Below are positions 1-64,000 of a stretch of 64,000 nucleotides of DNA, in pieces. Each line of letters begins with the position of its first letter. Within the stretch, counting starts at the first letter, position 1. This DNA comes from Stentor roeselii. Lineage: Eukaryota > Ciliophora > Heterotrichea > Heterotrichida > Stentoridae. Position numbers and translations under genes: made by a program. The notes beneath the pieces are model-generated. The model was not told where the DNA came from. It saw nothing but the letters and a program-made list of their open reading frames with translations, and searched no databases. The stretch covers positions 1 to 64,000 of the forward strand of contig RSEH01000139.1 in the NCBI GenBank assembly GCA_006503475.1. Direction: 5' to 3'.

Positions 1-2
1 TT

Positions 3-233
3 GCAAATATTGGTACTTTCAATGGATCTCAAATATATCTGTCCAAACTTAGAAATTTTATTATACTAAAAAATTATAGTTCAAGATTAACATTGATAGA
101 ATTAGAAAATCAAAATAAATCTAGAGAAGCTGAAAGTTTCAAAGGATTGAATATTAAAGAGGATTGTAGTGACTTTAGGATGAGTAAACAAAATTTGCAG
201 TTATTATCACTTGAATATAGCTATACTTTTTAA
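3..233 (+). CDS. Left-edge partial coding frame, unrecognised
   Basis: One frame stays open from the window edge for 76 codons to a TAA, in DNA where stops are otherwise frequent. It would encode the C-terminal end of a protein beginning outside the window. The translation is rich in Leu, Asn and Ser, includes the stretch SKLRNFIILKNYSS, and matches no family I recognise. Just downstream another frame also has protein-like runs (for example near 245-310), so this may instead be part of a decaying gene. No start codon or neighbour supports it. Length against background is the only evidence. Confidence 0.35.
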   Translation, partial: ANIGTFNGSQIYLSKLRNFIILKNYSSRLTLIELENQNKSREAESFKGLNIKEDCSDFRMSKQNLQLLSLEYSYTF

Positions 234-982
234 TATTTCAATTAAGTTCTGGTCTTCAAATTCATTTTCTTAATGTTTCTCCGTCATTAGTAATATAATT
301 AATATCAATAAATCTTAATTTAGTATTGGACAGTAATGATCTTTAAATAGATGGCAACTGGTAATTATTCATCATGTTATTTTTCATGATATTTCTTAGA
401 AGTTAGTTTATATTTGATATATTTAGCTTAATCTGCATGCATTATAAGCACATTACACAATACTCTTTAGACAAGAATAAAACTATAGTTTATTGCTCAT
501 CAATTTACCTTTCAATTCTGAAAAATATACTAATTTTACAATTTTAACCATTTTTTTATAAAGATTCGAAAAAAAATAAGAAAGTCTTCGGTTAAAATAT
601 CTGGGATGATTGAAATATCTAATTATTATTCTACTAGAGTAAATTATATAAACTTTTATTTTAAGACGTTCGTATCAATTTATCATTATATCTAGGTGTC
701 TAATCATTAATATTTTTATAAAATACTCTAAATTTCGAGTCTTAAGTTTTAATATATATAGTACAATAATCTAATATTAGAAATTTAATAGTAAATGATG
801 ATATTTAAGAATTTCAATTATTTATCTACAACAAAGTATTTATGTCTTAAATAAAACCAATCCTTAAAAATCTTGATTTCTACTTAAAATTAAGAAAATT
901 TCATAAAAACATATAAATAATCCAAACAAAAACTAAACACCTCCAACAGTACTTCCCTTAAAATCAAAAAAAATATATTTTC
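234..982. other. AT-rich spacer
   Basis: About 750 bp with no credible intact gene. The first 300 bp contain broken protein-like stretches on the plus strand that could continue the left-edge fragment. The last 100 bp, just before the start at 983, are A/C-rich on the plus strand, as in front of other genes here. No RNA gene or repeat is evident. Confidence 0.5.
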
Positions 983-3016
983 ATGAAAACAATCATAGAA
1001 AAAGACAAAAGTATCGACATAGACCAACTCCACGAAGCAATAACCGAATTCCAATCAACAGTTGACAAACTAAAACACGCTCAACGTTTAGAAAACTACC
1101 ACAAGCACTACATGTCAATAGTAAAATCAAAAGCAAGGTCAATCCAAGCATCCCACCTATCAAGAGTTCATGAACTAATTCCTCCAGGTATCGGCACCGA
1201 CCACAACTTCAACATCTACTCTTACCTCAACTTAAAAAGCCGTTCTCACCGAATAAGTCTCCCAATAATAGAAACTCTTTGCATAGACTACCAAAAAGTT
1301 TCTCATCTTTTTAACACCCACATCGGGATAATCAAATCAGAGACAAGTGACTTCTCTTACCTCAATTTTTTAAACAACCTGAACCAATCTGATGACGAGT
1401 CTCATCCTCTTTTAATATTCAAATCAACATCAGGTAAAAAACGCTTGTTTTACACTTTATCTGACTTTCAAAACAACTGGGAAACTATAAATCAAAAGTC
1501 AGGATTTATCCAAAAGTTTATAAAAACCCGAGAAGACCGAGTGTTTATTTTTAGAACCCACTGGAAAGAAGGAGATATAATAAAAGGTTACACAATTGGA
1601 AAGAAAAGGAAAAAACCAGATCTTCTCAAGACAAAAAAAAAATCAGTAGAAAAAAAATCAAGTCTTGATGAAGAAGGATATCTTGAAAGGGCGAAAGACA
1701 TTCTTCAACAGATTCGAATAAAAGACAATCGGCAGATGTCTTTATTTTCAACTGAAAGTTTTGTACCTCTTCGGAAGTTTGAAGAAGAACTAAGTCTTGA
1801 CCAGCCTGATTTAATTGAAAACGAACCTTCTGACCTTGCAGGCTCTTTAAAAGAAAAACTTGAAAGAAAGTTTTCCCTTCCCTGGGGAGACGAAAAAGAT
1901 GAAATAAAAACTTTTTTTCTTAACAAAGAACCAGATGACAACTTTTTAGTCACAGGAAGAAATCCAGACCATTCCTACTTCAACGAAGTAAGAAACATCG
2001 ACAGTTCCTTGATTTTTATGACTAAAAAACTAGTAAAATACCTGAAACTCGATAAAAAACATTTAAAAGAAGTGACTTTTGATTTTATCAAAGACCCAGA
2101 AAAATCCTGGCTTCTTCTTAACTGTGAAAAAATTTCATTTGAAGAGGACTCGAAAAGTTTTCAAGAAATAGTTCTTCCAGTTTCGCATCATGCTTCAATA
2201 ATACCCGCTTCTCGCAACCAAAGTTTTTGTTTCACTGAAACAAACGTCGAAACCAAGACTAACACCCTAGAAACCCCTCCAATGTCCGAAGCAATTCCAA
2301 CATCTCAAGGAAAAAGAACAAGCAAAGCACTTGTAAAGTCCTTAAAAAACACTCGTTCTCAATGTTTCAACGACCGGTACAAAAGAGTAGTGAAAAGACT
2401 TGAAGACCTTCCAGTTAAAAACCACTCTGACCTTAACAATGACTCGAAAAAAATGATAAAAATTTATGAGAATAGTTTTTCCTCATCGATTTTAAACAGA
2501 CCTGAGAGAAAGAGGGTCAAAAAGCAGGATTCTTTTAAAATCGGAAATTCAGAAACAGGTGATGATGACCCTGACTTCACAGCGAAGAGTATGAAAACGA
2601 TTATCAGGGACTACGACCAGATGATGATCCATGTACGACGACTTAACCTTGAAAAGAAAAAACCTTTAATCGAGGTTTATGGAGGAGAAATCTTTTGGAC
2701 CAGGGTGTTAAAATCTTTGTATAAAGAACTCATTGAAAACCCTTTTCTTCAGTCAAGTTTTACTGGAGTCACTAAAGAGCAGTTTAAAAATATTTCTAAA
2801 GGCCTTCAATGCATCTTCAACTCTAACACTCCCATCGAATTTCGAAGAATAGTCCGCGCGGTGCACAAGCCAATGTCAATCACTTCAAAAGAGTTTTACT
2901 CTTTTCGTAACATTTTTTTACAAGTTCTAAAAGATAACAAAGTCGCCAGTCAACACCTAGAAATAATCCAAGACAATGTAAATTCTTTTTATTCAGCTAT
3001 TGTTAAAGTTTCTTAA
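983..3016 (+). CDS. Hypothetical basic protein, 677 aa
   Basis: Long uninterrupted frame, ATG to TAA, with no recognisable domain. The protein is Lys/Ser-rich. It has a helical N-terminal third (residues 1-110), a middle part (about 110-205) with alternating hydrophobic and charged residues ending in a KKRKKP-type basic cluster that could be a nuclear localisation signal, an acidic/basic low-complexity centre, and a helical C-terminal region (about 555-677). No signal peptide or membrane segment is seen. The cyclophilin gene starts 5 bp downstream on the same strand. Function cannot be given; the basic cluster and lack of membrane segments suggest a cytosolic or nuclear protein. Confidence 0.8.
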
Positions 3017-3021
3017 TAAAA

Positions 3022-3591
3022 ATGATCATTTTAGCTTTTTTGGCTCTGGTTTCAGGTCTTCATAATAATTTCACCGTCACGCATAAAGTTTACTTTGATG
3101 TGGAAATTGACGGAGAAGAAGCTGGAAGAATCGTTTTTGGACTCTTTGGAAAGACAGTACCGAAGACTGTGGAAAACTTTAGAGGGCTTTGCACGGGAGA
3201 GTATGGACTTAGTGCTGATCGATTTAATATGGACTACTCAGGGACGCAGATCTTTAGAGTCATTCCTGGATTCATGTTTCAAGGAGGAGACTTCATGTTC
3301 AACAATGGCACTGGTGGTGAAAGTATTTATGTCAGGAAATTTCTAGATGAAAATTTTGATGTCAGTCATAAAGGACCTGGAATTCTTAGCATGGCGAATT
3401 CTGGACCTAATTCGAACTCTTCTTTATTTTTTGTTTTGTTGAAAGAAGCTCTTGCTCTTGATTTCAAGTATGTCGCTTTTGGAGAAGTTGTTGCTGGATG
3501 GGATGTTGTCAAGAAAATTGAAGATGTTGGGGATGAGGATGGAAAGCCAGCCAAAAAAGTGGTCATCACAAAATGTGCAGAAATTAAATAG
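3022..3591 (+). CDS. Secretory-pathway cyclophilin-type peptidyl-prolyl isomerase
   Basis: 189-aa cyclophilin-fold protein with an N-terminal hydrophobic signal peptide (about residues 1-13), so probably ER or secreted, as for cyclophilin B. The fold signatures are clear: [27 protein letters not shown] (Arg79 and Gln87 match CypA Arg55 and Gln63) and [15 protein letters not shown]. Part of the proline pocket is altered. CypA Gln111 is Leu135 here, Trp121 is Ala145 and His126 is Tyr150. Isomerase activity and cyclosporin binding may therefore be reduced, although the catalytic Arg stays. The gene follows its upstream neighbour by 5 bp and converges with the makorin-like gene, whose stop lies 5 bp beyond its own stop. 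Confidence 0.93.
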
Positions 3592-3596
3592 AACCT

Positions 3597-4073
3597 TTAT
3601 TTAGACTTAGAGTTAATCAGAATGTCTATCAATTCAACCTTATCCTCGAAAACCTGAGGATAAATCGAACTAGACACTAACACCCTGCTGTTTTTATGAC
3701 AAACAGGGCAAGAATTCGATAAATCTACCGAAACATTCCCCCGACTTCTCCACTGTCTGATACAAGGAAAGCAGAAAACATCACAACAATTGCTAAGAAC
3801 TCCAAACTTCCTAAGATTCGCTTTGATTTTAACATTACAAATCATGCATTCCGCTTCAATCAAAACCAAAGGATGATAGTTTTTACATTTATTCCCAAAT
3901 TTACAAGTCCCTGAGATGAAAAAAGGGCACATCTCAGAAAATTCAGGTTCTTCAAAAAGGTAAGACTGATAATTGAACACACTTCTAACTGGAAATTTCA
4001 TTTCAGGTGTAGGAGTTCTTAATATTTTCTCAAAGTCCTCGAAACTTGAGAAGTAAACTCGGGGGTAAATCAT
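3597..4073 (-). CDS. Makorin-like CCCH zinc-finger / RING protein
   Basis: 158-aa protein with one CCCH finger (C49-x7-C57-x5-C63-x3-H67) directly followed by a C3HC4-type RING (C76, C79, C96, C101, C104, C122, C125). The order and the sequence GVLSNC...FCFPCIRQWRS match the RING of makorins, which are RNA-binding E3 ubiquitin ligases. Animal makorins have several CCCH fingers, so this is a minimal version. The RING position that is His in makorins (LSNCNH) is Asp98 here, an unusual zinc ligand. Start: the ATG is preceded by TTTATAA, the local start context. It converges with the cyclophilin gene. Confidence 0.85.
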   Translation of the reverse strand: MIYPRVYFSSFEDFEKILRTPTPEMKFPVRSVFNYQSYLFEEPEFSEMCPFFISGTCKFGNKCKNYHPLVLIEAECMICNVKIKANLRKFGVLSNCCDVFCFPCIRQWRSRGNVSVDLSNSCPVCHKNSRVLVSSSIYPQVFEDKVELIDILINSKSK

Positions 4074-4112
4074 TTATAAACAATGGGGGCGATATTAATA
4101 AAACCTTTTAAA

Positions 4113-6107
4113 TCAATTAAAACTTTTATTCTCCGAGTCAGTCACATATTTGATCAAATTTTTCTCAAGTCTATCAATTTTTTCATTGATATTCGCGATG
4201 CTGAACTTAAGATATCGATTCTGATATTCGATTCCATATAAGCTGTAAGGATTTTTAACTGATGTAGTATCTCTACAACTGGTATACTCTCTGCTTTTAT
4301 AAGGTTTAAGGGTTCCAGCGATTTCACTTAAAGTTTTTTCCTTTCTGATATCAACGTTATCAAGAAGTTCAATGATGTCCTGCATAGCTGAGTCAATTTT
4401 CATTTTCTTTACAATAGCGACTTGTTTGATTTCTTGCGAGATCTTGGGGTACTGTTTCATCATATACTGGAAAATCGTCTTCGGCATTGCTAACAACGAG
4501 CACTTCCCAACTGCCATAGCGCCGAACTCCCTGGGTTTCTGTTCAATCATCTCGATTTCTCCGAAATAACTTCCTGCAATCATTGACTTAAAGACCAGAT
4601 TTTGTTTTCCAAAAACAAAACCAATTTTTCCTTTAATTAAAAAATACATCTCATCAGCGAAGTCGTCTTTTAAATATAAAGTTTCTCTATCGTGCATCTC
4701 GAAATAAACCAGTTTCGGAAAAATGTCAGAAGTGAAACTCATTTGCTTGTCCTGAAAGAAAAATATCTTCGTTGCTGCTTTTTTGTACATTGACTTACAG
4801 ATCTTATCTCTAAGAAACCTCGGAAGATTTGCAACAAGTTTAATTTTTTCATCGTAGTCTAAAGTAAGAGTTGTTGAAGATGTTTTTATTTCTTTTATCA
4901 TTTTTTCCAAAAGATTTTTTGGAATTTTTGTATCTTTCGCAAGAAGTTGAGCCATTTCAAGTTTTTTACTAAGAGCTTCATTTTTCTGGTCCAGAGAAGT
5001 AAGCAATGAAGAAATCGTTCCGAAGATAAAAGAATAAAAAGCGATTCCGATAAATTCCCAGACGATGCAAATAGCCATTTCAGTCTTGGTCACTGCGAAG
5101 ATGTCGCCGAAACCGACAGTCATGAGAACTGTGAAAGCAAAGTAAACGCCGTATAAGTACTTCTTCGCTGCAGGTTCATCGCGTAGGTTGTTGCGGACTA
5201 TCCAGGTGTCTGGACTGAGGCCTTCTACTACTGCTGCGTAGTTCCAAATGCAGGAGACTAGGTGGATCAGCATCAGGATCATGAAGAGTCCGATGAATAG
5301 ACGACTGATACCTGCTGATGTGTTGTAAAGCTTTTGTAATGATTGGATCGGGATTTTTTGGATTAGACTGTCGAATATTACAACTTTTGTGATACGGAAT
5401 AAACGAAGAAGGCGGATTGCTTTGTAGTCGGGGCCTTGAATACTCTCGAATAGGTTACAAAAGGGAATTAAACTGAGTAGGTCTAGAAGGAGAGTACCTT
5501 TTAGGTAGGTTATGAATATTAAGTAACGGTCTTTTATTGGATTTTGATATTTATCGAGAGTTACTGTGCTTAGGTTTACTAAAATGTCGAAGAAGAAAAA
5601 TAGGTCTAGCAGGATTTCGACTTCTAGTCCTGATAGGCTATCATCATAAAAAGCCAGAAAAAAAGGACAAGTAACGACAGTAAAAACCGCTAAAATAAAC
5701 GAAACAAAATTCCAAATCATTCTAAATCGACCCAAAGGATGTATAAGCAAAGATTTCCATTCCAACTCATATTTCGACTTCCCAGTCCTAACATCATCAA
5801 ATTTCTTCTTATCCATGACAGTATCAATATTTTTCTTATAAGCAAAATCAGCACTGAATAAGCTTGACCCAGTGCCATAAAGTCGAATTTCATCAATCAT
5901 CCTCATCCAAGAATTAACACATCGGACTCTATGAAAAGCTCTTTGAAAAATAGTTAAAACTTTGATGTTTTTAACTGGAATTGAAAGAGTATGTCGAAGT
6001 CTCCTATATTTCAAGCTGACATCAGCGGACTGGAGAATGTTGATGTCCTCCTTCATCATAAACTGATTTCTTAAGTTTATTCCTTTCACTGAATCTCTAC
6101 AAGCCAT
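4113..6107 (-). CDS. Voltage-gated-like K+ channel with cyclic-nucleotide-binding domain
   Basis: 664-aa channel of the EAG/HCN/CNG superfamily. Membrane segments begin near residue 131 (S1). An S4-like helix lies at about 229-243 (RLLRLFRIT), S5 at about 270-292, the pore helix and filter TVGFGD end at residue 335, and S6 lies at about 337-368. A C-linker and a CNBD follow at about 440-570, including the FFGEIE-like turn written SYFGEIEMIE. The GFGD filter implies potassium selectivity. The cyclic nucleotide could be cAMP or cGMP. The stop codon is TGA. Its start codon is only 22 bp from the divergent gene at 6130; a later Met (17 or 18) would widen this to about 70 bp. Confidence 0.93.
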   Translation of the reverse strand: MACRDSVKGINLRNQFMMKEDINILQSADVSLKYRRLRHTLSIPVKNIKVLTIFQRAFHRVRCVNSWMRMIDEIRLYGTGSSLFSADFAYKKNIDTVMDKKKFDDVRTGKSKYELEWKSLLIHPLGRFRMIWNFVSFILAVFTVVTCPFFLAFYDDSLSGLEVEILLDLFFFFDILVNLSTVTLDKYQNPIKDRYLIFITYLKGTLLLDLLSLIPFCNLFESIQGPDYKAIRLLRLFRITKVVIFDSLIQKIPIQSLQKLYNTSAGISRLFIGLFMILMLIHLVSCIWNYAAVVEGLSPDTWIVRNNLRDEPAAKKYLYGVYFAFTVLMTVGFGDIFAVTKTEMAICIVWEFIGIAFYSFIFGTISSLLTSLDQKNEALSKKLEMAQLLAKDTKIPKNLLEKMIKEIKTSSTTLTLDYDEKIKLVANLPRFLRDKICKSMYKKAATKIFFFQDKQMSFTSDIFPKLVYFEMHDRETLYLKDDFADEMYFLIKGKIGFVFGKQNLVFKSMIAGSYFGEIEMIEQKPREFGAMAVGKCSLLAMPKTIFQYMMKQYPKISQEIKQVAIVKKMKIDSAMQDIIELLDNVDIRKEKTLSEIAGTLKPYKSREYTSCRDTTSVKNPYSLYGIEYQNRYLKFSIANINEKIDRLEKNLIKYVTDSENKSFN

Positions 6108-6129
6108 TTATTCTTACCTCTTTCTGATA

Positions 6130-6651
6130 ATGATTAAATATTTTCTACTTGGACTTCTCCTTCTCTCATCATCAGCTACACCCATTTCAATCTTGCAAGA
6201 AGCTGATTTCCTTCAACTTAGGGAAGACATTAAAGGTAGTTTCATGAAAGGATTCTTCGAAGGCCTTGTAAAAGACCCTTCAACATCGTCCACAAATCCT
6301 TGTTTGTTGCAGATCGCGACAACAGACAAGAACAGTGAAGAGTTAAGAAAAGCATTTCTAGCAATAAGCAATGCTCATACTTTACTTGAATTCTTTCCAA
6401 AAATGAGACTTTTTGCAGATTCTTACAACCAAGAGATCGCTGTGTGCAACTACCCTGCACTATTGACACTTGTGACCACAGCCTTAAAACTAGATAACCT
6501 CGGAGAATACATGATCCGATATCTCGTAGGAGCTAATGAAATCAACCCTTGGTACAACGATGCTATTACTAATTGTGATATGGGTCAATATGAGGCCTGT
6601 GGCTTTTCATTTGGAAATATCTTCAGAAAGTTGACCTTATTTGGAATTTAG
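6130..6651 (+). CDS. Small secreted cysteine-containing protein
   Basis: 173-aa protein with a clean signal peptide (MIKYFLLGLLLLSSSATP) and no later membrane segment, so secreted, vacuolar or stored in a granule. The mature part is helical with about five cysteines (NPCLL, VCNYPALL, NCDMGQYEACGF). The same pattern (KGF..GL..CxxxL, a middle NC[NF] motif, and a terminal C..C-GxxxG..I..L block) occurs in the protein at 29722-30669, so the two are related members of a family I cannot name. The function is unknown. It is divergently paired with the K+ channel gene across 22 bp. Confidence 0.85.
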   Translation: MIKYFLLGLLLLSSSATPISILQEADFLQLREDIKGSFMKGFFEGLVKDPSTSSTNPCLLQIATTDKNSEELRKAFLAISNAHTLLEFFPKMRLFADSYNQEIAVCNYPALLTLVTTALKLDNLGEYMIRYLVGANEINPWYNDAITNCDMGQYEACGFSFGNIFRKLTLFGI

Positions 6652-6674
6652 TTAGTCTAATAGAAAAAGCTGAG

Positions 6675-8015
6675 TTAGTACTGGCTAAAAAAGTCTTTCA
6701 CTGAATAAGGTTCTTTCACTGCTGACTTGTGTCCTCTTCCCAGACGTTGACCTGGGAAAACTCTTGGATTCGAAGAACCGATCGGGTTCGTTATCGGGTT
6801 GTGCCTTTCATTTAACACCCAGTACATCTGATGTTTCGCTGATTTCACAGACTCTGTTCTATCCTGCTCTCTTTTTAAACGTTGTTTGCTGTAAATTCTG
6901 TCAAAACTCAGCTTTGATGGAGAGTTGCTACTGTTTAAACCTGGAACTGAAGGGAATGAAGGGTTCCCTGATGAAATGTTTTCGAAAAGCTTGTTGTTTA
7001 TTTTTCGCTCTTCTTCGTTCATTTTGAATTTTGAGTAGGAATTTGAACGTTTTTCTATAAGTTGCTTGTTGTAGTCTTCACGGAGTTTTTCTTGTTCTAG
7101 CTTTTTGGTGAAACGGTCGAGGTTTTGGTGGTATTGGTCTTCGAAGGCTTCTTTTTGGAGAATTTGTTGGTATTTTTTGTCTTGGTCTTTTTCAAGGATT
7201 TTTTTGGAGGTTTTTTGGGTGATTTGGATTGCTAGGCCTTCTTGGATTGATTTTATTGTGGATTGTTTTTTGGAGAGAAGAGATGACTGGTCCTGCTCTT
7301 CCTTCGCTTTTAGAAAAGCTTCATGCTCCAGCTGCCTTTTATTAATCAATTCATTTTTTTCATCAAAAAACTGAAAATTATCTGAAATTTTCTGTAATCT
7401 ATTCTCAAAAACCTTAAACTTTTCTTTAATAATTTCGCTATGTTTATTTTCAGCAGCTTTCATTTCCTGAATTTTCAATTCAACCAAGTTCCTTTCCCTA
7501 TTTTTCTCAATATCAGTAATTCTCTGTCTTGCTTTATTTTCATTTAAAATCCTATTCAATTCATTTTGCTGTTCAATAATTCTCATCTGTTTGATTTCCG
7601 CATCTTTTTTTTTCTGACTTTCAATTTTTTCCTGTTCCAATCGAAAAAAATTATTCGCTTTGATTTGATCATTTTTTAAAAGTCTTTCTTTTTCTTTTTT
7701 CCTGTTTTCAAAGGTTTCCAAGTTCTGCGACTGAAAAGCTTGATTAAAATTTTTTTGGTCTTTTTTTGCCTGACTGTCAAATTCTTTAAATTTCATCATT
7801 TGAGCCTGGTGGTAGTCAAATTCAAGTCTTTTCAAGTTTTCGCTGCTTTTGTTGAGCTTTTGATTGATCCTTACCTGCTCATCCAGTTCTTCTCGGTACT
7901 TCTGTTTATTGAGTTGACTGTATTTTTTTTCTTGATTCTCCTGAAGAAGGACAGCGTGATGTTGAGCAAGAGCGACTGAGTGCCAGTCATCTCTTTGATT
8001 GGTGAGAAAATTCAT
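6675..8015 (-). CDS. Coiled-coil protein, probably cytoskeletal, 446 aa
   Basis: Almost the whole protein (about residues 25-345) is a long charged coiled coil rich in Glu, Lys, Gln and Asn, with repeats of the type QKYREELDEQ and KLEQEKLREDYNKQL. The C-terminal 100 residues are basic, Ser/Pro-rich and end in DFFSQY. Such proteins are common in ciliate basal-body and axonemal structures, but no diagnostic domain is visible, so that assignment is inference. Plus-strand composition changes sharply inside the gene: G/T-rich at about 7080-7260 and C/T-rich after 7380. It shares a 40-bp divergent spacer with the kinesin gene. Confidence 0.85.
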   Translation of the reverse strand: MNFLTNQRDDWHSVALAQHHAVLLQENQEKKYSQLNKQKYREELDEQVRINQKLNKSSENLKRLEFDYHQAQMMKFKEFDSQAKKDQKNFNQAFQSQNLETFENRKKEKERLLKNDQIKANNFFRLEQEKIESQKKKDAEIKQMRIIEQQNELNRILNENKARQRITDIEKNRERNLVELKIQEMKAAENKHSEIIKEKFKVFENRLQKISDNFQFFDEKNELINKRQLEHEAFLKAKEEQDQSSLLSKKQSTIKSIQEGLAIQITQKTSKKILEKDQDKKYQQILQKEAFEDQYHQNLDRFTKKLEQEKLREDYNKQLIEKRSNSYSKFKMNEEERKINNKLFENISSGNPSFPSVPGLNSSNSPSKLSFDRIYSKQRLKREQDRTESVKSAKHQMYWVLNERHNPITNPIGSSNPRVFPGQRLGRGHKSAVKEPYSVKDFFSQY

Positions 8016-8055
8016 TAATTTAGATATTGAATTTTAACTAATTATTATATAAGTC

Positions 8056-10088
8056 ATGGAAGAAAACAAAGAATCATTATTCAAAAATATCTTCGTCGCT
8101 GTTCGATGTCGACCAATGTTAAGACGAGAGGAACAAATCAGTCTTTCCAAGACTCTTATCATTAAAAACTTGAACTCAATTGTCCTGATCCACCCAAATT
8201 CTCAGAAAATCAAAGAAAAACTTTATAGATTTGATAGAATTTTTCAAGAAAATTCAAAACAATCTGAAATTTTCAAAGAAACAACTGAAGAACTTGTGAA
8301 CTTTGCACTTGATGGATTTAATTCAACTGTTTTCGCTTATGGACCTACTGGAACAGGTAAGACTTTCACAATGTTTGGAGAAAATGAGAAGGCAGGACTG
8401 ATTCAAATGACGATTTTTGATGTTTTTGATAAGATTTTAGAGAAATCTGAAAGAATTTACACGGTTTTGCTTTCATATCTGGAGATTTACAATGAAGTAC
8501 TGAAAGACCTTCTTAATCCTACATCAGGTGTTCTTGATATCAGAGAAGACCCGGGTAAAGGAATTTTGATTTCAGACTTATTCGAAGCTAGAGTCTCGAA
8601 TGCTGAGGAAATGATTGAGTTGGTAAGGACTGGGAACAAGATGAGAACTGTGGAAGCCGCTGAACAAAACAGTTCTTCTAGCAGGTCTCACGGAATTCTT
8701 ATTATAAACATCGAGTTTATTGACAAGTGCTCTGGAATTCAGTCTCAGGTCTTTTCAAGTAAATTTTTTTTAGTTGACTTGGCAGGATCTGAAAGAGCTT
8801 CTAAGAATAGAGGACTTCGGCAGATTGAAGGAGCGAATATCAATAAGTCACTTTTAGCTCTAGGAAATTGTATCAATGCCTTGTCAGAAAGCAAAGGGAT
8901 TAAAGGATTTGTACCCTATCGTGACTCGAAGTTGACGAGAATCTTGAAAGATTCACTTGGAGGGAAGTGTAGAACGGCTATGATTACTTGTGTGGCTCCT
9001 TGTGTTAATTACTATGATGATACTTACAATGCATTAGAATATGCTAATCGTGTTAAGAATATTAAAACGAAAGTGGAGAAAAATGTGCTTAGTGTTGATC
9101 ATCAGCAGTCGTTCAATATAAACAAATCATCAATGATCTCCGAAAAGAACTCAAAGAACTGAAAATAATGGCAGGACAGAAGTCAAATCTTGAAATTTCT
9201 TCCAAATCAACTGAAACCCAACTGGAAAATCAATTAAAAGAACTCTCAGATCACTTTTCCTTAGAATCAAAATCAAAAATGAAGGTCTTCGAGAAACTCT
9301 CAGAACTTGATAGTTTATCTGAAGAGCTAATAATCTCAAAAAACAGAGAAAATCCTGAAAATTTCCAAGAAAAAATCATAGAACTAAAAAAAAACATAAA
9401 AAATTCTAAAATTTCTTTAAAAAAACTCTCTGCTGAGGCTTCAGTCTTAGAAAGAAAAAGAAGAGAATTTGAATTTCGATGGAGTACTTTTGATGAAGAG
9501 ACTCTTGCTAAAATGAAGATCAACTTGCAGAAACATGTCATCCGAATCAATGAAATGGAAAAAGAGCAGAACAGGGCTCACGAAGATAGACTCTTCAGAC
9601 AAAAAGACCTTTACATTGAAATTTTACAGGAAAAACTAAGAGAAAAGCAAACTGGTTTAAAAAAACACAACCTTTCGTTTAGTCCTCTTAAAACTTCAGT
9701 AAAAACTCCTTTAAAACAAATAAGCAAGTCACCTGAACTAGATTTTTTTTCACCTTTTAATAAGAAAAAAAAATTTGAAAATGCTTTAAAAAGTGACTCG
9801 CTTCTTCCACCCATCTCGCCTTTGAATCGAATTGAGAAGTATTCAAGTAAAGACTCAGGAATTTCAAGAATTAAGGAAAAAAATGCCTCGAATTCTCCGA
9901 CTTATAAACTTTTAGATAATGTGAAAATCAAGCAGATTTCTCGAAGGAGGTCGCAAGTCTCAAAAAATAAGAATTTCAATAGTTTTGTTGAGAAGTATGA
10001 AAAAAATTCAAATCAATTGATGGATTTTTTAAGAAATTCTGAAAAAACTAAATCTAATCCGTTTGGTATTAGGAAAGGAAAGTTTTAG
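8056..10088 (+). CDS. Kinesin motor protein, kinesin-8-like, with an internal frame break
   Basis: The motor domain fills about the first 350 residues. It has a P-loop AYGPTGTGKT (GPTGTGKT at 96-103), switch I NSSSSRSH, switch II LVDLAGSE and the neck-proximal YANRVKNIKTKVEKNVLSVD. The combination ALGNCINALS and NVLSVD resembles kinesin-8 (KIF18/19, plus-end motors and depolymerases that regulate microtubule and ciliary length). At about 9097-9113 the frame changes: the first frame ends at TGA 9162, while a second frame already reads QYKQIINDLRKELKELKIM and runs to TAG 10088 as a coiled-coil and Ser-rich tail. The change equals two extra bases or one missing base. No 15- or 16-nt intron of the local type fits, so an assembly error or real frameshift is likely. 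Confidence 0.9.
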
Positions 10089-10520
10089 AATGATTTTTGG
10101 AATGAAAATAAAGATTTTGGCTTTTTCAGTTGAAGATGATTAGGAGAGTTATAATGGATTTTTTTTTTAAATGGATTAGAATTTTAAAGTAACTTCTATA
10201 TGTACCATAAAGATTGTAGTGGTAATCGATAATGACTAATATTTGAATGAATTGATGCTGATTTTTCATAATGTTAAAGACTTTTGAAGTATTTGAAAAA
10301 AAGATGATTATTTGTTTAAGGTGTCTTAAACACTATAATTAAGAGGTCGTTTCTATAATTGAAAAGCTTCCACTAATTACACACTTATTGAAAACAACAA
10401 AAACTCTAACTGGATGATAAATATAGAAAAATCTTTTTGAATCTAAATATTTTATTTGTGAATAATTAGGCTTCTTCATATTTAAATTCAAAAGTATCAA
10501 ATATTGTAACATTTGATTTG
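10089..10520. other. Spacer left of assembly gap, with an open frame running into the gap
   Basis: No intact gene. On the minus strand a frame is open from the gap edge (10520) to a TAA at 10339, about 60 codons, with protein-like composition (RFFYIYHPVRVFVVFN). It may be the end of a gene or gene remnant whose body lies in the unsequenced gap. The first 120 bp after the kinesin stop are G/T-rich and look non-coding. Confidence 0.35.
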
Positions 10521-11240
10521 NNNNNNNNNNNNNNNNNNNNNNNNNNNNNNNNNNNNNNNNNNNNNNNNNNNNNNNNNNNNNNNNNNNNNNNNNNNNNNNN
10601 NNNNNNNNNNNNNNNNNNNNNNNNNNNNNNNNNNNNNNNNNNNNNNNNNNNNNNNNNNNNNNNNNNNNNNNNNNNNNNNNNNNNNNNNNNNNNNNNNNNN
10701 NNNNNNNNNNNNNNNNNNNNNNNNNNNNNNNNNNNNNNNNNNNNNNNNNNNNNNNNNNNNNNNNNNNNNNNNNNNNNNNNNNNNNNNNNNNNNNNNNNNN
10801 NNNNNNNNNNNNNNNNNNNNNNNNNNNNNNNNNNNNNNNNNNNNNNNNNNNNNNNNNNNNNNNNNNNNNNNNNNNNNNNNNNNNNNNNNNNNNNNNNNNN
10901 NNNNNNNNNNNNNNNNNNNNNNNNNNNNNNNNNNNNNNNNNNNNNNNNNNNNNNNNNNNNNNNNNNNNNNNNNNNNNNNNNNNNNNNNNNNNNNNNNNNN
11001 NNNNNNNNNNNNNNNNNNNNNNNNNNNNNNNNNNNNNNNNNNNNNNNNNNNNNNNNNNNNNNNNNNNNNNNNNNNNNNNNNNNNNNNNNNNNNNNNNNNN
11101 NNNNNNNNNNNNNNNNNNNNNNNNNNNNNNNNNNNNNNNNNNNNNNNNNNNNNNNNNNNNNNNNNNNNNNNNNNNNNNNNNNNNNNNNNNNNNNNNNNNN
11201 NNNNNNNNNNNNNNNNNNNNNNNNNNNNNNNNNNNNNNNN
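10521..11240. other. Assembly gap (720 N)
   Basis: An unbroken run of N. Its true length is unknown. Open frames crossing it are artefacts of the N run. Confidence 0.99.
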
Positions 11241-11468
11241 TGTTATGTATAAATGTCAAAGGACACATTTATGGATTCCTGGATAATAATCATATAAATA
11301 TATTCAAAAATTAAGTCTTAGATGCAAATTTAAATATTTCAAAAGACCCAAACAAAAAACCCGACCAATTTCAAAACTTTCTAAAATTTTTCGAAATTTC
11401 TCAACTAAGTCCAAGTCTTCCAAAAAATTCCATCTAATTTCTTATGTAATGAATAAACCTTAATAATT

Positions 11469-11906
11469 CTAATTATCTAAGAAAGTACTTTTTGATTTAC
11501 TTTTGCACACAGACATGTGTCGCTGTAAAGAGTATTTGTTGTAATAGACCTTAAGACACAAACCACACTGTTCCTGAGACTTCTTTTCATGTACCTGAAG
11601 CACATGAAACTTAAGTGCATATTTGTTTCTAAATCTTTTGGCACATATCCTGCACCTCGAAGGCCTTAGTTTCGCATGTTTTTTCCCGTAGTGCTGCTTC
11701 ATCCCCTTTTCTGTGGTGTAAGTTTTCGAACATTTCTCGCACTGAAAGCCACTGAAGGTGTCGAACAGCAAGTGACAGGTCAATGATTGGAAATCATTGA
11801 ACCTCAACTGGCACTTGTGACATTTAAAATTTGAGTAGAGGCCAGGTTTAACTTCGAGACAAATTGGACTCGGAAGACTTCCCTCGGCTTTATCATTGGA
11901 CGACAT
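11469..11906 (-). CDS. C2H2 zinc-finger protein
   Basis: 145-aa protein with four consecutive C2H2-like fingers. Finger 1 is FKCHKCQLRFN..SLTCH with an incomplete second His pair. Finger 2, FQCEKCSKTYTTEKGMKQH...H, is canonical. Finger 3, SRCRICAKRFRNKYALKFH...H, is canonical. Finger 4, EQCGLCLKVYYNKYSLQRHMSVC, ends in Cys (C2HC). Linkers are short, as in DNA-binding arrays, so a nuclear DNA- or RNA-binding role is likely. The start lies in the context AATAATAAATG. About 228 bp separate its stop from the assembly gap, so a missing neighbour is possible. Target unknown. Confidence 0.85.
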   Translation of the reverse strand: MSSNDKAEGSLPSPICLEVKPGLYSNFKCHKCQLRFNDFQSLTCHLLFDTFSGFQCEKCSKTYTTEKGMKQHYGKKHAKLRPSRCRICAKRFRNKYALKFHVLQVHEKKSQEQCGLCLKVYYNKYSLQRHMSVCKSKSKSTFLDN

Positions 11907-12820
11907 TTATTATTGGATAATATGGATTACGGATTAGAATACAATTGCATTATTTTTTAAGTAGTTTAGATACTCTGAAAATTTTTAGGATTTAAGGTTT
12001 TTTATTTGGATACTCAGATTTGAAAAAATGGAAATTTTAGAGGTAAAGGGTTTGTGAGAAATGAAAGGATGTTAGATGGGGTTTTATGGATGAAATTTTA
12101 TGAAATTGATTTAAACTTGAATAATTTTTATTAAGAAAGAATATTTTTAAATATTTTTAGGGTTTTAGGATAGTAGATTAATTTGTTTAGCTTCTTGAAT
12201 TACAATTATTCTTGATTAAGTTCAAATTTTTAACCAAATTTTCAGTCAATTTGGAAACTTTGGCTTAAATTATAAAATTTATTATCTTACCATGGAAATG
12301 TTTAATGAACTTAATCAAATATATTATTAAAATGTTTAGCCAAATATGAAAGTCTGTATATCAATTTCAAGTCTAAGCTTGAAAAATTTCTCTTAATAAC
12401 TTTGAATAAATTCATCTTTTAAGTAACATTTTATAATATTTCACATTGTTTAGGAAATCTTAACTATTTATTCCAAAAATTGGTCACTAGTCAAATTTAC
12501 GTTTTAATTTACTACCAGTATTAGACTAGCAGATTTTAATTCAGTCTTTGAACAATATCTTAAAATTTATTGATAATTAAGCAGTTGCCTGTCAAATAAT
12601 TAAGTTTTTGTGAATTTGATCAAAAAATGTAATAAGTTCATTAAAATAAATAACATTTGAAGATCGCTCACAAATTAAATATCATAATCTCTAATCACCT
12701 TAAAAGATTTAACTAAAGTGAATGCACTGTAAATAATTCATCAAAAAACCTAATCAATAATCATATTATTCCAAAAACTCTGAAATTATCCTCTAAATAA
12801 AAATTAAAATCCTTAAACCC
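11907..12820. other. Spacer, no gene seen
   Basis: About 900 bp of AT-rich sequence between two minus-strand genes. The 180 bp just upstream of the zinc-finger gene are G/T-rich on the plus strand (A/C-rich on the gene's own strand), as in other promoter regions here. The rest has dense stops in all frames and no RNA signature. Confidence 0.6.
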
Positions 12821-13756
12821 TTAAAACACATGAATTCTTTTTTCCTGTGTTCTTAAACTAAATACCTGATTATTCATCTGAATATTCACTTCATCCTTCT
12901 CAACTCTGATAGACTTAAAGCTAACCAAAGTCCCATATCTAGATCCCAAATCAGAAACCTGAATTTTCCCATCAACACATCTAAAAACACAATGTTCCCT
13001 AGAGACCGAGATATCAAAAACTGCAAGTCCAGCGCCAGTCCTTCTTCCAACAACTACTTCTCCAAAGCCTCCAATCTCCAAAACAAAAATCGAGTACTCC
13101 TTATCCCTATCAAAATACTCAAGAATAAAATAGTCTTCCTTAAACTGAAACTTTTTCAAAATCCCAAAAATCAAAGTTTTTTTAAGCATCTTTCTATGAA
13201 CCCTACATTTTGAAATCTCACAAAACAAAGAAGTGACTTTAAACCGAGTCATTCCTGAAGATTTCTCAACTTTTACAAAAGGCCGGATGTAATTTTCAAA
13301 GCAAGTTAAATGAGCGAATTTTATTGAACCTTTGCAATCACAGGGGGATATCAGAGGGTCTTCTTTTGAAGATGTTTGAAAGCAAATCCTGCAGTTTTCT
13401 TGAAGATTTTCTGAAAAGTTTTTCGCTTGAAAAACAGGAAGTTTTAGATGAATTTTGAACATTTTTCTCCCGATTTTGATGAACTGACCTTCTGATAAAG
13501 GAAAAAATTCGTCTTTGGAGATGATTTTCCAGAGCTTCTGGGTGTTAACAGGGTGGACTTCGAATGATTCACAGTTTTTTAAGATTTTCAAGAGATGAGG
13601 AAAAGTCGTGTCCAAAGGCAAGATGTTTAAAGTTGATTCATGAAAAACAAGAGAACCTGAATCATTAACTTCAGAAGAGCAGCAAGAAAAGTCAGTTGAT
13701 TCATAATCAAATAACTTGTGACTTTTTTTGTTCCAAGTAATGCAAGAAACTATCAT
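12821..13756 (-). CDS. RING-CH (MARCH-type) and FHA domain protein
   Basis: 311 aa. A RING-CH finger lies at about 122-184 (C122, C125, C139, C141, H149, C152, C179, C184; motif CRICF...SPCDCKGSIKFAHLTC), typical of MARCH ubiquitin ligases. No transmembrane pair follows, unlike animal MARCH proteins. A forkhead-associated domain lies at about 230-305 with the phosphothreonine-binding signatures GRRTGAG (237-243), SREH (252-255) and DLGSRYGT (269-276). The combination suggests an E3 ligase guided to phosphorylated substrates. The first 110 residues are unassigned; QFIKIGRKMFKI there looks like part of a second FHA-like strand set. RING and FHA calls are clear; the role is inferred. Confidence 0.9.
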   Translation of the reverse strand: MIVSCITWNKKSHKLFDYESTDFSCCSSEVNDSGSLVFHESTLNILPLDTTFPHLLKILKNCESFEVHPVNTQKLWKIISKDEFFPLSEGQFIKIGRKMFKIHLKLPVFQAKNFSENLQENCRICFQTSSKEDPLISPCDCKGSIKFAHLTCFENYIRPFVKVEKSSGMTRFKVTSLFCEISKCRVHRKMLKKTLIFGILKKFQFKEDYFILEYFDRDKEYSIFVLEIGGFGEVVVGRRTGAGLAVFDISVSREHCVFRCVDGKIQVSDLGSRYGTLVSFKSIRVEKDEVNIQMNNQVFSLRTQEKRIHVF

Positions 13757-13772
13757 AAATCTATTTAATTAA

Positions 13773-14126
13773 TCACTGAGTAGTTTTATACTCTTTTTTT
13801 AAATTCTCTATTTCTTGTTTGGCTTTTCTGATTTCAGCTCGTTTTAAAATTCTATCCTTTTGCAAGTAATTCACGATCAAATACTTCCCAGCAACTTGCA
13901 AACCCTTCAGATGATCCACCGCATTTTTCGCATCAAAAATATCCTGATAAGCAACAAAAGCCGAGCCTTTTGTATCAGCAGCGATTCCCCTTCTGATCTG
14001 TCTAATCCCTCCATACTTTCCAAAAATTTCATAAAGTTGTTCAGAAGTGATTTTTAAAGGCAAGTTCCTGACATAAATGATTTGATTCACTTCAGGAGGT
14101 AGTCGAAATTGTTCAGCTAAAGACAT
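13773..14126 (-). CDS. SF3B6: Splicing factor 3B subunit 6 (p14), RRM protein
   Basis: 117-aa single-RRM protein matching SF3B6/p14 over its whole length: RLPPEVNQIIYVRNLPLKIT, EIFGKYGGIRQIRRG, AFVAYQDIFDAKNAVDHL, then a basic C-terminal helix. In the U2 snRNP SF3b complex this protein contacts SF3B1 and lies at the intron branch-point adenosine. This is relevant here because the introns of this genome are only 15 nt with a fixed A at position 10. The stop is TGA, one of the best proofs that UGA is a stop in this genome. It is divergently paired with the gene at 14170 across 43 bp. Confidence 0.96.
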   Translation of the reverse strand: MSLAEQFRLPPEVNQIIYVRNLPLKITSEQLYEIFGKYGGIRQIRRGIAADTKGSAFVAYQDIFDAKNAVDHLKGLQVAGKYLIVNYLQKDRILKRAEIRKAKQEIENLKKEYKTTQ

Positions 14127-14169
14127 TTATAATCAAATACTTAGCAGATCTTTCAATAATCCATATATT

Positions 14170-15006
14170 ATGAATGGCGATGAAGACTTAGATGAAGGGT
14201 ATTTTTTCATTAGACTTGAAGAGTTCCCCACCGTTCAGAGCTCAATAAAAAAATACGACTCAGAACTTTTTGTTTCGAGAGACGTGTTCAAGTCTTTTGA
14301 CTCAGAAACCAAGCCTTGGCTTACACCCAGGCCGATTGATTCTGTTTATGAAAGACTTTTTGAGGACTTTTCGAGAAGACAAGAAGCGAAATCACGTCTT
14401 GTTACTATTCTTGATTTGAAAAACAGGAAAAGTTTGAAGGATTCTTTGCATATTCCTAATTTTAATGAACGGAAAGTAAATCGCAGTCTTAGCAAACCGG
14501 AAGTTAAGGATATGGTTGGAAGGTTGAATGAATTCTGGAATAAGAAATGGAACAATATTGAAAAAAAGAAAAAAATTATCGCTGAGGCGAAGGAAGATGA
14601 GATTAGGAATACTGTTAGAGTCAAGTTTGCAAAGAAATCGAATCCTGATAGCTTTAAAAGGTTGACTACTCCTAAGGTTAGTGGTACTACTTTTCAGAGT
14701 CAAGAGGTTAAAAAGAAATTCTCGATTAAAGAAGCGATTGAATCGGGGAAACGACTCATGCATGCTAAACGGTTTTCTCTTAGTGGAACTTTAACACCTC
14801 GGGCAAGTATTTCGCTTGCACGAACTCCAAGACTCGAAGACTCAGAGCCCAAACGACCAAGTACAAGAAAAGAAGAAGTACGAGACATTGAAGAAATAAT
14901 TCAAAGATGCAAAAACAAAGCACTATCATTAAACTTCTCATCAAAAGGTTTCAACTTTGACATCTCAGAAACTGAGAACTTTTCTCTGTTGCCTGCTAAG
15001 AACTAA
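14170..15006 (+). CDS. Hypothetical basic protein, 278 aa
   Basis: No known domain. The N-terminus is acidic (GDEDLDEG) followed by an ordered-looking stretch to about residue 100 (KPWLTPRPIDSVYERLFEDF). A Lys-rich helix (about 125-160) and a Ser/Thr/Arg-rich tail with LTPRAS and SLARTPR repeats follow, with a helical C-terminus. Such layouts occur in microtubule-associated and ciliary proteins, but I do not recognise this one. It is 18 bp upstream of the pseudo-carboxypeptidase gene on the same strand. Confidence 0.8.
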   Translation: MNGDEDLDEGYFFIRLEEFPTVQSSIKKYDSELFVSRDVFKSFDSETKPWLTPRPIDSVYERLFEDFSRRQEAKSRLVTILDLKNRKSLKDSLHIPNFNERKVNRSLSKPEVKDMVGRLNEFWNKKWNNIEKKKKIIAEAKEDEIRNTVRVKFAKKSNPDSFKRLTTPKVSGTTFQSQEVKKKFSIKEAIESGKRLMHAKRFSLSGTLTPRASISLARTPRLEDSEPKRPSTRKEEVRDIEEIIQRCKNKALSLNFSSKGFNFDISETENFSLLPAKN

Positions 15007-15024
15007 TAACTTAGAATGATGTAA

Positions 15025-17250
15025 ATGGCAAATGACCTTCCTTTTGTCGGTCCACTAGTAGGAGGTAGTTATTTTTTAGAGCCAGAAGAGCTCTTCGGAA
15101 TGAAATACGTTTTAATGCATGAAGGCTGGCCGATTCCCCTAAAATTTTACACAAGTTTCCCAGTGATCGAGCACCCAGTAGCAGGAAAAAAATACCAAAT
15201 CATTTACACAGGCTACCGACCAGTCGACACATTTACCCTTCACAAGCACTTCTCTTCATTAAAATTCTACAATTTCAATGTCGACCCCGGAAAAGTGCAG
15301 GTTTCAATAATGACATCTCAGTTAAATTTAAATAAAAACCCAGAAAAACGACCTTTTGTTGGAATGCGACCTTCTCTTCCTAATCATTTTTTAAATTTTG
15401 ACTCGAATTTCGAAGGTGGAAATTTAGATCGCGTTGTTGTTATCAGTGAAAAAGAATACGATTTGTATATTCGAAGCGATTCTAATGCGAAAAAAAGGTT
15501 TTCCTGGTTTTTTTTCATGGTTGGGAATTGTAAGGGAAAAGGAGTTGTTCGGTTTAATGTTGTGAATTTCAATGATCCACAAAATCTTTATGATCTTGGA
15601 ATGAAACCTGTTGTTAGTCTGAATAAACTTGACTGGGACTCGACTATTGTTGATAATGTTTTCTATGCTCAGAGCAAGTTGAATCCCATTTTGAAGAAAA
15701 GATATGGAATCAGTTTTAATATGATTAGTTTTGATTTAGAGTTCGGTGAACAAGATAAATGGTTCGTTGCTAGAAGTGTGCCTTATCTTTATTCTCAGTT
15801 ATTGAAGTTTTTAGCGGGATCTTCAGGGAGTCAGTTTTTTAAACATAAGCAACTTTGCAAGTCTATCGGAGGATTACATGTGCCAAAGATCACAATTTCC
15901 AATCCCGAAACTCCAAAATCTCAAAAAACCTTCATCCTAATAACGGCACGTTCTAACCCCGGTGAATCAGTGAGTTCCTTTAAAACCGAAGGACTAATAA
16001 AATACCTTCTAAGCGACACTTCAGAGGCTTCAATCCTTCGCAATTCCTACATATTTAAAATAATTCCAATGTGCAACGCAGAAGGAGTAGTGATCGGTAA
16101 TTCCCGCAGCACAGTGACAGGAGTTTCAATCCACCACAAGCACTCAGAGTTCACCGAGATCTTCGCAACAGAGCCGAAGTTCATAAAGAAGCTAGCCTAC
16201 AAGCTTCATTCAAAACTAGGCCTAAGTCTTTACCTAGACCTTACAAGTTCCTTTATAAACCAAAACACCTTCACCCATTCCCCTTCTTCTAGAAAAGACG
16301 ATCACCACTTCTTACTTTCTAACTTTATCAGTGAGTACCTCGCCCGACACAGTGAACTTTGTCGAGTTCTTCCTAAAACTACTGCAGTTCCTTCATTTCC
16401 AATAAAAAATAGCCTTGAAAAGGACTTACGGATTCAGACTTATGTGATTGAAACCTCGATTTTTGGGTATCAAAAAAATAAACTTAATGTTTCGCATGAT
16501 TCAAATGATTTGAGGAATCTTGGATCAATTATTGCGAAATCGATTTATTTTCGAGTTTTGATCTCTGGACAGGTTTTTAATGAAGGACTTAAATTTGCCT
16601 TTCGGGTCATGAAAAGAGAAAAAAATGAGAAAGATGAATCTGAGGACTCGAGTCTTGAAAGTGACCAGGAAGAAAACCTTTCAATTAAAAGTGTCTTTAA
16701 AGAAACTTTCAAAGGTGGAAAAGATGAATACTTGAATTATCAGTCTTCTGATGATGAAGACCTGCAGGCGAAAGACCATTTATTAGAAAGTTTTCAGGAC
16801 TTTTGCGCGGCAATGTCTAAGAAAAAAATCAAGAAAAAAGTGAAAACGAGAGAAGAAAGTGTGAAAAGAATCACTTTTTTAGACCAAATGAAAGACAAGG
16901 GCTCGATGGTTGTAATAAAAAGAAAAAACAAGACCTTATCAAAACCTCTTCACCTCCATACCCGAAAAGAACTCGAGTACACATCAATCGATTTCTCTAA
17001 AGTTTGTTCAGGTCCGAGTCTATCCAAAAAACTCGAAGTTAAAACTCCTGCTTTTATCACGAAAAAGTGCCTTCAACTCGAACAACTTCAGCCAAATCAC
17101 AGCATTTACGAAATCCCAGCGAAAAAAAGCTTCTCTCAGTCGATGCTAGTCAAGGCAAAAGAACCAAAACAGATGAAATTCCGAAAATTCGGACCTTTTC
17201 CAGACTTAGAAGCGGTAAAAATCAATAAACTTAAAAAAGAACTGATATAA
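15025..17250 (+). CDS. Cytosolic carboxypeptidase (CCP/AGBL) family, predicted inactive
   Basis: 741 aa. The CCP-specific N-domain is clear at about 120-270 (FEGGNLDRVVVISEKEYDLY, the RFNVVNF strand, LGMKPVVS). The M14 carboxypeptidase fold follows at about 270-540. In active CCPs, which remove glutamates from tubulin, zinc is held by HPGE and a later DxHGHS His. Here the first is SNPGE (Asn311 for His, Glu314 kept) and the second is YLDLTSSF (Thr407 for His). The substrate-binding LNR is SIHHK. The Arg of GNSR (361) and the general-base Glu476 (VIETSIFG) remain. The fold is intact but zinc binding is almost certainly lost, so this is a pseudoenzyme. The 200-residue tail is basic and disordered. 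Confidence 0.9.
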   Translation: MANDLPFVGPLVGGSYFLEPEELFGMKYVLMHEGWPIPLKFYTSFPVIEHPVAGKKYQIIYTGYRPVDTFTLHKHFSSLKFYNFNVDPGKVQVSIMTSQLNLNKNPEKRPFVGMRPSLPNHFLNFDSNFEGGNLDRVVVISEKEYDLYIRSDSNAKKRFSWFFFMVGNCKGKGVVRFNVVNFNDPQNLYDLGMKPVVSLNKLDWDSTIVDNVFYAQSKLNPILKKRYGISFNMISFDLEFGEQDKWFVARSVPYLYSQLLKFLAGSSGSQFFKHKQLCKSIGGLHVPKITISNPETPKSQKTFILITARSNPGESVSSFKTEGLIKYLLSDTSEASILRNSYIFKIIPMCNAEGVVIGNSRSTVTGVSIHHKHSEFTEIFATEPKFIKKLAYKLHSKLGLSLYLDLTSSFINQNTFTHSPSSRKDDHHFLLSNFISEYLARHSELCRVLPKTTAVPSFPIKNSLEKDLRIQTYVIETSIFGYQKNKLNVSHDSNDLRNLGSIIAKSIYFRVLISGQVFNEGLKFAFRVMKREKNEKDESEDSSLESDQEENLSIKSVFKETFKGGKDEYLNYQSSDDEDLQAKDHLLESFQDFCAAMSKKKIKKKVKTREESVKRITFLDQMKDKGSMVVIKRKNKTLSKPLHLHTRKELEYTSIDFSKVCSGPSLSKKLEVKTPAFITKKCLQLEQLQPNHSIYEIPAKKSFSQSMLVKAKEPKQMKFRKFGPFPDLEAVKINKLKKELI

Positions 17251-17266
17251 TAATAACCCCCTATAA

Positions 17267-17812
17267 ATGCGGCATTATTTAAAAAGAATTTCAGAAGAAT
17301 TGGCATCTGAGAAGTCGATCAAGTTGGAAGATACACAATGTGAATGCAAGGAATGCGTTGAATTCAAAAGACTTGGAATCACTCCTCTTCAGGTCTTGGA
17401 TAAAATTGAAAGACTTGAAGAGATTAACAAGGAAAATGAGAAAAAACTTAGGATTGAAGAAGAGTTTAAGAAAAATTATGTGGAAAAGTCTAGAGAAAAT
17501 ATTGATCGCATACTTGCTGATTTTTTAGTCGTCTTGAAAGATAAAACTCGTTTGATCGAGGTTTTGAAATGTGAGGAAAAAGTTTCGATGAAGGATCAGG
17601 AAACATTTGTTGAAGATCTGAATATTTCTGAGAGTGCTCCTAAACGAAAACTACACAAATCTAAAACCGAGACCTCTCCTAAAGAAAAGTCAAAAGCCAA
17701 TCAAATGAAAGCCAGACCAGTGAAGCCAGTACCTCTCTCCAAGAAAGAAATCGCTTTCAACCCAGGCCAGTTTCAAAAGCGTCCAAGAACAAGAAAAGCT
17801 CGAAATAATTAA
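17267..17812 (+). CDS. Hypothetical coiled-coil protein, 181 aa
   Basis: No known family. A Cys pair region CECKECVEFKRLGITPLQ (about 25-42) resembles a small metal site. A coiled coil follows (about 45-105), then an acidic linker and a Lys/Pro-rich basic tail ending RKARNN. The ATG lies in the context CTATAAATG, the start motif seen at many genes here. It follows the pseudo-carboxypeptidase gene by 16 bp on the same strand, but with a separate start motif, so co-transcription is not implied. Confidence 0.75.
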   Translation: MRHYLKRISEELASEKSIKLEDTQCECKECVEFKRLGITPLQVLDKIERLEEINKENEKKLRIEEEFKKNYVEKSRENIDRILADFLVVLKDKTRLIEVLKCEEKVSMKDQETFVEDLNISESAPKRKLHKSKTETSPKEKSKANQMKARPVKPVPLSKKEIAFNPGQFQKRPRTRKARNN

Positions 17813-17846
17813 CATTAACTCCTAATCCTCGACCCTCTAAGATAAA

Positions 17847-19184
17847 ATGATAAATAACAAAATGAAAGAAATCCTGAGAATCTACACGATTTCCGCAACA
17901 AACTTACTGGCCTCAGCCTGTTTCACAATAATTTCCTCATTCTACTCATCAACAGCATTGAAATCCGGAGTTCCAGAGGCTTTAATCGGTGTGATTTTCA
18001 GTACTTTCCCCCTTTTTTCAATAATGACCTCGTTTTTTGTGCCTTTTCTGATGGAAAAATTTAGCAGGTCTGCTATTCTTATCACAGGACTTGTTTTGAT
18101 ATCATTCAGCAGTATGTTGATTTCAGCTCTTGAAAGTTTCGAAGCTCCTCTTTCGATTGTTGTCAGTTTCGCGTCTAGAGCGATATCAGGGACTGGAGCA
18201 GCTTTTGAAGTTATTGCTGCAAACTCGATTCTTACCAGTGATTATCCGGAAAACGTACAGAAAATTATGGCTTTGAATGAAATTTTTAGCTGCCTTGGAC
18301 TTATTTTAGGACCTGTTGTTGGGTCTTTTATTTTTGTTTATGGAGGGTTTTTTGTTTCTTGCTTTTCGGTTGGAGTTGTTGTCTTGGCGTATGTTCCGGT
18401 TTTGGTTTTGGCTGTTGGTAGAGGGAATAAATACAAGATTGAAAGTAGAGAAAGTATTTCTGTTGGTAGATTGGTGATTAGGCCTGTAATTGAGATTTAG
18501 AGGATTTGTATTCACTTCTTTCTGGGTATGCTTATTACTCTTGCACTTGGGGTAAATATGCCGACTTTTCAATTCCATTTAATTTCTTACGGTATACAAG
18601 AGGATCTGATTGGTTATTGGTATATGATCACCACTTTAGCTTACTTAATGAGTTCTGTTGTATTGGGCAAGTTAAATTCAGAGAAATATGAAAGACTTTT
18701 ATACTCAGGGATTTGTCTTTACGCAATTGCTTATATGCTTCTAGGGCCATGTCCTCATATTTTTGCTAAAAGTTTGGTCTTAGTAGGCATAGGACATCAT
18801 CTAGTAGGATGGGCTTGCTCGATGCTTTACAGTATTTTTTATGTAGTTCCTTTGGTTCCTTATCTCATTAAAATTGCTAAAGAGGACTTCAACATCCAAG
18901 CCGATGATAGACTAAACGACGCGATTAACGTCATTGTCAATGTGTCGATATGTACTGGTGAAGTCATCGGCCCTCTCTTAGGCTCTTTCATTCCTTCTTA
19001 TTTTGAGCAAGAAATAAAATTCAAGATCACTTACTGTCTTGTCTCTCTTCTTTTTGTAGTCTTTGGGATTTTTTACATGATCTTCAACAAAAGTTCAAAC
19101 ACAAGCAGACAAATCGAACTTGAAGTTCCTTTTCTCGACAAAAGAAATGATTCAACATCATTAATCCAAAGCGAAAGTATTTAG
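17847..19184 (+). CDS. Major facilitator superfamily transporter (one 15-nt intron)
   Basis: About 440 aa after removal of the intron at 18486-18500. Twelve hydrophobic segments are expected. Recognisable MFS features are the first cytosolic loop region (PFLMEKFSRSAILITG) and GTGAAFEVIAANSIL in TM4/5. The LGPVVGSFIFVYGGF segment resembles SLC18B1-type and other drug/amine-proton antiporters of the DHA1 group. Without the intron the frame ends at TAG 18500; with it, IRPRICIHFFLGMLIT continues in frame. The substrate is unknown. Plus-strand sequence at 18300-18480 is extremely G/T-rich. The C-terminal tail is hydrophilic with Ser/Asp. Confidence 0.9.
18486..18500 (+). other. 15-nt spliceosomal intron in MFS gene
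   Basis: GTAATTGAGATTTAG. Phase 0. Removal joins the two halves of the transporter; the intron contains the in-frame TAG that would otherwise end it. A at position 10. Confidence 0.93.
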
Positions 19185-19240
19185 ATAAATAATTCCAGAC
19201 TAACTTAATCTTCCAATCCTCTAAATGAAAATAATCCTAT

Positions 19241-20833
19241 CTAATCATTTTGTTTATCAAAAATCCCTAAATATAACTCTCTTTCCCTCTCCATCATCTC
19301 CTTATTCAACCTTGTAATATCCAAAAGTTCAGCATTAAAAAGTTTCAAACTACTTTCATCCTTCATAACCTTAACCAACTCAATCGCTTTTTTCAGTTCT
19401 TCAATCGCAATCTGATAATTCCTCAGTTCTTTACGAGCAAGAGCCTTTCTATAAAGTGCTTTAACATCTCCAGGGCTAAGGGCGAGAACCTTATCAGCAT
19501 CTTCAGTTGATTCTAAAAATTTTCTGCTTTTGAAATTGCAAAGACTCATATTTCTATATAAAATAATCAGCTGTTGCTTGAAGTTATCCTCGTCATCATT
19601 GACAGGTTCTACAAAGTTAGTGGCAGCTTTGTATTTGTCGTAAGCTCTGTCAAACTTCTCGATTTTGAAGAACTTGTCACCTGCTAACTTGACTCTTCTG
19701 CTTTCTTGAAGCCTTTCATCAAGTGATAAGAGGTTGTTGGGTCTTCCAATCACGAAGCCGAGGTTTTTTATGTAGAAATAAGCGTATTGAACACCTGGTC
19801 GTTGGTACTGAGCAAAGTGGTATTGGGGAAGAAGACCGTCGGACATTTCGGTGGATTTGGGTAAGGTGAGGTCGCATTCAACTTTATATACGTCTCCGGA
19901 TTTCATTTGTCTTGAACAGTTGATCCAGAGAGTTGGAACGTCATCTTCGTCCATGTAGAACTCGACTGGCTCTTGGTCCCAGTTTGTAGCAACGATTTCT
20001 CCTTCGATTATATATCTGTAGAATACTTTCACTCGGGAGTTGTTATTTGGAAGGGTCCTATCCCCAGTCCCATCAACAAGTTCACATTTAAAAAAAGTAC
20101 AATCAAGAGTAACATCATGATACTTCAAGAACTTCTTAATAGTAATTTCCACAAAAACATCTTCATCACTAACATCCCCCGTGACATACTGTTTAAAATG
20201 TTCTTTAAAGTACTCGACCCCAACCTGTGTGACAGAAGTCTCAAACTTTTTCATAGCTCTTAAAATTTCAGCAACACCAGAGCCAACTTCAAAAACCTCG
20301 ATTCTATTATACCAGTCTTCAATTTGATATAAAATCGACTCTCCTTGAGTTATCTTCAAGTCCATTTTGCACTCATCCCTTCTCGCAAGACTCACGTCTT
20401 TTCCAGCGATTTTTACTCTTTTAATCATTCCACCTGGAAGATGAGTGCATTGGACCCAGTCGATCATATGAACCCTGAAAATCTTGGGGACTCCATCATT
20501 CATACTTCCAGGAATGTGGATTTGAGACTTTTCTCCTTTTTTCAGCTCACGAATCGCTCGGAAGAAAGATGGAAAAAGGTCAGACTTGCGATAAATTCGA
20601 GCCTCGCCGTAGTCTTCAAGAGAATTGGTGACATCTGCGATGCGCATCGTGATCTCGTCGTCTTCTCCTGGCTTGTCCCACCCTGACCCTCGTTCTAGAA
20701 TTTTTTTGTAGTAAACTTTTTTCTTACGGACCTCGAAACCGATTTTTTCGTTTAAAGGCTCTTCAGGAGGAGTTCCTTGAATCACTTTCATGGAGGGTTC
20801 AGGCTCTGGACCTTCGATTTCATGCAGGAGCAT
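19241..20833 (-). CDS. FKBP-like / TPR co-chaperone
   Basis: 530 aa with the architecture of large immunophilins (FKBP52/ROF1-like). Degenerate FKBP-type repeats lie in the first 370 residues; examples are VYYKKILERGSGWDKPGEDDEI and VKVFYRYIIEGE with the β-sheet pattern of the fold. About three TPR units follow at 385-500 (AGDKFFKIEKFDRAYDKY, ALYRKALARKELRNYQIAIEELKKAI). TPR domains of this class bind the Hsp90 C-terminus. The isomerase pocket aromatics are poorly conserved, so the protein may act as a scaffold. Strand composition alternates A/C, G/T, A/C along the gene. A 254-bp spacer separates its start from the divergent gene at 21088. Confidence 0.85.
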   Translation of the reverse strand: MLLHEIEGPEPEPSMKVIQGTPPEEPLNEKIGFEVRKKKVYYKKILERGSGWDKPGEDDEITMRIADVTNSLEDYGEARIYRKSDLFPSFFRAIRELKKGEKSQIHIPGSMNDGVPKIFRVHMIDWVQCTHLPGGMIKRVKIAGKDVSLARRDECKMDLKITQGESILYQIEDWYNRIEVFEVGSGVAEILRAMKKFETSVTQVGVEYFKEHFKQYVTGDVSDEDVFVEITIKKFLKYHDVTLDCTFFKCELVDGTGDRTLPNNNSRVKVFYRYIIEGEIVATNWDQEPVEFYMDEDDVPTLWINCSRQMKSGDVYKVECDLTLPKSTEMSDGLLPQYHFAQYQRPGVQYAYFYIKNLGFVIGRPNNLLSLDERLQESRRVKLAGDKFFKIEKFDRAYDKYKAATNFVEPVNDDEDNFKQQLIILYRNMSLCNFKSRKFLESTEDADKVLALSPGDVKALYRKALARKELRNYQIAIEELKKAIELVKVMKDESSLKLFNAELLDITRLNKEMMERERELYLGIFDKQND

Positions 20834-21087
20834 TTTATAGAATATGGAAAAATGGGCTTTGTGGAATTTTGGAAGATTTGGGAATGTTTTTTGAAATGTC
20901 TTTTTTAAAGGTTGAAGAGGATGTTTTGGTGGATGATTAGAATGGTTTGATTTTTAATGATTTTTATGGTTTTTTGTTGTGGTTACTTTGAAAAGTTTAG
21001 GGAATTATTTTAAAATATTATTTCTAGTGAAAGTGAGATTTAAACACAGAATTATTGAAATCTTAAAATCTTCAGTTATATATTTAA

Positions 21088-22542
21088 ATGAGTGAAAATG
21101 AAATAGATGTCGAAATTTTAAGTATTGTCCATGATAGTGTTAAAGGGGACGTGCTTTGTTACATCTATTCTGATTGTAACTTGATTGATGCTGTGACTTT
21201 AACTGAAGACTTGTATGAACCGGCTGTTACTACCATTCCTTCATGCCCGGAGCAAACGATTCAAATAATTGCGAAAGATCTGCTCCGCTCTCAACAAATA
21301 GGCACAGTTACTTTTTCTTTAGGTTTACTTCTTTCTCATAGTGAACCAATTAACCTTCCTATGAATCTTGCAACAATTGAAAGTCTTCCAACAGAGGTTC
21401 AAAAGCCTTTCATCCGAATTCAATGGTTTTCGAAAGATCAGATGAAAACCCCAAAAGACCTGCAAGTCGATTTAAAGCCCGACAGTGAAGCCTTAAAAGC
21501 CGTTCAAAGCGAGTTAGAAATCGAGAAGTGGAAAAACAAAGGACTGAAACAGCTTCGAGAAGAAATGAACTCAAGCGAAATGGCTCGAGTCTCCGCAATG
21601 CAGAAGCTTCAAAGCGTAGTTGAAGAATACGAGCAAGAAATAAACCTTCTAAAAAAGCAGATCGGGTACAACCCTTACGAGCAAATGATAACTCAACAGA
21701 AGCAATTTGAAGAAGAGTTTTACACAGCGATTAACGAATGGAAAACCAAAGAAAAAAGCTACATCGACAACATTTCAATCCTCGAAGAAGAAAAGTACAG
21801 CCAAGACTTGGAGATCTCAAAACTTCGAGCAGAAGGACAAATCACTCAACTTGAACTAGAAACTTGTAAAAATCTGTTAAAAGTCGAAAAAATCAAGAAA
21901 GAGCAAGCAACTCAAGAAGAACTTCAACTAAAAATCAAGATGTTAGAGGAAGAAATCGAAGAAAAACAAAAAGAATTAGAAATCAATAAAAAAATCACGA
22001 ATGAGGCTTTAGAACAGTTAAGTCATTTTCAGGTTCATAATACTTTTTTAAGGTCGCATATTGAAGCGATTGAAGAGAAACTTCAGGAGTTTTTAAAGGA
22101 GTCTCCTCCGGATATAGAAAAACTTGTCCAACACCATCTTCGTAGTTTGGACTTGGACCTCTCTATTGTCCAGGTCACTGAAAATATCTTCAAAATTGAC
22201 AACGAAACTTTGCATCTTTTCTTTGAAAAAACTGAACTTATGGTTCAACAAGCTGGAAAAACAAATACTTTTGTCAACTGGCTTGATAAGTTTAACTGGA
22301 AAAACAACTGTCATAAAAGGTCTAAAAGTGAAGATGTCAAAATCAATACTAAAGAAATTCAAGGAAGTCCTGAAGCGGCTCTTGATGTTGTACTTGAAGA
22401 GGAAGTTGAACATGATGAGGAACCTTTAAAGAAACAGAAAACTCCTGTCAAGCCTCAGAATGGAAAAACTTTGAAAAAATCACCATCTGGGAAAATTTTA
22501 AGGAATTATAGCCCGATTTTGAGTAAAAAGAAGGGAAAGTAA
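21088..22542 (+). CDS. C2-like N-terminal domain plus long coiled coil, 484 aa
   Basis: Residues 1-115 have the β-rich pattern of a C2-type domain (IDVEILSIVHDSV.GDVLCYI, then IRIQWFSKDQ at its end). A strong coiled coil follows from about 130 to 345. The tail is Lys-rich, disordered and basic (about 400-484). Membrane or microtubule tethering would fit, but this is inference. The ATG context is TATATATTTAAATG. The closest general resemblance is to ciliate C2/coiled-coil centriolar or axonemal proteins; no family name can be assigned. Confidence 0.82.
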   Translation: MSENEIDVEILSIVHDSVKGDVLCYIYSDCNLIDAVTLTEDLYEPAVTTIPSCPEQTIQIIAKDLLRSQQIGTVTFSLGLLLSHSEPINLPMNLATIESLPTEVQKPFIRIQWFSKDQMKTPKDLQVDLKPDSEALKAVQSELEIEKWKNKGLKQLREEMNSSEMARVSAMQKLQSVVEEYEQEINLLKKQIGYNPYEQMITQQKQFEEEFYTAINEWKTKEKSYIDNISILEEEKYSQDLEISKLRAEGQITQLELETCKNLLKVEKIKKEQATQEELQLKIKMLEEEIEEKQKELEINKKITNEALEQLSHFQVHNTFLRSHIEAIEEKLQEFLKESPPDIEKLVQHHLRSLDLDLSIVQVTENIFKIDNETLHLFFEKTELMVQQAGKTNTFVNWLDKFNWKNNCHKRSKSEDVKINTKEIQGSPEAALDVVLEEEVEHDEEPLKKQKTPVKPQNGKTLKKSPSGKILRNYSPILSKKKGK

Positions 22543-22787
22543 AGTTTTATAAATTAGAGTTTTTTTATTTAGTTGAGGATGGTTTTGAAGGGTTTTGTGA
22601 TTTTAAGTAAAGGATTTTTTGAATCTTTTGAGAAAATGATTTTGGATTTTTTGTGATTTTTTTGTTCTTTTTGGTTTTTTGGAGGGTTGTTAGAAGGCAG
22701 CTGGTTAAGTTGAAATGAATTAGAAATTCTAGAATTTTCTCGAATTTTCTATGACATATTTAATCTGGGTAAAACTATCACATATAA

Positions 22788-23423
22788 ATGGAAATTACAG
22801 AGTACGTAATGAAAATGCACTATTGCAATGATTGTCAAAGGAAAAGCATGGTTAATATAAGAGGATTGCTGAGATGTTCTGAATGTGGCGGACCGAATAT
22901 TGAACAAGTTAGACCAAGACGTCCTCATCGAGTCACCGAAGATCACCAATGGGACAACTACATGTCAAGTTTCAACAGTCCCAGAAGACAACAAAGACAA
23001 CCTCGTGATTTTTTCCAAACCGGAATATCTCATTTCGGAGGTCTCTTCAACAGAAGACAAAGAAACCTATTCGATGTCTTTTTCACCCACTTTCCAGATT
23101 TCGAATCTGGAACAATTCACTCATTCTTTGACGAGCCTTTTCCATTCTTCGTGTCAATGACAGACATCGGTGACATTTTAAACCACATGGCTCAGCAGCA
23201 TCCAACTGGTCACACCCCTGCAAGCCAAGACCGGGTGAATCAACTTCAAGATCACACAATAACCGAAGGCGAAGTTTCTGAAGTTTGTTCAGTATGCCAG
23301 GAGAACTTCCAAACTTCAGAAGTTGTGAAAGAACTGCCTTGCAAGCATCATTTTCACACTGACTGCATCGTTCCTTGGTTCCGTGTAAAAGACTCATGCC
23401 CTTTATGCAGGAATCCGATATAA
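22788..23423 (+). CDS. RING-H2 E3 ubiquitin ligase with N-terminal zinc ribbon (RNF126/115-like)
   Basis: 211 aa. An N-terminal zinc ribbon (CNDC...LRCSECGGP, about residues 13-39) and a C-terminal RING-H2 finger (CSVCQENF...LPCKHHFHTDCIVPWFRVKDSCPLC, about 165-207) are joined by a Gln/Arg/Phe-rich disordered linker. This is the RNF126/RNF115/BCA2 layout, in which the zinc ribbon binds ubiquitin and BAG6-type partners in protein quality control. All eight RING zinc ligands are present. The start is in the context CATATAAATGG. Confidence 0.93.
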   Translation: MEITEYVMKMHYCNDCQRKSMVNIRGLLRCSECGGPNIEQVRPRRPHRVTEDHQWDNYMSSFNSPRRQQRQPRDFFQTGISHFGGLFNRRQRNLFDVFFTHFPDFESGTIHSFFDEPFPFFVSMTDIGDILNHMAQQHPTGHTPASQDRVNQLQDHTITEGEVSEVCSVCQENFQTSEVVKELPCKHHFHTDCIVPWFRVKDSCPLCRNPI

Positions 23424-23572
23424 TAAGAATGTAAGCTAATAATTTGATGATAATCTTAAAGGTATTCAATAAATCATCAGAAAATTGATAAAAATTCTTA
23501 AAAAAATCATTTTTTATTTGAAATTTGAATAACTTGTTTACCCAAAAAAAATCAATTTTGTTGACAATAAAA

Positions 23573-26176
23573 ATGTCCCGAACAATGATGAGAAGTTTCT
23601 TGTTAAGTTTAACTTTGCTCTTCCTGAACTCAAACAATTTAGCATCAGGTGCAAACCCATACGACTTGTCGAACATAGAGTTGACCTCTTCAGGTTTAAC
23701 AGCAATTGCAACTTATCACTTAGGTTCAGGTTTCGACTCAGCAGATGAGAAGATAATTCAATACTTGTTAATAAACATCACCTTCGACTCGCCTCAGCGT
23801 TTCCGAGTGCGAATCACTGACAACTCAGCAGCTCGATGGGAAGTTCCATACGACCTTTCATCATATACAATAAAAGGAAGTAATTCTTTATACACTGCGA
23901 GTTACTCAATTAACCCGATGGGCCTTTCAATCACGCGAAGCTCAGACAAGCGACTTTTGTTCAACTTGGACCCGTCACAGTTCTTCAGTTACGACGATCA
24001 AGATATTTTATTCACGAACTACTTCGGGTACGACGTGAATGTGATGGGACTTGGCGAGCGCATTACTTCCTTTGTCATCCCTCAAGGGACTTACACTCTA
24101 TTCGCCAATGGGCAGCCCTCACCTATAGATAACGGGCAAGACTTAAAAGGAAACATGTACGGAATTCATTCTTTTCACTTAATTGTCGCTGAAGACGGTG
24201 CATGTTTCGGAGGCTTTTTGTATAACTCGAATGCGATGACTGCCACAGTCGGGAATAATTTTCTCAGCTTCCGCCTGACAGGAGGCATAATCGACTACTG
24301 GATGTTTCTCGGCCCTCACCCGGAAGACGTGATTTTTCAGTTCCATTCTCTGATCAACTTCCCAGTTCACTTACCTTACTGGAGTCTCGGGTGGCACCAA
24401 AGTCGATACGGGTTTAAAAATTCTTCTGAAATGTTACAAGTCCTGAATAACTACAACTTGAATAAACTTCCACTTGATGTCCTTTGGAGTGATATCGACT
24501 ACATGTCTTCCTTCGAGGACTTCACCCTTGACCCTGTGAACTTTCCCTTGGTCAACATGACTTCCCTAGTGCTGAACCTTCAGTCTTCTGGAAAGCACTG
24601 GGTTCCTATCATCGACGCTGGAACTGCTCAGAACTTGTCAGACCCTTACTACGTGAAAGGGACTCAGATGAACGTCTGGATTCAGGACCCGTACACGGCA
24701 GGAGCTCCTGCAGTGGGACTTGTCTGGCCAGGAAACGCGACTTTTATTGACTGGGCACATCCAAACGCTTCGAAGTACTGGCAAGACTGTTTAAATTCCT
24801 TCAGTGACCTCATCGCATTTTCAGGGATTTGGTTAGATATGAATGAAATTGAAAGTTTCAATGACGGCAACGTCGGACACAGTCCGACGATTATAAACAA
24901 CTTGACAATGCCCTGGACTCCAGGGTATGATTTGAATACTAACACCCTGGACATGGCTTCGATTCATTACGACGCATATCCGAGTATTCCGAATTCAAAC
25001 ATCGAGTATAACTATCATTCTTTATATGGATACCTGGAAAGCAAGACCACTTCTCAATGGTTCATGAGTAAAAAAACTCGTCCTTTTATTATTTCTAGAA
25101 GTACCTTCGCTGGTCATGGACAATGGGCTTCGCATTGGCTGGGGGATAATTATTCTCAGTGGAATTTTATTGAGTATTCAATTGTTGGAGTTTTTAATTT
25201 TGGAATGTTCGGAATTCCGATGGTCGGCGCGGATATCTGCGGGTTTAAAGGAAATAGTAACTTGGAGCTTTGTGTGAGGTGGACTGAACTGGGTACTCTT
25301 TACCCATTCGCACGAAACCACAACGATATTTACTCGATAGATCAATACCCTTGGTCTTTCGGACAGGAGTTGATAGACAGTAATTTTAACTCGATTCGAA
25401 ACAGGTACATGCTTTATCTTTATTATTACACTCAAATGACTTTACTTTCAATGAATGGAGGACAGTTCTTTAAGCCTGCCTTTTGGACTTACCCGAATGA
25501 CTTGAAGTTGTTGTTTAATGCGACGAGTTCTTTCATGTTAGGAGATGCTTTGATTGTTCATCCTTGTATTTGGCATGGGGTGACTGGGTCGACTTCTTTT
25601 TTCCCAGATGATGCTTGGTATAACTTGTATTCCGGGAAGTACTTATTTCTTGATTATGATAATTCAGCTTATTTGGATATGAAATGGCCTGGACTTGTTA
25701 ATATTCATGTCACACAAGGCTTTGTATTGCCACTTGTTGATAATTATTTAACAGCTATGTCGTCGAGAGATACAAGAAGCTCTAACTTGACTTTGCTTAT
25801 TATTCAAGGAGCTGCTGATGCCGTTGGAACTGTGGTTTTTGATGATGGACTTAGTTATGGAACTTTGATTAATGGGGAATTTACACAGGTTGAATATAAT
25901 TTTTACTCTATTAACAGCACTTTTGATGTTCTTACTGTGCAAAGGATTAGTAGTGGATATGTTAGGAGTAGTGGTGAATGGCCTTTTATTTCGACTTTAG
26001 TGTTTTATGGATGCACTGCTGCTCCTGAAAATGTTTATGTTTATTCTGATGGAAGTCTTAAGATCGTGCCTGCCGTTGTTTATTGGAATGCGCCTGAAAT
26101 GATTTGCAAGGTTTGGATGAAGAATTACTTGCAACCTGATCAAGCTGCTACTGTTTATATTGATTATTTGATTTAG
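23573..26176 (+). CDS. Secreted/lysosomal alpha-glucosidase, glycoside hydrolase family 31
   Basis: 867 aa with a signal peptide after the chosen ATG (MSRTMMRSFLLSLTLLFL); the frame is open 16 codons further up, but that would place a charged extension before the signal. GH31 features in order: an N-terminal β-sandwich (about 20-255), a (β/α)8 barrel with the catalytic nucleophile Asp422 in GIWLDMNE and the acid/base Asp525 in HWLGDNYSQW, then C-terminal β-domains. Residue spacing is as in acid alpha-glucosidase. The likely role is breakdown of maltose or glycogen in food vacuoles or lysosomes. Many N-glycosylation sequons occur. The 3' third is G/T-rich, unlike the 5' part. The start is just after a Tyr/Lys-rich AT spacer. 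Confidence 0.96.
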   Translation: MSRTMMRSFLLSLTLLFLNSNNLASGANPYDLSNIELTSSGLTAIATYHLGSGFDSADEKIIQYLLINITFDSPQRFRVRITDNSAARWEVPYDLSSYTIKGSNSLYTASYSINPMGLSITRSSDKRLLFNLDPSQFFSYDDQDILFTNYFGYDVNVMGLGERITSFVIPQGTYTLFANGQPSPIDNGQDLKGNMYGIHSFHLIVAEDGACFGGFLYNSNAMTATVGNNFLSFRLTGGIIDYWMFLGPHPEDVIFQFHSLINFPVHLPYWSLGWHQSRYGFKNSSEMLQVLNNYNLNKLPLDVLWSDIDYMSSFEDFTLDPVNFPLVNMTSLVLNLQSSGKHWVPIIDAGTAQNLSDPYYVKGTQMNVWIQDPYTAGAPAVGLVWPGNATFIDWAHPNASKYWQDCLNSFSDLIAFSGIWLDMNEIESFNDGNVGHSPTIINNLTMPWTPGYDLNTNTLDMASIHYDAYPSIPNSNIEYNYHSLYGYLESKTTSQWFMSKKTRPFIISRSTFAGHGQWASHWLGDNYSQWNFIEYSIVGVFNFGMFGIPMVGADICGFKGNSNLELCVRWTELGTLYPFARNHNDIYSIDQYPWSFGQELIDSNFNSIRNRYMLYLYYYTQMTLLSMNGGQFFKPAFWTYPNDLKLLFNATSSFMLGDALIVHPCIWHGVTGSTSFFPDDAWYNLYSGKYLFLDYDNSAYLDMKWPGLVNIHVTQGFVLPLVDNYLTAMSSRDTRSSNLTLLIIQGAADAVGTVVFDDGLSYGTLINGEFTQVEYNFYSINSTFDVLTVQRISSGYVRSSGEWPFISTLVFYGCTAAPENVYVYSDGSLKIVPAVVYWNAPEMICKVWMKNYLQPDQAATVYIDYLI

Positions 26177-26792
26177 GGTTAATTATGGTTAGCATTTTAT
26201 GGAGTGGGTAAAATAGTTATATTTGATTTTTAAGGATTTGCCTTGATTAGATTATTTTTTGTTGGAGTAGGGTTAATTTAGAGAAATTATCTTTATAAGC
26301 AGCTCAAAGTCTAATTCATGTAAAATTTATTGATTGTAAGCTATAAACAACGGATTTAAATTATTTTCAAATTTTACTAACGAGTAATAAATCCATTAAA
26401 TCACTTTAAAATTAACTATTAGGTAATAGGCCATTACAGTCGCTCTTAGTGATACTATTAATTTGAATTGTCTTTGATAAACATACAGACCAAATAGATC
26501 AGTCAGAGGTTTATTCATATGTCTTAAATTGAAGAATCGCAAAAAGACTTTCATTTCTTCAAGCAATACTAATCCTTCGAAATCAATTATTTTCCAGACT
26601 GTTTTTAACATCACCACATTAAAATGAAGCGATTCAGCTAATGTCCATAAAACCCATATTCAAAAAAGCACTTCTTAAATTTCCAACATCCTTCATTCCT
26701 ACTCAATATCTACACACCTTAATCAGTCCTCAAAACCCAAAATCTAATAATAAGTTAAACCCTAGATTATTTTACCTCACAATTGAAATAAC
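26177..26792. other. AT-rich spacer with a possible gene remnant on the minus strand
   Basis: On the minus strand a frame is open from about 26660 down to a TAA at 26396 (about 88 codons; includes LLEEMKVFLRFFNLRHMNK). It has no good ATG near its beginning and runs up to the 5' flank of the next gene. It could be a remnant of an old gene. No other gene, repeat or RNA is seen. Confidence 0.35.
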
Positions 26793-27815
26793 ATGGTCAG
26801 CATCATTCCTCCGAAACCAAGAGAAACAGCAAAACTCTCTTATTACACTAAAGGTGAATCAGAAAAATCAATAAAACCGTCTTTTTTTAAAACACATGCA
26901 GCAGAGCCAGGACATGCTGCGACGATATTACAGAGAAATCCCGTAACACCTGAAGAATTTCCTGTTAAGCCTCTTACTTCAAAAGTTCGAACATCTGGTT
27001 ACACCCCAGGCCTTTACGCAGGCAGATCAGATAAAGTTGAACATAACTGGAAAGGACCAAGTTCTCTATCAGAGGCAAAACTAATCAAGCAAAAAGAATA
27101 CGCTTTGTAATCATCAAGCAGACTTGCGAATAAACCGACAGTGATATGTGCAAAGACTGTAACAAAGAAAGACTTTTCCATAGAAAACTCCTGCAAAAGT
27201 GAAGAAAAATTCCCAATAAAAGAAAACTGGTTGTACCGAACAAAAGCTCCTCCAGTGATAAAAGATCCTAAAAAAGACGCATTCGGATACTCAGAAGACG
27301 GCCCAGACTGGTTCAAAGTAGGAGAAAGCAACCTGGTAAAAGATCACAGATTTGAAAACTCACAAGGCTACGACGGTACAATGACCATTCTCAGCCGTAT
27401 CTCAGGCTGGATCACAGTAAGTCCTCATTCCAGGAACCGTCAAAAGCGTTTAGGCCGTTACGGCCCTTTTGACAAGTCAAAAAAAGGTTTTAACTTTCAG
27501 AATGTCTCTGATTTAGCACCTTCCTGGATGCAGGGCGAGTATCAAAGAATCGAGAATCCTGATTTTAAAAATCAAATCGCACCTGCTAATCTAAGAAAAG
27601 AGCAAAAAAGGGTTTTTTTAGTGGAAAAAGAACCGACTAAGAAATCAGTTTTTAGCTACGGGGACTACAGACATGATGTGATGACCTCAGAGGAGGCGAA
27701 GAACTACTCAACGGGACTTTATCAAGCGCCACAGAGGTTCATTGAGTGGAAAGAAGAGGTGAAAAATCAGAAGTTTGATAAACCGATCACTGGAAAGATC
27801 GGCTCAAGGTACTAG
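26793..27815 (+). CDS. Ciliate hypothetical protein, 335 aa, one 15-nt intron
   Basis: The two coding parts join across the intron at 27107-27121 (phase 2) to give one basic protein without membrane segments. It is rich in Lys, Pro, Tyr and Arg with extended Pro/Gly loops (EPGHAATILQRNPVTPEEFP, TSGYTPGLYAGRSDK) and short KDFS/FSYGDYR-type pieces. This loop-rich character resembles microtubule-lumen proteins of cilia, but I do not recognise a named family, so this is only a guess. The next gene starts 25 bp downstream in the same direction. Confidence 0.85.
27107..27121 (+). other. 15-nt spliceosomal intron
   Basis: GTAATCATCAAGCAG. Phase 2. Splicing restores LLANKPTVICAKT; unspliced, the frame stops at once. 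A at position 10. Confidence 0.92.
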
Positions 27816-27839
27816 TTTTTTAAGATATCTTAGAAGATA

Positions 27840-28754
27840 ATGAATCCTTTCTTCCCTGAATGTAAACATTCCTGGGCTGATGAAATTGGAATTGCTGAGA
27901 ATTTGAAGATCGGAGGGGAGGTGGAGACTTTTGATAAGGGTAACTGTGGAGAGAATACTGAAAAAGGGGGAGTTGGTGAATGTGATGATAAAATTCAGGA
28001 TGTTTTTAATGAGGGACGAGTGAATGGCTCCAGTCCTTTTAGAACAAGTTTTAACACCTTGGCTGGCTTTAAAGAAGAAAAAGGAGAAAATTCTGAATTG
28101 CCTGTAAAAAAATCTTGTAATTGGCGGGGGAAAGATATTTCACTCAGATACTCAAATGAAATAAAAATTAACAAAGAACTTGAACTTTTTAAACTAAACA
28201 AGTCAGAGGACCTAGAAAGAAATGAAAAAAAAATTATTTTCCCAATAAAGGAAAATTTTCTAAAAAAACCTAAAAGTAGTCCTTCTCTTCAAACTTCTGA
28301 ACGTCTTGAAGCCAGGTCTTCTTTAAGACTTGATAAAAACCCTAAAAACTTCCAATTAAAAAAGCCACCTCCTGATATCGAGTTAGATTTCGGTTTTAAG
28401 TTAAAAACTTCAGAACAACCAGGTCGATTGTCAATGCCTTACGTTACTCCAGTTCAAAGGAACAGGACTAGTCTTATTAAATCTGAATTCAGAACTCCCA
28501 ATCTTCAAAGCTCTGAAAAAAAATTCACTGCTGACAGGGAAACTCTTCAAGAAACTAAAAAATTGCTGGTTAAAGTTCAAGTGGAAAGTGAAAAAGAATC
28601 TTTTTTGAATACTCTTGGTGATCTTTTGAAACTTGAGGAAATGATTGATATATATTTTGAATCTGCTTTAAAAAGAGAAGAACTTGCAAGATACTTGCTT
28701 GAGATGCATATTGAAGAAATTCCGGAAATTGATTCAGTTATTTTGGATTTTTAA
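27840..28754 (+). CDS. Hypothetical protein, 304 aa
   Basis: No known domain. The N-terminal third is Gly/Glu/Asn-rich and looks disordered; the middle is Lys/Ser/Pro-rich. The C-terminal 75 residues form a predicted acidic helical bundle (ESFLNTLGDLLKLEEMID...ALKREELARYLLEMHIEE). No signal peptide or membrane segment is seen. It follows the 335-aa protein gene by 25 bp on the same strand. Function unknown. Confidence 0.78.
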   Translation: MNPFFPECKHSWADEIGIAENLKIGGEVETFDKGNCGENTEKGGVGECDDKIQDVFNEGRVNGSSPFRTSFNTLAGFKEEKGENSELPVKKSCNWRGKDISLRYSNEIKINKELELFKLNKSEDLERNEKKIIFPIKENFLKKPKSSPSLQTSERLEARSSLRLDKNPKNFQLKKPPPDIELDFGFKLKTSEQPGRLSMPYVTPVQRNRTSLIKSEFRTPNLQSSEKKFTADRETLQETKKLLVKVQVESEKESFLNTLGDLLKLEEMIDIYFESALKREELARYLLEMHIEEIPEIDSVILDF

Positions 28755-28837
28755 TTATGGGGAAAGGCGGATTTGCATCAAATGATCATTTTTGAGGAAT
28801 TAATGAAAATTAAAAATTTCTATTTAGATTTGATTGA

Positions 28838-29620
28838 TTAAAACATTAAGTGGACTAGGTTCTCGCATTTCATGATTTGGGATGATTTTAAAATACTTGC
28901 GGTATCTTCGTAATCTTTTTTGTTTTTTGGAAATACCTTGCAAAATAATAATACTTTTTCGTAAGTTTCTTGAAGTTCTTTAATGAAATCGGTAAAAATC
29001 TCTAGAATTTGTGAAAAATATTTGAACTTTTTCCTTCCTTTTTCATCTTTTGAATCTTTATACTTACTGGTTAAATATTCAGTTTTTATTTTAAGGTCTT
29101 TAAAGAATGCAGCGTTTTTATACATGGAATACAACTTTTGAAGAATCTCAGCGAATTCAGTCCAAGATCTCAAAATATCCTCAAAGGATGAGTTTCCATT
29201 CTCAAACCTAATAAAAGGAAACCTGTGAGAGACATTAACTTCAATTCCACAACTCAAACAAAAGATAATAAGCACAGAAAGTCCAGTTTCAATACTAAAC
29301 TCCTGAATGCACACATGATGAATATTTCCGAAGAAATAACTCTGACTCGAAGTATAATTCTGAAAATCTTTCAAAACCTCAAACATGATTTCTCCGAAAC
29401 TCTGCCCTCCAGAATTTTCATACAATTTAACCACATCCAGTCTGAAAATTTTAGATTCAGGTTCAGGAATCACGAATTTCCTGCAAGCGAAATCAACTTT
29501 TTTAGGGTCCAGAATTGCTTTTTGAATATTATCCTTAAGCCTTCTGATCGCATTAGGACTGATATTTGTAATGAGTTCGAGTTCAACTTTTCGTGCACGT
29601 TTCGAAGGAATACAGCCCAT
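28838..29620 (-). CDS. Lipid-anchored hypothetical protein (MGC N-terminus), 260 aa
   Basis: The N-terminus MGCIPSKRARK has Gly2 for N-myristoylation and Cys3 for palmitoylation followed by a basic patch, the standard signal for stable attachment to the cytosolic face of the plasma or ciliary membrane. The rest is mostly helical, with no named domain; a hydrophobic Cys-containing stretch (GLSVLIIFCLSCGIEV) lies near residue 115. The start ATG is backed by this signal. Function unknown. Confidence 0.85.
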   Translation of the reverse strand: MGCIPSKRARKVELELITNISPNAIRRLKDNIQKAILDPKKVDFACRKFVIPEPESKIFRLDVVKLYENSGGQSFGEIMFEVLKDFQNYTSSQSYFFGNIHHVCIQEFSIETGLSVLIIFCLSCGIEVNVSHRFPFIRFENGNSSFEDILRSWTEFAEILQKLYSMYKNAAFFKDLKIKTEYLTSKYKDSKDEKGRKKFKYFSQILEIFTDFIKELQETYEKVLLFCKVFPKNKKDYEDTASILKSSQIMKCENLVHLMF

Positions 29621-29721
29621 GAGTTAATAATTAACTTTAAAAACATCTAAAAAACCGACCCAAGATCCTCATTTTTAACTTATCTTAAAACTTTTAAGAA
29701 TAATAAACTTCTAAATTCTAA

Positions 29722-30669
29722 CTAGTTAATTGGCCAGGCCAGTAGGTACTTGATTAGTGTTCCGTATCCTTGTCCGCATCCAAAAATGTTTTCATTGCAA
29801 GACTGGATCTTTTGAACTGCTGAATTACAATAGGCGATGTTTCCTAGAAATCTTAAGAGGAGTTCTTTCACTCCTTCTACACTCATAGCACTCCTGGTGT
29901 TTTCCTTTAGTAGTTCAAAGTTGCAGTTATTCATGTAGTTAGTTTTGCCAAAGGTCAAAGAGTCCGCCATATTTCCAAAGATCGTATTGAACCCAGACAT
30001 ATCTTTGCTATTGATTTTGCTGAAATCATTAGCAGCTGGAATAGTCGAATTCGCGAATTTAAGTAAAAACCCTGCACAAGGTCCTAACTTGCGGTTATTC
30101 GCACTAAGTCCATTAACAAACCCTTTCCACCAAGTCTGATAAACATTCTGATCAAAAGCCTCGAAGTTCATCGAAAGTACCTGTTGTTCAAAAGGCACAA
30201 GAATCAAAGTAATCTGTCCAAGGGCCGCTCCAGCCCCAGCCCAGTCTTGTGCAGAGTATTTTTTCCCGAACTTCTCGAAAAGGCTCTTAACTTGCTGACT
30301 GTGAAACAAAAAGTTGACCTGGTACCAAAACTGTCCTTTTTCATTAAGGCCTTCATTGAGTGAGACCTGGACCTGGTTCAACCCGCACAACTCGCAGCTG
30401 ATGACCAGGTTGTAAAGAAAAGTCTCGTAGGACTGCAAAAGGCCTGAAAAGTCGAGGGTCAAGAGGTAACCGTAGGAGTTTGCCAGGTTTTTGTCGAGGG
30501 TTGCCTGGATTTGAGGCGTCAGACAGGTCGACATTTGATAAGTCGAACCTGTGTAGGTGTTCATGAAGGACTGGAGAAAGGTCTGAAGGTCTTGGTAGTT
30601 ACCTGATGGACCGCTTAATGTCAGTGACTGAGAGATTGAGATGAGAAAGATCAGAACATATTTGATCAT
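29722..30669 (-). CDS. Secreted cysteine-rich protein with an internal duplication
   Basis: 315 aa with a signal peptide (MIKYVLIFLISISQSLTLS). The mature chain seems to be two related halves (about 25-165 and 166-315). Each has an early Cys-x-x-x-hydrophobic block, a mid Cys segment and an end block with Gly-x-Gly..G near hydrophobic residues (WAGAGAALGQITLI versus FGCGQGYGTLIKYL). The second half also matches the single-unit protein at 6130-6651 (KGF..GL, GPCAGFL, NCNFELL, and the FGCG end). They belong to one secreted family I cannot name. The start context is standard. Confidence 0.85.
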   Translation of the reverse strand: MIKYVLIFLISISQSLTLSGPSGNYQDLQTFLQSFMNTYTGSTYQMSTCLTPQIQATLDKNLANSYGYLLTLDFSGLLQSYETFLYNLVISCELCGLNQVQVSLNEGLNEKGQFWYQVNFLFHSQQVKSLFEKFGKKYSAQDWAGAGAALGQITLILVPFEQQVLSMNFEAFDQNVYQTWWKGFVNGLSANNRKLGPCAGFLLKFANSTIPAANDFSKINSKDMSGFNTIFGNMADSLTFGKTNYMNNCNFELLKENTRSAMSVEGVKELLLRFLGNIAYCNSAVQKIQSCNENIFGCGQGYGTLIKYLLAWPIN

Positions 30670-30765
30670 TTTTTTTATTAGACAACAATATGAATAAATG
30701 GATGAAAATAGATAGTGTTTGGATTGTTGATTTAATTTTGTTTATAGTTTGGGGTGAAGATTGGG

Positions 30766-31557
30766 TCAGTTGTTTTTCTTGTCTTCTGATGGATTGAGAT
30801 TATCATCGAGGTCTTGCAAAGTGATTTCTAGACCTTCTAGTCTTCCTAGGTACTCTAAGCAACTTAGGACTTTTTCTTTGTCTTTAGCAGACTCAACAAC
30901 CAACTGCGCAGCTCCTTTGCCATCATTATTTTTACAATTATAATCGACTTGGCACTTTTGCACTAAAAACTTCAAACAAGCAAGGTTGCAGCATTGACAA
31001 GCAACAAGAAACGAATTATTTCCAGTTTCCCGATCAACTTTATGAATATCAAGTTCTTCAGGAAGATCCTGAAACTCCTGAGTGATTCTATGAATATTCG
31101 CTAAAAATGTGATATTTCCAGCACGAATGAGGTTAAAAATTGTATTTGGAAGTGTTCCAATAATTAAAAACTGAGAATAGCTCGAAATATAAATCGGAAG
31201 ATAATAGTTTAAAAAATCCACAAACTGATTCTTACAAATAATTTCAATTCCAGTCGTCGACTCTTCACGAAAAGCATTTTCCATCAAAACAACACTAAGT
31301 TCTTTTCTCTCATACAAAAACTTAAAAACCTTCAGATGTCCAAGCCAAAGTGCAAAACCCAAACAATTAAAAGAAGCACTTTGAACCTTCGCCACTTCCA
31401 AAACATTCAATTCAGTTCCTTTATAACTCTCAATATTTTCAATCAAAGTGATATACCCTGAGAGTCTTTCCACATTATTAGCTTCAATGCAAATTTTAAT
31501 TGAATTTTTCAGGGTCTCGATACACTCCCTGCGATTTCCAGCAGAACAGCATCCCAT
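30766..31557 (-). CDS. Ankyrin-like protein with MGCC lipidation signal, 263 aa
   Basis: I chose the ATG at 31557 because it gives MGCCSAGNRREC, a strong myristoylation/palmitoylation signal; upstream in-frame ATG 31596 is possible. The body has degenerate ankyrin-type helix pairs. Examples are LGFALWLGHLKVFKFLYER and NSFLVACQCCNLACLKFLVQ followed by VDYNCKNNDGKGAAQLVVE. It is therefore probably a membrane-bound protein-protein adaptor. The stop is TGA. The tail is acidic (LDDNLNPSEDKKNN). It is divergently paired with the big channel gene, whose ATG lies 56 bp away. Confidence 0.82.
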   Translation of the reverse strand: MGCCSAGNRRECIETLKNSIKICIEANNVERLSGYITLIENIESYKGTELNVLEVAKVQSASFNCLGFALWLGHLKVFKFLYERKELSVVLMENAFREESTTGIEIICKNQFVDFLNYYLPIYISSYSQFLIIGTLPNTIFNLIRAGNITFLANIHRITQEFQDLPEELDIHKVDRETGNNSFLVACQCCNLACLKFLVQKCQVDYNCKNNDGKGAAQLVVESAKDKEKVLSCLEYLGRLEGLEITLQDLDDNLNPSEDKKNN

Positions 31558-31613
31558 AAATAATAAATTCAACAATCCATTCAGTCCTGCATCCATAAAC
31601 TCATGCAAAATTA

Positions 31614-34600
31614 ATGTCCTACCGGAAAACTTCCATCAGTAACTTGGTTCATTCGATATCTCTCGACGAGTCCATCGGGTTAGAAGCCAAGTTGACGTAT
31701 TTAAAAGGAATCATCCCTAAAGTAAGCTATTCTCAAGTCTCTCTCAACGGCGAGATTAAATGTGTCGCCATCACACCTGACGAGAGATTTGCCGTCGCTG
31801 GTCTGGATAATGGAGAAGTGCAGATCATCAGCATTGTCACCACTGATGAAGAGTTCGAGTCAGGGAAAGGGCTGAAGGGACACAAAGCGGAAGTTAAATG
31901 TTTGTGTGTCACTAATGACTCACAATGTGTGATTTCGGGAAGCTATGATAAAAATATCATCATTTGGAGCATCGTTGAACAGAAACAAATGGTGATGCTT
32001 AAGGGAAGTGAAGATAAGGTACTTTCTATGAGTATTTCGAAGGATAATACTTTATTGGTTTCAGCGTCTATTGACAATATTATTAGGATTTGGGACTTGC
32101 AGAAATTGGAACAGAAGACTGTTATTAGGAGTATTGAAGGTAATTGCTATGCTTTAGGAATCACGGCTAATAATAACTTTTTGGTGCTTGGGTGTAGTGA
32201 TAATTTCATTAGGTTTTGGAATATCGCTGAACATAGGGAAGAGGCGAAGTTAGAAGGGCATACTTGGCCTGTTTATAGTCTGGCTATGACCAGTGACGGT
32301 CAATATCTAGTCTCAACAGGTATGGACCACACAATCCGCAAGTGGAATATGAATACATACAAAGAAGTAATAGTCCTCGCAGAATCAAGTGAAACAATAT
32401 ATTCCTTAGCCATAACATCCGACAACCTTTATGTAGTTTTCGGAAAATACAACGGCGACATCGGAGTAGTTTCTCTTGATAAAGAAATGAGTGAAGTTTC
32501 AATTCCAGCTCACAAAGGAGTCGTTAACTCAGTTTGTGTCAGTTCCAGCAGCAAGTACATCGTTTCAGGTTCAAGAGACGGAAACCTGCAAATTTCTCGT
32601 TTGTCAGAAAATCCTGAAATTCAGGTACTCGAAGGGCATAAAAGGAAAGTTTACAGTCTTGCCATCTCGAATGACTCTCAGATGATGGCTTCTTGCAGTG
32701 ATGATCATACTGTATTCATTTGGAGACTGGGAGTTGAGGACTGTGAAGGGATTTTAAAGGGACATAAAGCTGCTGTTTATGCTGCTGTTTTTACTAATGA
32801 CTTGAAACATGTTGTTTCTGCTGGGCAGGACCAGGTGATTATTGTTTGGGATCTTAGTACTGAGAAGATTCAAGATGAACTTAAAGGACATGATGAAGCT
32901 GTCACTTGTCTTGACATTGATTCAAAAGACTCTACTCTTGTATCTGGAAGTAATGACAAAACCATTAAAGTCTGGGACCTGACATCAAAATCACTTCTCT
33001 ATACCTTCAAAGGTCACACAGAACGAGTATCATGTCTATGCACAAACCTTGACTTCTCTATAATCGCCTCAGGTTCAAAAGACAAAACCCTTCGCTTATG
33101 GAACATTTTAAAAAAAACAGAACAAAAGCGAGTTTTAGCCCACGACGAAGAAATAACATCAATAAAATTAATCAACAACAAAATAATCCCAGAAAAATCA
33201 AGAAAGTCTTCAAAGCACCTTCCATCCTTTGAAAGTCAATCCTCGATCTCAGAAGATTCTCCAACAGGTGACAAGATCATCACCTCATCAATGGACAAGT
33301 TCATAAAAGTATGGAACATGAACACCTTAGAGCAAGAATACGCTTTTTCATGTAAACGAGAAGTGTTTCGGATGTGTTTAAGCAGTGACAATGCTTATTT
33401 GTTTGTACAGACAGGGAAAAAATTTATTAATATGTGGAGTGTTCCTGATAAGCAAGAGTTGATAAGTTTGTATGAACAAAATGATTTGACTGCTCTTTCT
33501 TTGTCGCCTGATAAGAGGTGGCTGGTCTACACGAGTGGGGCCAAGATTTTCATGGTGAAGAGCCCTTTGAATAGAGATAACTCTTATACAGTGCTTCCTT
33601 ATACTTATAGTTACTTGTTTAAAGTACTTATTCATCGCATACTCAATAATGACAAGTCACAGAAAAATACCTTGTTTTCCACTTACTTCATTTGTCCTTA
33701 TAATGTATCTTTGCTTCATATTCTTACTTTTGCAAGTCATAATAAAATGCTAAAGACTGCTATTAAACATGGAGCTAAGTTCTTTAAAACTCGCTCGGGT
33801 GAAACACCCTTGTCTATTGCTTTGTCGAGAAAAAGTAAGATATGTGCTGAGATTTTAATCAAAATGTTCTGTTCGGATGACTTGTCAGAGAAACCTTATA
33901 TCTTCGAGTATCTGAAAGGATTACTTCCTGTTCTTAATCTGAGTAGTTTACCTTCTTTGCATATTTTGTATGAACATGCTTTTAATATCGAACAGTCTCC
34001 TGAACTGCCTACTTTCGGAACATTTGTGAAAAGTCCTCCTGTTCTTTTGATGAGTGATACAATTAAAATAGACCCTCATCTGTTTATTCCTGTGAAGCAA
34101 GAGATTGACCATACATTAACAGACAGTGAAGTCGAATTCCGAAGAAGTCAACTAAGCATCGACCTCTCTCCAGGCTCTAAAAAATGCATTCAATTCATGA
34201 GGTCTCTTCTGCAATGTTCAAACACTGAGATCTTCAGAACTGAGTTCATAAAAACTCTTTTAAAGTACAAATGGCGACAAATCAGGTGGGTGTTAATCTT
34301 GCAGGCCTGCTTGTACGCCCTGCTAGTAATCGACTTGATGATCCACACGCTTTACGACCGAAAAGCCATCGGTCCAATAATCGTCGAGTTATTCCTCAAC
34401 ACTTTTTTCTTAGCCTATGAAGCGTCTCAAGCCTTTTCAGGGATTGCGAATTATTTCACAGATGTTTGGAACATTTTAGATGCTTCTAGAATTATTGTGC
34501 TTTATTTGCATAGCATTTTGACGTTGATTGATGTGGAAAATATTGTTGAAGACGTTTTTTTGATGCTTTTGAATTTGATTGCTTGGTCACGGCTTATTGG

Positions 34601-35330
34601 TTATTTCAGGATTTTTGATGGGACTAGGTATTTGATTCATATGCTTGCTCAGGTCATTTCGGATCTTGGACCTTTTCTTGTTCTTTTTGTTTTGTCGAGT
34701 CTTGGAGCGACTTTCACGTTTTACTCGAACAGTTTTTTAAGTAATTTTGGGAATATGTTCTTGTCTACTTATGGAATTGCTTATGGGTCTTGGGATTTTG
34801 TGCAGGATAATGACTTGAAATATACGATTTTCTTCTGTGTTTCGCTTTTTAATACTTTGGTTTTACTCAATTTACTTATTGCTCTTATTAGTGATACTTA
34901 TCAGAGGGTTAGAGAACAGCTTGATATTGTTGATATGCAAGAATTGGCTGATATAATATTGGAAGTTGACAGTATCATGTTCTGGAATAGGCACAAAGGT
35001 CGAAGACAATATCTAATATCTTGCAACGTGGCCGGATCTCACAAGAAAAATAAAAATTTCGAGTCAGAAACCAAGCAAATCCTTAAAACACTTACAGAAA
35101 TCGACAACCGATCAAAACAAAATGAACGAAGCATGCAAAAACTATCGCTGTCAATAACGAAATTCGCCAGTACAAAAGTGACAGGAAAAAGTGACTGGAT
35201 AATTGAACTGATCAGCAGCATTAAGAATGATTTCAGCAGCTTGAAGACAGAAATGCAAGCAGAGATCAAACAAGTGAAACACGATATCTCGTCAGTCAAG
35301 TCAGAACTTAGACGGAAAACTAATAACTAA
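31614..35330 (+). CDS. WD40-ankyrin-TRP-like ion channel fusion, 1238 aa
   Basis: Residues about 45-660 carry roughly 13 WD40 repeats (typical ends are IIIWSI, IRIWDL, IRKWNM, IKVWDL, LRLWNI). An ankyrin-like region follows at about 695-790 (SLLHILTFASHNKMLKTAIKHGA). From about 890 to 1104 lies an ion-transport domain of TRP/polycystin style with six hydrophobic helices (first WVLILQACLYALLVIDLMI, last LFNTLVLLNLLIALISDTY) and a pore loop before S6. A coiled coil lies at about 1150-1238. Such proteins fit mechanosensory or calcium channels with a large cytosolic WD40 scaffold. Ion selectivity cannot be read. No break or intron is seen. Codon choice switches between G/T- and A/C-rich patches along the gene. 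Confidence 0.92.
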   Translation: MSYRKTSISNLVHSISLDESIGLEAKLTYLKGIIPKVSYSQVSLNGEIKCVAITPDERFAVAGLDNGEVQIISIVTTDEEFESGKGLKGHKAEVKCLCVTNDSQCVISGSYDKNIIIWSIVEQKQMVMLKGSEDKVLSMSISKDNTLLVSASIDNIIRIWDLQKLEQKTVIRSIEGNCYALGITANNNFLVLGCSDNFIRFWNIAEHREEAKLEGHTWPVYSLAMTSDGQYLVSTGMDHTIRKWNMNTYKEVIVLAESSETIYSLAITSDNLYVVFGKYNGDIGVVSLDKEMSEVSIPAHKGVVNSVCVSSSSKYIVSGSRDGNLQISRLSENPEIQVLEGHKRKVYSLAISNDSQMMASCSDDHTVFIWRLGVEDCEGILKGHKAAVYAAVFTNDLKHVVSAGQDQVIIVWDLSTEKIQDELKGHDEAVTCLDIDSKDSTLVSGSNDKTIKVWDLTSKSLLYTFKGHTERVSCLCTNLDFSIIASGSKDKTLRLWNILKKTEQKRVLAHDEEITSIKLINNKIIPEKSRKSSKHLPSFESQSSISEDSPTGDKIITSSMDKFIKVWNMNTLEQEYAFSCKREVFRMCLSSDNAYLFVQTGKKFINMWSVPDKQELISLYEQNDLTALSLSPDKRWLVYTSGAKIFMVKSPLNRDNSYTVLPYTYSYLFKVLIHRILNNDKSQKNTLFSTYFICPYNVSLLHILTFASHNKMLKTAIKHGAKFFKTRSGETPLSIALSRKSKICAEILIKMFCSDDLSEKPYIFEYLKGLLPVLNLSSLPSLHILYEHAFNIEQSPELPTFGTFVKSPPVLLMSDTIKIDPHLFIPVKQEIDHTLTDSEVEFRRSQLSIDLSPGSKKCIQFMRSLLQCSNTEIFRTEFIKTLLKYKWRQIRWVLILQACLYALLVIDLMIHTLYDRKAIGPIIVELFLNTFFLAYEASQAFSGIANYFTDVWNILDASRIIVLYLHSILTLIDVENIVEDVFLMLLNLIAWSRLIGYFRIFDGTRYLIHMLAQVISDLGPFLVLFVLSSLGATFTFYSNSFLSNFGNMFLSTYGIAYGSWDFVQDNDLKYTIFFCVSLFNTLVLLNLLIALISDTYQRVREQLDIVDMQELADIILEVDSIMFWNRHKGRRQYLISCNVAGSHKKNKNFESETKQILKTLTEIDNRSKQNERSMQKLSLSITKFASTKVTGKSDWIIELISSIKNDFSSLKTEMQAEIKQVKHDISSVKSELRRKTNN

Positions 35331-35359
35331 AGTTCAATGTTTACTTAATGAGTGACTAT

Positions 35360-36394
35360 CTAATCCCTTCCTCGGAAGTTGCTCTTACCGCGGAACCCGC
35401 CCCGGTCTCCTCCTCGGAAGCCCCCTCTGAAGCCGCCTCTGTCTCCTCCTCTGAAGCCGCCCCTATCTCCTCCTCTGAAGCCTCCTCGACTGCCTCCTCG
35501 TCCTCTAAATCCTCCCCTGTCACCTCCTCTGAAGCCTCCTCTGTCACCTCCTCTGAAGCCTCCTCTGTCTCCTCCTCTGAAGCCACCTCGATCATTGAAC
35601 CCTCTTTTGAACCCTCCTCTATCGCCACGGTACTGTCCTCGCCCACCTTCTCCGAATCTCACTGCTTTGTCTTCATATTTTTTCTGGAAAGGCTTTTTGC
35701 CTGAACCTTCTTCGTCATCATCATTCTCATCATCATCTAAACCTTGATCTTCATCGTCATCATCTTCATCATCATCTTCATCATCATCTTCCTGAGGAGC
35801 TGGCTGAGCCTTGGCTGGCTTACCTTGGTTTGCAGGTTTGGACTCAGGCTTATTTTGAGGTTTAGCTTTTACTGGCTGAGGTTTTTCATCACTTTCACTT
35901 TCTTCACTATCATCCTTAAGATTGTTTTTTCCACCAACTTTCTGAACTTCATCACTTTCTTCATCATCGTCATCATCATCATCATCATCATCTTCACTAT
36001 CACTCTCCTCATCCTTAACAACTTTGGCAGGTAGGGCACTATTCTTAACAGGTGCCTTGACAGGAAGAACATCCTCACTATCCTCCTCATCCTCTTCCCC
36101 AACAGAGTCATTATCAGCATCAGGTTCATAATACCCAAGTAAAGTGACAGTTCCGCTGCCTTCAAGCGAGAACTTAGTGTCTTGTTTGGTATTAAAGTAA
36201 AGATCCATAGGAACTGAAGACTGATCCTTTCCAAGAGAAGCAAGCAAAAACTTTTCCCCTAAATGATGGACCCAGAGAGTAGCCGAGTCGTTACCTTGAA
36301 TCAAAATCTGAGACAAGTGAAGCAAGTTGCATTCGTGAGTCTCTGAATTCAATGCAAGGTCTTGACCCTTGGATACTTTTCTGGCCCAGAACAT
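35360..36394 (-). CDS. Nucleoplasmin-like, acidic and RGG-repeat nucleolar protein
   Basis: 344 aa. Residues 1-90 match the nucleoplasmin-like (NPL) domain shared by HD2 proteins and FKBP39/FPR-type proteins ([10 protein letters not shown] at the start, [24 protein letters not shown] at the end). Then come acidic tracts (runs of Asp/Glu from about 93 to 230, including a near-uninterrupted [10 protein letters not shown]) and a C-terminal Gly/Arg region of more than ten GGFRGGDR-type repeats. NPL domains form pentamers that chaperone histones, and RGG regions bind RNA, so a nucleolar histone/RNA chaperone is likely. The C-terminal repeat DNA (35379-35640) is nearly identical between units, so length may vary between alleles. 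Confidence 0.9.
35379..35640 (-). repeat. Tandem coding repeats (RGG units)
   Basis: Short repeating units of about 27 nt encode GGFRGGDR in the nucleoplasmin-like gene. On the plus strand this appears as cctctgaagcctcc-like repeats, which gives open frames of serine- or proline-rich protein on the opposite strand; these are not real genes. Confidence 0.85.
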
Positions 36395-37152
36395 ATTTAT
36401 ATGGTTGCAAATTCGTTAAAGCGTAATGGTTGTAAAGACTGCCAGACCTCATTCGATTTTTCTGACAATTCGAAAGATTTAAGGGGGGTAAGGGATTTTT
36501 ATTCAAGAGTTGAGAGGAAAAATGAGATGTTTTGGATGATTTTAAGTCAATTTGTTTTGAATTTAGATAATTGAGGATTTGGATACTGGGAATATTTGGG
36601 AAAGAATTTGGAAATTTTTATTATTGGGAAAAAATTTGAAGTTTTATGGGGTTTTTTGGAGTTGGAAAAAAATTAGAGGATTATGGATGGTTACTTGGAA
36701 GTTGGAAGATTGAAAAAAAATTCGAGGAGCTGGAATGATTATCTTGAATATGCAAGAGTAAATACCAAGCTTTGGATAATTTTACGACTTTTAAATCATC
36801 TAACCATTACTTTTAGGAGGGAAAAAAAATCATTTTTCTTCTAATAATAAGTTAATCTCATAAAGGAATATCTAAAAAAAATAGGATAAATCACATTCAA
36901 TTAAATCCTAATTTTCATGGCCTCTACTGAAATTTCATTTTCATTAACTCAATCATGACCTTAAATTCCCAACCTAAATAATTTCACTTCTAAAATCCAA
37001 TAATAATTTCCCCAAAAACCCTTAATTAAATAAAAAAATCCTAAAAACTCCTTCAAAAAATAAAAAAAATCTCAGACCTTCTAAAAATCCTCAAAAACAA
37101 CAAAAAAATTCTAATATTTCTCCAGATTTTCAAATTCTGTTCTAATAAAATC
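36395..37152. other. Divergent intergenic region with a strand-skew switch
   Basis: About 760 bp between divergent genes. The left half (to about 36760) is G/T-rich on the plus strand; the right half (from about 36880) is A/C-rich. Each side is therefore A/C-rich on the sense strand of the gene it precedes. No ORF or RNA gene is seen. Confidence 0.6.
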
Positions 37153-38316
37153 ATGGACTCTGATTCCTCCCTGCCATCGAAGCTAGAAATATCAAAACTG
37201 CGTTGCATTCTCGATAGTCTAGAAGATGAGATAAAGCTTTCCTACACCCAAACCCGTCCTAAATTCAACGACGAGGTTGAAGCCCAGTTGCGACATGCCC
37301 TAAGTGAAGTATCTCATCGAGAAAAAGACTTAATCGCGATAGTCGGTATTTCAAAGCATTTGATTCAGTCATATCAGGACCTGGAAGAAAAGTTCTTGAA
37401 ACTTCAGGAAAAATCAGAGACTTTGTCACAAAATCTCGAAAGTCTTAATTCTGAAAATTTTAAATTAAAGGAAGAAAATCAGCTGATGGAAGATAAGTAT
37501 TTAGAGACTCTTGATGATAAGAATAAATTGGATGAAGAGGTTCATCGACTTGAGTCCAGACTTCAAGTCATGAAAAGAGAAATGTCGAAGAAAAGTGTAA
37601 AGCTCAGTCTTGATATTTCTAATTATATGAGCGCCTCTGATGAGATCTTTGACTTGAGCTCACATTATAGAGAAGAACTGGAAGCTGGAAGAAGTAAGAA
37701 ATAAACAGATTATAAAAAAGACTCGGAAAGTAAAATACAGGATCTTGAAAATAAAATCAAAGAACTAAGAAAGACTGTCAAGGAACAAGAAAAAATCATA
37801 GAACAGATGAAAGAAGAAAAAGATGTTTTTAGTCATTCTTCACATGTACAGTCTACTGATGCTGATAGTTTTGTCTCTTCCAACAGGCCTAGACCCTGCC
37901 TAATTAAAACTTCTTTCACCAGGTTTGGATCTGAAGATACTGAAAACAACCTGGAGTCTTACAAAGAGTCTTTAGAAAGTGAAACTCTTATAAACACATC
38001 GCTTTGCACACCAATTAAAACTTTTGATATAGTTCCAGGGGATAAGATAATGATTTATGCGAAATCTGACCATTTCCAAGAGTTCACAGAAGAAATTTTC
38101 TTTAATATGGTGAGTTTTATTTAGACTCTCAATGCAATCAAAATTAATCTTCCGCAGTACTCAAGCCTTGGAGTTGACGCGAAAGACCTGTTTAGACTTG
38201 CTGTGAAATCAGGTATTCCTCTGCATAAATGGAACATGTGGATTGAGAGCCAACTCAATCTCTTATTGATTAAAAATAACTCCAAGTGTAGCATAATTCC
38301 AAGAGGCAAGCGATAA
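37153..38316 (+). CDS. Coiled-coil protein with two 15-nt introns, 377 aa
   Basis: Three exons (37153-37693, 37709-38109, 38125-38316). Spliced, residues 20-245 are largely coiled coil (QLMEDKYLETLDDKNKLDEE, then KIKELRKTVKEQEKII across the first junction). A Ser-rich linker follows, and the C-terminal part contains ordered sequence (VPGDKIMIYAKSDHFQEF, YSSLGVDAKDLFRLAVKSG, PLHKWNMWIESQLNLLLIK). No family is recognised. Both introns are needed: without the first the frame stops at 37704, and without the second at 38124. Probably structural. Confidence 0.9.
37694..37708 (+). other. 15-nt spliceosomal intron
   Basis: GTAAGAAATAAACAG. Phase 1. A at position 10. Restores the coiled coil. Confidence 0.92.
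38110..38124 (+). other. 15-nt spliceosomal intron
   Basis: GTGAGTTTTATTTAG. Phase 0. The only one of the seven starting GTG instead of GTA. A at position 10. Confidence 0.9.
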
Positions 38317-38329
38317 TAAATCTGAGTTT

Positions 38330-38820
38330 TTAGTTAAGATATTTAATTATTGGTTTAAGATATTCAACAATTTTATTGTTGAAGACTGAAAGTTTAGAAG
38401 AGTTGGGAATAGTTGTTGTTAAATTATCATTTTCTTGATTTTCATGCAGATTTTTCAGTGATTTTAGGAAAATATCTGTTTTTTCAACAGAATGAGTGAA
38501 ATTTATAAAGTTGCTTTTTTGGGTCACTTTGAAATAATTGTTTAGTTAACTTTACTTTGATTCATTCTGAGTTTCAAATGATATTTATTTATTATCGAAT
38601 TCTGCATTTTTGAGGAAACTAAACCGATTTTTACTTGGTTTTTCGCAAGGGGCTTGTGAAGCTGGACTTTAGGAAGAAGAACGCAGGACTTTGTTTGTTG
38701 TTTTTTATCTGGAGATAAGTTAATCGACCTGAGAAGTTGATCCCGGTAGCCTTGGCCAATTAAAGCGAAAGGTTTGAACTCTTTGATAGATCTCTTTGGA
38801 TTACTGTTCCCTCTTATCAT
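38330..38820 (-). pseudogene. Possible small gene in two unjoined frames
   Basis: On the minus strand an ATG at 38820 opens a 92-codon basic frame (KEFKPFALIGQGYRDQLLRS) to 38542. A second frame, open from about 38527 to TAA 38330, is also protein-like (TDIFLKSLKNLHENQEN). The second stop lies 13 bp from the stop of the convergent gene, as expected for a real gene end here. No 15- or 16-nt GT...AG intron fits between them, so either the gene is only 38542-38820 or it is broken. Function unknown. Confidence 0.4.
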
Positions 38821-39135
38821 CAAATTATATTGAAATAAAGCAAGTTACAGTCATTTACTTAAGTTTTATTATTTTCTTAATTTTCACTTAAACAGATAAT
38901 TTTGGGATGTTAGTTGATCTCATCATAATCTCAGGAAATTCCATTCATCTAGATATTCTAATTTCCATATTAAATTTTTCATAATTGTAAATAATTCCAA
39001 ATATTCATTTAAGTCTCCAAGTTTTTGTAATATTTATCCAAACTTCCAGTGAAAACTTTTATTATTGAAATTAATTATTGGAATTCAATTGAATTAAGTA
39101 ATTAAAAGCTCCATGAGTGATATAAATCTCATATA
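38821..39135. other. Spacer upstream of first CNG-type channel
   Basis: About 315 bp of AT-rich DNA with no gene seen. The channel's ATG is in the context CATATAATG. Confidence 0.6.
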
Positions 39136-40950
39136 ATGAAAAAAGCATCAGCTGAAATAACAACACAAAAATATGAACCAATTTCCAATGTTGAAACCAT
39201 TGAAAATACCTCAAGTAAAAATTACATTGATATCTGGAAACGAGCATTGAGGAAAATTAAATTAAGAAAACTTTTGAGGTTCGCTAATGATGAGTATGTA
39301 TTTTCTCAAGATGCCACTGAATTGGTGTATTCAAAAAGACCTGGAAATCTAAAAACATCATTTTTTATTATTCTCCCTTACAATCCTTGGTACGTATTTT
39401 GGGTAATTGTTCTTTTAATTCAAATGATTTATATATCGACTTATGGGCTCTTTTATTCAAGTTTTTTTAGTGATGAAAAACTTTTAAATGAGTTGAAATA
39501 TGAAATTATTGTTGATCTGATTTTTGTTGTTGATATGATCTTGTCAATCAACTTGGCCTTCTTTGATACTGATAATAAATTAATAGTTAACCGGAAATTA
39601 ATTACTTTAAGATACTTAAGGAAAGACTGCCTTATAGACACAATTGTTTCAGTCCCATTTGGAATTTTAATAAAAATTAATCAAAATATGTCAATATACG
39701 AGTTTTTCAAATACAGAATGTTTTTAAGGCTCTTGAAATGGCTGAATCTTCTGAAAAGACTAGATTATCTCTATTTTATTAAAACTATTGATCACTTTTG
39801 CAGTTCTCATCGAACTTTAATGAATTTAATTTATATAAGTGTGATTCTTTCTCTTAGTTTACACATTGCGACTTGTTTTCTCTTTTTATACAATAGTTTG
39901 AATACTTTTGCAACTTCTTCAATGATTTCAAAGTCACAATTATTAGATTTCAATCAAGGTGAACAATATTTAACTTATTTATATTGGGCACTTACAACTC
40001 TTTCTACGATTGGATATGGAGATTTTGTTCCAATGAATACTGAAGAGAAGATTATTTGCATGGCTTGGATGGCTGCTGGTGTTTTAGTTGTTTCAATTAC
40101 AGTAGGGCAGTTTAACTTTTTATTCAATCGGCTACTTGCTTCTGATAGTTTATTAAATGAAAATATTTCACTTGCTACTCATTTTTGTATGATTTCGCAA
40201 ATACCAATCAATTTAAGTAAAAGAATGAAGAAATATATTAGAGATAATCAAATTATTACTTATAAACTCGATGTAAGTAAATTTTTATCGAGCGTTGATA
40301 TTAATATGAGATATGAAATCGCAATAAACATCTATCAAAATGCAATTACAAAAATCCCATTTATTATAGAAAAGGATTTATATTTCATATCATTTATCAC
40401 TTTTTATATGCAGATTATTCGTCCAGATGATAATAAACTGATTTGGTATGAATTTTCTTTACCTGATGGAATTTATTTCATCTCAGAGGGTCACCTTGAA
40501 CTTTTCTATGAAGACAAACTATTTTCCATATGTAAGCATGGAGATTACACAGGAGATATCGAATTTTTTTATAGAATTAAGCGAAAATTCGATGCCTACT
40601 CAGGAAAAAACACTGAAATTTTAAAACTTTCAAGTCAAAACATGAAGATTTTCAAACAAAATTTCCCTCATTACTACGAAATCCTAAAAGAAAACACAAA
40701 GGAACGGAAAAATAAATTATTACATGAACTTGCTGAAATGAAGTTAGTAAGAGAATCGATAAAAAGAGGAAATTTTGTGATTGATAAGGAACAGCTGGAG
40801 ATTATGAAACATGAACTTAATCATTTACTTTTTTGTATGAAATCAGAAATAAATTCGAAGAAGAAATTCAAAGAGATGTTAGATAAATGCCTTCATATTA
40901 AAAATCGGATTTATAAATGCAGGAATTTAATTAAAATTTTAGTGAAGTAA
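39136..40950 (+). CDS. Cyclic-nucleotide-gated-like K+ channel, copy A
   Basis: 604 aa. There is a short N-terminus (WKRALRKIKLRK, about residues 36-47), S1 near residue 85, and S4 weak in charge (RMFLRLLKWLNLLKRL). The pore filter is TLSTIGYGDFVP (G293-Y-G-D296), and S6 contains AAGVLVVSITVGQF. The C-linker and CNBD lie at about 355-520 (GDYTGDIEFFY replaces the usual FGE-containing phosphate cassette). Loss of the classical PBC Glu/Arg means cyclic nucleotide binding may be altered. It is clearly a paralog of the gene at 45481-47328, with identical blocks such as YFIKTIDHFCSSHR. Its codons are much more A/T-rich than in copy B. Confidence 0.92.
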   Translation: MKKASAEITTQKYEPISNVETIENTSSKNYIDIWKRALRKIKLRKLLRFANDEYVFSQDATELVYSKRPGNLKTSFFIILPYNPWYVFWVIVLLIQMIYISTYGLFYSSFFSDEKLLNELKYEIIVDLIFVVDMILSINLAFFDTDNKLIVNRKLITLRYLRKDCLIDTIVSVPFGILIKINQNMSIYEFFKYRMFLRLLKWLNLLKRLDYLYFIKTIDHFCSSHRTLMNLIYISVILSLSLHIATCFLFLYNSLNTFATSSMISKSQLLDFNQGEQYLTYLYWALTTLSTIGYGDFVPMNTEEKIICMAWMAAGVLVVSITVGQFNFLFNRLLASDSLLNENISLATHFCMISQIPINLSKRMKKYIRDNQIITYKLDVSKFLSSVDINMRYEIAINIYQNAITKIPFIIEKDLYFISFITFYMQIIRPDDNKLIWYEFSLPDGIYFISEGHLELFYEDKLFSICKHGDYTGDIEFFYRIKRKFDAYSGKNTEILKLSSQNMKIFKQNFPHYYEILKENTKERKNKLLHELAEMKLVRESIKRGNFVIDKEQLEIMKHELNHLLFCMKSEINSKKKFKEMLDKCLHIKNRIYKCRNLIKILVK

Positions 40951-41101
40951 ATTATAGGAGGTTAGTGGATAGAGAGATAGAGTTTTTACCAAATTATATA
41001 TTGGTTTGAAATAAAACTCACAATGTTATATTGAAATTAATCATTTTATCGTTAGTTTGTATTACATTTTAAATTAATAATCACTTATATGCTCTATATT
41101 T
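40951..41101. other. Short spacer after channel copy A
   Basis: About 150 bp of AT-rich DNA; nothing recognised. Confidence 0.5.
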
Positions 41102-42170
41102 TTAATTTTGAGATCCGTTAAGTGTTTTATGCGTAAATTTTCGAAAATATTCATCAATGAGTCTCAAATCGTATTCCCACACATTTAATTTTCGCTCAAA
41201 GACTGACAAAATGACTATATATGAGTATGTGCTTGATTCATAAGTTACTATAAATATCCTTAATTTAATACTCCATTGAGTATTCGAATGATAATTTTGC
41301 ATTTTCAAACAAGTTCCTGCTGTTAATAATATTCAAGGTCGGCACTGGGTAATTTTCCATCAACATTCTTTTTTTCCAAGTTATATTTCGTTGATCTTTC
41401 ATACTTTAAGTAAACTGTTTCCATTTTTTAGATCAAAATATCTTGCACCATTCTCAGATTTTTTTCTCAGTAATTATAATCTCAAACAACTCTATTCTTC
41501 TCATTTATATTAAATAAAAGTATGAAGACCAACTAGCACAATCTACCCCTTATTTTTATCTTTATTGGAAACTGGAGTCCACTTATTTCCTATAGTAAAT
41601 CCTATAAAGTATTTCAAAAAATGAAACTCTCAAGATCTATAGTTATAAAATCTTAGGTTTTGTAGAGTCCATTTTAGAAAATCAAATCTTGTTGTTAAAA
41701 TTAGTTGCTTCTTCTTATTAATTTTTTTCTTATAATTATTCTTCTTGTTTATGATATGCTTTCTAATATTCTGATATAATCTTATTTTTTTCTTGTATTT
41801 TCTTGAGATCTATAATACCTTGTTTAAGGTTTCTCATATCTTCATATAATTCATTAAATTTTGTGAATCATTTATTTATCAAGTCTTGCTCTGAATAGAA
41901 TGGAACTTTCTTCTGTTATTTTGATAGTCTCAGCCTGTGTGGATGCATTATTCGATATCATTTTATATTACTATATTGTCATCTAAGTGGAAAATATCTA
42001 TATAATTGAATTCATCTGAATCTGCTAGTTGATATATTTCATTTCTCATATCTATATCTCCTAAAGTTTGGTTTAATTTATTTTGTTAAGAAATTTAATG
42101 ATTCACTTATTTCAGGTCCAGAACAAAAATTCAAACCTTAAGATATAAGTAAAATAAATTGTAATTATTA
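41102..42170 (-). pseudogene. Decayed protein-coding region of unknown family
   Basis: On the minus strand, stretches of clearly protein-like sequence appear in succession, but in different frames and with many interruptions (at least ten). Examples are DMRNEIYQLADSDEFNYIDIF near 41985-42060, KFNELYEDMRNLKQGIIDL near 41800-41860, FLKYFIGFTIGNKWTPVSN near 41545-41630 and SENGARYFDLKNGNSLLK near 41404-41460. The last 68 codons (41102-41308) are still open. The order is collinear, as expected for one old gene. I do not recognise the family, and cannot tell host gene from mobile element. It lies between the two channel paralogs. Confidence 0.55.
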
Positions 42171-43219
42171 ATAGAATTGATTTTAATTGCGTCGTAAGCC
42201 TCAATAATAAATAATCTTGCCCGTAAATAAATGATTTATGTTCTTTATTTCCTAAAAAATAATATCTTATACAGTACGATTATTCCGTTTACCGCAGAAC
42301 CCTACTTTTTTGGGTTTACGATATATGGATGCACTTATAAAATATAATCTTATCTTAATTTAACGATAAGAAATTACGGAAGGCCTGAGTTATTTTAGAA
42401 TGAGCTAAATCCTTGGAGGAGTTAAGGTTATTCTATGGAATTGTAGGAAGTTGTTTACAAAATAATATAATCTGTATCTAGTTAGTTTCTCCTTTAGATA
42501 TAATCCTTCCCGGGGGTTTTGGGTGATTTTCCCCATAGACGCTTAAAAGCTAGTGTATTAAGTAATTCAATAAAAATAAAATAACTAGTCAAATTAATAT
42601 CAGCCTATGTACTCAAATAATTATTGTTCGAATGTAATTATAAAATACCTAGAACAATTATTCGGAAAACTTTATCATAAAAGTTATAAGTTTAACCTTA
42701 ATAATCAATAATTCTAAGGATTACTTTGTGATCCTTATTCAAATCATAAAATTTGATTTAGCTATTTTAAGTTTATTTCTTGGAGTCTTTCTGTTTTTTT
42801 AAAGTAATATTAATCTTAAGTTTTTTTCTTGGAGTCTCTCTGCTTTTATTTAAGTACTATTTATCTTAAAGAGTTTGAATCAATGAATATTGTTTTTTTA
42901 AAATAAACCTGATATTCTTCATCACAAATAATAGATATTGAACTATACAAACTATATACACTTTAAGGCTGAATTGTTATAAATTTAATTTCAATGCTAA
43001 TAATCTGGTTTTGTTTACAAATAGATAAAAACTCATTCAAAGAAATAAATTCTAAAATATTACTAGAGTCTTTATAAATATGGATAATTTGAAAAACTAT
43101 CAAATAACTAGAAACTCTATATGAATTTAAACTAATTCGATTTATTAGTACAGATAAGATTACTAAGTAGCTGTCTATACTTTAATGGAATAAAATCTTT
43201 ATTAGCATAATCTATTATA
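42171..43219. other. Spacer with GC-richer hairpin patch and a short tandem repeat
   Basis: No gene is seen. A patch at 42280-42540 is richer in G/C than its surroundings and can form local hairpins (AACCC/GGGTT around 42298-42316; GGGG/CCCC at 42512-42534), so a structured RNA is conceivable. A 49-bp tandem duplication lies at 42769-42867. The final 200 bp before the DUF229-like gene are AT-rich. Confidence 0.45.
42769..42867. repeat. 49-bp imperfect tandem duplication
   Basis: Two copies beginning aagtttatttcttggagtc and aagtttttttcttggagtc, each ending near atctta, period 49 bp with several differences. Non-coding. Confidence 0.8.
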
Positions 43220-45295
43220 ATGTTTAAGACAGTGGCACTGTTTCTTTTTTCATTAGCAATATTTCTAATACACCGCCAGAGTCATCCAAATCTAACATCA
43301 TACCTTCCTCTTCGAATCTACTCATCAAGCCCAGTAGTTGAAACAGTTTTTTTCTTGCGAAAAACCTTCATCACTGTAAAGAAAGACGTAGATCTTTTAA
43401 AAAACAGTGACTTTCCCTACAAGTTTTCACCTTTAAACCAAAGTGACACAGAAAAGCAAAAAAACCTTCATCTTTTATGCAGTCCGATTTCATTTGGTTA
43501 CAATCAAAAAGCTTCCAAAAAAATCTTCCCAGATTTCCATTACCCTCCCTGTTCAGAAGTGACAGGTAAAAACGAATCAACTGTTTACATCGATAGAAAA
43601 ACTAATAAAATTCAATTCACCTGCAATAAAAAACACAAACGCATGATAAAAGGACCATTAGCGAATTTGACTCTTATGAATCAAAGTTTCGTTGAAGATG
43701 CCAAACTGGTCATGGTTGACCCAAGTACTTTAAATGCTGCAGAAACTGAATACGTTTTCGGTTTTTGTAATAAAAAGAAATTTAAACATCGGATTAGACT
43801 TCAACAAAGATATGCAGGGTCACACATGACACCTTTATATAAACCTGAATTGAATATCACTTTGAAGAAAAAAGGAAAAATTATTTTTATGTTGACTCTT
43901 GATTCATTTTCTAGGAATCACTTTTACCGAAAACTTCCAAATGTTGTTGAACTTTTAAATAAAAGTGAAGAACTTTTCCCTGATTATTCAGTTTTTGACT
44001 TTAAACTTCACAGTACCTATTCCCGAGACACTATAACAAACCAGTCTCCTATATTCGGAGGGAAAGATTACATGAAAAAACAGAATCATAGCAATCATGA
44101 TAAATTAGGAAATAATGCTCTTTGGTTTCAACTAAAGGAAAAAAAATTTATTACTTTTATAGGACTTGATGACTGTGATAAGGGCTTCACTAGGGAGTTA
44201 GGACAAAATATTAAAATTGATTACTCGGTCAGGCAGTTTTATTGCATCACTGAAATGTATTTTCGAATATTGAACTCGAAGAAAAACCTTGAACAGCGAT
44301 GCTTAGGTCCTCATCAAATTCACTTTTATTTACTGAATTACACTCTTGACTTATTGAGACTTTATCCTACTTCGAATATTTTTATTTACCTTCATTTGAA
44401 CGCGGCTCATGAGAAAACTGGACAACATGCTATTACTTTGAATAATGATTTAACTAACTTTCTTCAGGATTTTTTTAAGGTTACGAAAAATTCAGAAGTT
44501 TTTATGTTTCTTGGAGCTGATCATGGAATGAGATATGGTGCTTGGTATCACTCGGTTGAAGCTTATCAAGAAACTAAACTTCCAGCAATGTTTGTGATTG
44601 CAAGTAAAAGTTGGTTGGATCGATATCCCAAGTCTTATCATTCACTTTCTGAGAACTCTTGGAGATTAACTTCAAAACTAGACATTCGAAAAACAATCTT
44701 ATCTTTGGCAGATATCGAAGATGAAGAGAGTAAATCAATAAACCTTTTACAAGAAATAGCATCAACTTCAAGACTCTGCATGGATATAAATGTAAAGCCT
44801 GCATACTGTGCATGTTCGAACACGGAAAAACTTAAAAACTTCAACTCAGAACTTAAATCATTATTCAAAAGTATCGCTTTTCATGTAGAAAACTTAATAA
44901 ACACTAAGGCTTATACCTTTCATCGTTTACCTCCAGGTCTTTACTGCAAAAAAGTTGAATTAAAAATCATTAAAAACGCTTTTCACATCGATATCAACAA
45001 TTTACTAGAAATTTTTATTATCGAATTCGGGATTCATTCATCTAAAGCCAGGTTCAAAGTCACTGTTTTAGTTGGCACTGAATTTTCTACGGTGAAAGAA
45101 GAAGAATCTCAATATAAGTGGTTTGAAATCAAGCCAAATATGTTTAGGATGATGGCAAAGGTAAATGAAAAATAGGTTATTGATATTGAAAGAACTGATA
45201 AGTACGGTGGACCTTTTCAAAACTTTTTGGAGAAGGTGGGAATTGACCCTGAGTTTTGCATTCCGAATGATTACTTACTAATCAAATATTTTTAA
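43220..45295 (+). CDS. DUF229-like alkaline-phosphatase-fold membrane protein (one 15-nt intron)
   Basis: 686 aa after removal of the intron at 45161-45175. An N-terminal signal-anchor (about residues 3-17) is followed by a lumenal region. The catalytic-fold core is seen as IFMLTLDSFSRNHFYRKLP (about 225-243), like the DxxSRxxFxRxLP motif of DUF229 proteins, and FLGADHGMRYGAWY (about 435) with the metal-binding DHG. DUF229 belongs to the sulfatase/alkaline phosphatase superfamily; the substrate is not known. The C-terminal domain (about 520-686) contains Cys clusters (LCMDINVKPAYCAC). The second exon adds 39 residues. It lies between the two channel paralogs. Confidence 0.88.
45161..45175 (+). 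other. 15-nt spliceosomal intron
   Basis: GTAAATGAAAAATAG. Phase 0. A at position 10. Splicing extends the protein by 39 residues (VIDIERTDKYGGPF...). Confidence 0.85.
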
Positions 45296-45480
45296 ATAAG
45301 GATTAGTTAATAGAGAGTTGATAATAGGCTAGCTAAAGATAAGATTTAATTTCCTATTCCGTAAATTCCAAAATTAAACTCTCATAATCTATTCAAAATT
45401 CTCAATCATTCGAAGTCCATTTATACCCACTCAAAAGAAAACTTCAAACCAGTCAACCCTAATTCTGCATTAATAAAACA

Positions 45481-47328
45481 ATGAATAAGACCTCAGCAGA
45501 GAGTACATTACACAAATACGAGCCAGTTTCCGTTTTCGAAACATTAGACAACACAAAAAGAAGATTTTATTCAGATGTCTGGAAAAGAGCCTTAAGAAAA
45601 ATAAAACTTCGTCGAGCCTTAGGCCGATCAACAAACTTCACAAACCAACTCGACATGTTTTCCGAAGCAACAATCGAGTTGATGAATTTCAGTGAATCTA
45701 AAAAGTCTCTTCAATCCATAAAAAGTAAATCATCCTTCATTATATTGCCTTATAATTCTTGGTTTCTTGCCTGGATCTTTTTGCTTTTAGCAACTTTGAT
45801 CTATATATCAACTTATGGACTTTTTTACTCAAGTTTCCATGGATTTGATGGAAACTCTTTTGAATCGAACTTTGAAATTTTCATCGATTTGATATTTTGT
45901 GTTGATGTTGTCTTATCATTTAATTTGGCTTTTTTTAATAATGATAACAAGCTTGTAACTTGCAGAAGATCTATAATTTATCAGTATATTACTCGAGGGT
46001 TCTTACAAGACCTTATTTTATCTTTTCCTTTTGGAATTTATTTGAAGTTGTTTCCTGAATCCAAGACAATCGATTTTTTTGTATATCGACAATTCATGCG
46101 TCTTTTAAAGTGGTTGAATTTAGTAAAAAGACTGGAATATCTTTATTTTATTAAAACTATTGACCACTTTTGCAGTTCACATCGAACTTTCATGAAACTT
46201 TTCTATGTAGGTGTGGTACTTTCTCTAAGTTTACATATAGTCGCTTGTTTAATGTTTTTATGCGACAAGTTAAACATTTCTTCATCTTCTTCAATGCTTT
46301 TAGACTCAGGTTTGATAGACTTCTCAGAAGGTGAACAATATTTAAATTATCTATACTGGGCTCTTACAACACTTTCAACTATCGGCTATGGTGACAATGT
46401 TCCTCTGAATACAGAAGAAAAACTTGTAAGTATGGCTTGGATGGCTGCAGGTATTTTAGTCGTTTCTGTCACTGTCGGGCAATTCAACTTTTTATTCAAT
46501 AAACTGCTGGCTTCTGACACTTTATTAAATGGAAATATTTTTTTCGCCACCCAGTTTTGCCATCGATGTCAAATTCCGAGTTCCTTATCGAAAAGACTAA
46601 AAATGTGCATTCGAGACAGGCAAATATTGTCTCATAAGTTTGACATTTCTAAGTTTTTATCGAGTATCGACATGCACATGAGATATGAAATCGCTTTGAA
46701 TATTTATCAAGGGTCTATTGCCCGAGTTCCATTTATTATAGAAAAAGACGTTTATTTTATTTCTTTTATTACTTTTTATCTCCAGTTTATTCAAGTTGAT
46801 GATTTTGAAGCGATTTGGCATAAATTTGCTTTTCCTGATGGACTTTATTTTATTTCGACTGGGCAGGTTAAATTGTTTTATGAGGAGCAGATGTTTATGA
46901 TTTATCATCAAGGGGATTATACTGGGGATATTGAGTATTTTTATAAAATTAAGAGAAGATTTGATGCTTTTTCATCGGGAAATACTGAGATTCTTAAACT
47001 TTCTAGTAAAAATATGCGTGTCTTGAAACAATACTTCCCGAGTTACTACCAAGACCTCAAGCAAAACACTAAACAAAGGAAAACTAAAGTGATTCATGAA
47101 CTGGCGCAGATACTGATAATTAAAGAATGTTTTAAAGACGGATGCTATAAAATCGACCCAAATCAGCTTAAAAAGCTTGAAATAGAAGTGAAACATGTAT
47201 TGTTTTCTCTCAGGCCAGGTAGATGCGCCAAGATAAAACTACGAGATATCTTCGGTAGCATCCTCGACATGCAATACGGTATAGCCCAATGCAAAGAACT
47301 TATCAAGAACTTGATGAATAATATATAG
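45481..47328 (+). CDS. Cyclic-nucleotide-gated-like K+ channel, copy B
   Basis: 615 aa, paralog of the gene at 39136 over its full length (start SAESTLHKYEPV, WKRALRKIKLRR, YFIKTIDHFCSSHR). The filter is TLSTIGYGD with G302-Y-G-D305. S4 again has few positive charges, so voltage sensing may be weak. A CNBD-like C-terminus (about 380-535) contains GDYTGDIEYFYKIKRRFDAF, with the same modified phosphate cassette as copy A, so the change predates the duplication. The 185-bp upstream spacer is A/C-rich. The START-domain gene starts 14 bp after its stop. Confidence 0.93.
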   Translation: MNKTSAESTLHKYEPVSVFETLDNTKRRFYSDVWKRALRKIKLRRALGRSTNFTNQLDMFSEATIELMNFSESKKSLQSIKSKSSFIILPYNSWFLAWIFLLLATLIYISTYGLFYSSFHGFDGNSFESNFEIFIDLIFCVDVVLSFNLAFFNNDNKLVTCRRSIIYQYITRGFLQDLILSFPFGIYLKLFPESKTIDFFVYRQFMRLLKWLNLVKRLEYLYFIKTIDHFCSSHRTFMKLFYVGVVLSLSLHIVACLMFLCDKLNISSSSSMLLDSGLIDFSEGEQYLNYLYWALTTLSTIGYGDNVPLNTEEKLVSMAWMAAGILVVSVTVGQFNFLFNKLLASDTLLNGNIFFATQFCHRCQIPSSLSKRLKMCIRDRQILSHKFDISKFLSSIDMHMRYEIALNIYQGSIARVPFIIEKDVYFISFITFYLQFIQVDDFEAIWHKFAFPDGLYFISTGQVKLFYEEQMFMIYHQGDYTGDIEYFYKIKRRFDAFSSGNTEILKLSSKNMRVLKQYFPSYYQDLKQNTKQRKTKVIHELAQILIIKECFKDGCYKIDPNQLKKLEIEVKHVLFSLRPGRCAKIKLRDIFGSILDMQYGIAQCKELIKNLMNNI

Positions 47329-47341
47329 GTGATTAAAATAA

Positions 47342-48124
47342 ATGGGGAAAAACATCTCTCGTCTATGCTTCGAGTGTTTCCAGCCAGAAGACCAAGACCA
47401 TTACATCCCCTTAGTCGACACTTCAGACCCTCGGCCTCGACCTCCAGTCAAAAAGCCTTCTTACGAAGAACTAAAAATACAAGAAAACCATCCTCAACAA
47501 GATTACTTTTTCCGTTTAATCGAAGACGCTTGTATCGAGTTTTTATCTCATATTCGATGCGAATTTCACGAGGCAGGCTTTGTCGAAGCTCTGAAGAAAC
47601 CGAATATTCTTGTCTTGTCTAAAGAAAATGAAAAAGGATACGCCTTGAAGAGTGAGTATTTTATTGAATGCACTCCTGATGATATCATTCATTTGATGCT
47701 TGATACGAAAAATAGAAAGACTTGGGACTCTACTGTTGAAATTATTGAAGATGTTGCTATTTTACCTGAAGAGACTTCTGTTACTTATATCAAGTATAAA
47801 GGGATGATGATGATCTCGCCTAGAGATGTCTTGGTTGTTAATCGCGTCATGAAAGCTCAGAATGGACTTATTTTTGTAAGTACTTCTTGTAAACTTGACT
47901 CACATCCGGAAAACTCAGGAATTGTTAGAGCGAATGTTGATGTTTCTGGGTATTACGTCGAACCTGCACCCGAAAACAAAAGTCACATAATTGGTTATAC
48001 TTTAGGAGAAGCTGGAGGAAAGCTGCCAAAAGCCTTAGTAAAAACTGCGACAGTTACAGCACTACCGTCATTCATAAAGTCGATTCAAACTGCAGTAAAA
48101 AAACTATCATCTAAAGAGTCTTAA
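47342..48124 (+). CDS. START-domain lipid-binding protein
   Basis: 260 aa. A START (StAR-related lipid transfer) domain covers about residues 55-255: LKSEYFIECTPDDIIHLMLD, KTWDSTVEIIEDV, TYIKYKGMMMISPRDVLVV, GKLPKALVKTATVTALPSF. The N-terminus MGKNISRLC is a good myristoylation signal, so the protein may sit on membranes and move phospholipid or sterol. A short Pro-rich linker follows. It converges with the phosphodiesterase gene, stops 9 bp apart. Confidence 0.92.
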   Translation: MGKNISRLCFECFQPEDQDHYIPLVDTSDPRPRPPVKKPSYEELKIQENHPQQDYFFRLIEDACIEFLSHIRCEFHEAGFVEALKKPNILVLSKENEKGYALKSEYFIECTPDDIIHLMLDTKNRKTWDSTVEIIEDVAILPEETSVTYIKYKGMMMISPRDVLVVNRVMKAQNGLIFVSTSCKLDSHPENSGIVRANVDVSGYYVEPAPENKSHIIGYTLGEAGGKLPKALVKTATVTALPSFIKSIQTAVKKLSSKES

Positions 48125-48132
48125 TCTATACA

Positions 48133-50334
48133 TTAATTGGAAGTTTGAATCCTTTTTAATTTTTCTACTTCGGTTTTAGATTCTATGTATTTCACAGTGC
48201 ATCTTCTTTTTTTCTTTTGACTCCAACTTTCCAAGTTCCTCCTAAGCTGATTAAGACAAAACTTATCAACAGTTTCACTTTTCAAATAAAAGCTCCAAGC
48301 TTCATACAAAGGAATACAAATATTTCTAATAAACCCAGCCTGACTTTTCGGAATATCAGTTGTTTCCCTATCACAATACATTGAAACAACCTGCGCCCTG
48401 GCCTTTTCAATATCTCCCTGATTAAAAAACTCTTCACATACCAAAAGACTCCACTTTTCATGCAAGTCCCAGTCCTTCGCGCTATGTCCAATATCAGAGC
48501 ACTTCAAAGCCATTCCAAGTACCTGGCACCTGTCTTCAAAAGTCGAGATGTCAACATTCGACAAGGTAATCGCACGAGTTCTAAACTTTCCAAGAATTTC
48601 AAAATGTTTCGACATATCAGTTTCTAAAATCATTTCAATAATCATTTTACGACTTTTCATTATTTCCTCGTTACTCAAGTTGTCCAGAATTGAACTTCCT
48701 TCACTTTTTAAAATTTTAAAGGTTTTTGAAGCGTGCATGTTTTCGAGAACTGAGAAATCGTTGTAGATTAATGCGATTTCGTCGTAGTTGTTTACGAGGA
48801 AACGGTTTGTGAGGGAAGGGTGGCCGATGTCGTGGCCTAGAGATGAGATTATGCAGCAGATTGTGTCTAGTTGAGTTAAGGATCGGCTTAACTCTGAGTG
48901 GGTTATGAAGAATAATTGTGAGTGGAGGACATCTGCTGCGTGGCATGCGTTATGGTAAGGGTTTTTATTGTAGCCTGACTCTAGTTTAGTGAAAAAATTA
49001 TCTGAGGTGTCTGATGGCTGCTTTAAGTACTCGTTTAGTTGCCATTTTTGGAATAAGTATTTACCGATTATTGAAATACTCTGGCCTGTGGCATTATGAA
49101 TAAACCAAATATCAAAAGCCCAGATTTTTCCAAACTGTGACAAAATACTTTCAAGTTTTTCTATTCCGTAATGGCTAAAAGGAAAATTTTCAGTTTTTTC
49201 TTTGAAATCAACAACCGTAATTTCAGTAATAGCAGATCGTTCAGGAGTGTTGATATGAGAAAAGTCAAGAAAGTTCTGAGAAATAAATTTTTTATCTTCT
49301 GGGTCGATATCAGCTTGCTGTTCGAATTTAACCTCGTTTAAATAATTTCCTCTTCCAATTCTTTGCTTTATGTCTTCGATTTTCACTTGGGCGATTTTAA
49401 GAGATTCTTTAATGTCTTTAAACATGATTACTTGAGAGCAATGCTTTAAACTATTTTTTAGTTGATCACAGGTAGATATCAATATTTCAGTTTCTGTCTT
49501 AACAGACCCGTCATTTTCATCATATTTGTTTCCCATGGATGTTTTAAATGATTGCTCATATTGGAATTGTAACCAAAAGTCTCGTTTCATTACAAATTCA
49601 GCATGCTTCGAGTCAATGGTCTGTAAGACCACAAATATTAAAATACAAAAGAACTGGTTTAAATTTTCCAATTCAAACGCTCTAGGAATCGAAATGATTA
49701 AGATTACATATTCCAATATCATGACCAAATTAACCACTAGAAAATGCAAAAAACTATGACAAAGCACGAACCTGAAGACAACCGCCATTCCAATAAGAGG
49801 CAATCCGAAAGGAATCCCGTATTCAGGCACCTGAGTTCCAAGTATCTGACTGAGAACCAATTTATTTCCAAAGACCAGATAAGTTTGATAAGCCAAAGTA
49901 ATCCCCGAGAAAATAATTCTCAATTTCCTGATAAAAAACTCAGGTTTTTTAAGCGAAACCAAAGAAACTACAGAGAATCCTGCAATGAAAACATTGATAA
50001 TCACATGAAAAATTAGATGAGAAAGGGGAAGTTTCCCTCGATGATAAGCAATCGCAACGAACGTTATCAAACAAAGACAAGTCAATAAGAAAAAGATGAA
50101 AAATATCAGCATCTCGTTGAAGATCATTTCTGAGTACTTCTTGTTGGACTTGTCTAAAAACAGCTGTTTTGAGTAGCACAAGGAAACGTTGCGCTCGTAA
50201 AACCGCAGAAGGTTCGGATCAGCAGGAATAGTGGATTTATCATTGTCATCTTTGTTGATAAGAGTATATAATTTCCCTTCCTCGATGTTCTGGTCGAATT
50301 TGTTTTTCAAATAATCAGGAGTTTTCGTTTCCAT
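48133..50334 (-). CDS. Membrane-bound 3',5'-cyclic nucleotide phosphodiesterase
   Basis: 733 aa. The N-terminal half has about six hydrophobic helices (from about residue 68 to 260; first FFIFFLLTCLCLITFVAIAY). The C-terminal half is a class I PDE domain (about 400-700) with the first metal motif NPYHNACHAADVLHS, the HD pair in LGHDIGHPSLTNRFL, and the second metal-side helix ALKCSDIGHSAKDWD. All metal ligands are present, so it should hydrolyse cAMP or cGMP. Six-TM PDEs of this layout are also known in Plasmodium. The ATG context is TTATAATGG. It may oppose the cyclic-nucleotide channels nearby. Confidence 0.93.
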   Translation of the reverse strand: METKTPDYLKNKFDQNIEEGKLYTLINKDDNDKSTIPADPNLLRFYERNVSLCYSKQLFLDKSNKKYSEMIFNEMLIFFIFFLLTCLCLITFVAIAYHRGKLPLSHLIFHVIINVFIAGFSVVSLVSLKKPEFFIRKLRIIFSGITLAYQTYLVFGNKLVLSQILGTQVPEYGIPFGLPLIGMAVVFRFVLCHSFLHFLVVNLVMILEYVILIISIPRAFELENLNQFFCILIFVVLQTIDSKHAEFVMKRDFWLQFQYEQSFKTSMGNKYDENDGSVKTETEILISTCDQLKNSLKHCSQVIMFKDIKESLKIAQVKIEDIKQRIGRGNYLNEVKFEQQADIDPEDKKFISQNFLDFSHINTPERSAITEITVVDFKEKTENFPFSHYGIEKLESILSQFGKIWAFDIWFIHNATGQSISIIGKYLFQKWQLNEYLKQPSDTSDNFFTKLESGYNKNPYHNACHAADVLHSQLFFITHSELSRSLTQLDTICCIISSLGHDIGHPSLTNRFLVNNYDEIALIYNDFSVLENMHASKTFKILKSEGSSILDNLSNEEIMKSRKMIIEMILETDMSKHFEILGKFRTRAITLSNVDISTFEDRCQVLGMALKCSDIGHSAKDWDLHEKWSLLVCEEFFNQGDIEKARAQVVSMYCDRETTDIPKSQAGFIRNICIPLYEAWSFYLKSETVDKFCLNQLRRNLESWSQKKKRRCTVKYIESKTEVEKLKRIQTSN

Positions 50335-50660
50335 TATAATAAACCAAAAAATTTTCTTTTAAAGAAATAATTAAAAACATTGAAAAAACAACACCCTGAT
50401 AATAATCTTCAAGTTTAAAATTTAAACACTTTCATCAACCCACCAAGTAAAAACCGCTAAAGCCTTCCATATTCTTTCCCTCCCATATCCAATAATCCTC
50501 ATTCAAACCATTGAAAATACATTAAAAATAACCAGTTCCCTCAAAAATATCTAAAAAACTCTAAAACCACTTCAAATCATTCAAATCTCTCTCTTAATCC
50601 TTTCACCTCAAATTAAAAAAATCCAATACAAATCTTCATATCCCTTAAAAAGTCTTTAAA
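50335..50660. other. Divergent spacer, A/C-rich
   Basis: 326 bp between the PDE and Alba genes. Most of it is A/C-rich on the plus strand with pyrimidine runs. No gene or RNA is seen. Confidence 0.6.
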
Positions 50661-51479
50661 ATGGAAAGCCATGTCTTCTCCACCATAAATATGTCAGCAT
50701 CTGAATTACAAGTGTCGCAAGCCTTGGTCCGAGCAGTTGGAATTTCGAGAGCTGCACAGCTTTTAGCGAAAAACGGCGAAGTGACATTATCAGCGATTAA
50801 CACTGCGATCTCCACTGCAGTGACAATCGCTGAATTTCTGAAGCACAGAGTGAAAAATCTCTACCAAGAAAACAAATTTGAGAAGGTTGAAGGAAGTAAT
50901 AAAACAAGAGTCACTATTCTTCTTAGTCAGAAACCTTTGAAAACTGATGGAAAAGGCTACCAGCACCCTGTACCTGAAAGTGAAGTCATTGAGAAAAGTT
51001 TGGAAGAACTTGCAAAGTTGCCTTGGGTTGATGCAGAATGGAAACCGAGGGAAACTGTGACTGGAAATGAAACCGGTCAATCTAGACCGTATACTAGAAG
51101 GGGCAGAGGCAGAGGTAGAAGAGGAAATCGAAGAGGTCGTGGTGAAGGATTCGTGGGGAGAAGTGAAGAAACTAAAGGGGAAGAATATTTGACTACTAAA
51201 CCTGATGAAGTTAAAGGGTCTAGTACTGAAAAACAGGAAGAGCAACATGAAACTAGAGAATTTCAGAGTAGAAGATCAGATAGGTCTAGACGTGGCTGGG
51301 GTCGTGGTAGACAAGGAGCTCGAAGACCACGAAGACCACGAGGAAGACAAGATGGTGAAACCCATCAAGAGAATGATGAAAGAGATTTCGGTGACAGAGG
51401 AGCTCGTCGTAACCGAAGAGGGTTCAGAAGACCCAGAGGAAGGACTGAAGGGGAAGGCCAAACCAGGACTGCTGAATAA
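50661..51479 (+). CDS. Alba-domain RNA/DNA-binding protein with RGG tail
   Basis: 272 aa. An Alba-like fold covers about residues 10-120 (SQALVRAVGISRAAQLLAK, TAVTIAEFLKHRV, RVTILLSQKP), matching the eukaryotic Alba/Rpp25 group used in RNase P/MRP or as RNA chaperones. A long Arg/Gly tail follows (RRGRGRGRRGNRRGRGEG, then RGAR/RRPRGR runs), typical of protozoan Alba proteins that join translational-control granules. The first ATG is used; a second Met (11, MSAS) is an alternative start. It converges with the small gene at 51519 (40 bp apart). Confidence 0.88.
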   Translation: MESHVFSTINMSASELQVSQALVRAVGISRAAQLLAKNGEVTLSAINTAISTAVTIAEFLKHRVKNLYQENKFEKVEGSNKTRVTILLSQKPLKTDGKGYQHPVPESEVIEKSLEELAKLPWVDAEWKPRETVTGNETGQSRPYTRRGRGRGRRGNRRGRGEGFVGRSEETKGEEYLTTKPDEVKGSSTEKQEEQHETREFQSRRSDRSRRGWGRGRQGARRPRRPRGRQDGETHQENDERDFGDRGARRNRRGFRRPRGRTEGEGQTRTAE

Positions 51480-51518
51480 GAAGGCTAACTTATTATGGCG
51501 CTTATTCTTACATGTTTT

Positions 51519-51782
51519 TTACTTTTCTCGTCTTCTTCGTAAAAGGACTGAATCGAGACTCAGTCTTACTTCTGGCTTTTCTTGCTTGTCTCCTTGCGGA
51601 ATGTCTTCTGCAAGGGTCTGAGGTCCTTCTTTGTGGATTGATAGCAAATAACCAGCTAGAGGTTGAGAACTGTCACGAGGAACTGCCACTGGACTTGGAG
51701 GAGCAAGGTCTGCTAGGATTTCTTTTAGACGAGGATGAATGCATTTGTACTTTGGTATCAGAAAATTGTTATCGTCTGTCAT
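51519..51782 (-). CDS. Small hypothetical protein, 87 aa
   Basis: ATG to TAA in a conventional position between two genes. Pro-rich; conserved-looking core KYKCIHPRLKEILADLAPPS and VAVPRDSSQPLAGYLLSIH. Small basic/acidic helix-loop proteins of this kind are common in cilia, but no family is recognised. The opposite-strand frame is Leu/Cys-rich and less protein-like. Confidence 0.65.
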   Translation of the reverse strand: MTDDNNFLIPKYKCIHPRLKEILADLAPPSPVAVPRDSSQPLAGYLLSIHKEGPQTLAEDIPQGDKQEKPEVRLSLDSVLLRRRREK

Positions 51783-51968
51783 GTGGTTATTATTTTTTAT
51801 TAGATAATTTTAGATACTTTTGGAATCACTTCAAGTCGCTTTGGTTTTTATTGGAGATGATTTTATCCATCAAAAGCACTTTCACAATCCAAGTTTATTC
51901 CCCAATTCAGATAAATCAATTCAAATATGCCTAAATTCCACCAAAATCATTTCTTAATTAACCTAAAC

Positions 51969-53165
51969 ATGGACCCACGATTTAATTTCGAATCACTTCG
52001 AGACCTTGAACTAGCTGAAATCCAAGAAGAAGAAAAGCACATCCAAAACCTTCGCCTCCAAAAAGAAAAAATCGAGGAATTCCGTCAAGACCTTCACAAA
52101 AAGAACTCAAAAATAATCGAATTAGAGTCTCAAGTGCGGGCTCAGTCTTTTTCCCTCCTCGAGCAAGAAAAGTTTTCGATAGAAAAAGTTTCCCTTCTCC
52201 ATTCAATCCAAGAAAAAGACAAAGAAAACGAAAAACTTCGACTTTTACTGAAGTCTCAAGTAGAAGAATACGAAAAATCAATCAAAGATCTGAAAAAAGC
52301 TGTGAATCAAGAAAGAGAAGAAAGGTCCTCAGAAATCAATTCTTTAAGAAAAGAACTTGAAACAAAAGAAGAAGACTTGGAAACTTTGCTTTCTGCTTTG
52401 ACCAAAGCGAAATTCACCATCGAAGCCTTGGAAGTGAAATGTGAAAACGACCTGGCTTCTTATAAATCGAATGAAAAGTCACTTATGACTCAGGTGAAGT
52501 CCTCTAAAAATATTGAACTTACTTTATCTGAAGATCTTTCTGCACTTCGACAAGAAAACCTGAAGTTAAAGGAAAGTCTTCGAAATGTTCAGGAAAAAAT
52601 TATGAAAAATCAGGACAGGTCTGAAGAAGTTGAAAGTTTCAAGACCGCCCTTGCCCAGGAAAGGGAAAAGTTGAAGGAGTATAAAAAAGAATATCAAAAT
52701 GTCGTCAATAAATACGATTCTCTTAAAAAAAGCATTGATGGGCAGTTTAATGGATTAAAAAATGAACTTGACCAAGCTATTCAAATCATTAAAAGACAAG
52801 AAGGGTCTTTACTTGAACTTAGGCAAAAACGCAAGGAAGATGAACAGAAAATTAATCAATTATTCGAGGAAATCAATGAAAAAAATCAGGAAATCATTGA
52901 GGTTGAAAAAGATAATCGAACTTTAAATGCCCAAATTGAAAAAGTACTGGAAAAAAATAATGGACTTGAAAATAAAATTAAAAATTTGAACTCGGATTGT
53001 AATTCGCTTAAAGCTGAACTTTCTAGGATTAAAGCTGATCAGGAGTCTGAAAGAAGTGAACGTAAAAGAATGACGCAGAAGAAAATTGATATGATTAATC
53101 AAAGAAATCAAGAAGTGGCTCGGTTTAGTGAGGTTTTTAATTCGTTGAACTCAAAAACAAATTAA
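51969..53165 (+). CDS. Long coiled-coil protein, 398 aa
   Basis: Nearly the whole chain is one continuous coiled coil rich in Glu, Lys, Gln and Leu (for example ELESQVRAQSFSLLEQEKFS, ELRQKRKEDEQKINQLFEEI). The chosen start is the Met 14 codons inside the frame (MDPRFNFES), the more typical local start; the first Met at 51927 would add a 14-residue His/Asn-rich leader. No globular domain. Probably a cytoskeletal or centrosomal filament-type protein. Confidence 0.85.
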   Translation: MDPRFNFESLRDLELAEIQEEEKHIQNLRLQKEKIEEFRQDLHKKNSKIIELESQVRAQSFSLLEQEKFSIEKVSLLHSIQEKDKENEKLRLLLKSQVEEYEKSIKDLKKAVNQEREERSSEINSLRKELETKEEDLETLLSALTKAKFTIEALEVKCENDLASYKSNEKSLMTQVKSSKNIELTLSEDLSALRQENLKLKESLRNVQEKIMKNQDRSEEVESFKTALAQEREKLKEYKKEYQNVVNKYDSLKKSIDGQFNGLKNELDQAIQIIKRQEGSLLELRQKRKEDEQKINQLFEEINEKNQEIIEVEKDNRTLNAQIEKVLEKNNGLENKIKNLNSDCNSLKAELSRIKADQESERSERKRMTQKKIDMINQRNQEVARFSEVFNSLNSKTN

Positions 53166-53274
53166 GTTAAGTCAGGAATCTCTAGTTGTACCTTGACTTT
53201 AATAATATTTACAGTTCTTTAATTGATATAGATACTTCATTAATCAATTCCTAGTTGTTTATTTCACTTTCATA

Positions 53275-53994
53275 ATGGACAAAGACCAACAAATTAAAGA
53301 ACTGAGTGAGAGAGTCGCTCAACTTGAAGAAGAAAACCATCAGTTACAGTCAATGCTACAAAAAGTAATCAAAAAGTATCAAAGGCTCTCAGAACAACAG
53401 CCAAAAAATAAAGAGCCTGAAAAATCTAAAAAATCCAAAAAGCAACCCAAACAGCCTAGTGAATCGAGTCCACTAATCCCAGCCTCAGAGCCCTCATCAG
53501 ACCTAGAATACTCCTTAAAGCAAAACATCGAATTCGACAACCTAAGCTTTGTGAAATCCGTTCTTCCTTCAATAAACGTGAATTACAATTTCCAATCATC
53601 CGGCACTCACCTAGTCCACGAGGCAGTAAAATCCGGAGCAATAAAAGTTCTAAACTTTTTATGCGCCCAAGGCGCAGACCTAAATCTAACAACGACAACA
53701 GGAGAGTCTCCATTGACATTAGGAGCCGAAGAAAACAAGCACGACGCAATGTGCATCATTCTTCAACACGGGCGGGAAAAAGTAGACCTTGAGTACCACA
53801 ACGCTTCAGGAATGAACGCATTGCAAATAGCAGTAAAGAACGGGAATAAAGAAATCGTTGGACTTCTGGCAGCGCACGGGGCGAATGTGAACGTGACAAA
53901 CTTTTTAGGTGACTCTCTGATAAAGATAGCGCAGAGAAGTGGACATCAAGAGATTGTAATGCTGCTTATTAATGCTGGAGCTTCACTTCGATAG
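53275..53994 (+). CDS. Ankyrin-repeat protein with N-terminal coiled coil
   Basis: 239 aa: a coiled coil (1-45), a Lys/Ser-rich linker (45-80), and about four ankyrin repeats (85-239) with helix-pair signatures SGTHLVHEAVKSGAIKVLNF, TTGESPLTLGAEENKHDAMC, NALQIAVKNGNKEIVGLLAA and DSLIKIAQRSGHQEIVMLLI. The repeats are almost canonical. Likely a cytosolic adaptor. Confidence 0.93.
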   Translation: MDKDQQIKELSERVAQLEEENHQLQSMLQKVIKKYQRLSEQQPKNKEPEKSKKSKKQPKQPSESSPLIPASEPSSDLEYSLKQNIEFDNLSFVKSVLPSINVNYNFQSSGTHLVHEAVKSGAIKVLNFLCAQGADLNLTTTTGESPLTLGAEENKHDAMCIILQHGREKVDLEYHNASGMNALQIAVKNGNKEIVGLLAAHGANVNVTNFLGDSLIKIAQRSGHQEIVMLLINAGASLR

Positions 53995-54028
53995 TTGACT
54001 AGTTAGATTGAAATAATGATTAAAGATT

Positions 54029-55411
54029 TTAGGGAGTCTCTGCTTCTGTTTGACTTGAATTTAAACTGAATCGTTCGACACACTCTTCAAGAGTTTCTAA
54101 AGCGCAGGATAGTCTTGAGTTGTTTTTCTTTTTGTAATCGAAGCCTATGAAGTGAGGGTCGTTTTTTAAGTTTTTTTTATTTGCGAATATTGGAATTGGA
54201 GGGTAAAAAGCGGATTCTTCTTCGAGTTGGTCGAAATATTGGGTGTCGGTTTCATCGGATAGCTCAGGGACCCATGGAGGTGAAGTGGTTCTGAGGTTTT
54301 CCCAGTCAATACCTTGGAAAAACGGGTGCGATTTGATTACTTCGATGTCTTTTAACCGGTCTTCCTTGGAACATATGAGTTTTTTAATCAAATCGACAGT
54401 CGCCAGGTCAAACCTGTGTTCATCAGGAATAAAAAAGTAACTTTCCCAGTCTTTTATCTTTTCCGAGGTATCCTGGGCGTTTTCAGCGTAAAAAGGAGTG
54501 TACCCAACGACCATTTCAAACAAAATAACCCCCAAGCTCCAAAAGTCAATTCCTTCATCATATCCTTGCCTCAAGTAAACTTCAGGAGCGATGTAGTCAA
54601 CAGTCCCTACCGTTGAATGAAGATTTTTTCGATGATGAGGTACTCCTGAATCTTTCAAATTTTCATCAGCCTTCAAGAATTTTATTTCACTTCTCTTGCA
54701 AAGGCCGAAATCTGCCAGCTTTAAATGCCCGGCCTTGTCGATCAAGATGTTGTCTGGCTTCAAGTCACGGTGGATGTAGTTCAACTTGTGAACTGACTCA
54801 ACGGCCAAGACGCATTCAGCTAAGTAGAACCTGGCCTCGTCTTCAGTGAAAATCTGTTTTTTTATTAGTAAATTCATCAGGTCACCTCCTGGCACGAATT
54901 CCATCACAAAGTACAAAAAATGATCATCTTGAAAAGATGAGATCAAGTCAACCACCCATTCATTTTGAGCAAGTGCTAGAATTGTTTTTTCGGATTTCGC
55001 GTGGAATGACTGGTTTTTTTGGAGAAGGAAGTCCTTTCGAAGCTTTTTCAAAGCGAAAACTTCTTCGGTGTACTTGTGACGGACAAGATATACTTCTCCA
55101 AAAGCTCCTCTGCCGATTAGTGATTCTGGAATGTATTCGAAAATTGAGACTTTTTTTCGATTTTCTCTTAAAGTTTTAGCTTCTGAATGGAAAATCTGGT
55201 CTTTTATCAGCTTTTTCTCGGTGTTTGAAAGGTTAAAATTTTCCATTTTTTCGGTCAGTTCTTTCCATCTTGATAGAGACAGTTCGTCTTCTTTTTTCTT
55301 GCAGGAGTATCTGAACTCGATGTAGGCTTTCGCGTATTCTGCCTTGTTTAAGGTTGTTGGTGAGATCTGAATTGAATTATCCGGGCTTTCTGGCAGATAG
55401 ATTGATTCCAT
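54029..55411 (-). CDS. NDR/LATS-family AGC protein kinase
   Basis: 460 aa. An N-terminal helical regulatory region (MOB-binding type, about 20-85) precedes the kinase domain (about 95-370): GRGAFGEVYLV, FALKKL (Lys), IHRDLKPDNILI, LADFGL and activation loop HSTVGTVDYIAPEV. The C-terminal extension ends in a hydrophobic motif HFIGFDYKK where the regulatory Thr of NDR kinases is Asp425. The Ser in the activation loop is present (LHSTVG). Catalytic residues are intact. NDR kinases with MOB partners control cell division and polarity in ciliates. The start at 55411 is followed by a 420-bp spacer. Confidence 0.94.
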   Translation of the reverse strand: MESIYLPESPDNSIQISPTTLNKAEYAKAYIEFRYSCKKKEDELSLSRWKELTEKMENFNLSNTEKKLIKDQIFHSEAKTLRENRKKVSIFEYIPESLIGRGAFGEVYLVRHKYTEEVFALKKLRKDFLLQKNQSFHAKSEKTILALAQNEWVVDLISSFQDDHFLYFVMEFVPGGDLMNLLIKKQIFTEDEARFYLAECVLAVESVHKLNYIHRDLKPDNILIDKAGHLKLADFGLCKRSEIKFLKADENLKDSGVPHHRKNLHSTVGTVDYIAPEVYLRQGYDEGIDFWSLGVILFEMVVGYTPFYAENAQDTSEKIKDWESYFFIPDEHRFDLATVDLIKKLICSKEDRLKDIEVIKSHPFFQGIDWENLRTTSPPWVPELSDETDTQYFDQLEEESAFYPPIPIFANKKNLKNDPHFIGFDYKKKNNSRLSCALETLEECVERFSLNSSQTEAETP

Positions 55412-55831
55412 TTTTTATGGCTGATATTATGCTTGAACTTAACTTTACTGAAAAGTAAGGGCTTTTGAATAAAATGCTTGAATTTGAAATTAATCTTTTT
55501 GGTTTATTGGAGAAATGGATTGAAGGGATTTTTTATTTGATTTAATTCGAGGAAATGAAGATATTAAGTTTGGCTATTTAGGCTTTAGGAGAGTATATTT
55601 ACAAAATTCAAGAAATGTGAAAGAATTAGTTTTAATAATAAATATAGAGTGGATAAATTTATTGTTTTTGAATATTTGAAGATAATCATTATCGATTTGC
55701 TGATATTATTTCAATAGATGTCGATTTCAAGAGAGAAGCTTATAAATTAATATTTTTAAATACACTTATGAAAGATTTTGGGATTTATTGTGTTTGTTTA
55801 GTAAGAAAAATGCATAGAGTATAATGAAAAA
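55412..55831. other. Spacer, no gene seen
   Basis: About 420 bp of AT-rich sequence between the kinase start and the next gene on the plus strand. No RNA or repeat recognised. Confidence 0.6.
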
Positions 55832-56173
55832 ATGAAAGTTTATAATATGGAACTACATGAAAATATTGAACCCTCACCCAGATCAAAATTTCGACCTGCA
55901 TCAATATTAACAAAATCAATAAACCTAACCCCAACTCCAGGTACAATAATCCACCTTCCTTCAGGTAAGACCGCGATAGCGCACGGAAGTGGTTTAGAAA
56001 AGTTAAAAAGCGAATTAGAAAAGCCAATTCCCTACAAAAAATCCTCATCAGTAAAGCAAATCTCAACCCTCCAACCCCGTCCCAAACACGTAAAGCGTCC
56101 AGCCAAGTTTTTAACTATCACTCTCGAAGAAATCCTCGAAATGTACGATAAATCATTAAGTCAAGTAAACTAA
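55832..56173 (+). CDS. Small basic hypothetical protein, 113 aa
   Basis: ATG to TAA. Extended N-terminal part (NIEPSPRSKFRPASIL) and a helical C-terminus (FLTITLEEILEMYDKSL). No known domain. An alternative ATG is six codons in (MELHENIEP). Lies 18 bp from the stop of the convergent WD40 gene, as expected for a real gene. Confidence 0.72.
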   Translation: MKVYNMELHENIEPSPRSKFRPASILTKSINLTPTPGTIIHLPSGKTAIAHGSGLEKLKSELEKPIPYKKSSSVKQISTLQPRPKHVKRPAKFLTITLEEILEMYDKSLSQVN

Positions 56174-56191
56174 ACAATTAAACCTGTTCCT

Positions 56192-57781
56192 TCAAACCAA
56201 ACCATTTTTCCATTCCTGAATTTCATCATCTCCACGAATGACTTGTTTCAATGCCAAACTTTTAATATCCCAAATCCTTAAAAGTCCAGGTTCTTCAACA
56301 GCAACATGCATTTCATCAATTAAAACAACCGACTTGATGTTTTTTTGATTTCCTCCAAAAACCCAGATCAGCCTTCCTGATTCGATTTCCCAGAGCCAGA
56401 CTCGATTAAAGTTATCTCCAGTCACTGCTACTTTCCCGTCGTTACTCACTTGCAAACTTTTCAGGTCTCCAGCGTGAAGCATTTCTTTTGACTCTTCGAA
56501 TGTTTCGAGGTCCCAGACTTTTAAAGATTTTCCTGAAACTGATAAGAGTTTCTTGTTGTCTGAAGAGAGATAAAGGCTTCTTACTAAACCTGGGTGAGAT
56601 AGGGTTTTGTAGGAATCAATGGAAAGATCCCATATTGTGATTTTACCGTCGCCGGAACCGGTGAAGATCTTGGTCGCTTGGGTGTTGAATAGGACTGAGT
56701 ATATCGCGGAATTTGAGGATTTTAACTTTTTGAGGATTTTTTGAGAGGGAAGATCCCAGATTATGATCTGCCCAATTTCGTCACTTGTTACTAATAAGGA
56801 GTTGTTTGAGCTTATGTCGAGAGACCAGACGTCTGCTGAGTGGCCTTGCAGTGTAGCTTTCAGTGAATACTTTGGAAAGTTCCAAATTTTCACCAGCTTA
56901 TCACATGACCCTGTCACTAAAAACGACCCATCATGTGACAATCGTGTCGATAAAATCCAATTCGCATGTGCCGGTACATTTTTTTGATTAACCTTTAATT
57001 TAAAGTTGATTTCCTGCATATTTGAATTCCCAGTGACCAAAACTGCATCATCATACTTCAAATCAATAATATTATAAATTCTATGTTTTCCTGAATACAA
57101 CTTTTCAATAACCCCTTCAGTTAAGTTGACAGAATAAATTGACCCAGCCATTGTCCCGAATAACAAAACTTCTGAGTTGGAATAAAAGGAAATCGAAAGG
57201 ACTTCACTTTGCCTGTCATCAAAAATCAGTCCGATGCCTTTGACCAGAAAATTTGTTTTTGTTTCTAGTGAGTTTTTAGCATTGTTTAGCCCTTCGATTG
57301 CTTCGAGTTTCGATGAATCGTCTACTGGACTCGCAATCAAAAGATTAGACTTTCCTGGTGATGGGCTTTTCAAGGGCTTTGTTAATGATGGCTTTGATTT
57401 CTTTACTTTACCTGTTAATTTTATTAGTTGTTCTTCGAGATCTTTTAAACTTTCAGAACATTTCAAGTTACTTTCAGAGTTTCGACGAAGTTCTGAGAGT
57501 TCGTGGAAAACGGACTTCATTGAAAGGTGATGAGATAGAAGAAACCAGCAGAATGATAAAAAAATTGATATGATTAGAAGATAGATTTTTGGAAAGGTCT
57601 TTGTTGGTTCTTTTTTGGATTTTAAGATAATTTTCCTTACTCTTGAGATTTCTTCTCTTCTAATAAAAGTGCTCAAGTCATGAATCTGATGTTCCCCACA
57701 GCTAAAAGTATGCTGTTCATTAAAAGTCCAATCAAACTGCGGATCATTCAAACAATCATTAACAAAACATCTAAATTCCAT
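56192..57781 (-). CDS. Membrane-anchored WD40 protein
   Basis: 529 aa from the ATG at 57781. Residues 1-35 carry a Cys/His cluster (CFVNDC...FSCGEH) that could bind zinc. A single membrane segment (about 70-90, IYLLIISIFLSFCWFLLSH) follows, then a coiled coil to about 170 and seven or eight WD40 repeats to the end (LVKIWNFPKYSLKATLQGHS, IIIWDLPSQKILKKLK, KITIWDLS, SLKVWDLETFEESKEM, RVWLWEIESGRLIWV, LRIWDIKSLALKQV). The propeller would be on one side of a membrane. Stop TGA. The start lies only 36 bp from the divergent gene at 57818. Confidence 0.9.
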   Translation of the reverse strand: MEFRCFVNDCLNDPQFDWTFNEQHTFSCGEHQIHDLSTFIRREEISRVRKIILKSKKEPTKTFPKIYLLIISIFLSFCWFLLSHHLSMKSVFHELSELRRNSESNLKCSESLKDLEEQLIKLTGKVKKSKPSLTKPLKSPSPGKSNLLIASPVDDSSKLEAIEGLNNAKNSLETKTNFLVKGIGLIFDDRQSEVLSISFYSNSEVLLFGTMAGSIYSVNLTEGVIEKLYSGKHRIYNIIDLKYDDAVLVTGNSNMQEINFKLKVNQKNVPAHANWILSTRLSHDGSFLVTGSCDKLVKIWNFPKYSLKATLQGHSADVWSLDISSNNSLLVTSDEIGQIIIWDLPSQKILKKLKSSNSAIYSVLFNTQATKIFTGSGDGKITIWDLSIDSYKTLSHPGLVRSLYLSSDNKKLLSVSGKSLKVWDLETFEESKEMLHAGDLKSLQVSNDGKVAVTGDNFNRVWLWEIESGRLIWVFGGNQKNIKSVVLIDEMHVAVEEPGLLRIWDIKSLALKQVIRGDDEIQEWKNGLV

Positions 57782-57817
57782 TTCTTTCCCGATTAACCTA
57801 AACCTAAATAAACTCAA
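57782..57817. promoter_or_regulatory. 36-bp bidirectional promoter between start codons
   Basis: All DNA between two divergent ATGs is 36 bp; both transcripts must start in or near it, or inside the coding sequence of the partner. Confidence 0.6.
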
Positions 57818-60082
57818 ATGAACAAAATTATAACCCGTTCAATCAAAACAAGTGAAAGTGCCGAACGTCCATCAATTCCAATAAAATTCCTAAAAAAGCG
57901 AGGAAGTTTCGACAACAGCGACAAGCCCAACTTAAACCTTTCCTCGTCAATGTCAAATTATAACGACCAGTTCCCCCCTTTTAACGCCCAAAACAAAGTC
58001 TTTTCAAGTACAAAGGCCTCAGAGTCGCCCCTAAACCGAAAGTCTCACAAATCGTCTTCAGTATCAAAATGTCTTCAAAACAACCTCGATTCAATAAAGC
58101 CCGAAACCTTTAAATTTTGGGAAGTTTCTGAAAGAATTGAAAGTCTCGAAATTCGAATAAGCAAAAACCCTGAAACTAGTCCTGCTTCAAAATTGCATTT
58201 TTGGAAAAATTGCTGTGCTGAAGTCGTTTCTTTGATAAAAAGTGAATCTGTTGAACTGGGAAACGCCGTTCAAAGACTTGTGAAAGGAAGTCTTTTAGCC
58301 CTGGATGAGGTTTGTCTCGAGTTTTCACTTGAAAAAGCGAGATTTGAAAGGAATTTTAAAGAAATCTCTGAAGTTTTGAAAGGAAAGGACCTGGAAATTG
58401 AAAAGCTGAACAAAGAAATTCGAGGGTTTAAGTCGGTGAAGTTGGAACAGGACTGGAAAATTAATTCACAGATCAAAGAGCTTTTTGAAGAATTAGATGA
58501 CGATGAAGAAGAAGTGAAACAAGCGAAAATCCGATGTGAGAAGCTTTTGAAGACTAAAAACAACTCACTTGTCCCCCTTTTACAAGAAATTCATGAAAAT
58601 CTAAGAAAAGGCAGAGATAATCAAGAGTACCTCGACCCTGAATTCGACCAGCCGAACCCTGACGATATTTCAAATGCTTTGAAATTCAATTTTAACCTCA
58701 TCTTGAAGGCATCAACGAAAAAAGCTATGAAACTTCTGAGAAAAGATGTAAAGACTAAGATCATGGCGACTCAAACAATGATCGCTTGTGTTTCTGCAGA
58801 AGAATATCAGGATCTTATGAAAAAACTAGAAAAATCAACTATCAGTCAGCAGAGTCTTGCTGCGCAACTTGAGAAGTACAGAGATGATGTCATTATAAAA
58901 AGTCAAATCGCTGAAAAAGCTGAGCAGGATAAAAACCAGGCTTATAACCAAATCATTAAAATGAGGAAAGAAATTGAAAGTTACTTAAAGGAAAATTTAA
59001 ATATTAAAAAAGACAATGAAAAACTCAATAATGAAAAAGAAAAATTTGCGAAAGAACTGGAAATGAAAAATGGACTTTTGATTAAAACTCAGGAGAAACT
59101 TGCATCTACTGAGAATAAATACAAGAAAATTCTGAATAAAACCGCACAACCTACTCATTTTATCAACGACTTAGAAAAAAATGACGTTTTTAATAAACAG
59201 CCTTCTGAGAAAGAAATCGTTATCTTGAATCAAGAAGTAGTAAAGTACTCAACCAGGTATCGGCCAGGCATGAACTCAAGAAAAAACTCAAAAAGCAACA
59301 TTTACGAAGGAAAAACTTTAAACTATGAAAACTTTTTCAACAAGTCAAAAAACCAAAATTCCAATCAAGCCTCAAAAACTTCCTTATTAGACGACTACAT
59401 AAATTCTATAAACCAGAACCCGAAAACACGAAAACAAAGTCAGGTAATATCCCAGAATTCTCAAAATAGAAGAAAATCTTCAGTGTTTTCTAATGAAAAT
59501 TCTCCTATTCACAACAGAGCCACTGATACTGACAACAGACATGAAAATTTAGAAAGGCCAGATTTTTCTGAGTCGAAGCGAAAGTCTATTAAAATCAATA
59601 TCTTGCAGCCTGAAGGATCTCAGTTCACTGAGCCTGATGACGAAACTCCCGTCAAAAACGAAAAAGTAGGAACCAGCAAAACTAAGGCAAAATATCAAGA
59701 AAATAGAAGAATTAGCATGAAAAATTCAGGGAATAACCCGAAAATTGAAGAGTTAGAGAAAGGTAAACAAGATAAGGATGTAGATATTTCACAAAAAAAT
59801 ACAAGGGTTTTGGAGATTAATGGGAAATCTGTTGTTTTTGTTGATGAGTCTACGAATACTATTGAAAAAATTTCAACTTTTTGTAGCATCGGGCTGCAAT
59901 GTGGAGGCAGTTCTACTGAGGAGGAACAGAAAGACCTATTTGGACATCTGGGAATCTTTCATTTCAACCCAAATAATTTCTTCGGTTTCAAAGGCGATGT
60001 TTTTTTCAATGGAAATGTCTTTACAGCGCAGCCTACGATGCCAGACTGTCCTATTTCGCTTGGTAAAAGTAATAATTTATAA
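57818..60082 (+). CDS. Large coiled-coil protein, 754 aa
   Basis: Ser-rich N-terminus (1-115), coiled coil (about 170-260), helical domain (about 270-340), coiled coil (about 350-480), then a Lys/Ser/Asn-rich disordered part. The C-terminal 70 residues are more ordered and hydrophobic (NPNNFFGFKGDVFFNGNVF). No family recognised; size and layout suggest a basal-body or cortical scaffold. Converges with the Myb gene, stops 7 bp apart. Confidence 0.85.
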   Translation: MNKIITRSIKTSESAERPSIPIKFLKKRGSFDNSDKPNLNLSSSMSNYNDQFPPFNAQNKVFSSTKASESPLNRKSHKSSSVSKCLQNNLDSIKPETFKFWEVSERIESLEIRISKNPETSPASKLHFWKNCCAEVVSLIKSESVELGNAVQRLVKGSLLALDEVCLEFSLEKARFERNFKEISEVLKGKDLEIEKLNKEIRGFKSVKLEQDWKINSQIKELFEELDDDEEEVKQAKIRCEKLLKTKNNSLVPLLQEIHENLRKGRDNQEYLDPEFDQPNPDDISNALKFNFNLILKASTKKAMKLLRKDVKTKIMATQTMIACVSAEEYQDLMKKLEKSTISQQSLAAQLEKYRDDVIIKSQIAEKAEQDKNQAYNQIIKMRKEIESYLKENLNIKKDNEKLNNEKEKFAKELEMKNGLLIKTQEKLASTENKYKKILNKTAQPTHFINDLEKNDVFNKQPSEKEIVILNQEVVKYSTRYRPGMNSRKNSKSNIYEGKTLNYENFFNKSKNQNSNQASKTSLLDDYINSINQNPKTRKQSQVISQNSQNRRKSSVFSNENSPIHNRATDTDNRHENLERPDFSESKRKSIKINILQPEGSQFTEPDDETPVKNEKVGTSKTKAKYQENRRISMKNSGNNPKIEELEKGKQDKDVDISQKNTRVLEINGKSVVFVDESTNTIEKISTFCSIGLQCGGSSTEEEQKDLFGHLGIFHFNPNNFFGFKGDVFFNGNVFTAQPTMPDCPISLGKSNNL

Positions 60083-60088
60083 ACTTAC

Positions 60089-60655
60089 CTAAGAGTTAGA
60101 CTTTGACACTAGACCCGACAGGTGGGTAATTAAATAGTCCGAGGCCATCTCACTGGAAGTATTTCCTAGAGTTGACTTGGCACTCTTAATCAATGTATTC
60201 CATCGATTTTTAACCGAGTTTTCAGTGCGTCCCTTGAACTCCTTAGCAATGATACTCCACTTCCTTCCAATATCCTTATGTTTCTGAAGTAATGTCAAGT
60301 CCTCCAAATAAGTCCATTCTCCCTTGTTAATAAGAGGGTCTAAATGGTTGTTCCATCGTTCTCTACAGTTTTTCCCTTTGCGTAGATTATTGAAGCAAGC
60401 ATTAAGCTCAACAGCGATTCTTGCCCATTTTTTTATTCCATGTTCTTGAACCAATTCTCTGAGTTTTGAGTCTTCCTCATGTTTCCAAGGCTTGGACTTG
60501 ATCCCACCTCTAGGCAAGCTGGGGACTTTTTCATTCAAATCTTCAGGAATGTTGCTCAGGTTGTAGACCGGAACGAATTTTCCATTCTCGTAGTCTGGAA
60601 TACAAGGCACCCAGATTACTGACGGTGAAGGATATGAGGAATACATAATTTCCAT
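60089..60655 (-). CDS. R2R3-type Myb transcription factor
   Basis: 188 aa with two Myb repeats. R2 (about 55-110) has W-x18-W-x20-W spacing: PWKHEEDSKLRELVQEHGIK..WARIA...CRERWNNHL. R3 (about 112-162): GEWTYLEDLTLLQKHKDIGRKWSIIAKEFKGRTENSVKNRWNTLI. Both helix-turn-helix recognition helices are intact. This is the DNA-binding form of animal c-Myb and plant R2R3-Mybs, often cell-cycle regulators. No clear activation domain; the protein is short. ATG context TTATAATGG. Confidence 0.95.
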   Translation of the reverse strand: MEIMYSSYPSPSVIWVPCIPDYENGKFVPVYNLSNIPEDLNEKVPSLPRGGIKSKPWKHEEDSKLRELVQEHGIKKWARIAVELNACFNNLRKGKNCRERWNNHLDPLINKGEWTYLEDLTLLQKHKDIGRKWSIIAKEFKGRTENSVKNRWNTLIKSAKSTLGNTSSEMASDYLITHLSGLVSKSNS

Positions 60656-60802
60656 TATAACGCTTATCTAATTAGCCAGAATTTAAAGAGTTTTAAAGGT
60701 GTTTATGGGAGAAACGCTTATGTGGAACTGTGATATATTTTACTGGTTTTTGGAGACCTGGAGAGTTTTATTGTTTTTAAATACCATTTTTAAGTAGACT
60801 GC

Positions 60803-61777
60803 CTAACTACTGGATTGGTAGTCGTCTGATTTACGGAAAATAAAACCTCGGATTGAGAAGAAGATTGAGGATAGGATCGTCAGAGAACCTACTGTTATGT
60901 AAACTATGCCAAGGTTTTTGTTATCCCCGCCGAAATTATTGCATGTTGAGAGGACAAGGTGAATTTCACTTCCTTTTGGGATTGGGTTTATTTCTGCTGT
61001 TGTTGGTTCGATCTTGAATGTATATTTTCCCTTTTTAATGGTTTTGTCAATTTTTCCATAGAGTTTTTTGAAATTTGATTTTGCTGCTATTTTCATCCAG
61101 ACTATGAAATGTTCTAGTTAATTTTTACCATTTTCGATATCAGTCCAGTTAACTTTTTTATCATTATTTTTAAACCGGTGCTCTTTTTCGTAGTCCCAAC
61201 TTATGTTTTCATCAACTATTTCGTAGTCTTTTGAAGTTATTATAATATTAGGGTAAGATTTCGCGACAATTCCACAAGGAACAGCAACTTCATCTTTTTT
61301 ATCTTTAGGTATGTTTATTTTACTTTCCTTATATCTTTTCTTCAATAATCCTTTTGTATCAGCATGATGACATTGCTTATCTGCTTCAACACGCGAAATT
61401 TCATTTCCTTTGAGTTGTTTATAAGAAATACTCTGCAAATATTTTCTACGATTTTGAAAATACTTGCTTATCTCATAGTACACAAAAACAGGTTTTTTCA
61501 TTTCCTTGTCAACTTTAACTATGACTTCCACTTCTTTTCTATTATCCTTTTCATTCAAGTTTATTTCATATCTGACTTCTCTTATCTGATTTCCATAATA
61601 AACCAAAACAGCTCCAATGACGATAAAGACGACTCCTAATAAAGCTAAAACAATGATAGCAGTCTTAATAGAAGGCTGAGGTTTATACGATTTAAACAAA
61701 ATCCTGCGAATTTTGCTTTTCTTGACTTTTTCAGGTCCGATCTGACTAGACAAATTATCATTAGGAAGAATGCTCAT
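60803..61777 (-). CDS. CDC50: CDC50/LEM3 flippase beta subunit (one 15-nt intron)
   Basis: 319 aa after removal of the intron at 61114-61128. The cytosolic N-terminus is followed by TM1 (about 40-65, IVLALLGVVFIVIGAVLVYYG). A lumenal domain follows with the family motifs YYEISKYFQNRRKYLQS and CGIVAKS, and DIENEHFIVWMK spans the intron junction. The KLYGKID and LSTCNNFGGDNKNLGIVYI region precedes TM2 (about 285-308). CDC50/TMEM30 proteins are obligate partners of P4-ATPase phospholipid flippases. The exon junction reproduces the very conserved VENEHFIVWM sequence, so it is certain. Confidence 0.97.
61114..61128 (-). other. 15-nt spliceosomal intron in CDC50 gene
   Basis: GTAAAAATTAACTAG on the minus strand. 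Phase 1; A at position 10. Splicing rebuilds the conserved DIENEHFIVWM motif exactly. Confidence 0.97.
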
Positions 61778-61816
61778 TATTTATTATCAAATAGAATAAG
61801 TTTTATTTCTTAGTTA

Positions 61817-62245
61817 TCACTGTCCAAAAGACACTTCAAGTGAATCTCCAAAAAGTGGTTTTTCAACAGTTTTCAGTATTTTCGAGCTTTGCGACCTTCC
61901 CGATTTTAATGACTTAGAACTAGGAGTAGCTGGCATAAGACTAAGTCGACACTTACTCACCTTATTAGAAGAAACACTTGAATTCAAATTTCGTGGTGAT
62001 AAAACAAATTTCTTAGAAACCTTTAAAATGCGAGGAGAGGTCACCACTGTGTTTGTCTTCAATTTAGGTAGTCTCAAAGCTCCTGATACACAAACAGGAA
62101 GAAGCCTGCTCGGCCTGTTTGGACTGAGAAGTTTAAAAGGGTCAGCTTTAAGCGAGGCAAAGTTCTTACTGGGAAAAAGAGCCTGTTGGAAGAGTTTCGA
62201 CTGCTCCTGAGGCTTCAACTGTTCTAAATATTTTGGCGATTCCAT
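61817..62245 (-). CDS. Small basic hypothetical protein, 142 aa
   Basis: ATG at 62245 (MESPKYLEQLKPQEQSKLFQ) to TGA. Ser/Lys/Arg-rich with conserved-looking blocks PSRLLPVCVSGALRLPKLKT and SPRNLNSSVSSNKVSKCRLS. No named domain, likely phosphorylated scaffold or cytoskeleton-associated. Divergent with the gene at 62334 (88 bp between start codons). Confidence 0.75.
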   Translation of the reverse strand: MESPKYLEQLKPQEQSKLFQQALFPSKNFASLKADPFKLLSPNRPSRLLPVCVSGALRLPKLKTNTVVTSPRILKVSKKFVLSPRNLNSSVSSNKVSKCRLSLMPATPSSKSLKSGRSQSSKILKTVEKPLFGDSLEVSFGQ

Positions 62246-62333
62246 AATTAATACATTCAAAAACTGATAAATTAACAACACCCTGGTCAAACCACTTTTC
62301 TTTCTCAAAGTTCAGTAAAGACTTAAAATTAAT

Positions 62334-62987
62334 ATGAAAAAAAACCTGATTTCTATTCAAAGAAGCAAATCAATGCCGAAGTTCCAGTCAAAGTCCTCAT
62401 CTCGCATCCCAAGTCCAGAAAAATCAAAAGAAAAGTACAGAACTGCTATAAAAGCACTTCGGTCTTCGAAATTTTCTCAACTTTTCACGAGAGTGTCTCA
62501 CAATGACACACTTTTAAAGAACTATCGAGATTTTCGCTTTACAAGTAAACAAAAAAAGATGAATTCAGCCTCGTCTTGTGAAGGACTCGATATAAGAAAA
62601 CATCCTAGCAAGAAAATTTTAATTAAAAGACAAAAAACTTTAGAAAATTTCAACGATTTGATTGAAAAATGCAAAGTTGTTAGAAGCAAAGTTCAAAATT
62701 CTCAGGTTGTTGAAGAATGCAAACAATTTAATGTTGATCTTGGAAGATTGAAAAAAAATATTGAAAAGATTCAGGTTGATGAAGACTCAAGAAGGAAAAT
62801 TCATTCGAAAACTGAAAAAATGCTGAAAAAAGACTCGAAAAGACTTAGGAATCAAATAGAGTTTAGTGAAAGGAAAAGTAATCAGAAATGTTGTATTTGG
62901 AAACACAGGTCGGGGTTTTTAAATAGAAAAACTGATAAATTAATTGCCGATATTCAGATTAGGCTTAGACATAACGAATTTGAATAG
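62334..62987 (+). CDS. Basic helical hypothetical protein, 217 aa
   Basis: Lys/Arg/Ser-rich, with an N-terminal basic tail, a coiled coil at about 110-165 (KNIEKIQVDEDSRRKIHSKT) and a basic C-terminus with helical IADIQIRLRHNEFE. No family recognised. Possibly microtubule-associated. Confidence 0.78.
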   Translation: MKKNLISIQRSKSMPKFQSKSSSRIPSPEKSKEKYRTAIKALRSSKFSQLFTRVSHNDTLLKNYRDFRFTSKQKKMNSASSCEGLDIRKHPSKKILIKRQKTLENFNDLIEKCKVVRSKVQNSQVVEECKQFNVDLGRLKKNIEKIQVDEDSRRKIHSKTEKMLKKDSKRLRNQIEFSERKSNQKCCIWKHRSGFLNRKTDKLIADIQIRLRHNEFE

Positions 62988-63021
62988 GAATGATATTTTT
63001 CGAGAGGGTTAGAGGAATATG

Positions 63022-63795
63022 TCAATTTAGGGAACTTACTGGCCGAGAAGGGAGAATATGGAGGGTACCTTCTATTAATTCTATTCTTGTTATCATTTTT
63101 TTTAGATCTAGCTCGTCTCCGCAGATTTCTTGGACTTCACAGGGAAGTAAATGAAGCATTAGACGGTCTGGCATAGCTAAATCAAAAGCAACAATTCTAA
63201 AATTATCTGAATTTTTGTATATTTCAACTAAAAAACTTCTTCCATTCAATATTTTTCCCTGTCTCATTAAAAGTTTCCCTGAATTTTTCAAACTTGGAAC
63301 ATTTTTCTTCAATGAAGATGAAGTTGAGCTCATTTGTCTCTTCAGCTTTCCAATCAAAGGAAATTCAGAAATATTCGATAAATACTTTTCAGTTTTTTTT
63401 CTGTGATCATTCAAACTGTCAAGGCGATAAAATGATTCTTTTCTTTTAATTCTCTCAAAAAGACTTGAGTTTTCCTCATTTATTTCTTTCATTCGAGTTT
63501 TTCTTGCAGTTTCGTTGAGGCTTTTTTTGTGGCTGATCCTCTTGAATGAGCTGGTTTTATTTTTGATTTTAAGCATTTTTTCATAAAGAATCCGGTTTTC
63601 TCTTTCGATTTCGGTGCATTTTTCTGATTATTTCATACCTTCTAAGAGCTGAACCTTTTTGGCATTGGTGACCCGGCAAGTCGAAAGAGGAGACAAAGAA
63701 TTAACAACAGCTTTACTCGACTTAACTCTCTTATCATGTCCAATCTTCCTCTGAAACTCCTCCCTCCTAAACACGACCTTATTTCCCTGATACAT
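63022..63795 (-). CDS. CFAP97-like ciliary protein (one 15-nt intron)
   Basis: 252 aa after removal of the intron at 63624-63638. The N-terminus (MYQGNKVVFRREEFQRKIG) leads to a segment across the junction reading LLEEKCTEIERENRILYEKM, the signature of the CFAP97/hemingway (KIAA1430) domain, ending KMLKI. CFAP97 and its relatives act in cilia and flagella. The remaining 150 residues are Lys-rich and then more ordered (DNFRIVAFDLAMPDRLMLHL). Stop TGA. Without the intron, an internal Met (63576) would give only the second exon. Confidence 0.85.
63624..63638 (-). other. 15-nt spliceosomal intron in CFAP97-like gene
   Basis: GTATGAAATAATCAG on the minus strand. Phase 1; A at position 10. Splicing rebuilds the EERENRILYEKM-type signature. 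Confidence 0.93.
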
Positions 63796-63826
63796 ATTAT
63801 AATAATCCCTTAATTCTACTAATCAT

Positions 63827-64000
63827 CTAGCAACACCCTTTCTTCGCCGGCTGCTGAGTAGGTCTAATATGAATATGAGGAACATTTTCCGCTTTCTCTT
63901 CTTTCTTATTCAAGTTTTTCATATACAAAACTTCAGCAACTCTAGTAAAAGCCCTAAATACTCCCTTACATCAGAAACATTTTCCGCAGTTTTCGCAGAA
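63827..64000 (-). CDS. 3' end of a Rab-type small GTPase (partial)
   Basis: The right edge holds the C-terminal part of a Rab GTPase, continuing beyond the window. It shows SAKTAENV, the G5 box (SAK), then AFTRVAEVLYMKN and a tail ending in PAKKGCC, a double-Cys prenylation signal, before TAG. The two pieces lie in different frames, changing at about 63960-63975. A GT...AG candidate of 16 nt exists there but does not give the right frame, so the change is unexplained (assembly error or longer/odd intron). The specific Rab cannot be named. Confidence 0.8.

Follow-up and report, generated by a model that had tools for sequence, protein, structure and literature searches.

The window analysed here, a stretch of 64,000 nucleotides from contig RSEH01000139.1 of Stentor roeselii (assembly GCA_006503475.1), contains seven 15-nt elements that we interpret as introns, together with an eighth candidate and the SF3B6 (p14) gene (Table 1). 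All seven elements follow the pattern GTR...YAG and carry A at position 10 (A10). The 5′ end is GTA in six and GTG in one, and the 3′ end is (C/T)AG throughout. Excision fuses two open frames at every site, and the retained form always carries an in-frame stop within the element. This re-reading of all seven sites, together with the opening of their frames, bore out the earlier note, which had listed seven introns with this length, these ends and A10.

Table 1. Intron elements and the SF3B6 gene in the window
Feature	Sequence	Position	Strand	Phase	Host gene	In-frame stop (intron positions) or remark
15-nt intron	GTAATTGAGATTTAG	18486..18500	+	0	MFS transporter, 17847-19184	TAG at 13-15
15-nt intron	GTAATCATCAAGCAG	27107..27121	+	2	26793-27815	TAA at 2-4
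15-nt intron	GTAAGAAATAAACAG	37694..37708	+	1	37153-38316	TAA at 9-11, covers A10
15-nt intron, GTG start	GTGAGTTTTATTTAG	38110..38124	+	0	37153-38316 (intron 2)	TAG at 13-15
15-nt intron	GTAAATGAAAAATAG	45161..45175	+	0	DUF229, 43220-45295	TAG at 13-15
15-nt intron	GTAAAAATTAACTAG	61114..61128	-	1	CDC50/LEM3, 60803-61777	TAA at 9-11, covers A10
15-nt intron	GTATGAAATAATCAG	63624..63638	-	1	CFAP97/Hemingway, 63022-63795	TAA at 9-11, covers A10
Eighth candidate intron	GTATTTTTTATGTAG	18832..18846	+	1	MFS transporter, shared with 18486	No in-frame stop; absent from the earlier note
SF3B6 (p14)		13773-14126	-			117 aa, one RRM; best matches are p14 chains 3lqv_A and 2f9d_A

Domain analysis revealed that Pfam domains run continuously over three of the seven junctions. 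Splicing of the 18486 intron yields an ORF of 440 aa, in which the MFS_1 match (residues 18-321) spans the junction at residue 213, whereas the retained form stops at residue 217; the MFS_1 score is 95.7 bits spliced versus 61.6 bits retained. Likewise, the CDC50 match (74-310) spans the 61114 junction at residue 216, and the Hmw_CFAP97 match (20-111) spans the 63624 junction at residue 52. Splicing at 45161 gives an ORF of 686 aa, in which the DUF229 match (176-564) stops short of the junction at residue 647. At 27107, the spliced ORF measures 335 aa and the retained form stops at residue 105; this gene matches no Pfam family at E values up to 0.01.

Without the five residues encoded by the eighth candidate, at 18832, the MFS_1 score is 102.6 bits rather than 95.7. 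Among nine control deletions nearby, one, directly adjoining, scored higher (105.9 bits), and the other eight ranged from 85.5 to 96.6 bits. Given this candidate, the set of seven may be incomplete. A 16-nt candidate on the minus strand (13761-13776) was rejected, as this segment is where SF3B6 naturally ends and the next gene begins.

Spliceosomal components

A genome search covering U2 and U6 recovered a U2 gene (6.0e-30) with GTAGTA and a U6 gene (1.2e-24) with ACAGAGA, recognition motifs that indicate the presence of the major (U2-type) spliceosome. Searching the window against Rfam and for tRNA genes gave no hits. The earlier note had found it attractive to compare the SF3b interface of SF3B6 with that of other eukaryotes. 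Judged by its alignment to p14 of solved structures (109 residues, gap-free, 2.6e-37), however, the window SF3B6 is an ordinary p14, and its gene ends at TGA. It is CWC25 that departs instead, which shifts attention away from SF3B6 and towards that protein: the first Met after an in-frame stop begins MGLAFLNKKSW, a start that lacks the Gly-Gly-Gly plug, given for human CWC25 as Gly2-Gly3-Gly4 in the available part of PMC9505925. The ISY1 N-terminus begins MGEKKPPPGEDKV. Its match to the homolog 6ff7_w starts at residue 33, and those to isy-1 8ro0_D and ISY1 5gmk_H start at residue 11, so that ISY1 may depart from the usual form within its first ten residues at most.

Blind scan for short introns

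We performed a blind scan of 314 kb, with controls, in which GT-AG candidates were identified by coding frames and A10 was not used. At 15 nt, the scan returned 14 candidates against a control mean of 2.0 (8 against 1.67 under stricter settings), and 12 of the 14 carry A10; the remaining two are either false matches or genuine exceptions. Outside the window, A10 occurs in seven of eight candidates. Under the loosest settings, 15-nt candidates without further restriction number 20, 14 of them with A10, hardly more than at 19 nt (17) and 16 nt (15), and only the GTR...YAG subset stands out at 15 nt (12 versus at most 5). Two of the seven window introns were missed at 15 nt, 18486 failing the downstream score and 63624 the upstream score. 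At 18486 the scan put forward a 17-nt alternative in a different frame; the MFS family match, which follows the 15-nt frame, contradicts it. Over the same 314 kb, GTA...YAG words with A in the sixth position from the end, counted loosely, numbered 53 at 15 nt and 26 to 53 at other lengths from 11 to 24 nt; such counts, dominated by chance matches, say little on their own.

In the 11 candidates that fit GTR...YAG, the inner base that varies least is A10 (10/11). Position 4 is A in 9/11, and this A belongs to the 5′ splice site. Alternatively, A10 could be kept for a different purpose, for example to contact a 3′ splice-site factor, the branch point lying elsewhere or varying in position. Such a role would be compatible with the fact that the branch position is deduced indirectly, both here and in the available part of PMC9505925. 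Nevertheless, the constancy of this one inner base and the standard GTAGTA kept by U2 argue for a branch adenosine, and we regard a different role as improbable.

In-frame stops and the A10 signal

Since 15 nt is a multiple of three, an intron shows up in the raw sequence only if it contains an in-frame stop. In three window introns (37694, 61114 and 63624, all phase 1), the revealing stop is T9-A10-R11; A10 lies inside the stop and is there partly selected for, and so does not count as independent evidence. The same applies to 4 of the 14 blind-scan candidates. The window introns alone therefore overstate A10, and in-frame-stop ascertainment is a general warning wherever introns are picked by hand, as it inflates the A10 signal among them. 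Could A10 then be largely an ascertainment effect, forced by TAA or TAG at positions 9-11? Where the stop lies elsewhere, A10 is nevertheless present in all four window introns (chance about 0.012 at A = 0.33) and in 8 of 10 scan candidates against 3.3 expected (three of the ten being window introns), including five of six outside the window.

Whole-genome counts, which ignore reading frame, also stand against ascertainment. For one T-rich motif class across the 44.4 Mb assembly, compared with a reversed-pattern control that is not reading-frame matched, 15-nt words with A10 number 424 versus 111 in the control. The corresponding counts are 159 versus 324 for 15 nt without A10, 110 versus 270 for 14 nt, 8 versus 58 for 16 nt and 3 versus 19 for 17 nt. 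Within this class and over lengths of 14-17 nt, the pattern thus exceeds its control only at 15 nt with A10. The wider data rescue A10, and an explanation by ascertainment is left with very little probability. In this genome, an A located six bases from the 3′ end is supported as a feature of the 15-nt intron population as a whole. The earlier note's reading of the elements as very short introns of the heterotrich kind is likewise supported. We also considered active avoidance of 16-nt T-rich words, which fall below the 14-nt class (Fisher p about 0.004); this idea was dropped because the 17-nt ratio is alike.

Readthrough or reassignment of in-frame stops, or sequencing errors, are highly improbable alternatives to introns. 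Some frames do become longer when TAA is taken as sense (the second longest grows from 2652 to 3222 bases), but some lengthening is bound to follow whenever the commonest stop is dropped; taking TGA or TAG as sense hardly alters the longest frames. Family matches run on over three junctions, and the breaks agree in length, at both ends and in an inner A, a motif that errors would not share.

Proposed mechanism and implications

Collectively, we assign a probability of about 0.92 to the reading that these are ordinary U2-type introns of the Stentor kind under the standard code, mainly 15 nt long with GTR and YAG ends, in which A10 most likely serves as the branch adenosine and the length is most likely fixed by fit to the catalytic centre. 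This reading draws on the sequence pattern, the genome-wide excess in one motif class, the opened frames, domain continuity at three of seven junctions, the U2 and U6 motifs and the plug-less CWC25, all of which are shown here; that the elements are spliced in the cell, that A10 acts as the branch point and why the length is fixed are inferred. U2 would present A10 as the branch adenosine, the 2′-OH of A10 would attack the first G of the intron, and a 10-nt lariat with a 5-nt tail would be released. With the 5′ splice site, branch A and 3′ splice site all gripped in the catalytic centre, no RNA would be left over, and this would fix the length.

Introns of 15 nt test how tightly a spliceosome can work, with the 5′ splice site, branch point and 3′ splice site held simultaneously. 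This question is already in print for Stentor, and the present analysis adds support from a 44.4 Mb assembly. It is conceivable, albeit unlikely, that the intron ruler is stricter here than in S. coeruleus, permitting 15 nt and no other length. All introns would then be multiples of three, so that a frameshift would never expose retention. Nonsense-mediated decay would fail to recognise stop-less introns such as the 18832 candidate, whose retention could yield proteins five residues longer.

Comparison with other ciliates

Spliceosomal introns of Stentor coeruleus were reportedly a subject of Slabodnick et al. 2017. The seven elements appear to be genuine introns of a type already described for the giant ciliate Stentor, and the observation holds but is not new. 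In the available part of Nuadthaisong et al. 2022 (PMC9505925), 8173 of 8806 S. coeruleus introns are 15 nt long and 8005 carry A10; a further 633 of the 8806 are 16 nt long, and 442 introns carry A11. The published reading for that species, an A10 branch point with a 10-nt lariat, is deduced from position there as it is here. As far as that part of the paper extends, the two species share the 15-nt length, GT-AG ends, a stringent GTA, A10 and AT-richness, together with the conserved U2 GUAGUA and U6 ACAGAGA and a CWC25 lacking the Gly-Gly-Gly plug. The same source describes loss of conservation at the S. coeruleus ISY1 N-terminus, which is only partly matched here, and a minor 16-nt class, against which our 16-nt T-rich count (8 versus 58) is too weak to establish a difference.

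Tiny introns also occur in Blepharisma stoltei, whose gene-dense heterotrich macronuclear genome has introns mostly of 15 and 16 bp, according to the available part of PMC9942806. The same text assigns UGA to tryptophan in B. stoltei, whereas here SF3B6 ends at TGA and reading TGA as sense gives no longer frames. Beyond the heterotrichs, the karyorelict Loxodes magnus, from their sister group, has tiny introns too. There, in the available part of PMC11441545, the mode is 17 bp, lengths below 16 are negligible and 3n lengths are relatively depleted, in contrast to the 15-nt introns of S. roeselii.

Introns of the window and their host genes

Inspection of the window confirmed that all seven 15-mers listed in the earlier note are present, distributed over six genes (see table). 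Excision fuses the open frames on either side into a single, longer one in every case (7/7), and each retained 15-mer contains a stop within the element (7/7). Three of the seven junctions are spanned by a Pfam domain (MFS_1, CDC50 and CFAP97), and the MFS_1 score of the gene holding intron 18486 is 95.7 bits when spliced versus 61.6 when retained. TGA and TAG act as stops in this genome, a usage that fits Stentor, which has the standard genetic code, and not Blepharisma.

Introns and a spliceosome gene of the window
Feature	Position	Strand	Host gene or product
Intron	18486	+	MFS transporter
Candidate intron GTATTTTTTATGTAG	18832-18846		MFS gene, second exon; phase 1, without in-frame stop
Intron	27107	+	Protein without Pfam match
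Intron	37694	+	Gene shared with 38110; Pfam matches only below curated cut-offs
Intron	38110	+	Gene shared with 37694
Intron	45161	+	DUF229 protein
Intron	61114	-	CDC50/LEM3 protein
Intron	63624	-	CFAP97/Hemingway protein
SF3B6	13773-14126	-	117 aa

Elsewhere in the window, open frames are tightly packed over 983-10088, where the seven gaps among the first eight listed measure 5 to 40 bases, and 10521-11240 consists of 720 bases of N. Runs of GTAA...AAG words, spaced mostly 19 bases apart and forming a tandem repeat, lie at G000:C2:31718-31880 and G000:C2:33249-33414.

Ascertainment of the conserved adenine

Because 15 is a multiple of 3, raw sequence reveals only introns with an in-frame stop. 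The earlier note's observation of adenine at position 10 (A10) holds for all seven introns, but in three of them (37694, 61114 and 63624) the revealing phase 1 stop, T9-A10-R11, takes in A10 itself, so that these do not count as independent evidence. The remaining four have their stop at positions 2-4 or 13-15, and all four carry A10 (chance ~0.012).

The candidate at 18832 may illustrate this bias. With its five residues deleted, MFS_1 scored 102.6 bits instead of 95.7, and MFS_1_like 25.7 instead of 21.5. Among nine five-residue control deletions nearby, eight gave MFS_1 scores of 85.5 to 96.6 bits, and one, adjoining the candidate, reached 105.9 (MFS_1_like 26.5). The MFS protein seems to carry about five surplus residues near 18832, whose exact edge the deletion scores do not set. 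This candidate suggests that the set of seven was limited by visibility.

Blind scan and whole-genome motif counts

We ran a codon model over 314 kb, comprising the window and a further 250 kb of its assembly, and looked for GT...AG segments between 9 and 100 nt long that, once excised, leave two coding stretches joined. The scan made no use of the adenine and took the mean over nine control dinucleotide pairs as its control. At settings 0.5/30, 15-nt segments numbered 14 against a control mean of 2.0, with 6 versus 2.9 at 14 nt and 4 versus 3.0 at 16 nt; at 1.0/25, the 15-nt count was 8 versus 1.67. Five of the seven window introns were recovered among the 14, while 18486 and 63624 were missed at 15 nt by failing downstream and upstream coding scores, respectively. 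The scan also listed a 17-nt version of 18486 in another frame, which is contradicted by MFS family matches that follow the 15-nt frame.

A10 was present in 12 of the 14 candidates, in 8 of the 10 whose stop is clear of position 10 (binomial chance ~0.003), and, outside the window, in 7/8 (5/6 with the stop clear). At the looser settings 0.0/20, the bare 15-nt count of 20 (14 with A10) barely exceeds those at 19 nt (17) and 16 nt (15); its GTR...YAG subset comprises 12 segments of 15 nt (11 with A10) versus at most 5 at any other length from 12 to 21.

Across both strands of the whole genome, we counted patterns of a T-rich class, each with its own reversal as control; this control is unmatched for reading frame, and the class covers only part of all introns. 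GTAWNTTTTANNTAG (15 nt, A10) occurred 424 times versus 111. The other T-rich patterns gave 159 versus 324 (15 nt, not A at position 10), 110 versus 270 (14 nt), 8 versus 58 (16 nt) and 3 versus 19 (17 nt), confining the excess among the lengths counted (14-17 nt) to 15 nt with A10. Assuming a background ratio of 0.41 to 0.49, this excess amounts to ~370 to 378 A10 matches versus 0 to 26 non-A10. The 15-nt, A10 pattern is a direct sequence observation.

Spliceosome components and proposed mechanism

The genome encodes U2 with GTAGTA (6.0e-30) and U6 with ACAGAGA (1.2e-24). SF3B6, which had been proposed as an attractive branch-site comparison, proved ordinary: it aligns gap-free over 109 residues to p14 of solved structures, chains that we take to be human, and so gives no sequence sign of a special branch-site contact. 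ISY1 has the N-terminus MGEKKPPPGEDKV. It matches the ISY1 homolog 6ff7_w from residue 33 onwards and the structure chains 8ro0_D and 5gmk_H from residue 11, which limits doubt to its first ten residues.

Most likely, the major spliceosome removes these introns in the usual two steps. We infer branching at A10, which would most likely act as the nucleophile, giving a lariat with a loop of 10 nt and a tail of 5 nt. The fixed length is best explained by a catalytic centre that has to accommodate the three reactive sites and leaves no RNA to spare. Altered N-termini of branching factors might perhaps aid this fit, as already conjectured in print.

Comparison with known heterotrich introns

CWC25 of this genome (L037, contig 316) begins MGLAFLNKKSW and lacks the Gly-Gly-Gly plug, resembling the Stentor coeruleus CWC25 presented in PMC9505925, where the human protein is described with Gly2-Gly3-Gly4. 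That work counts 8806 S. coeruleus introns, 8173 of 15 nt and 633 of 16 nt; 8005 have their branch A at position 10 and 442 at position 11. Its authors propose that the lariat measures 10 to 11 nt and carries a tail of 5 nt, and that branching factors avoid steric clash (PMC9505925). Heterotrich introns are described as ~95 per cent 15 bp, the remainder 16 (PMC11441545), and those of Blepharisma as mostly 15 and 16 bp (PMC9942806). The conserved A of S. coeruleus is discussed as a likely branch point, with credit to Slabodnick et al. 2017 (PMC10946202). Since the published S. coeruleus introns share the same form, the 15-nt, A10 pattern put forward earlier for S. roeselii is a correct rediscovery of a known feature.
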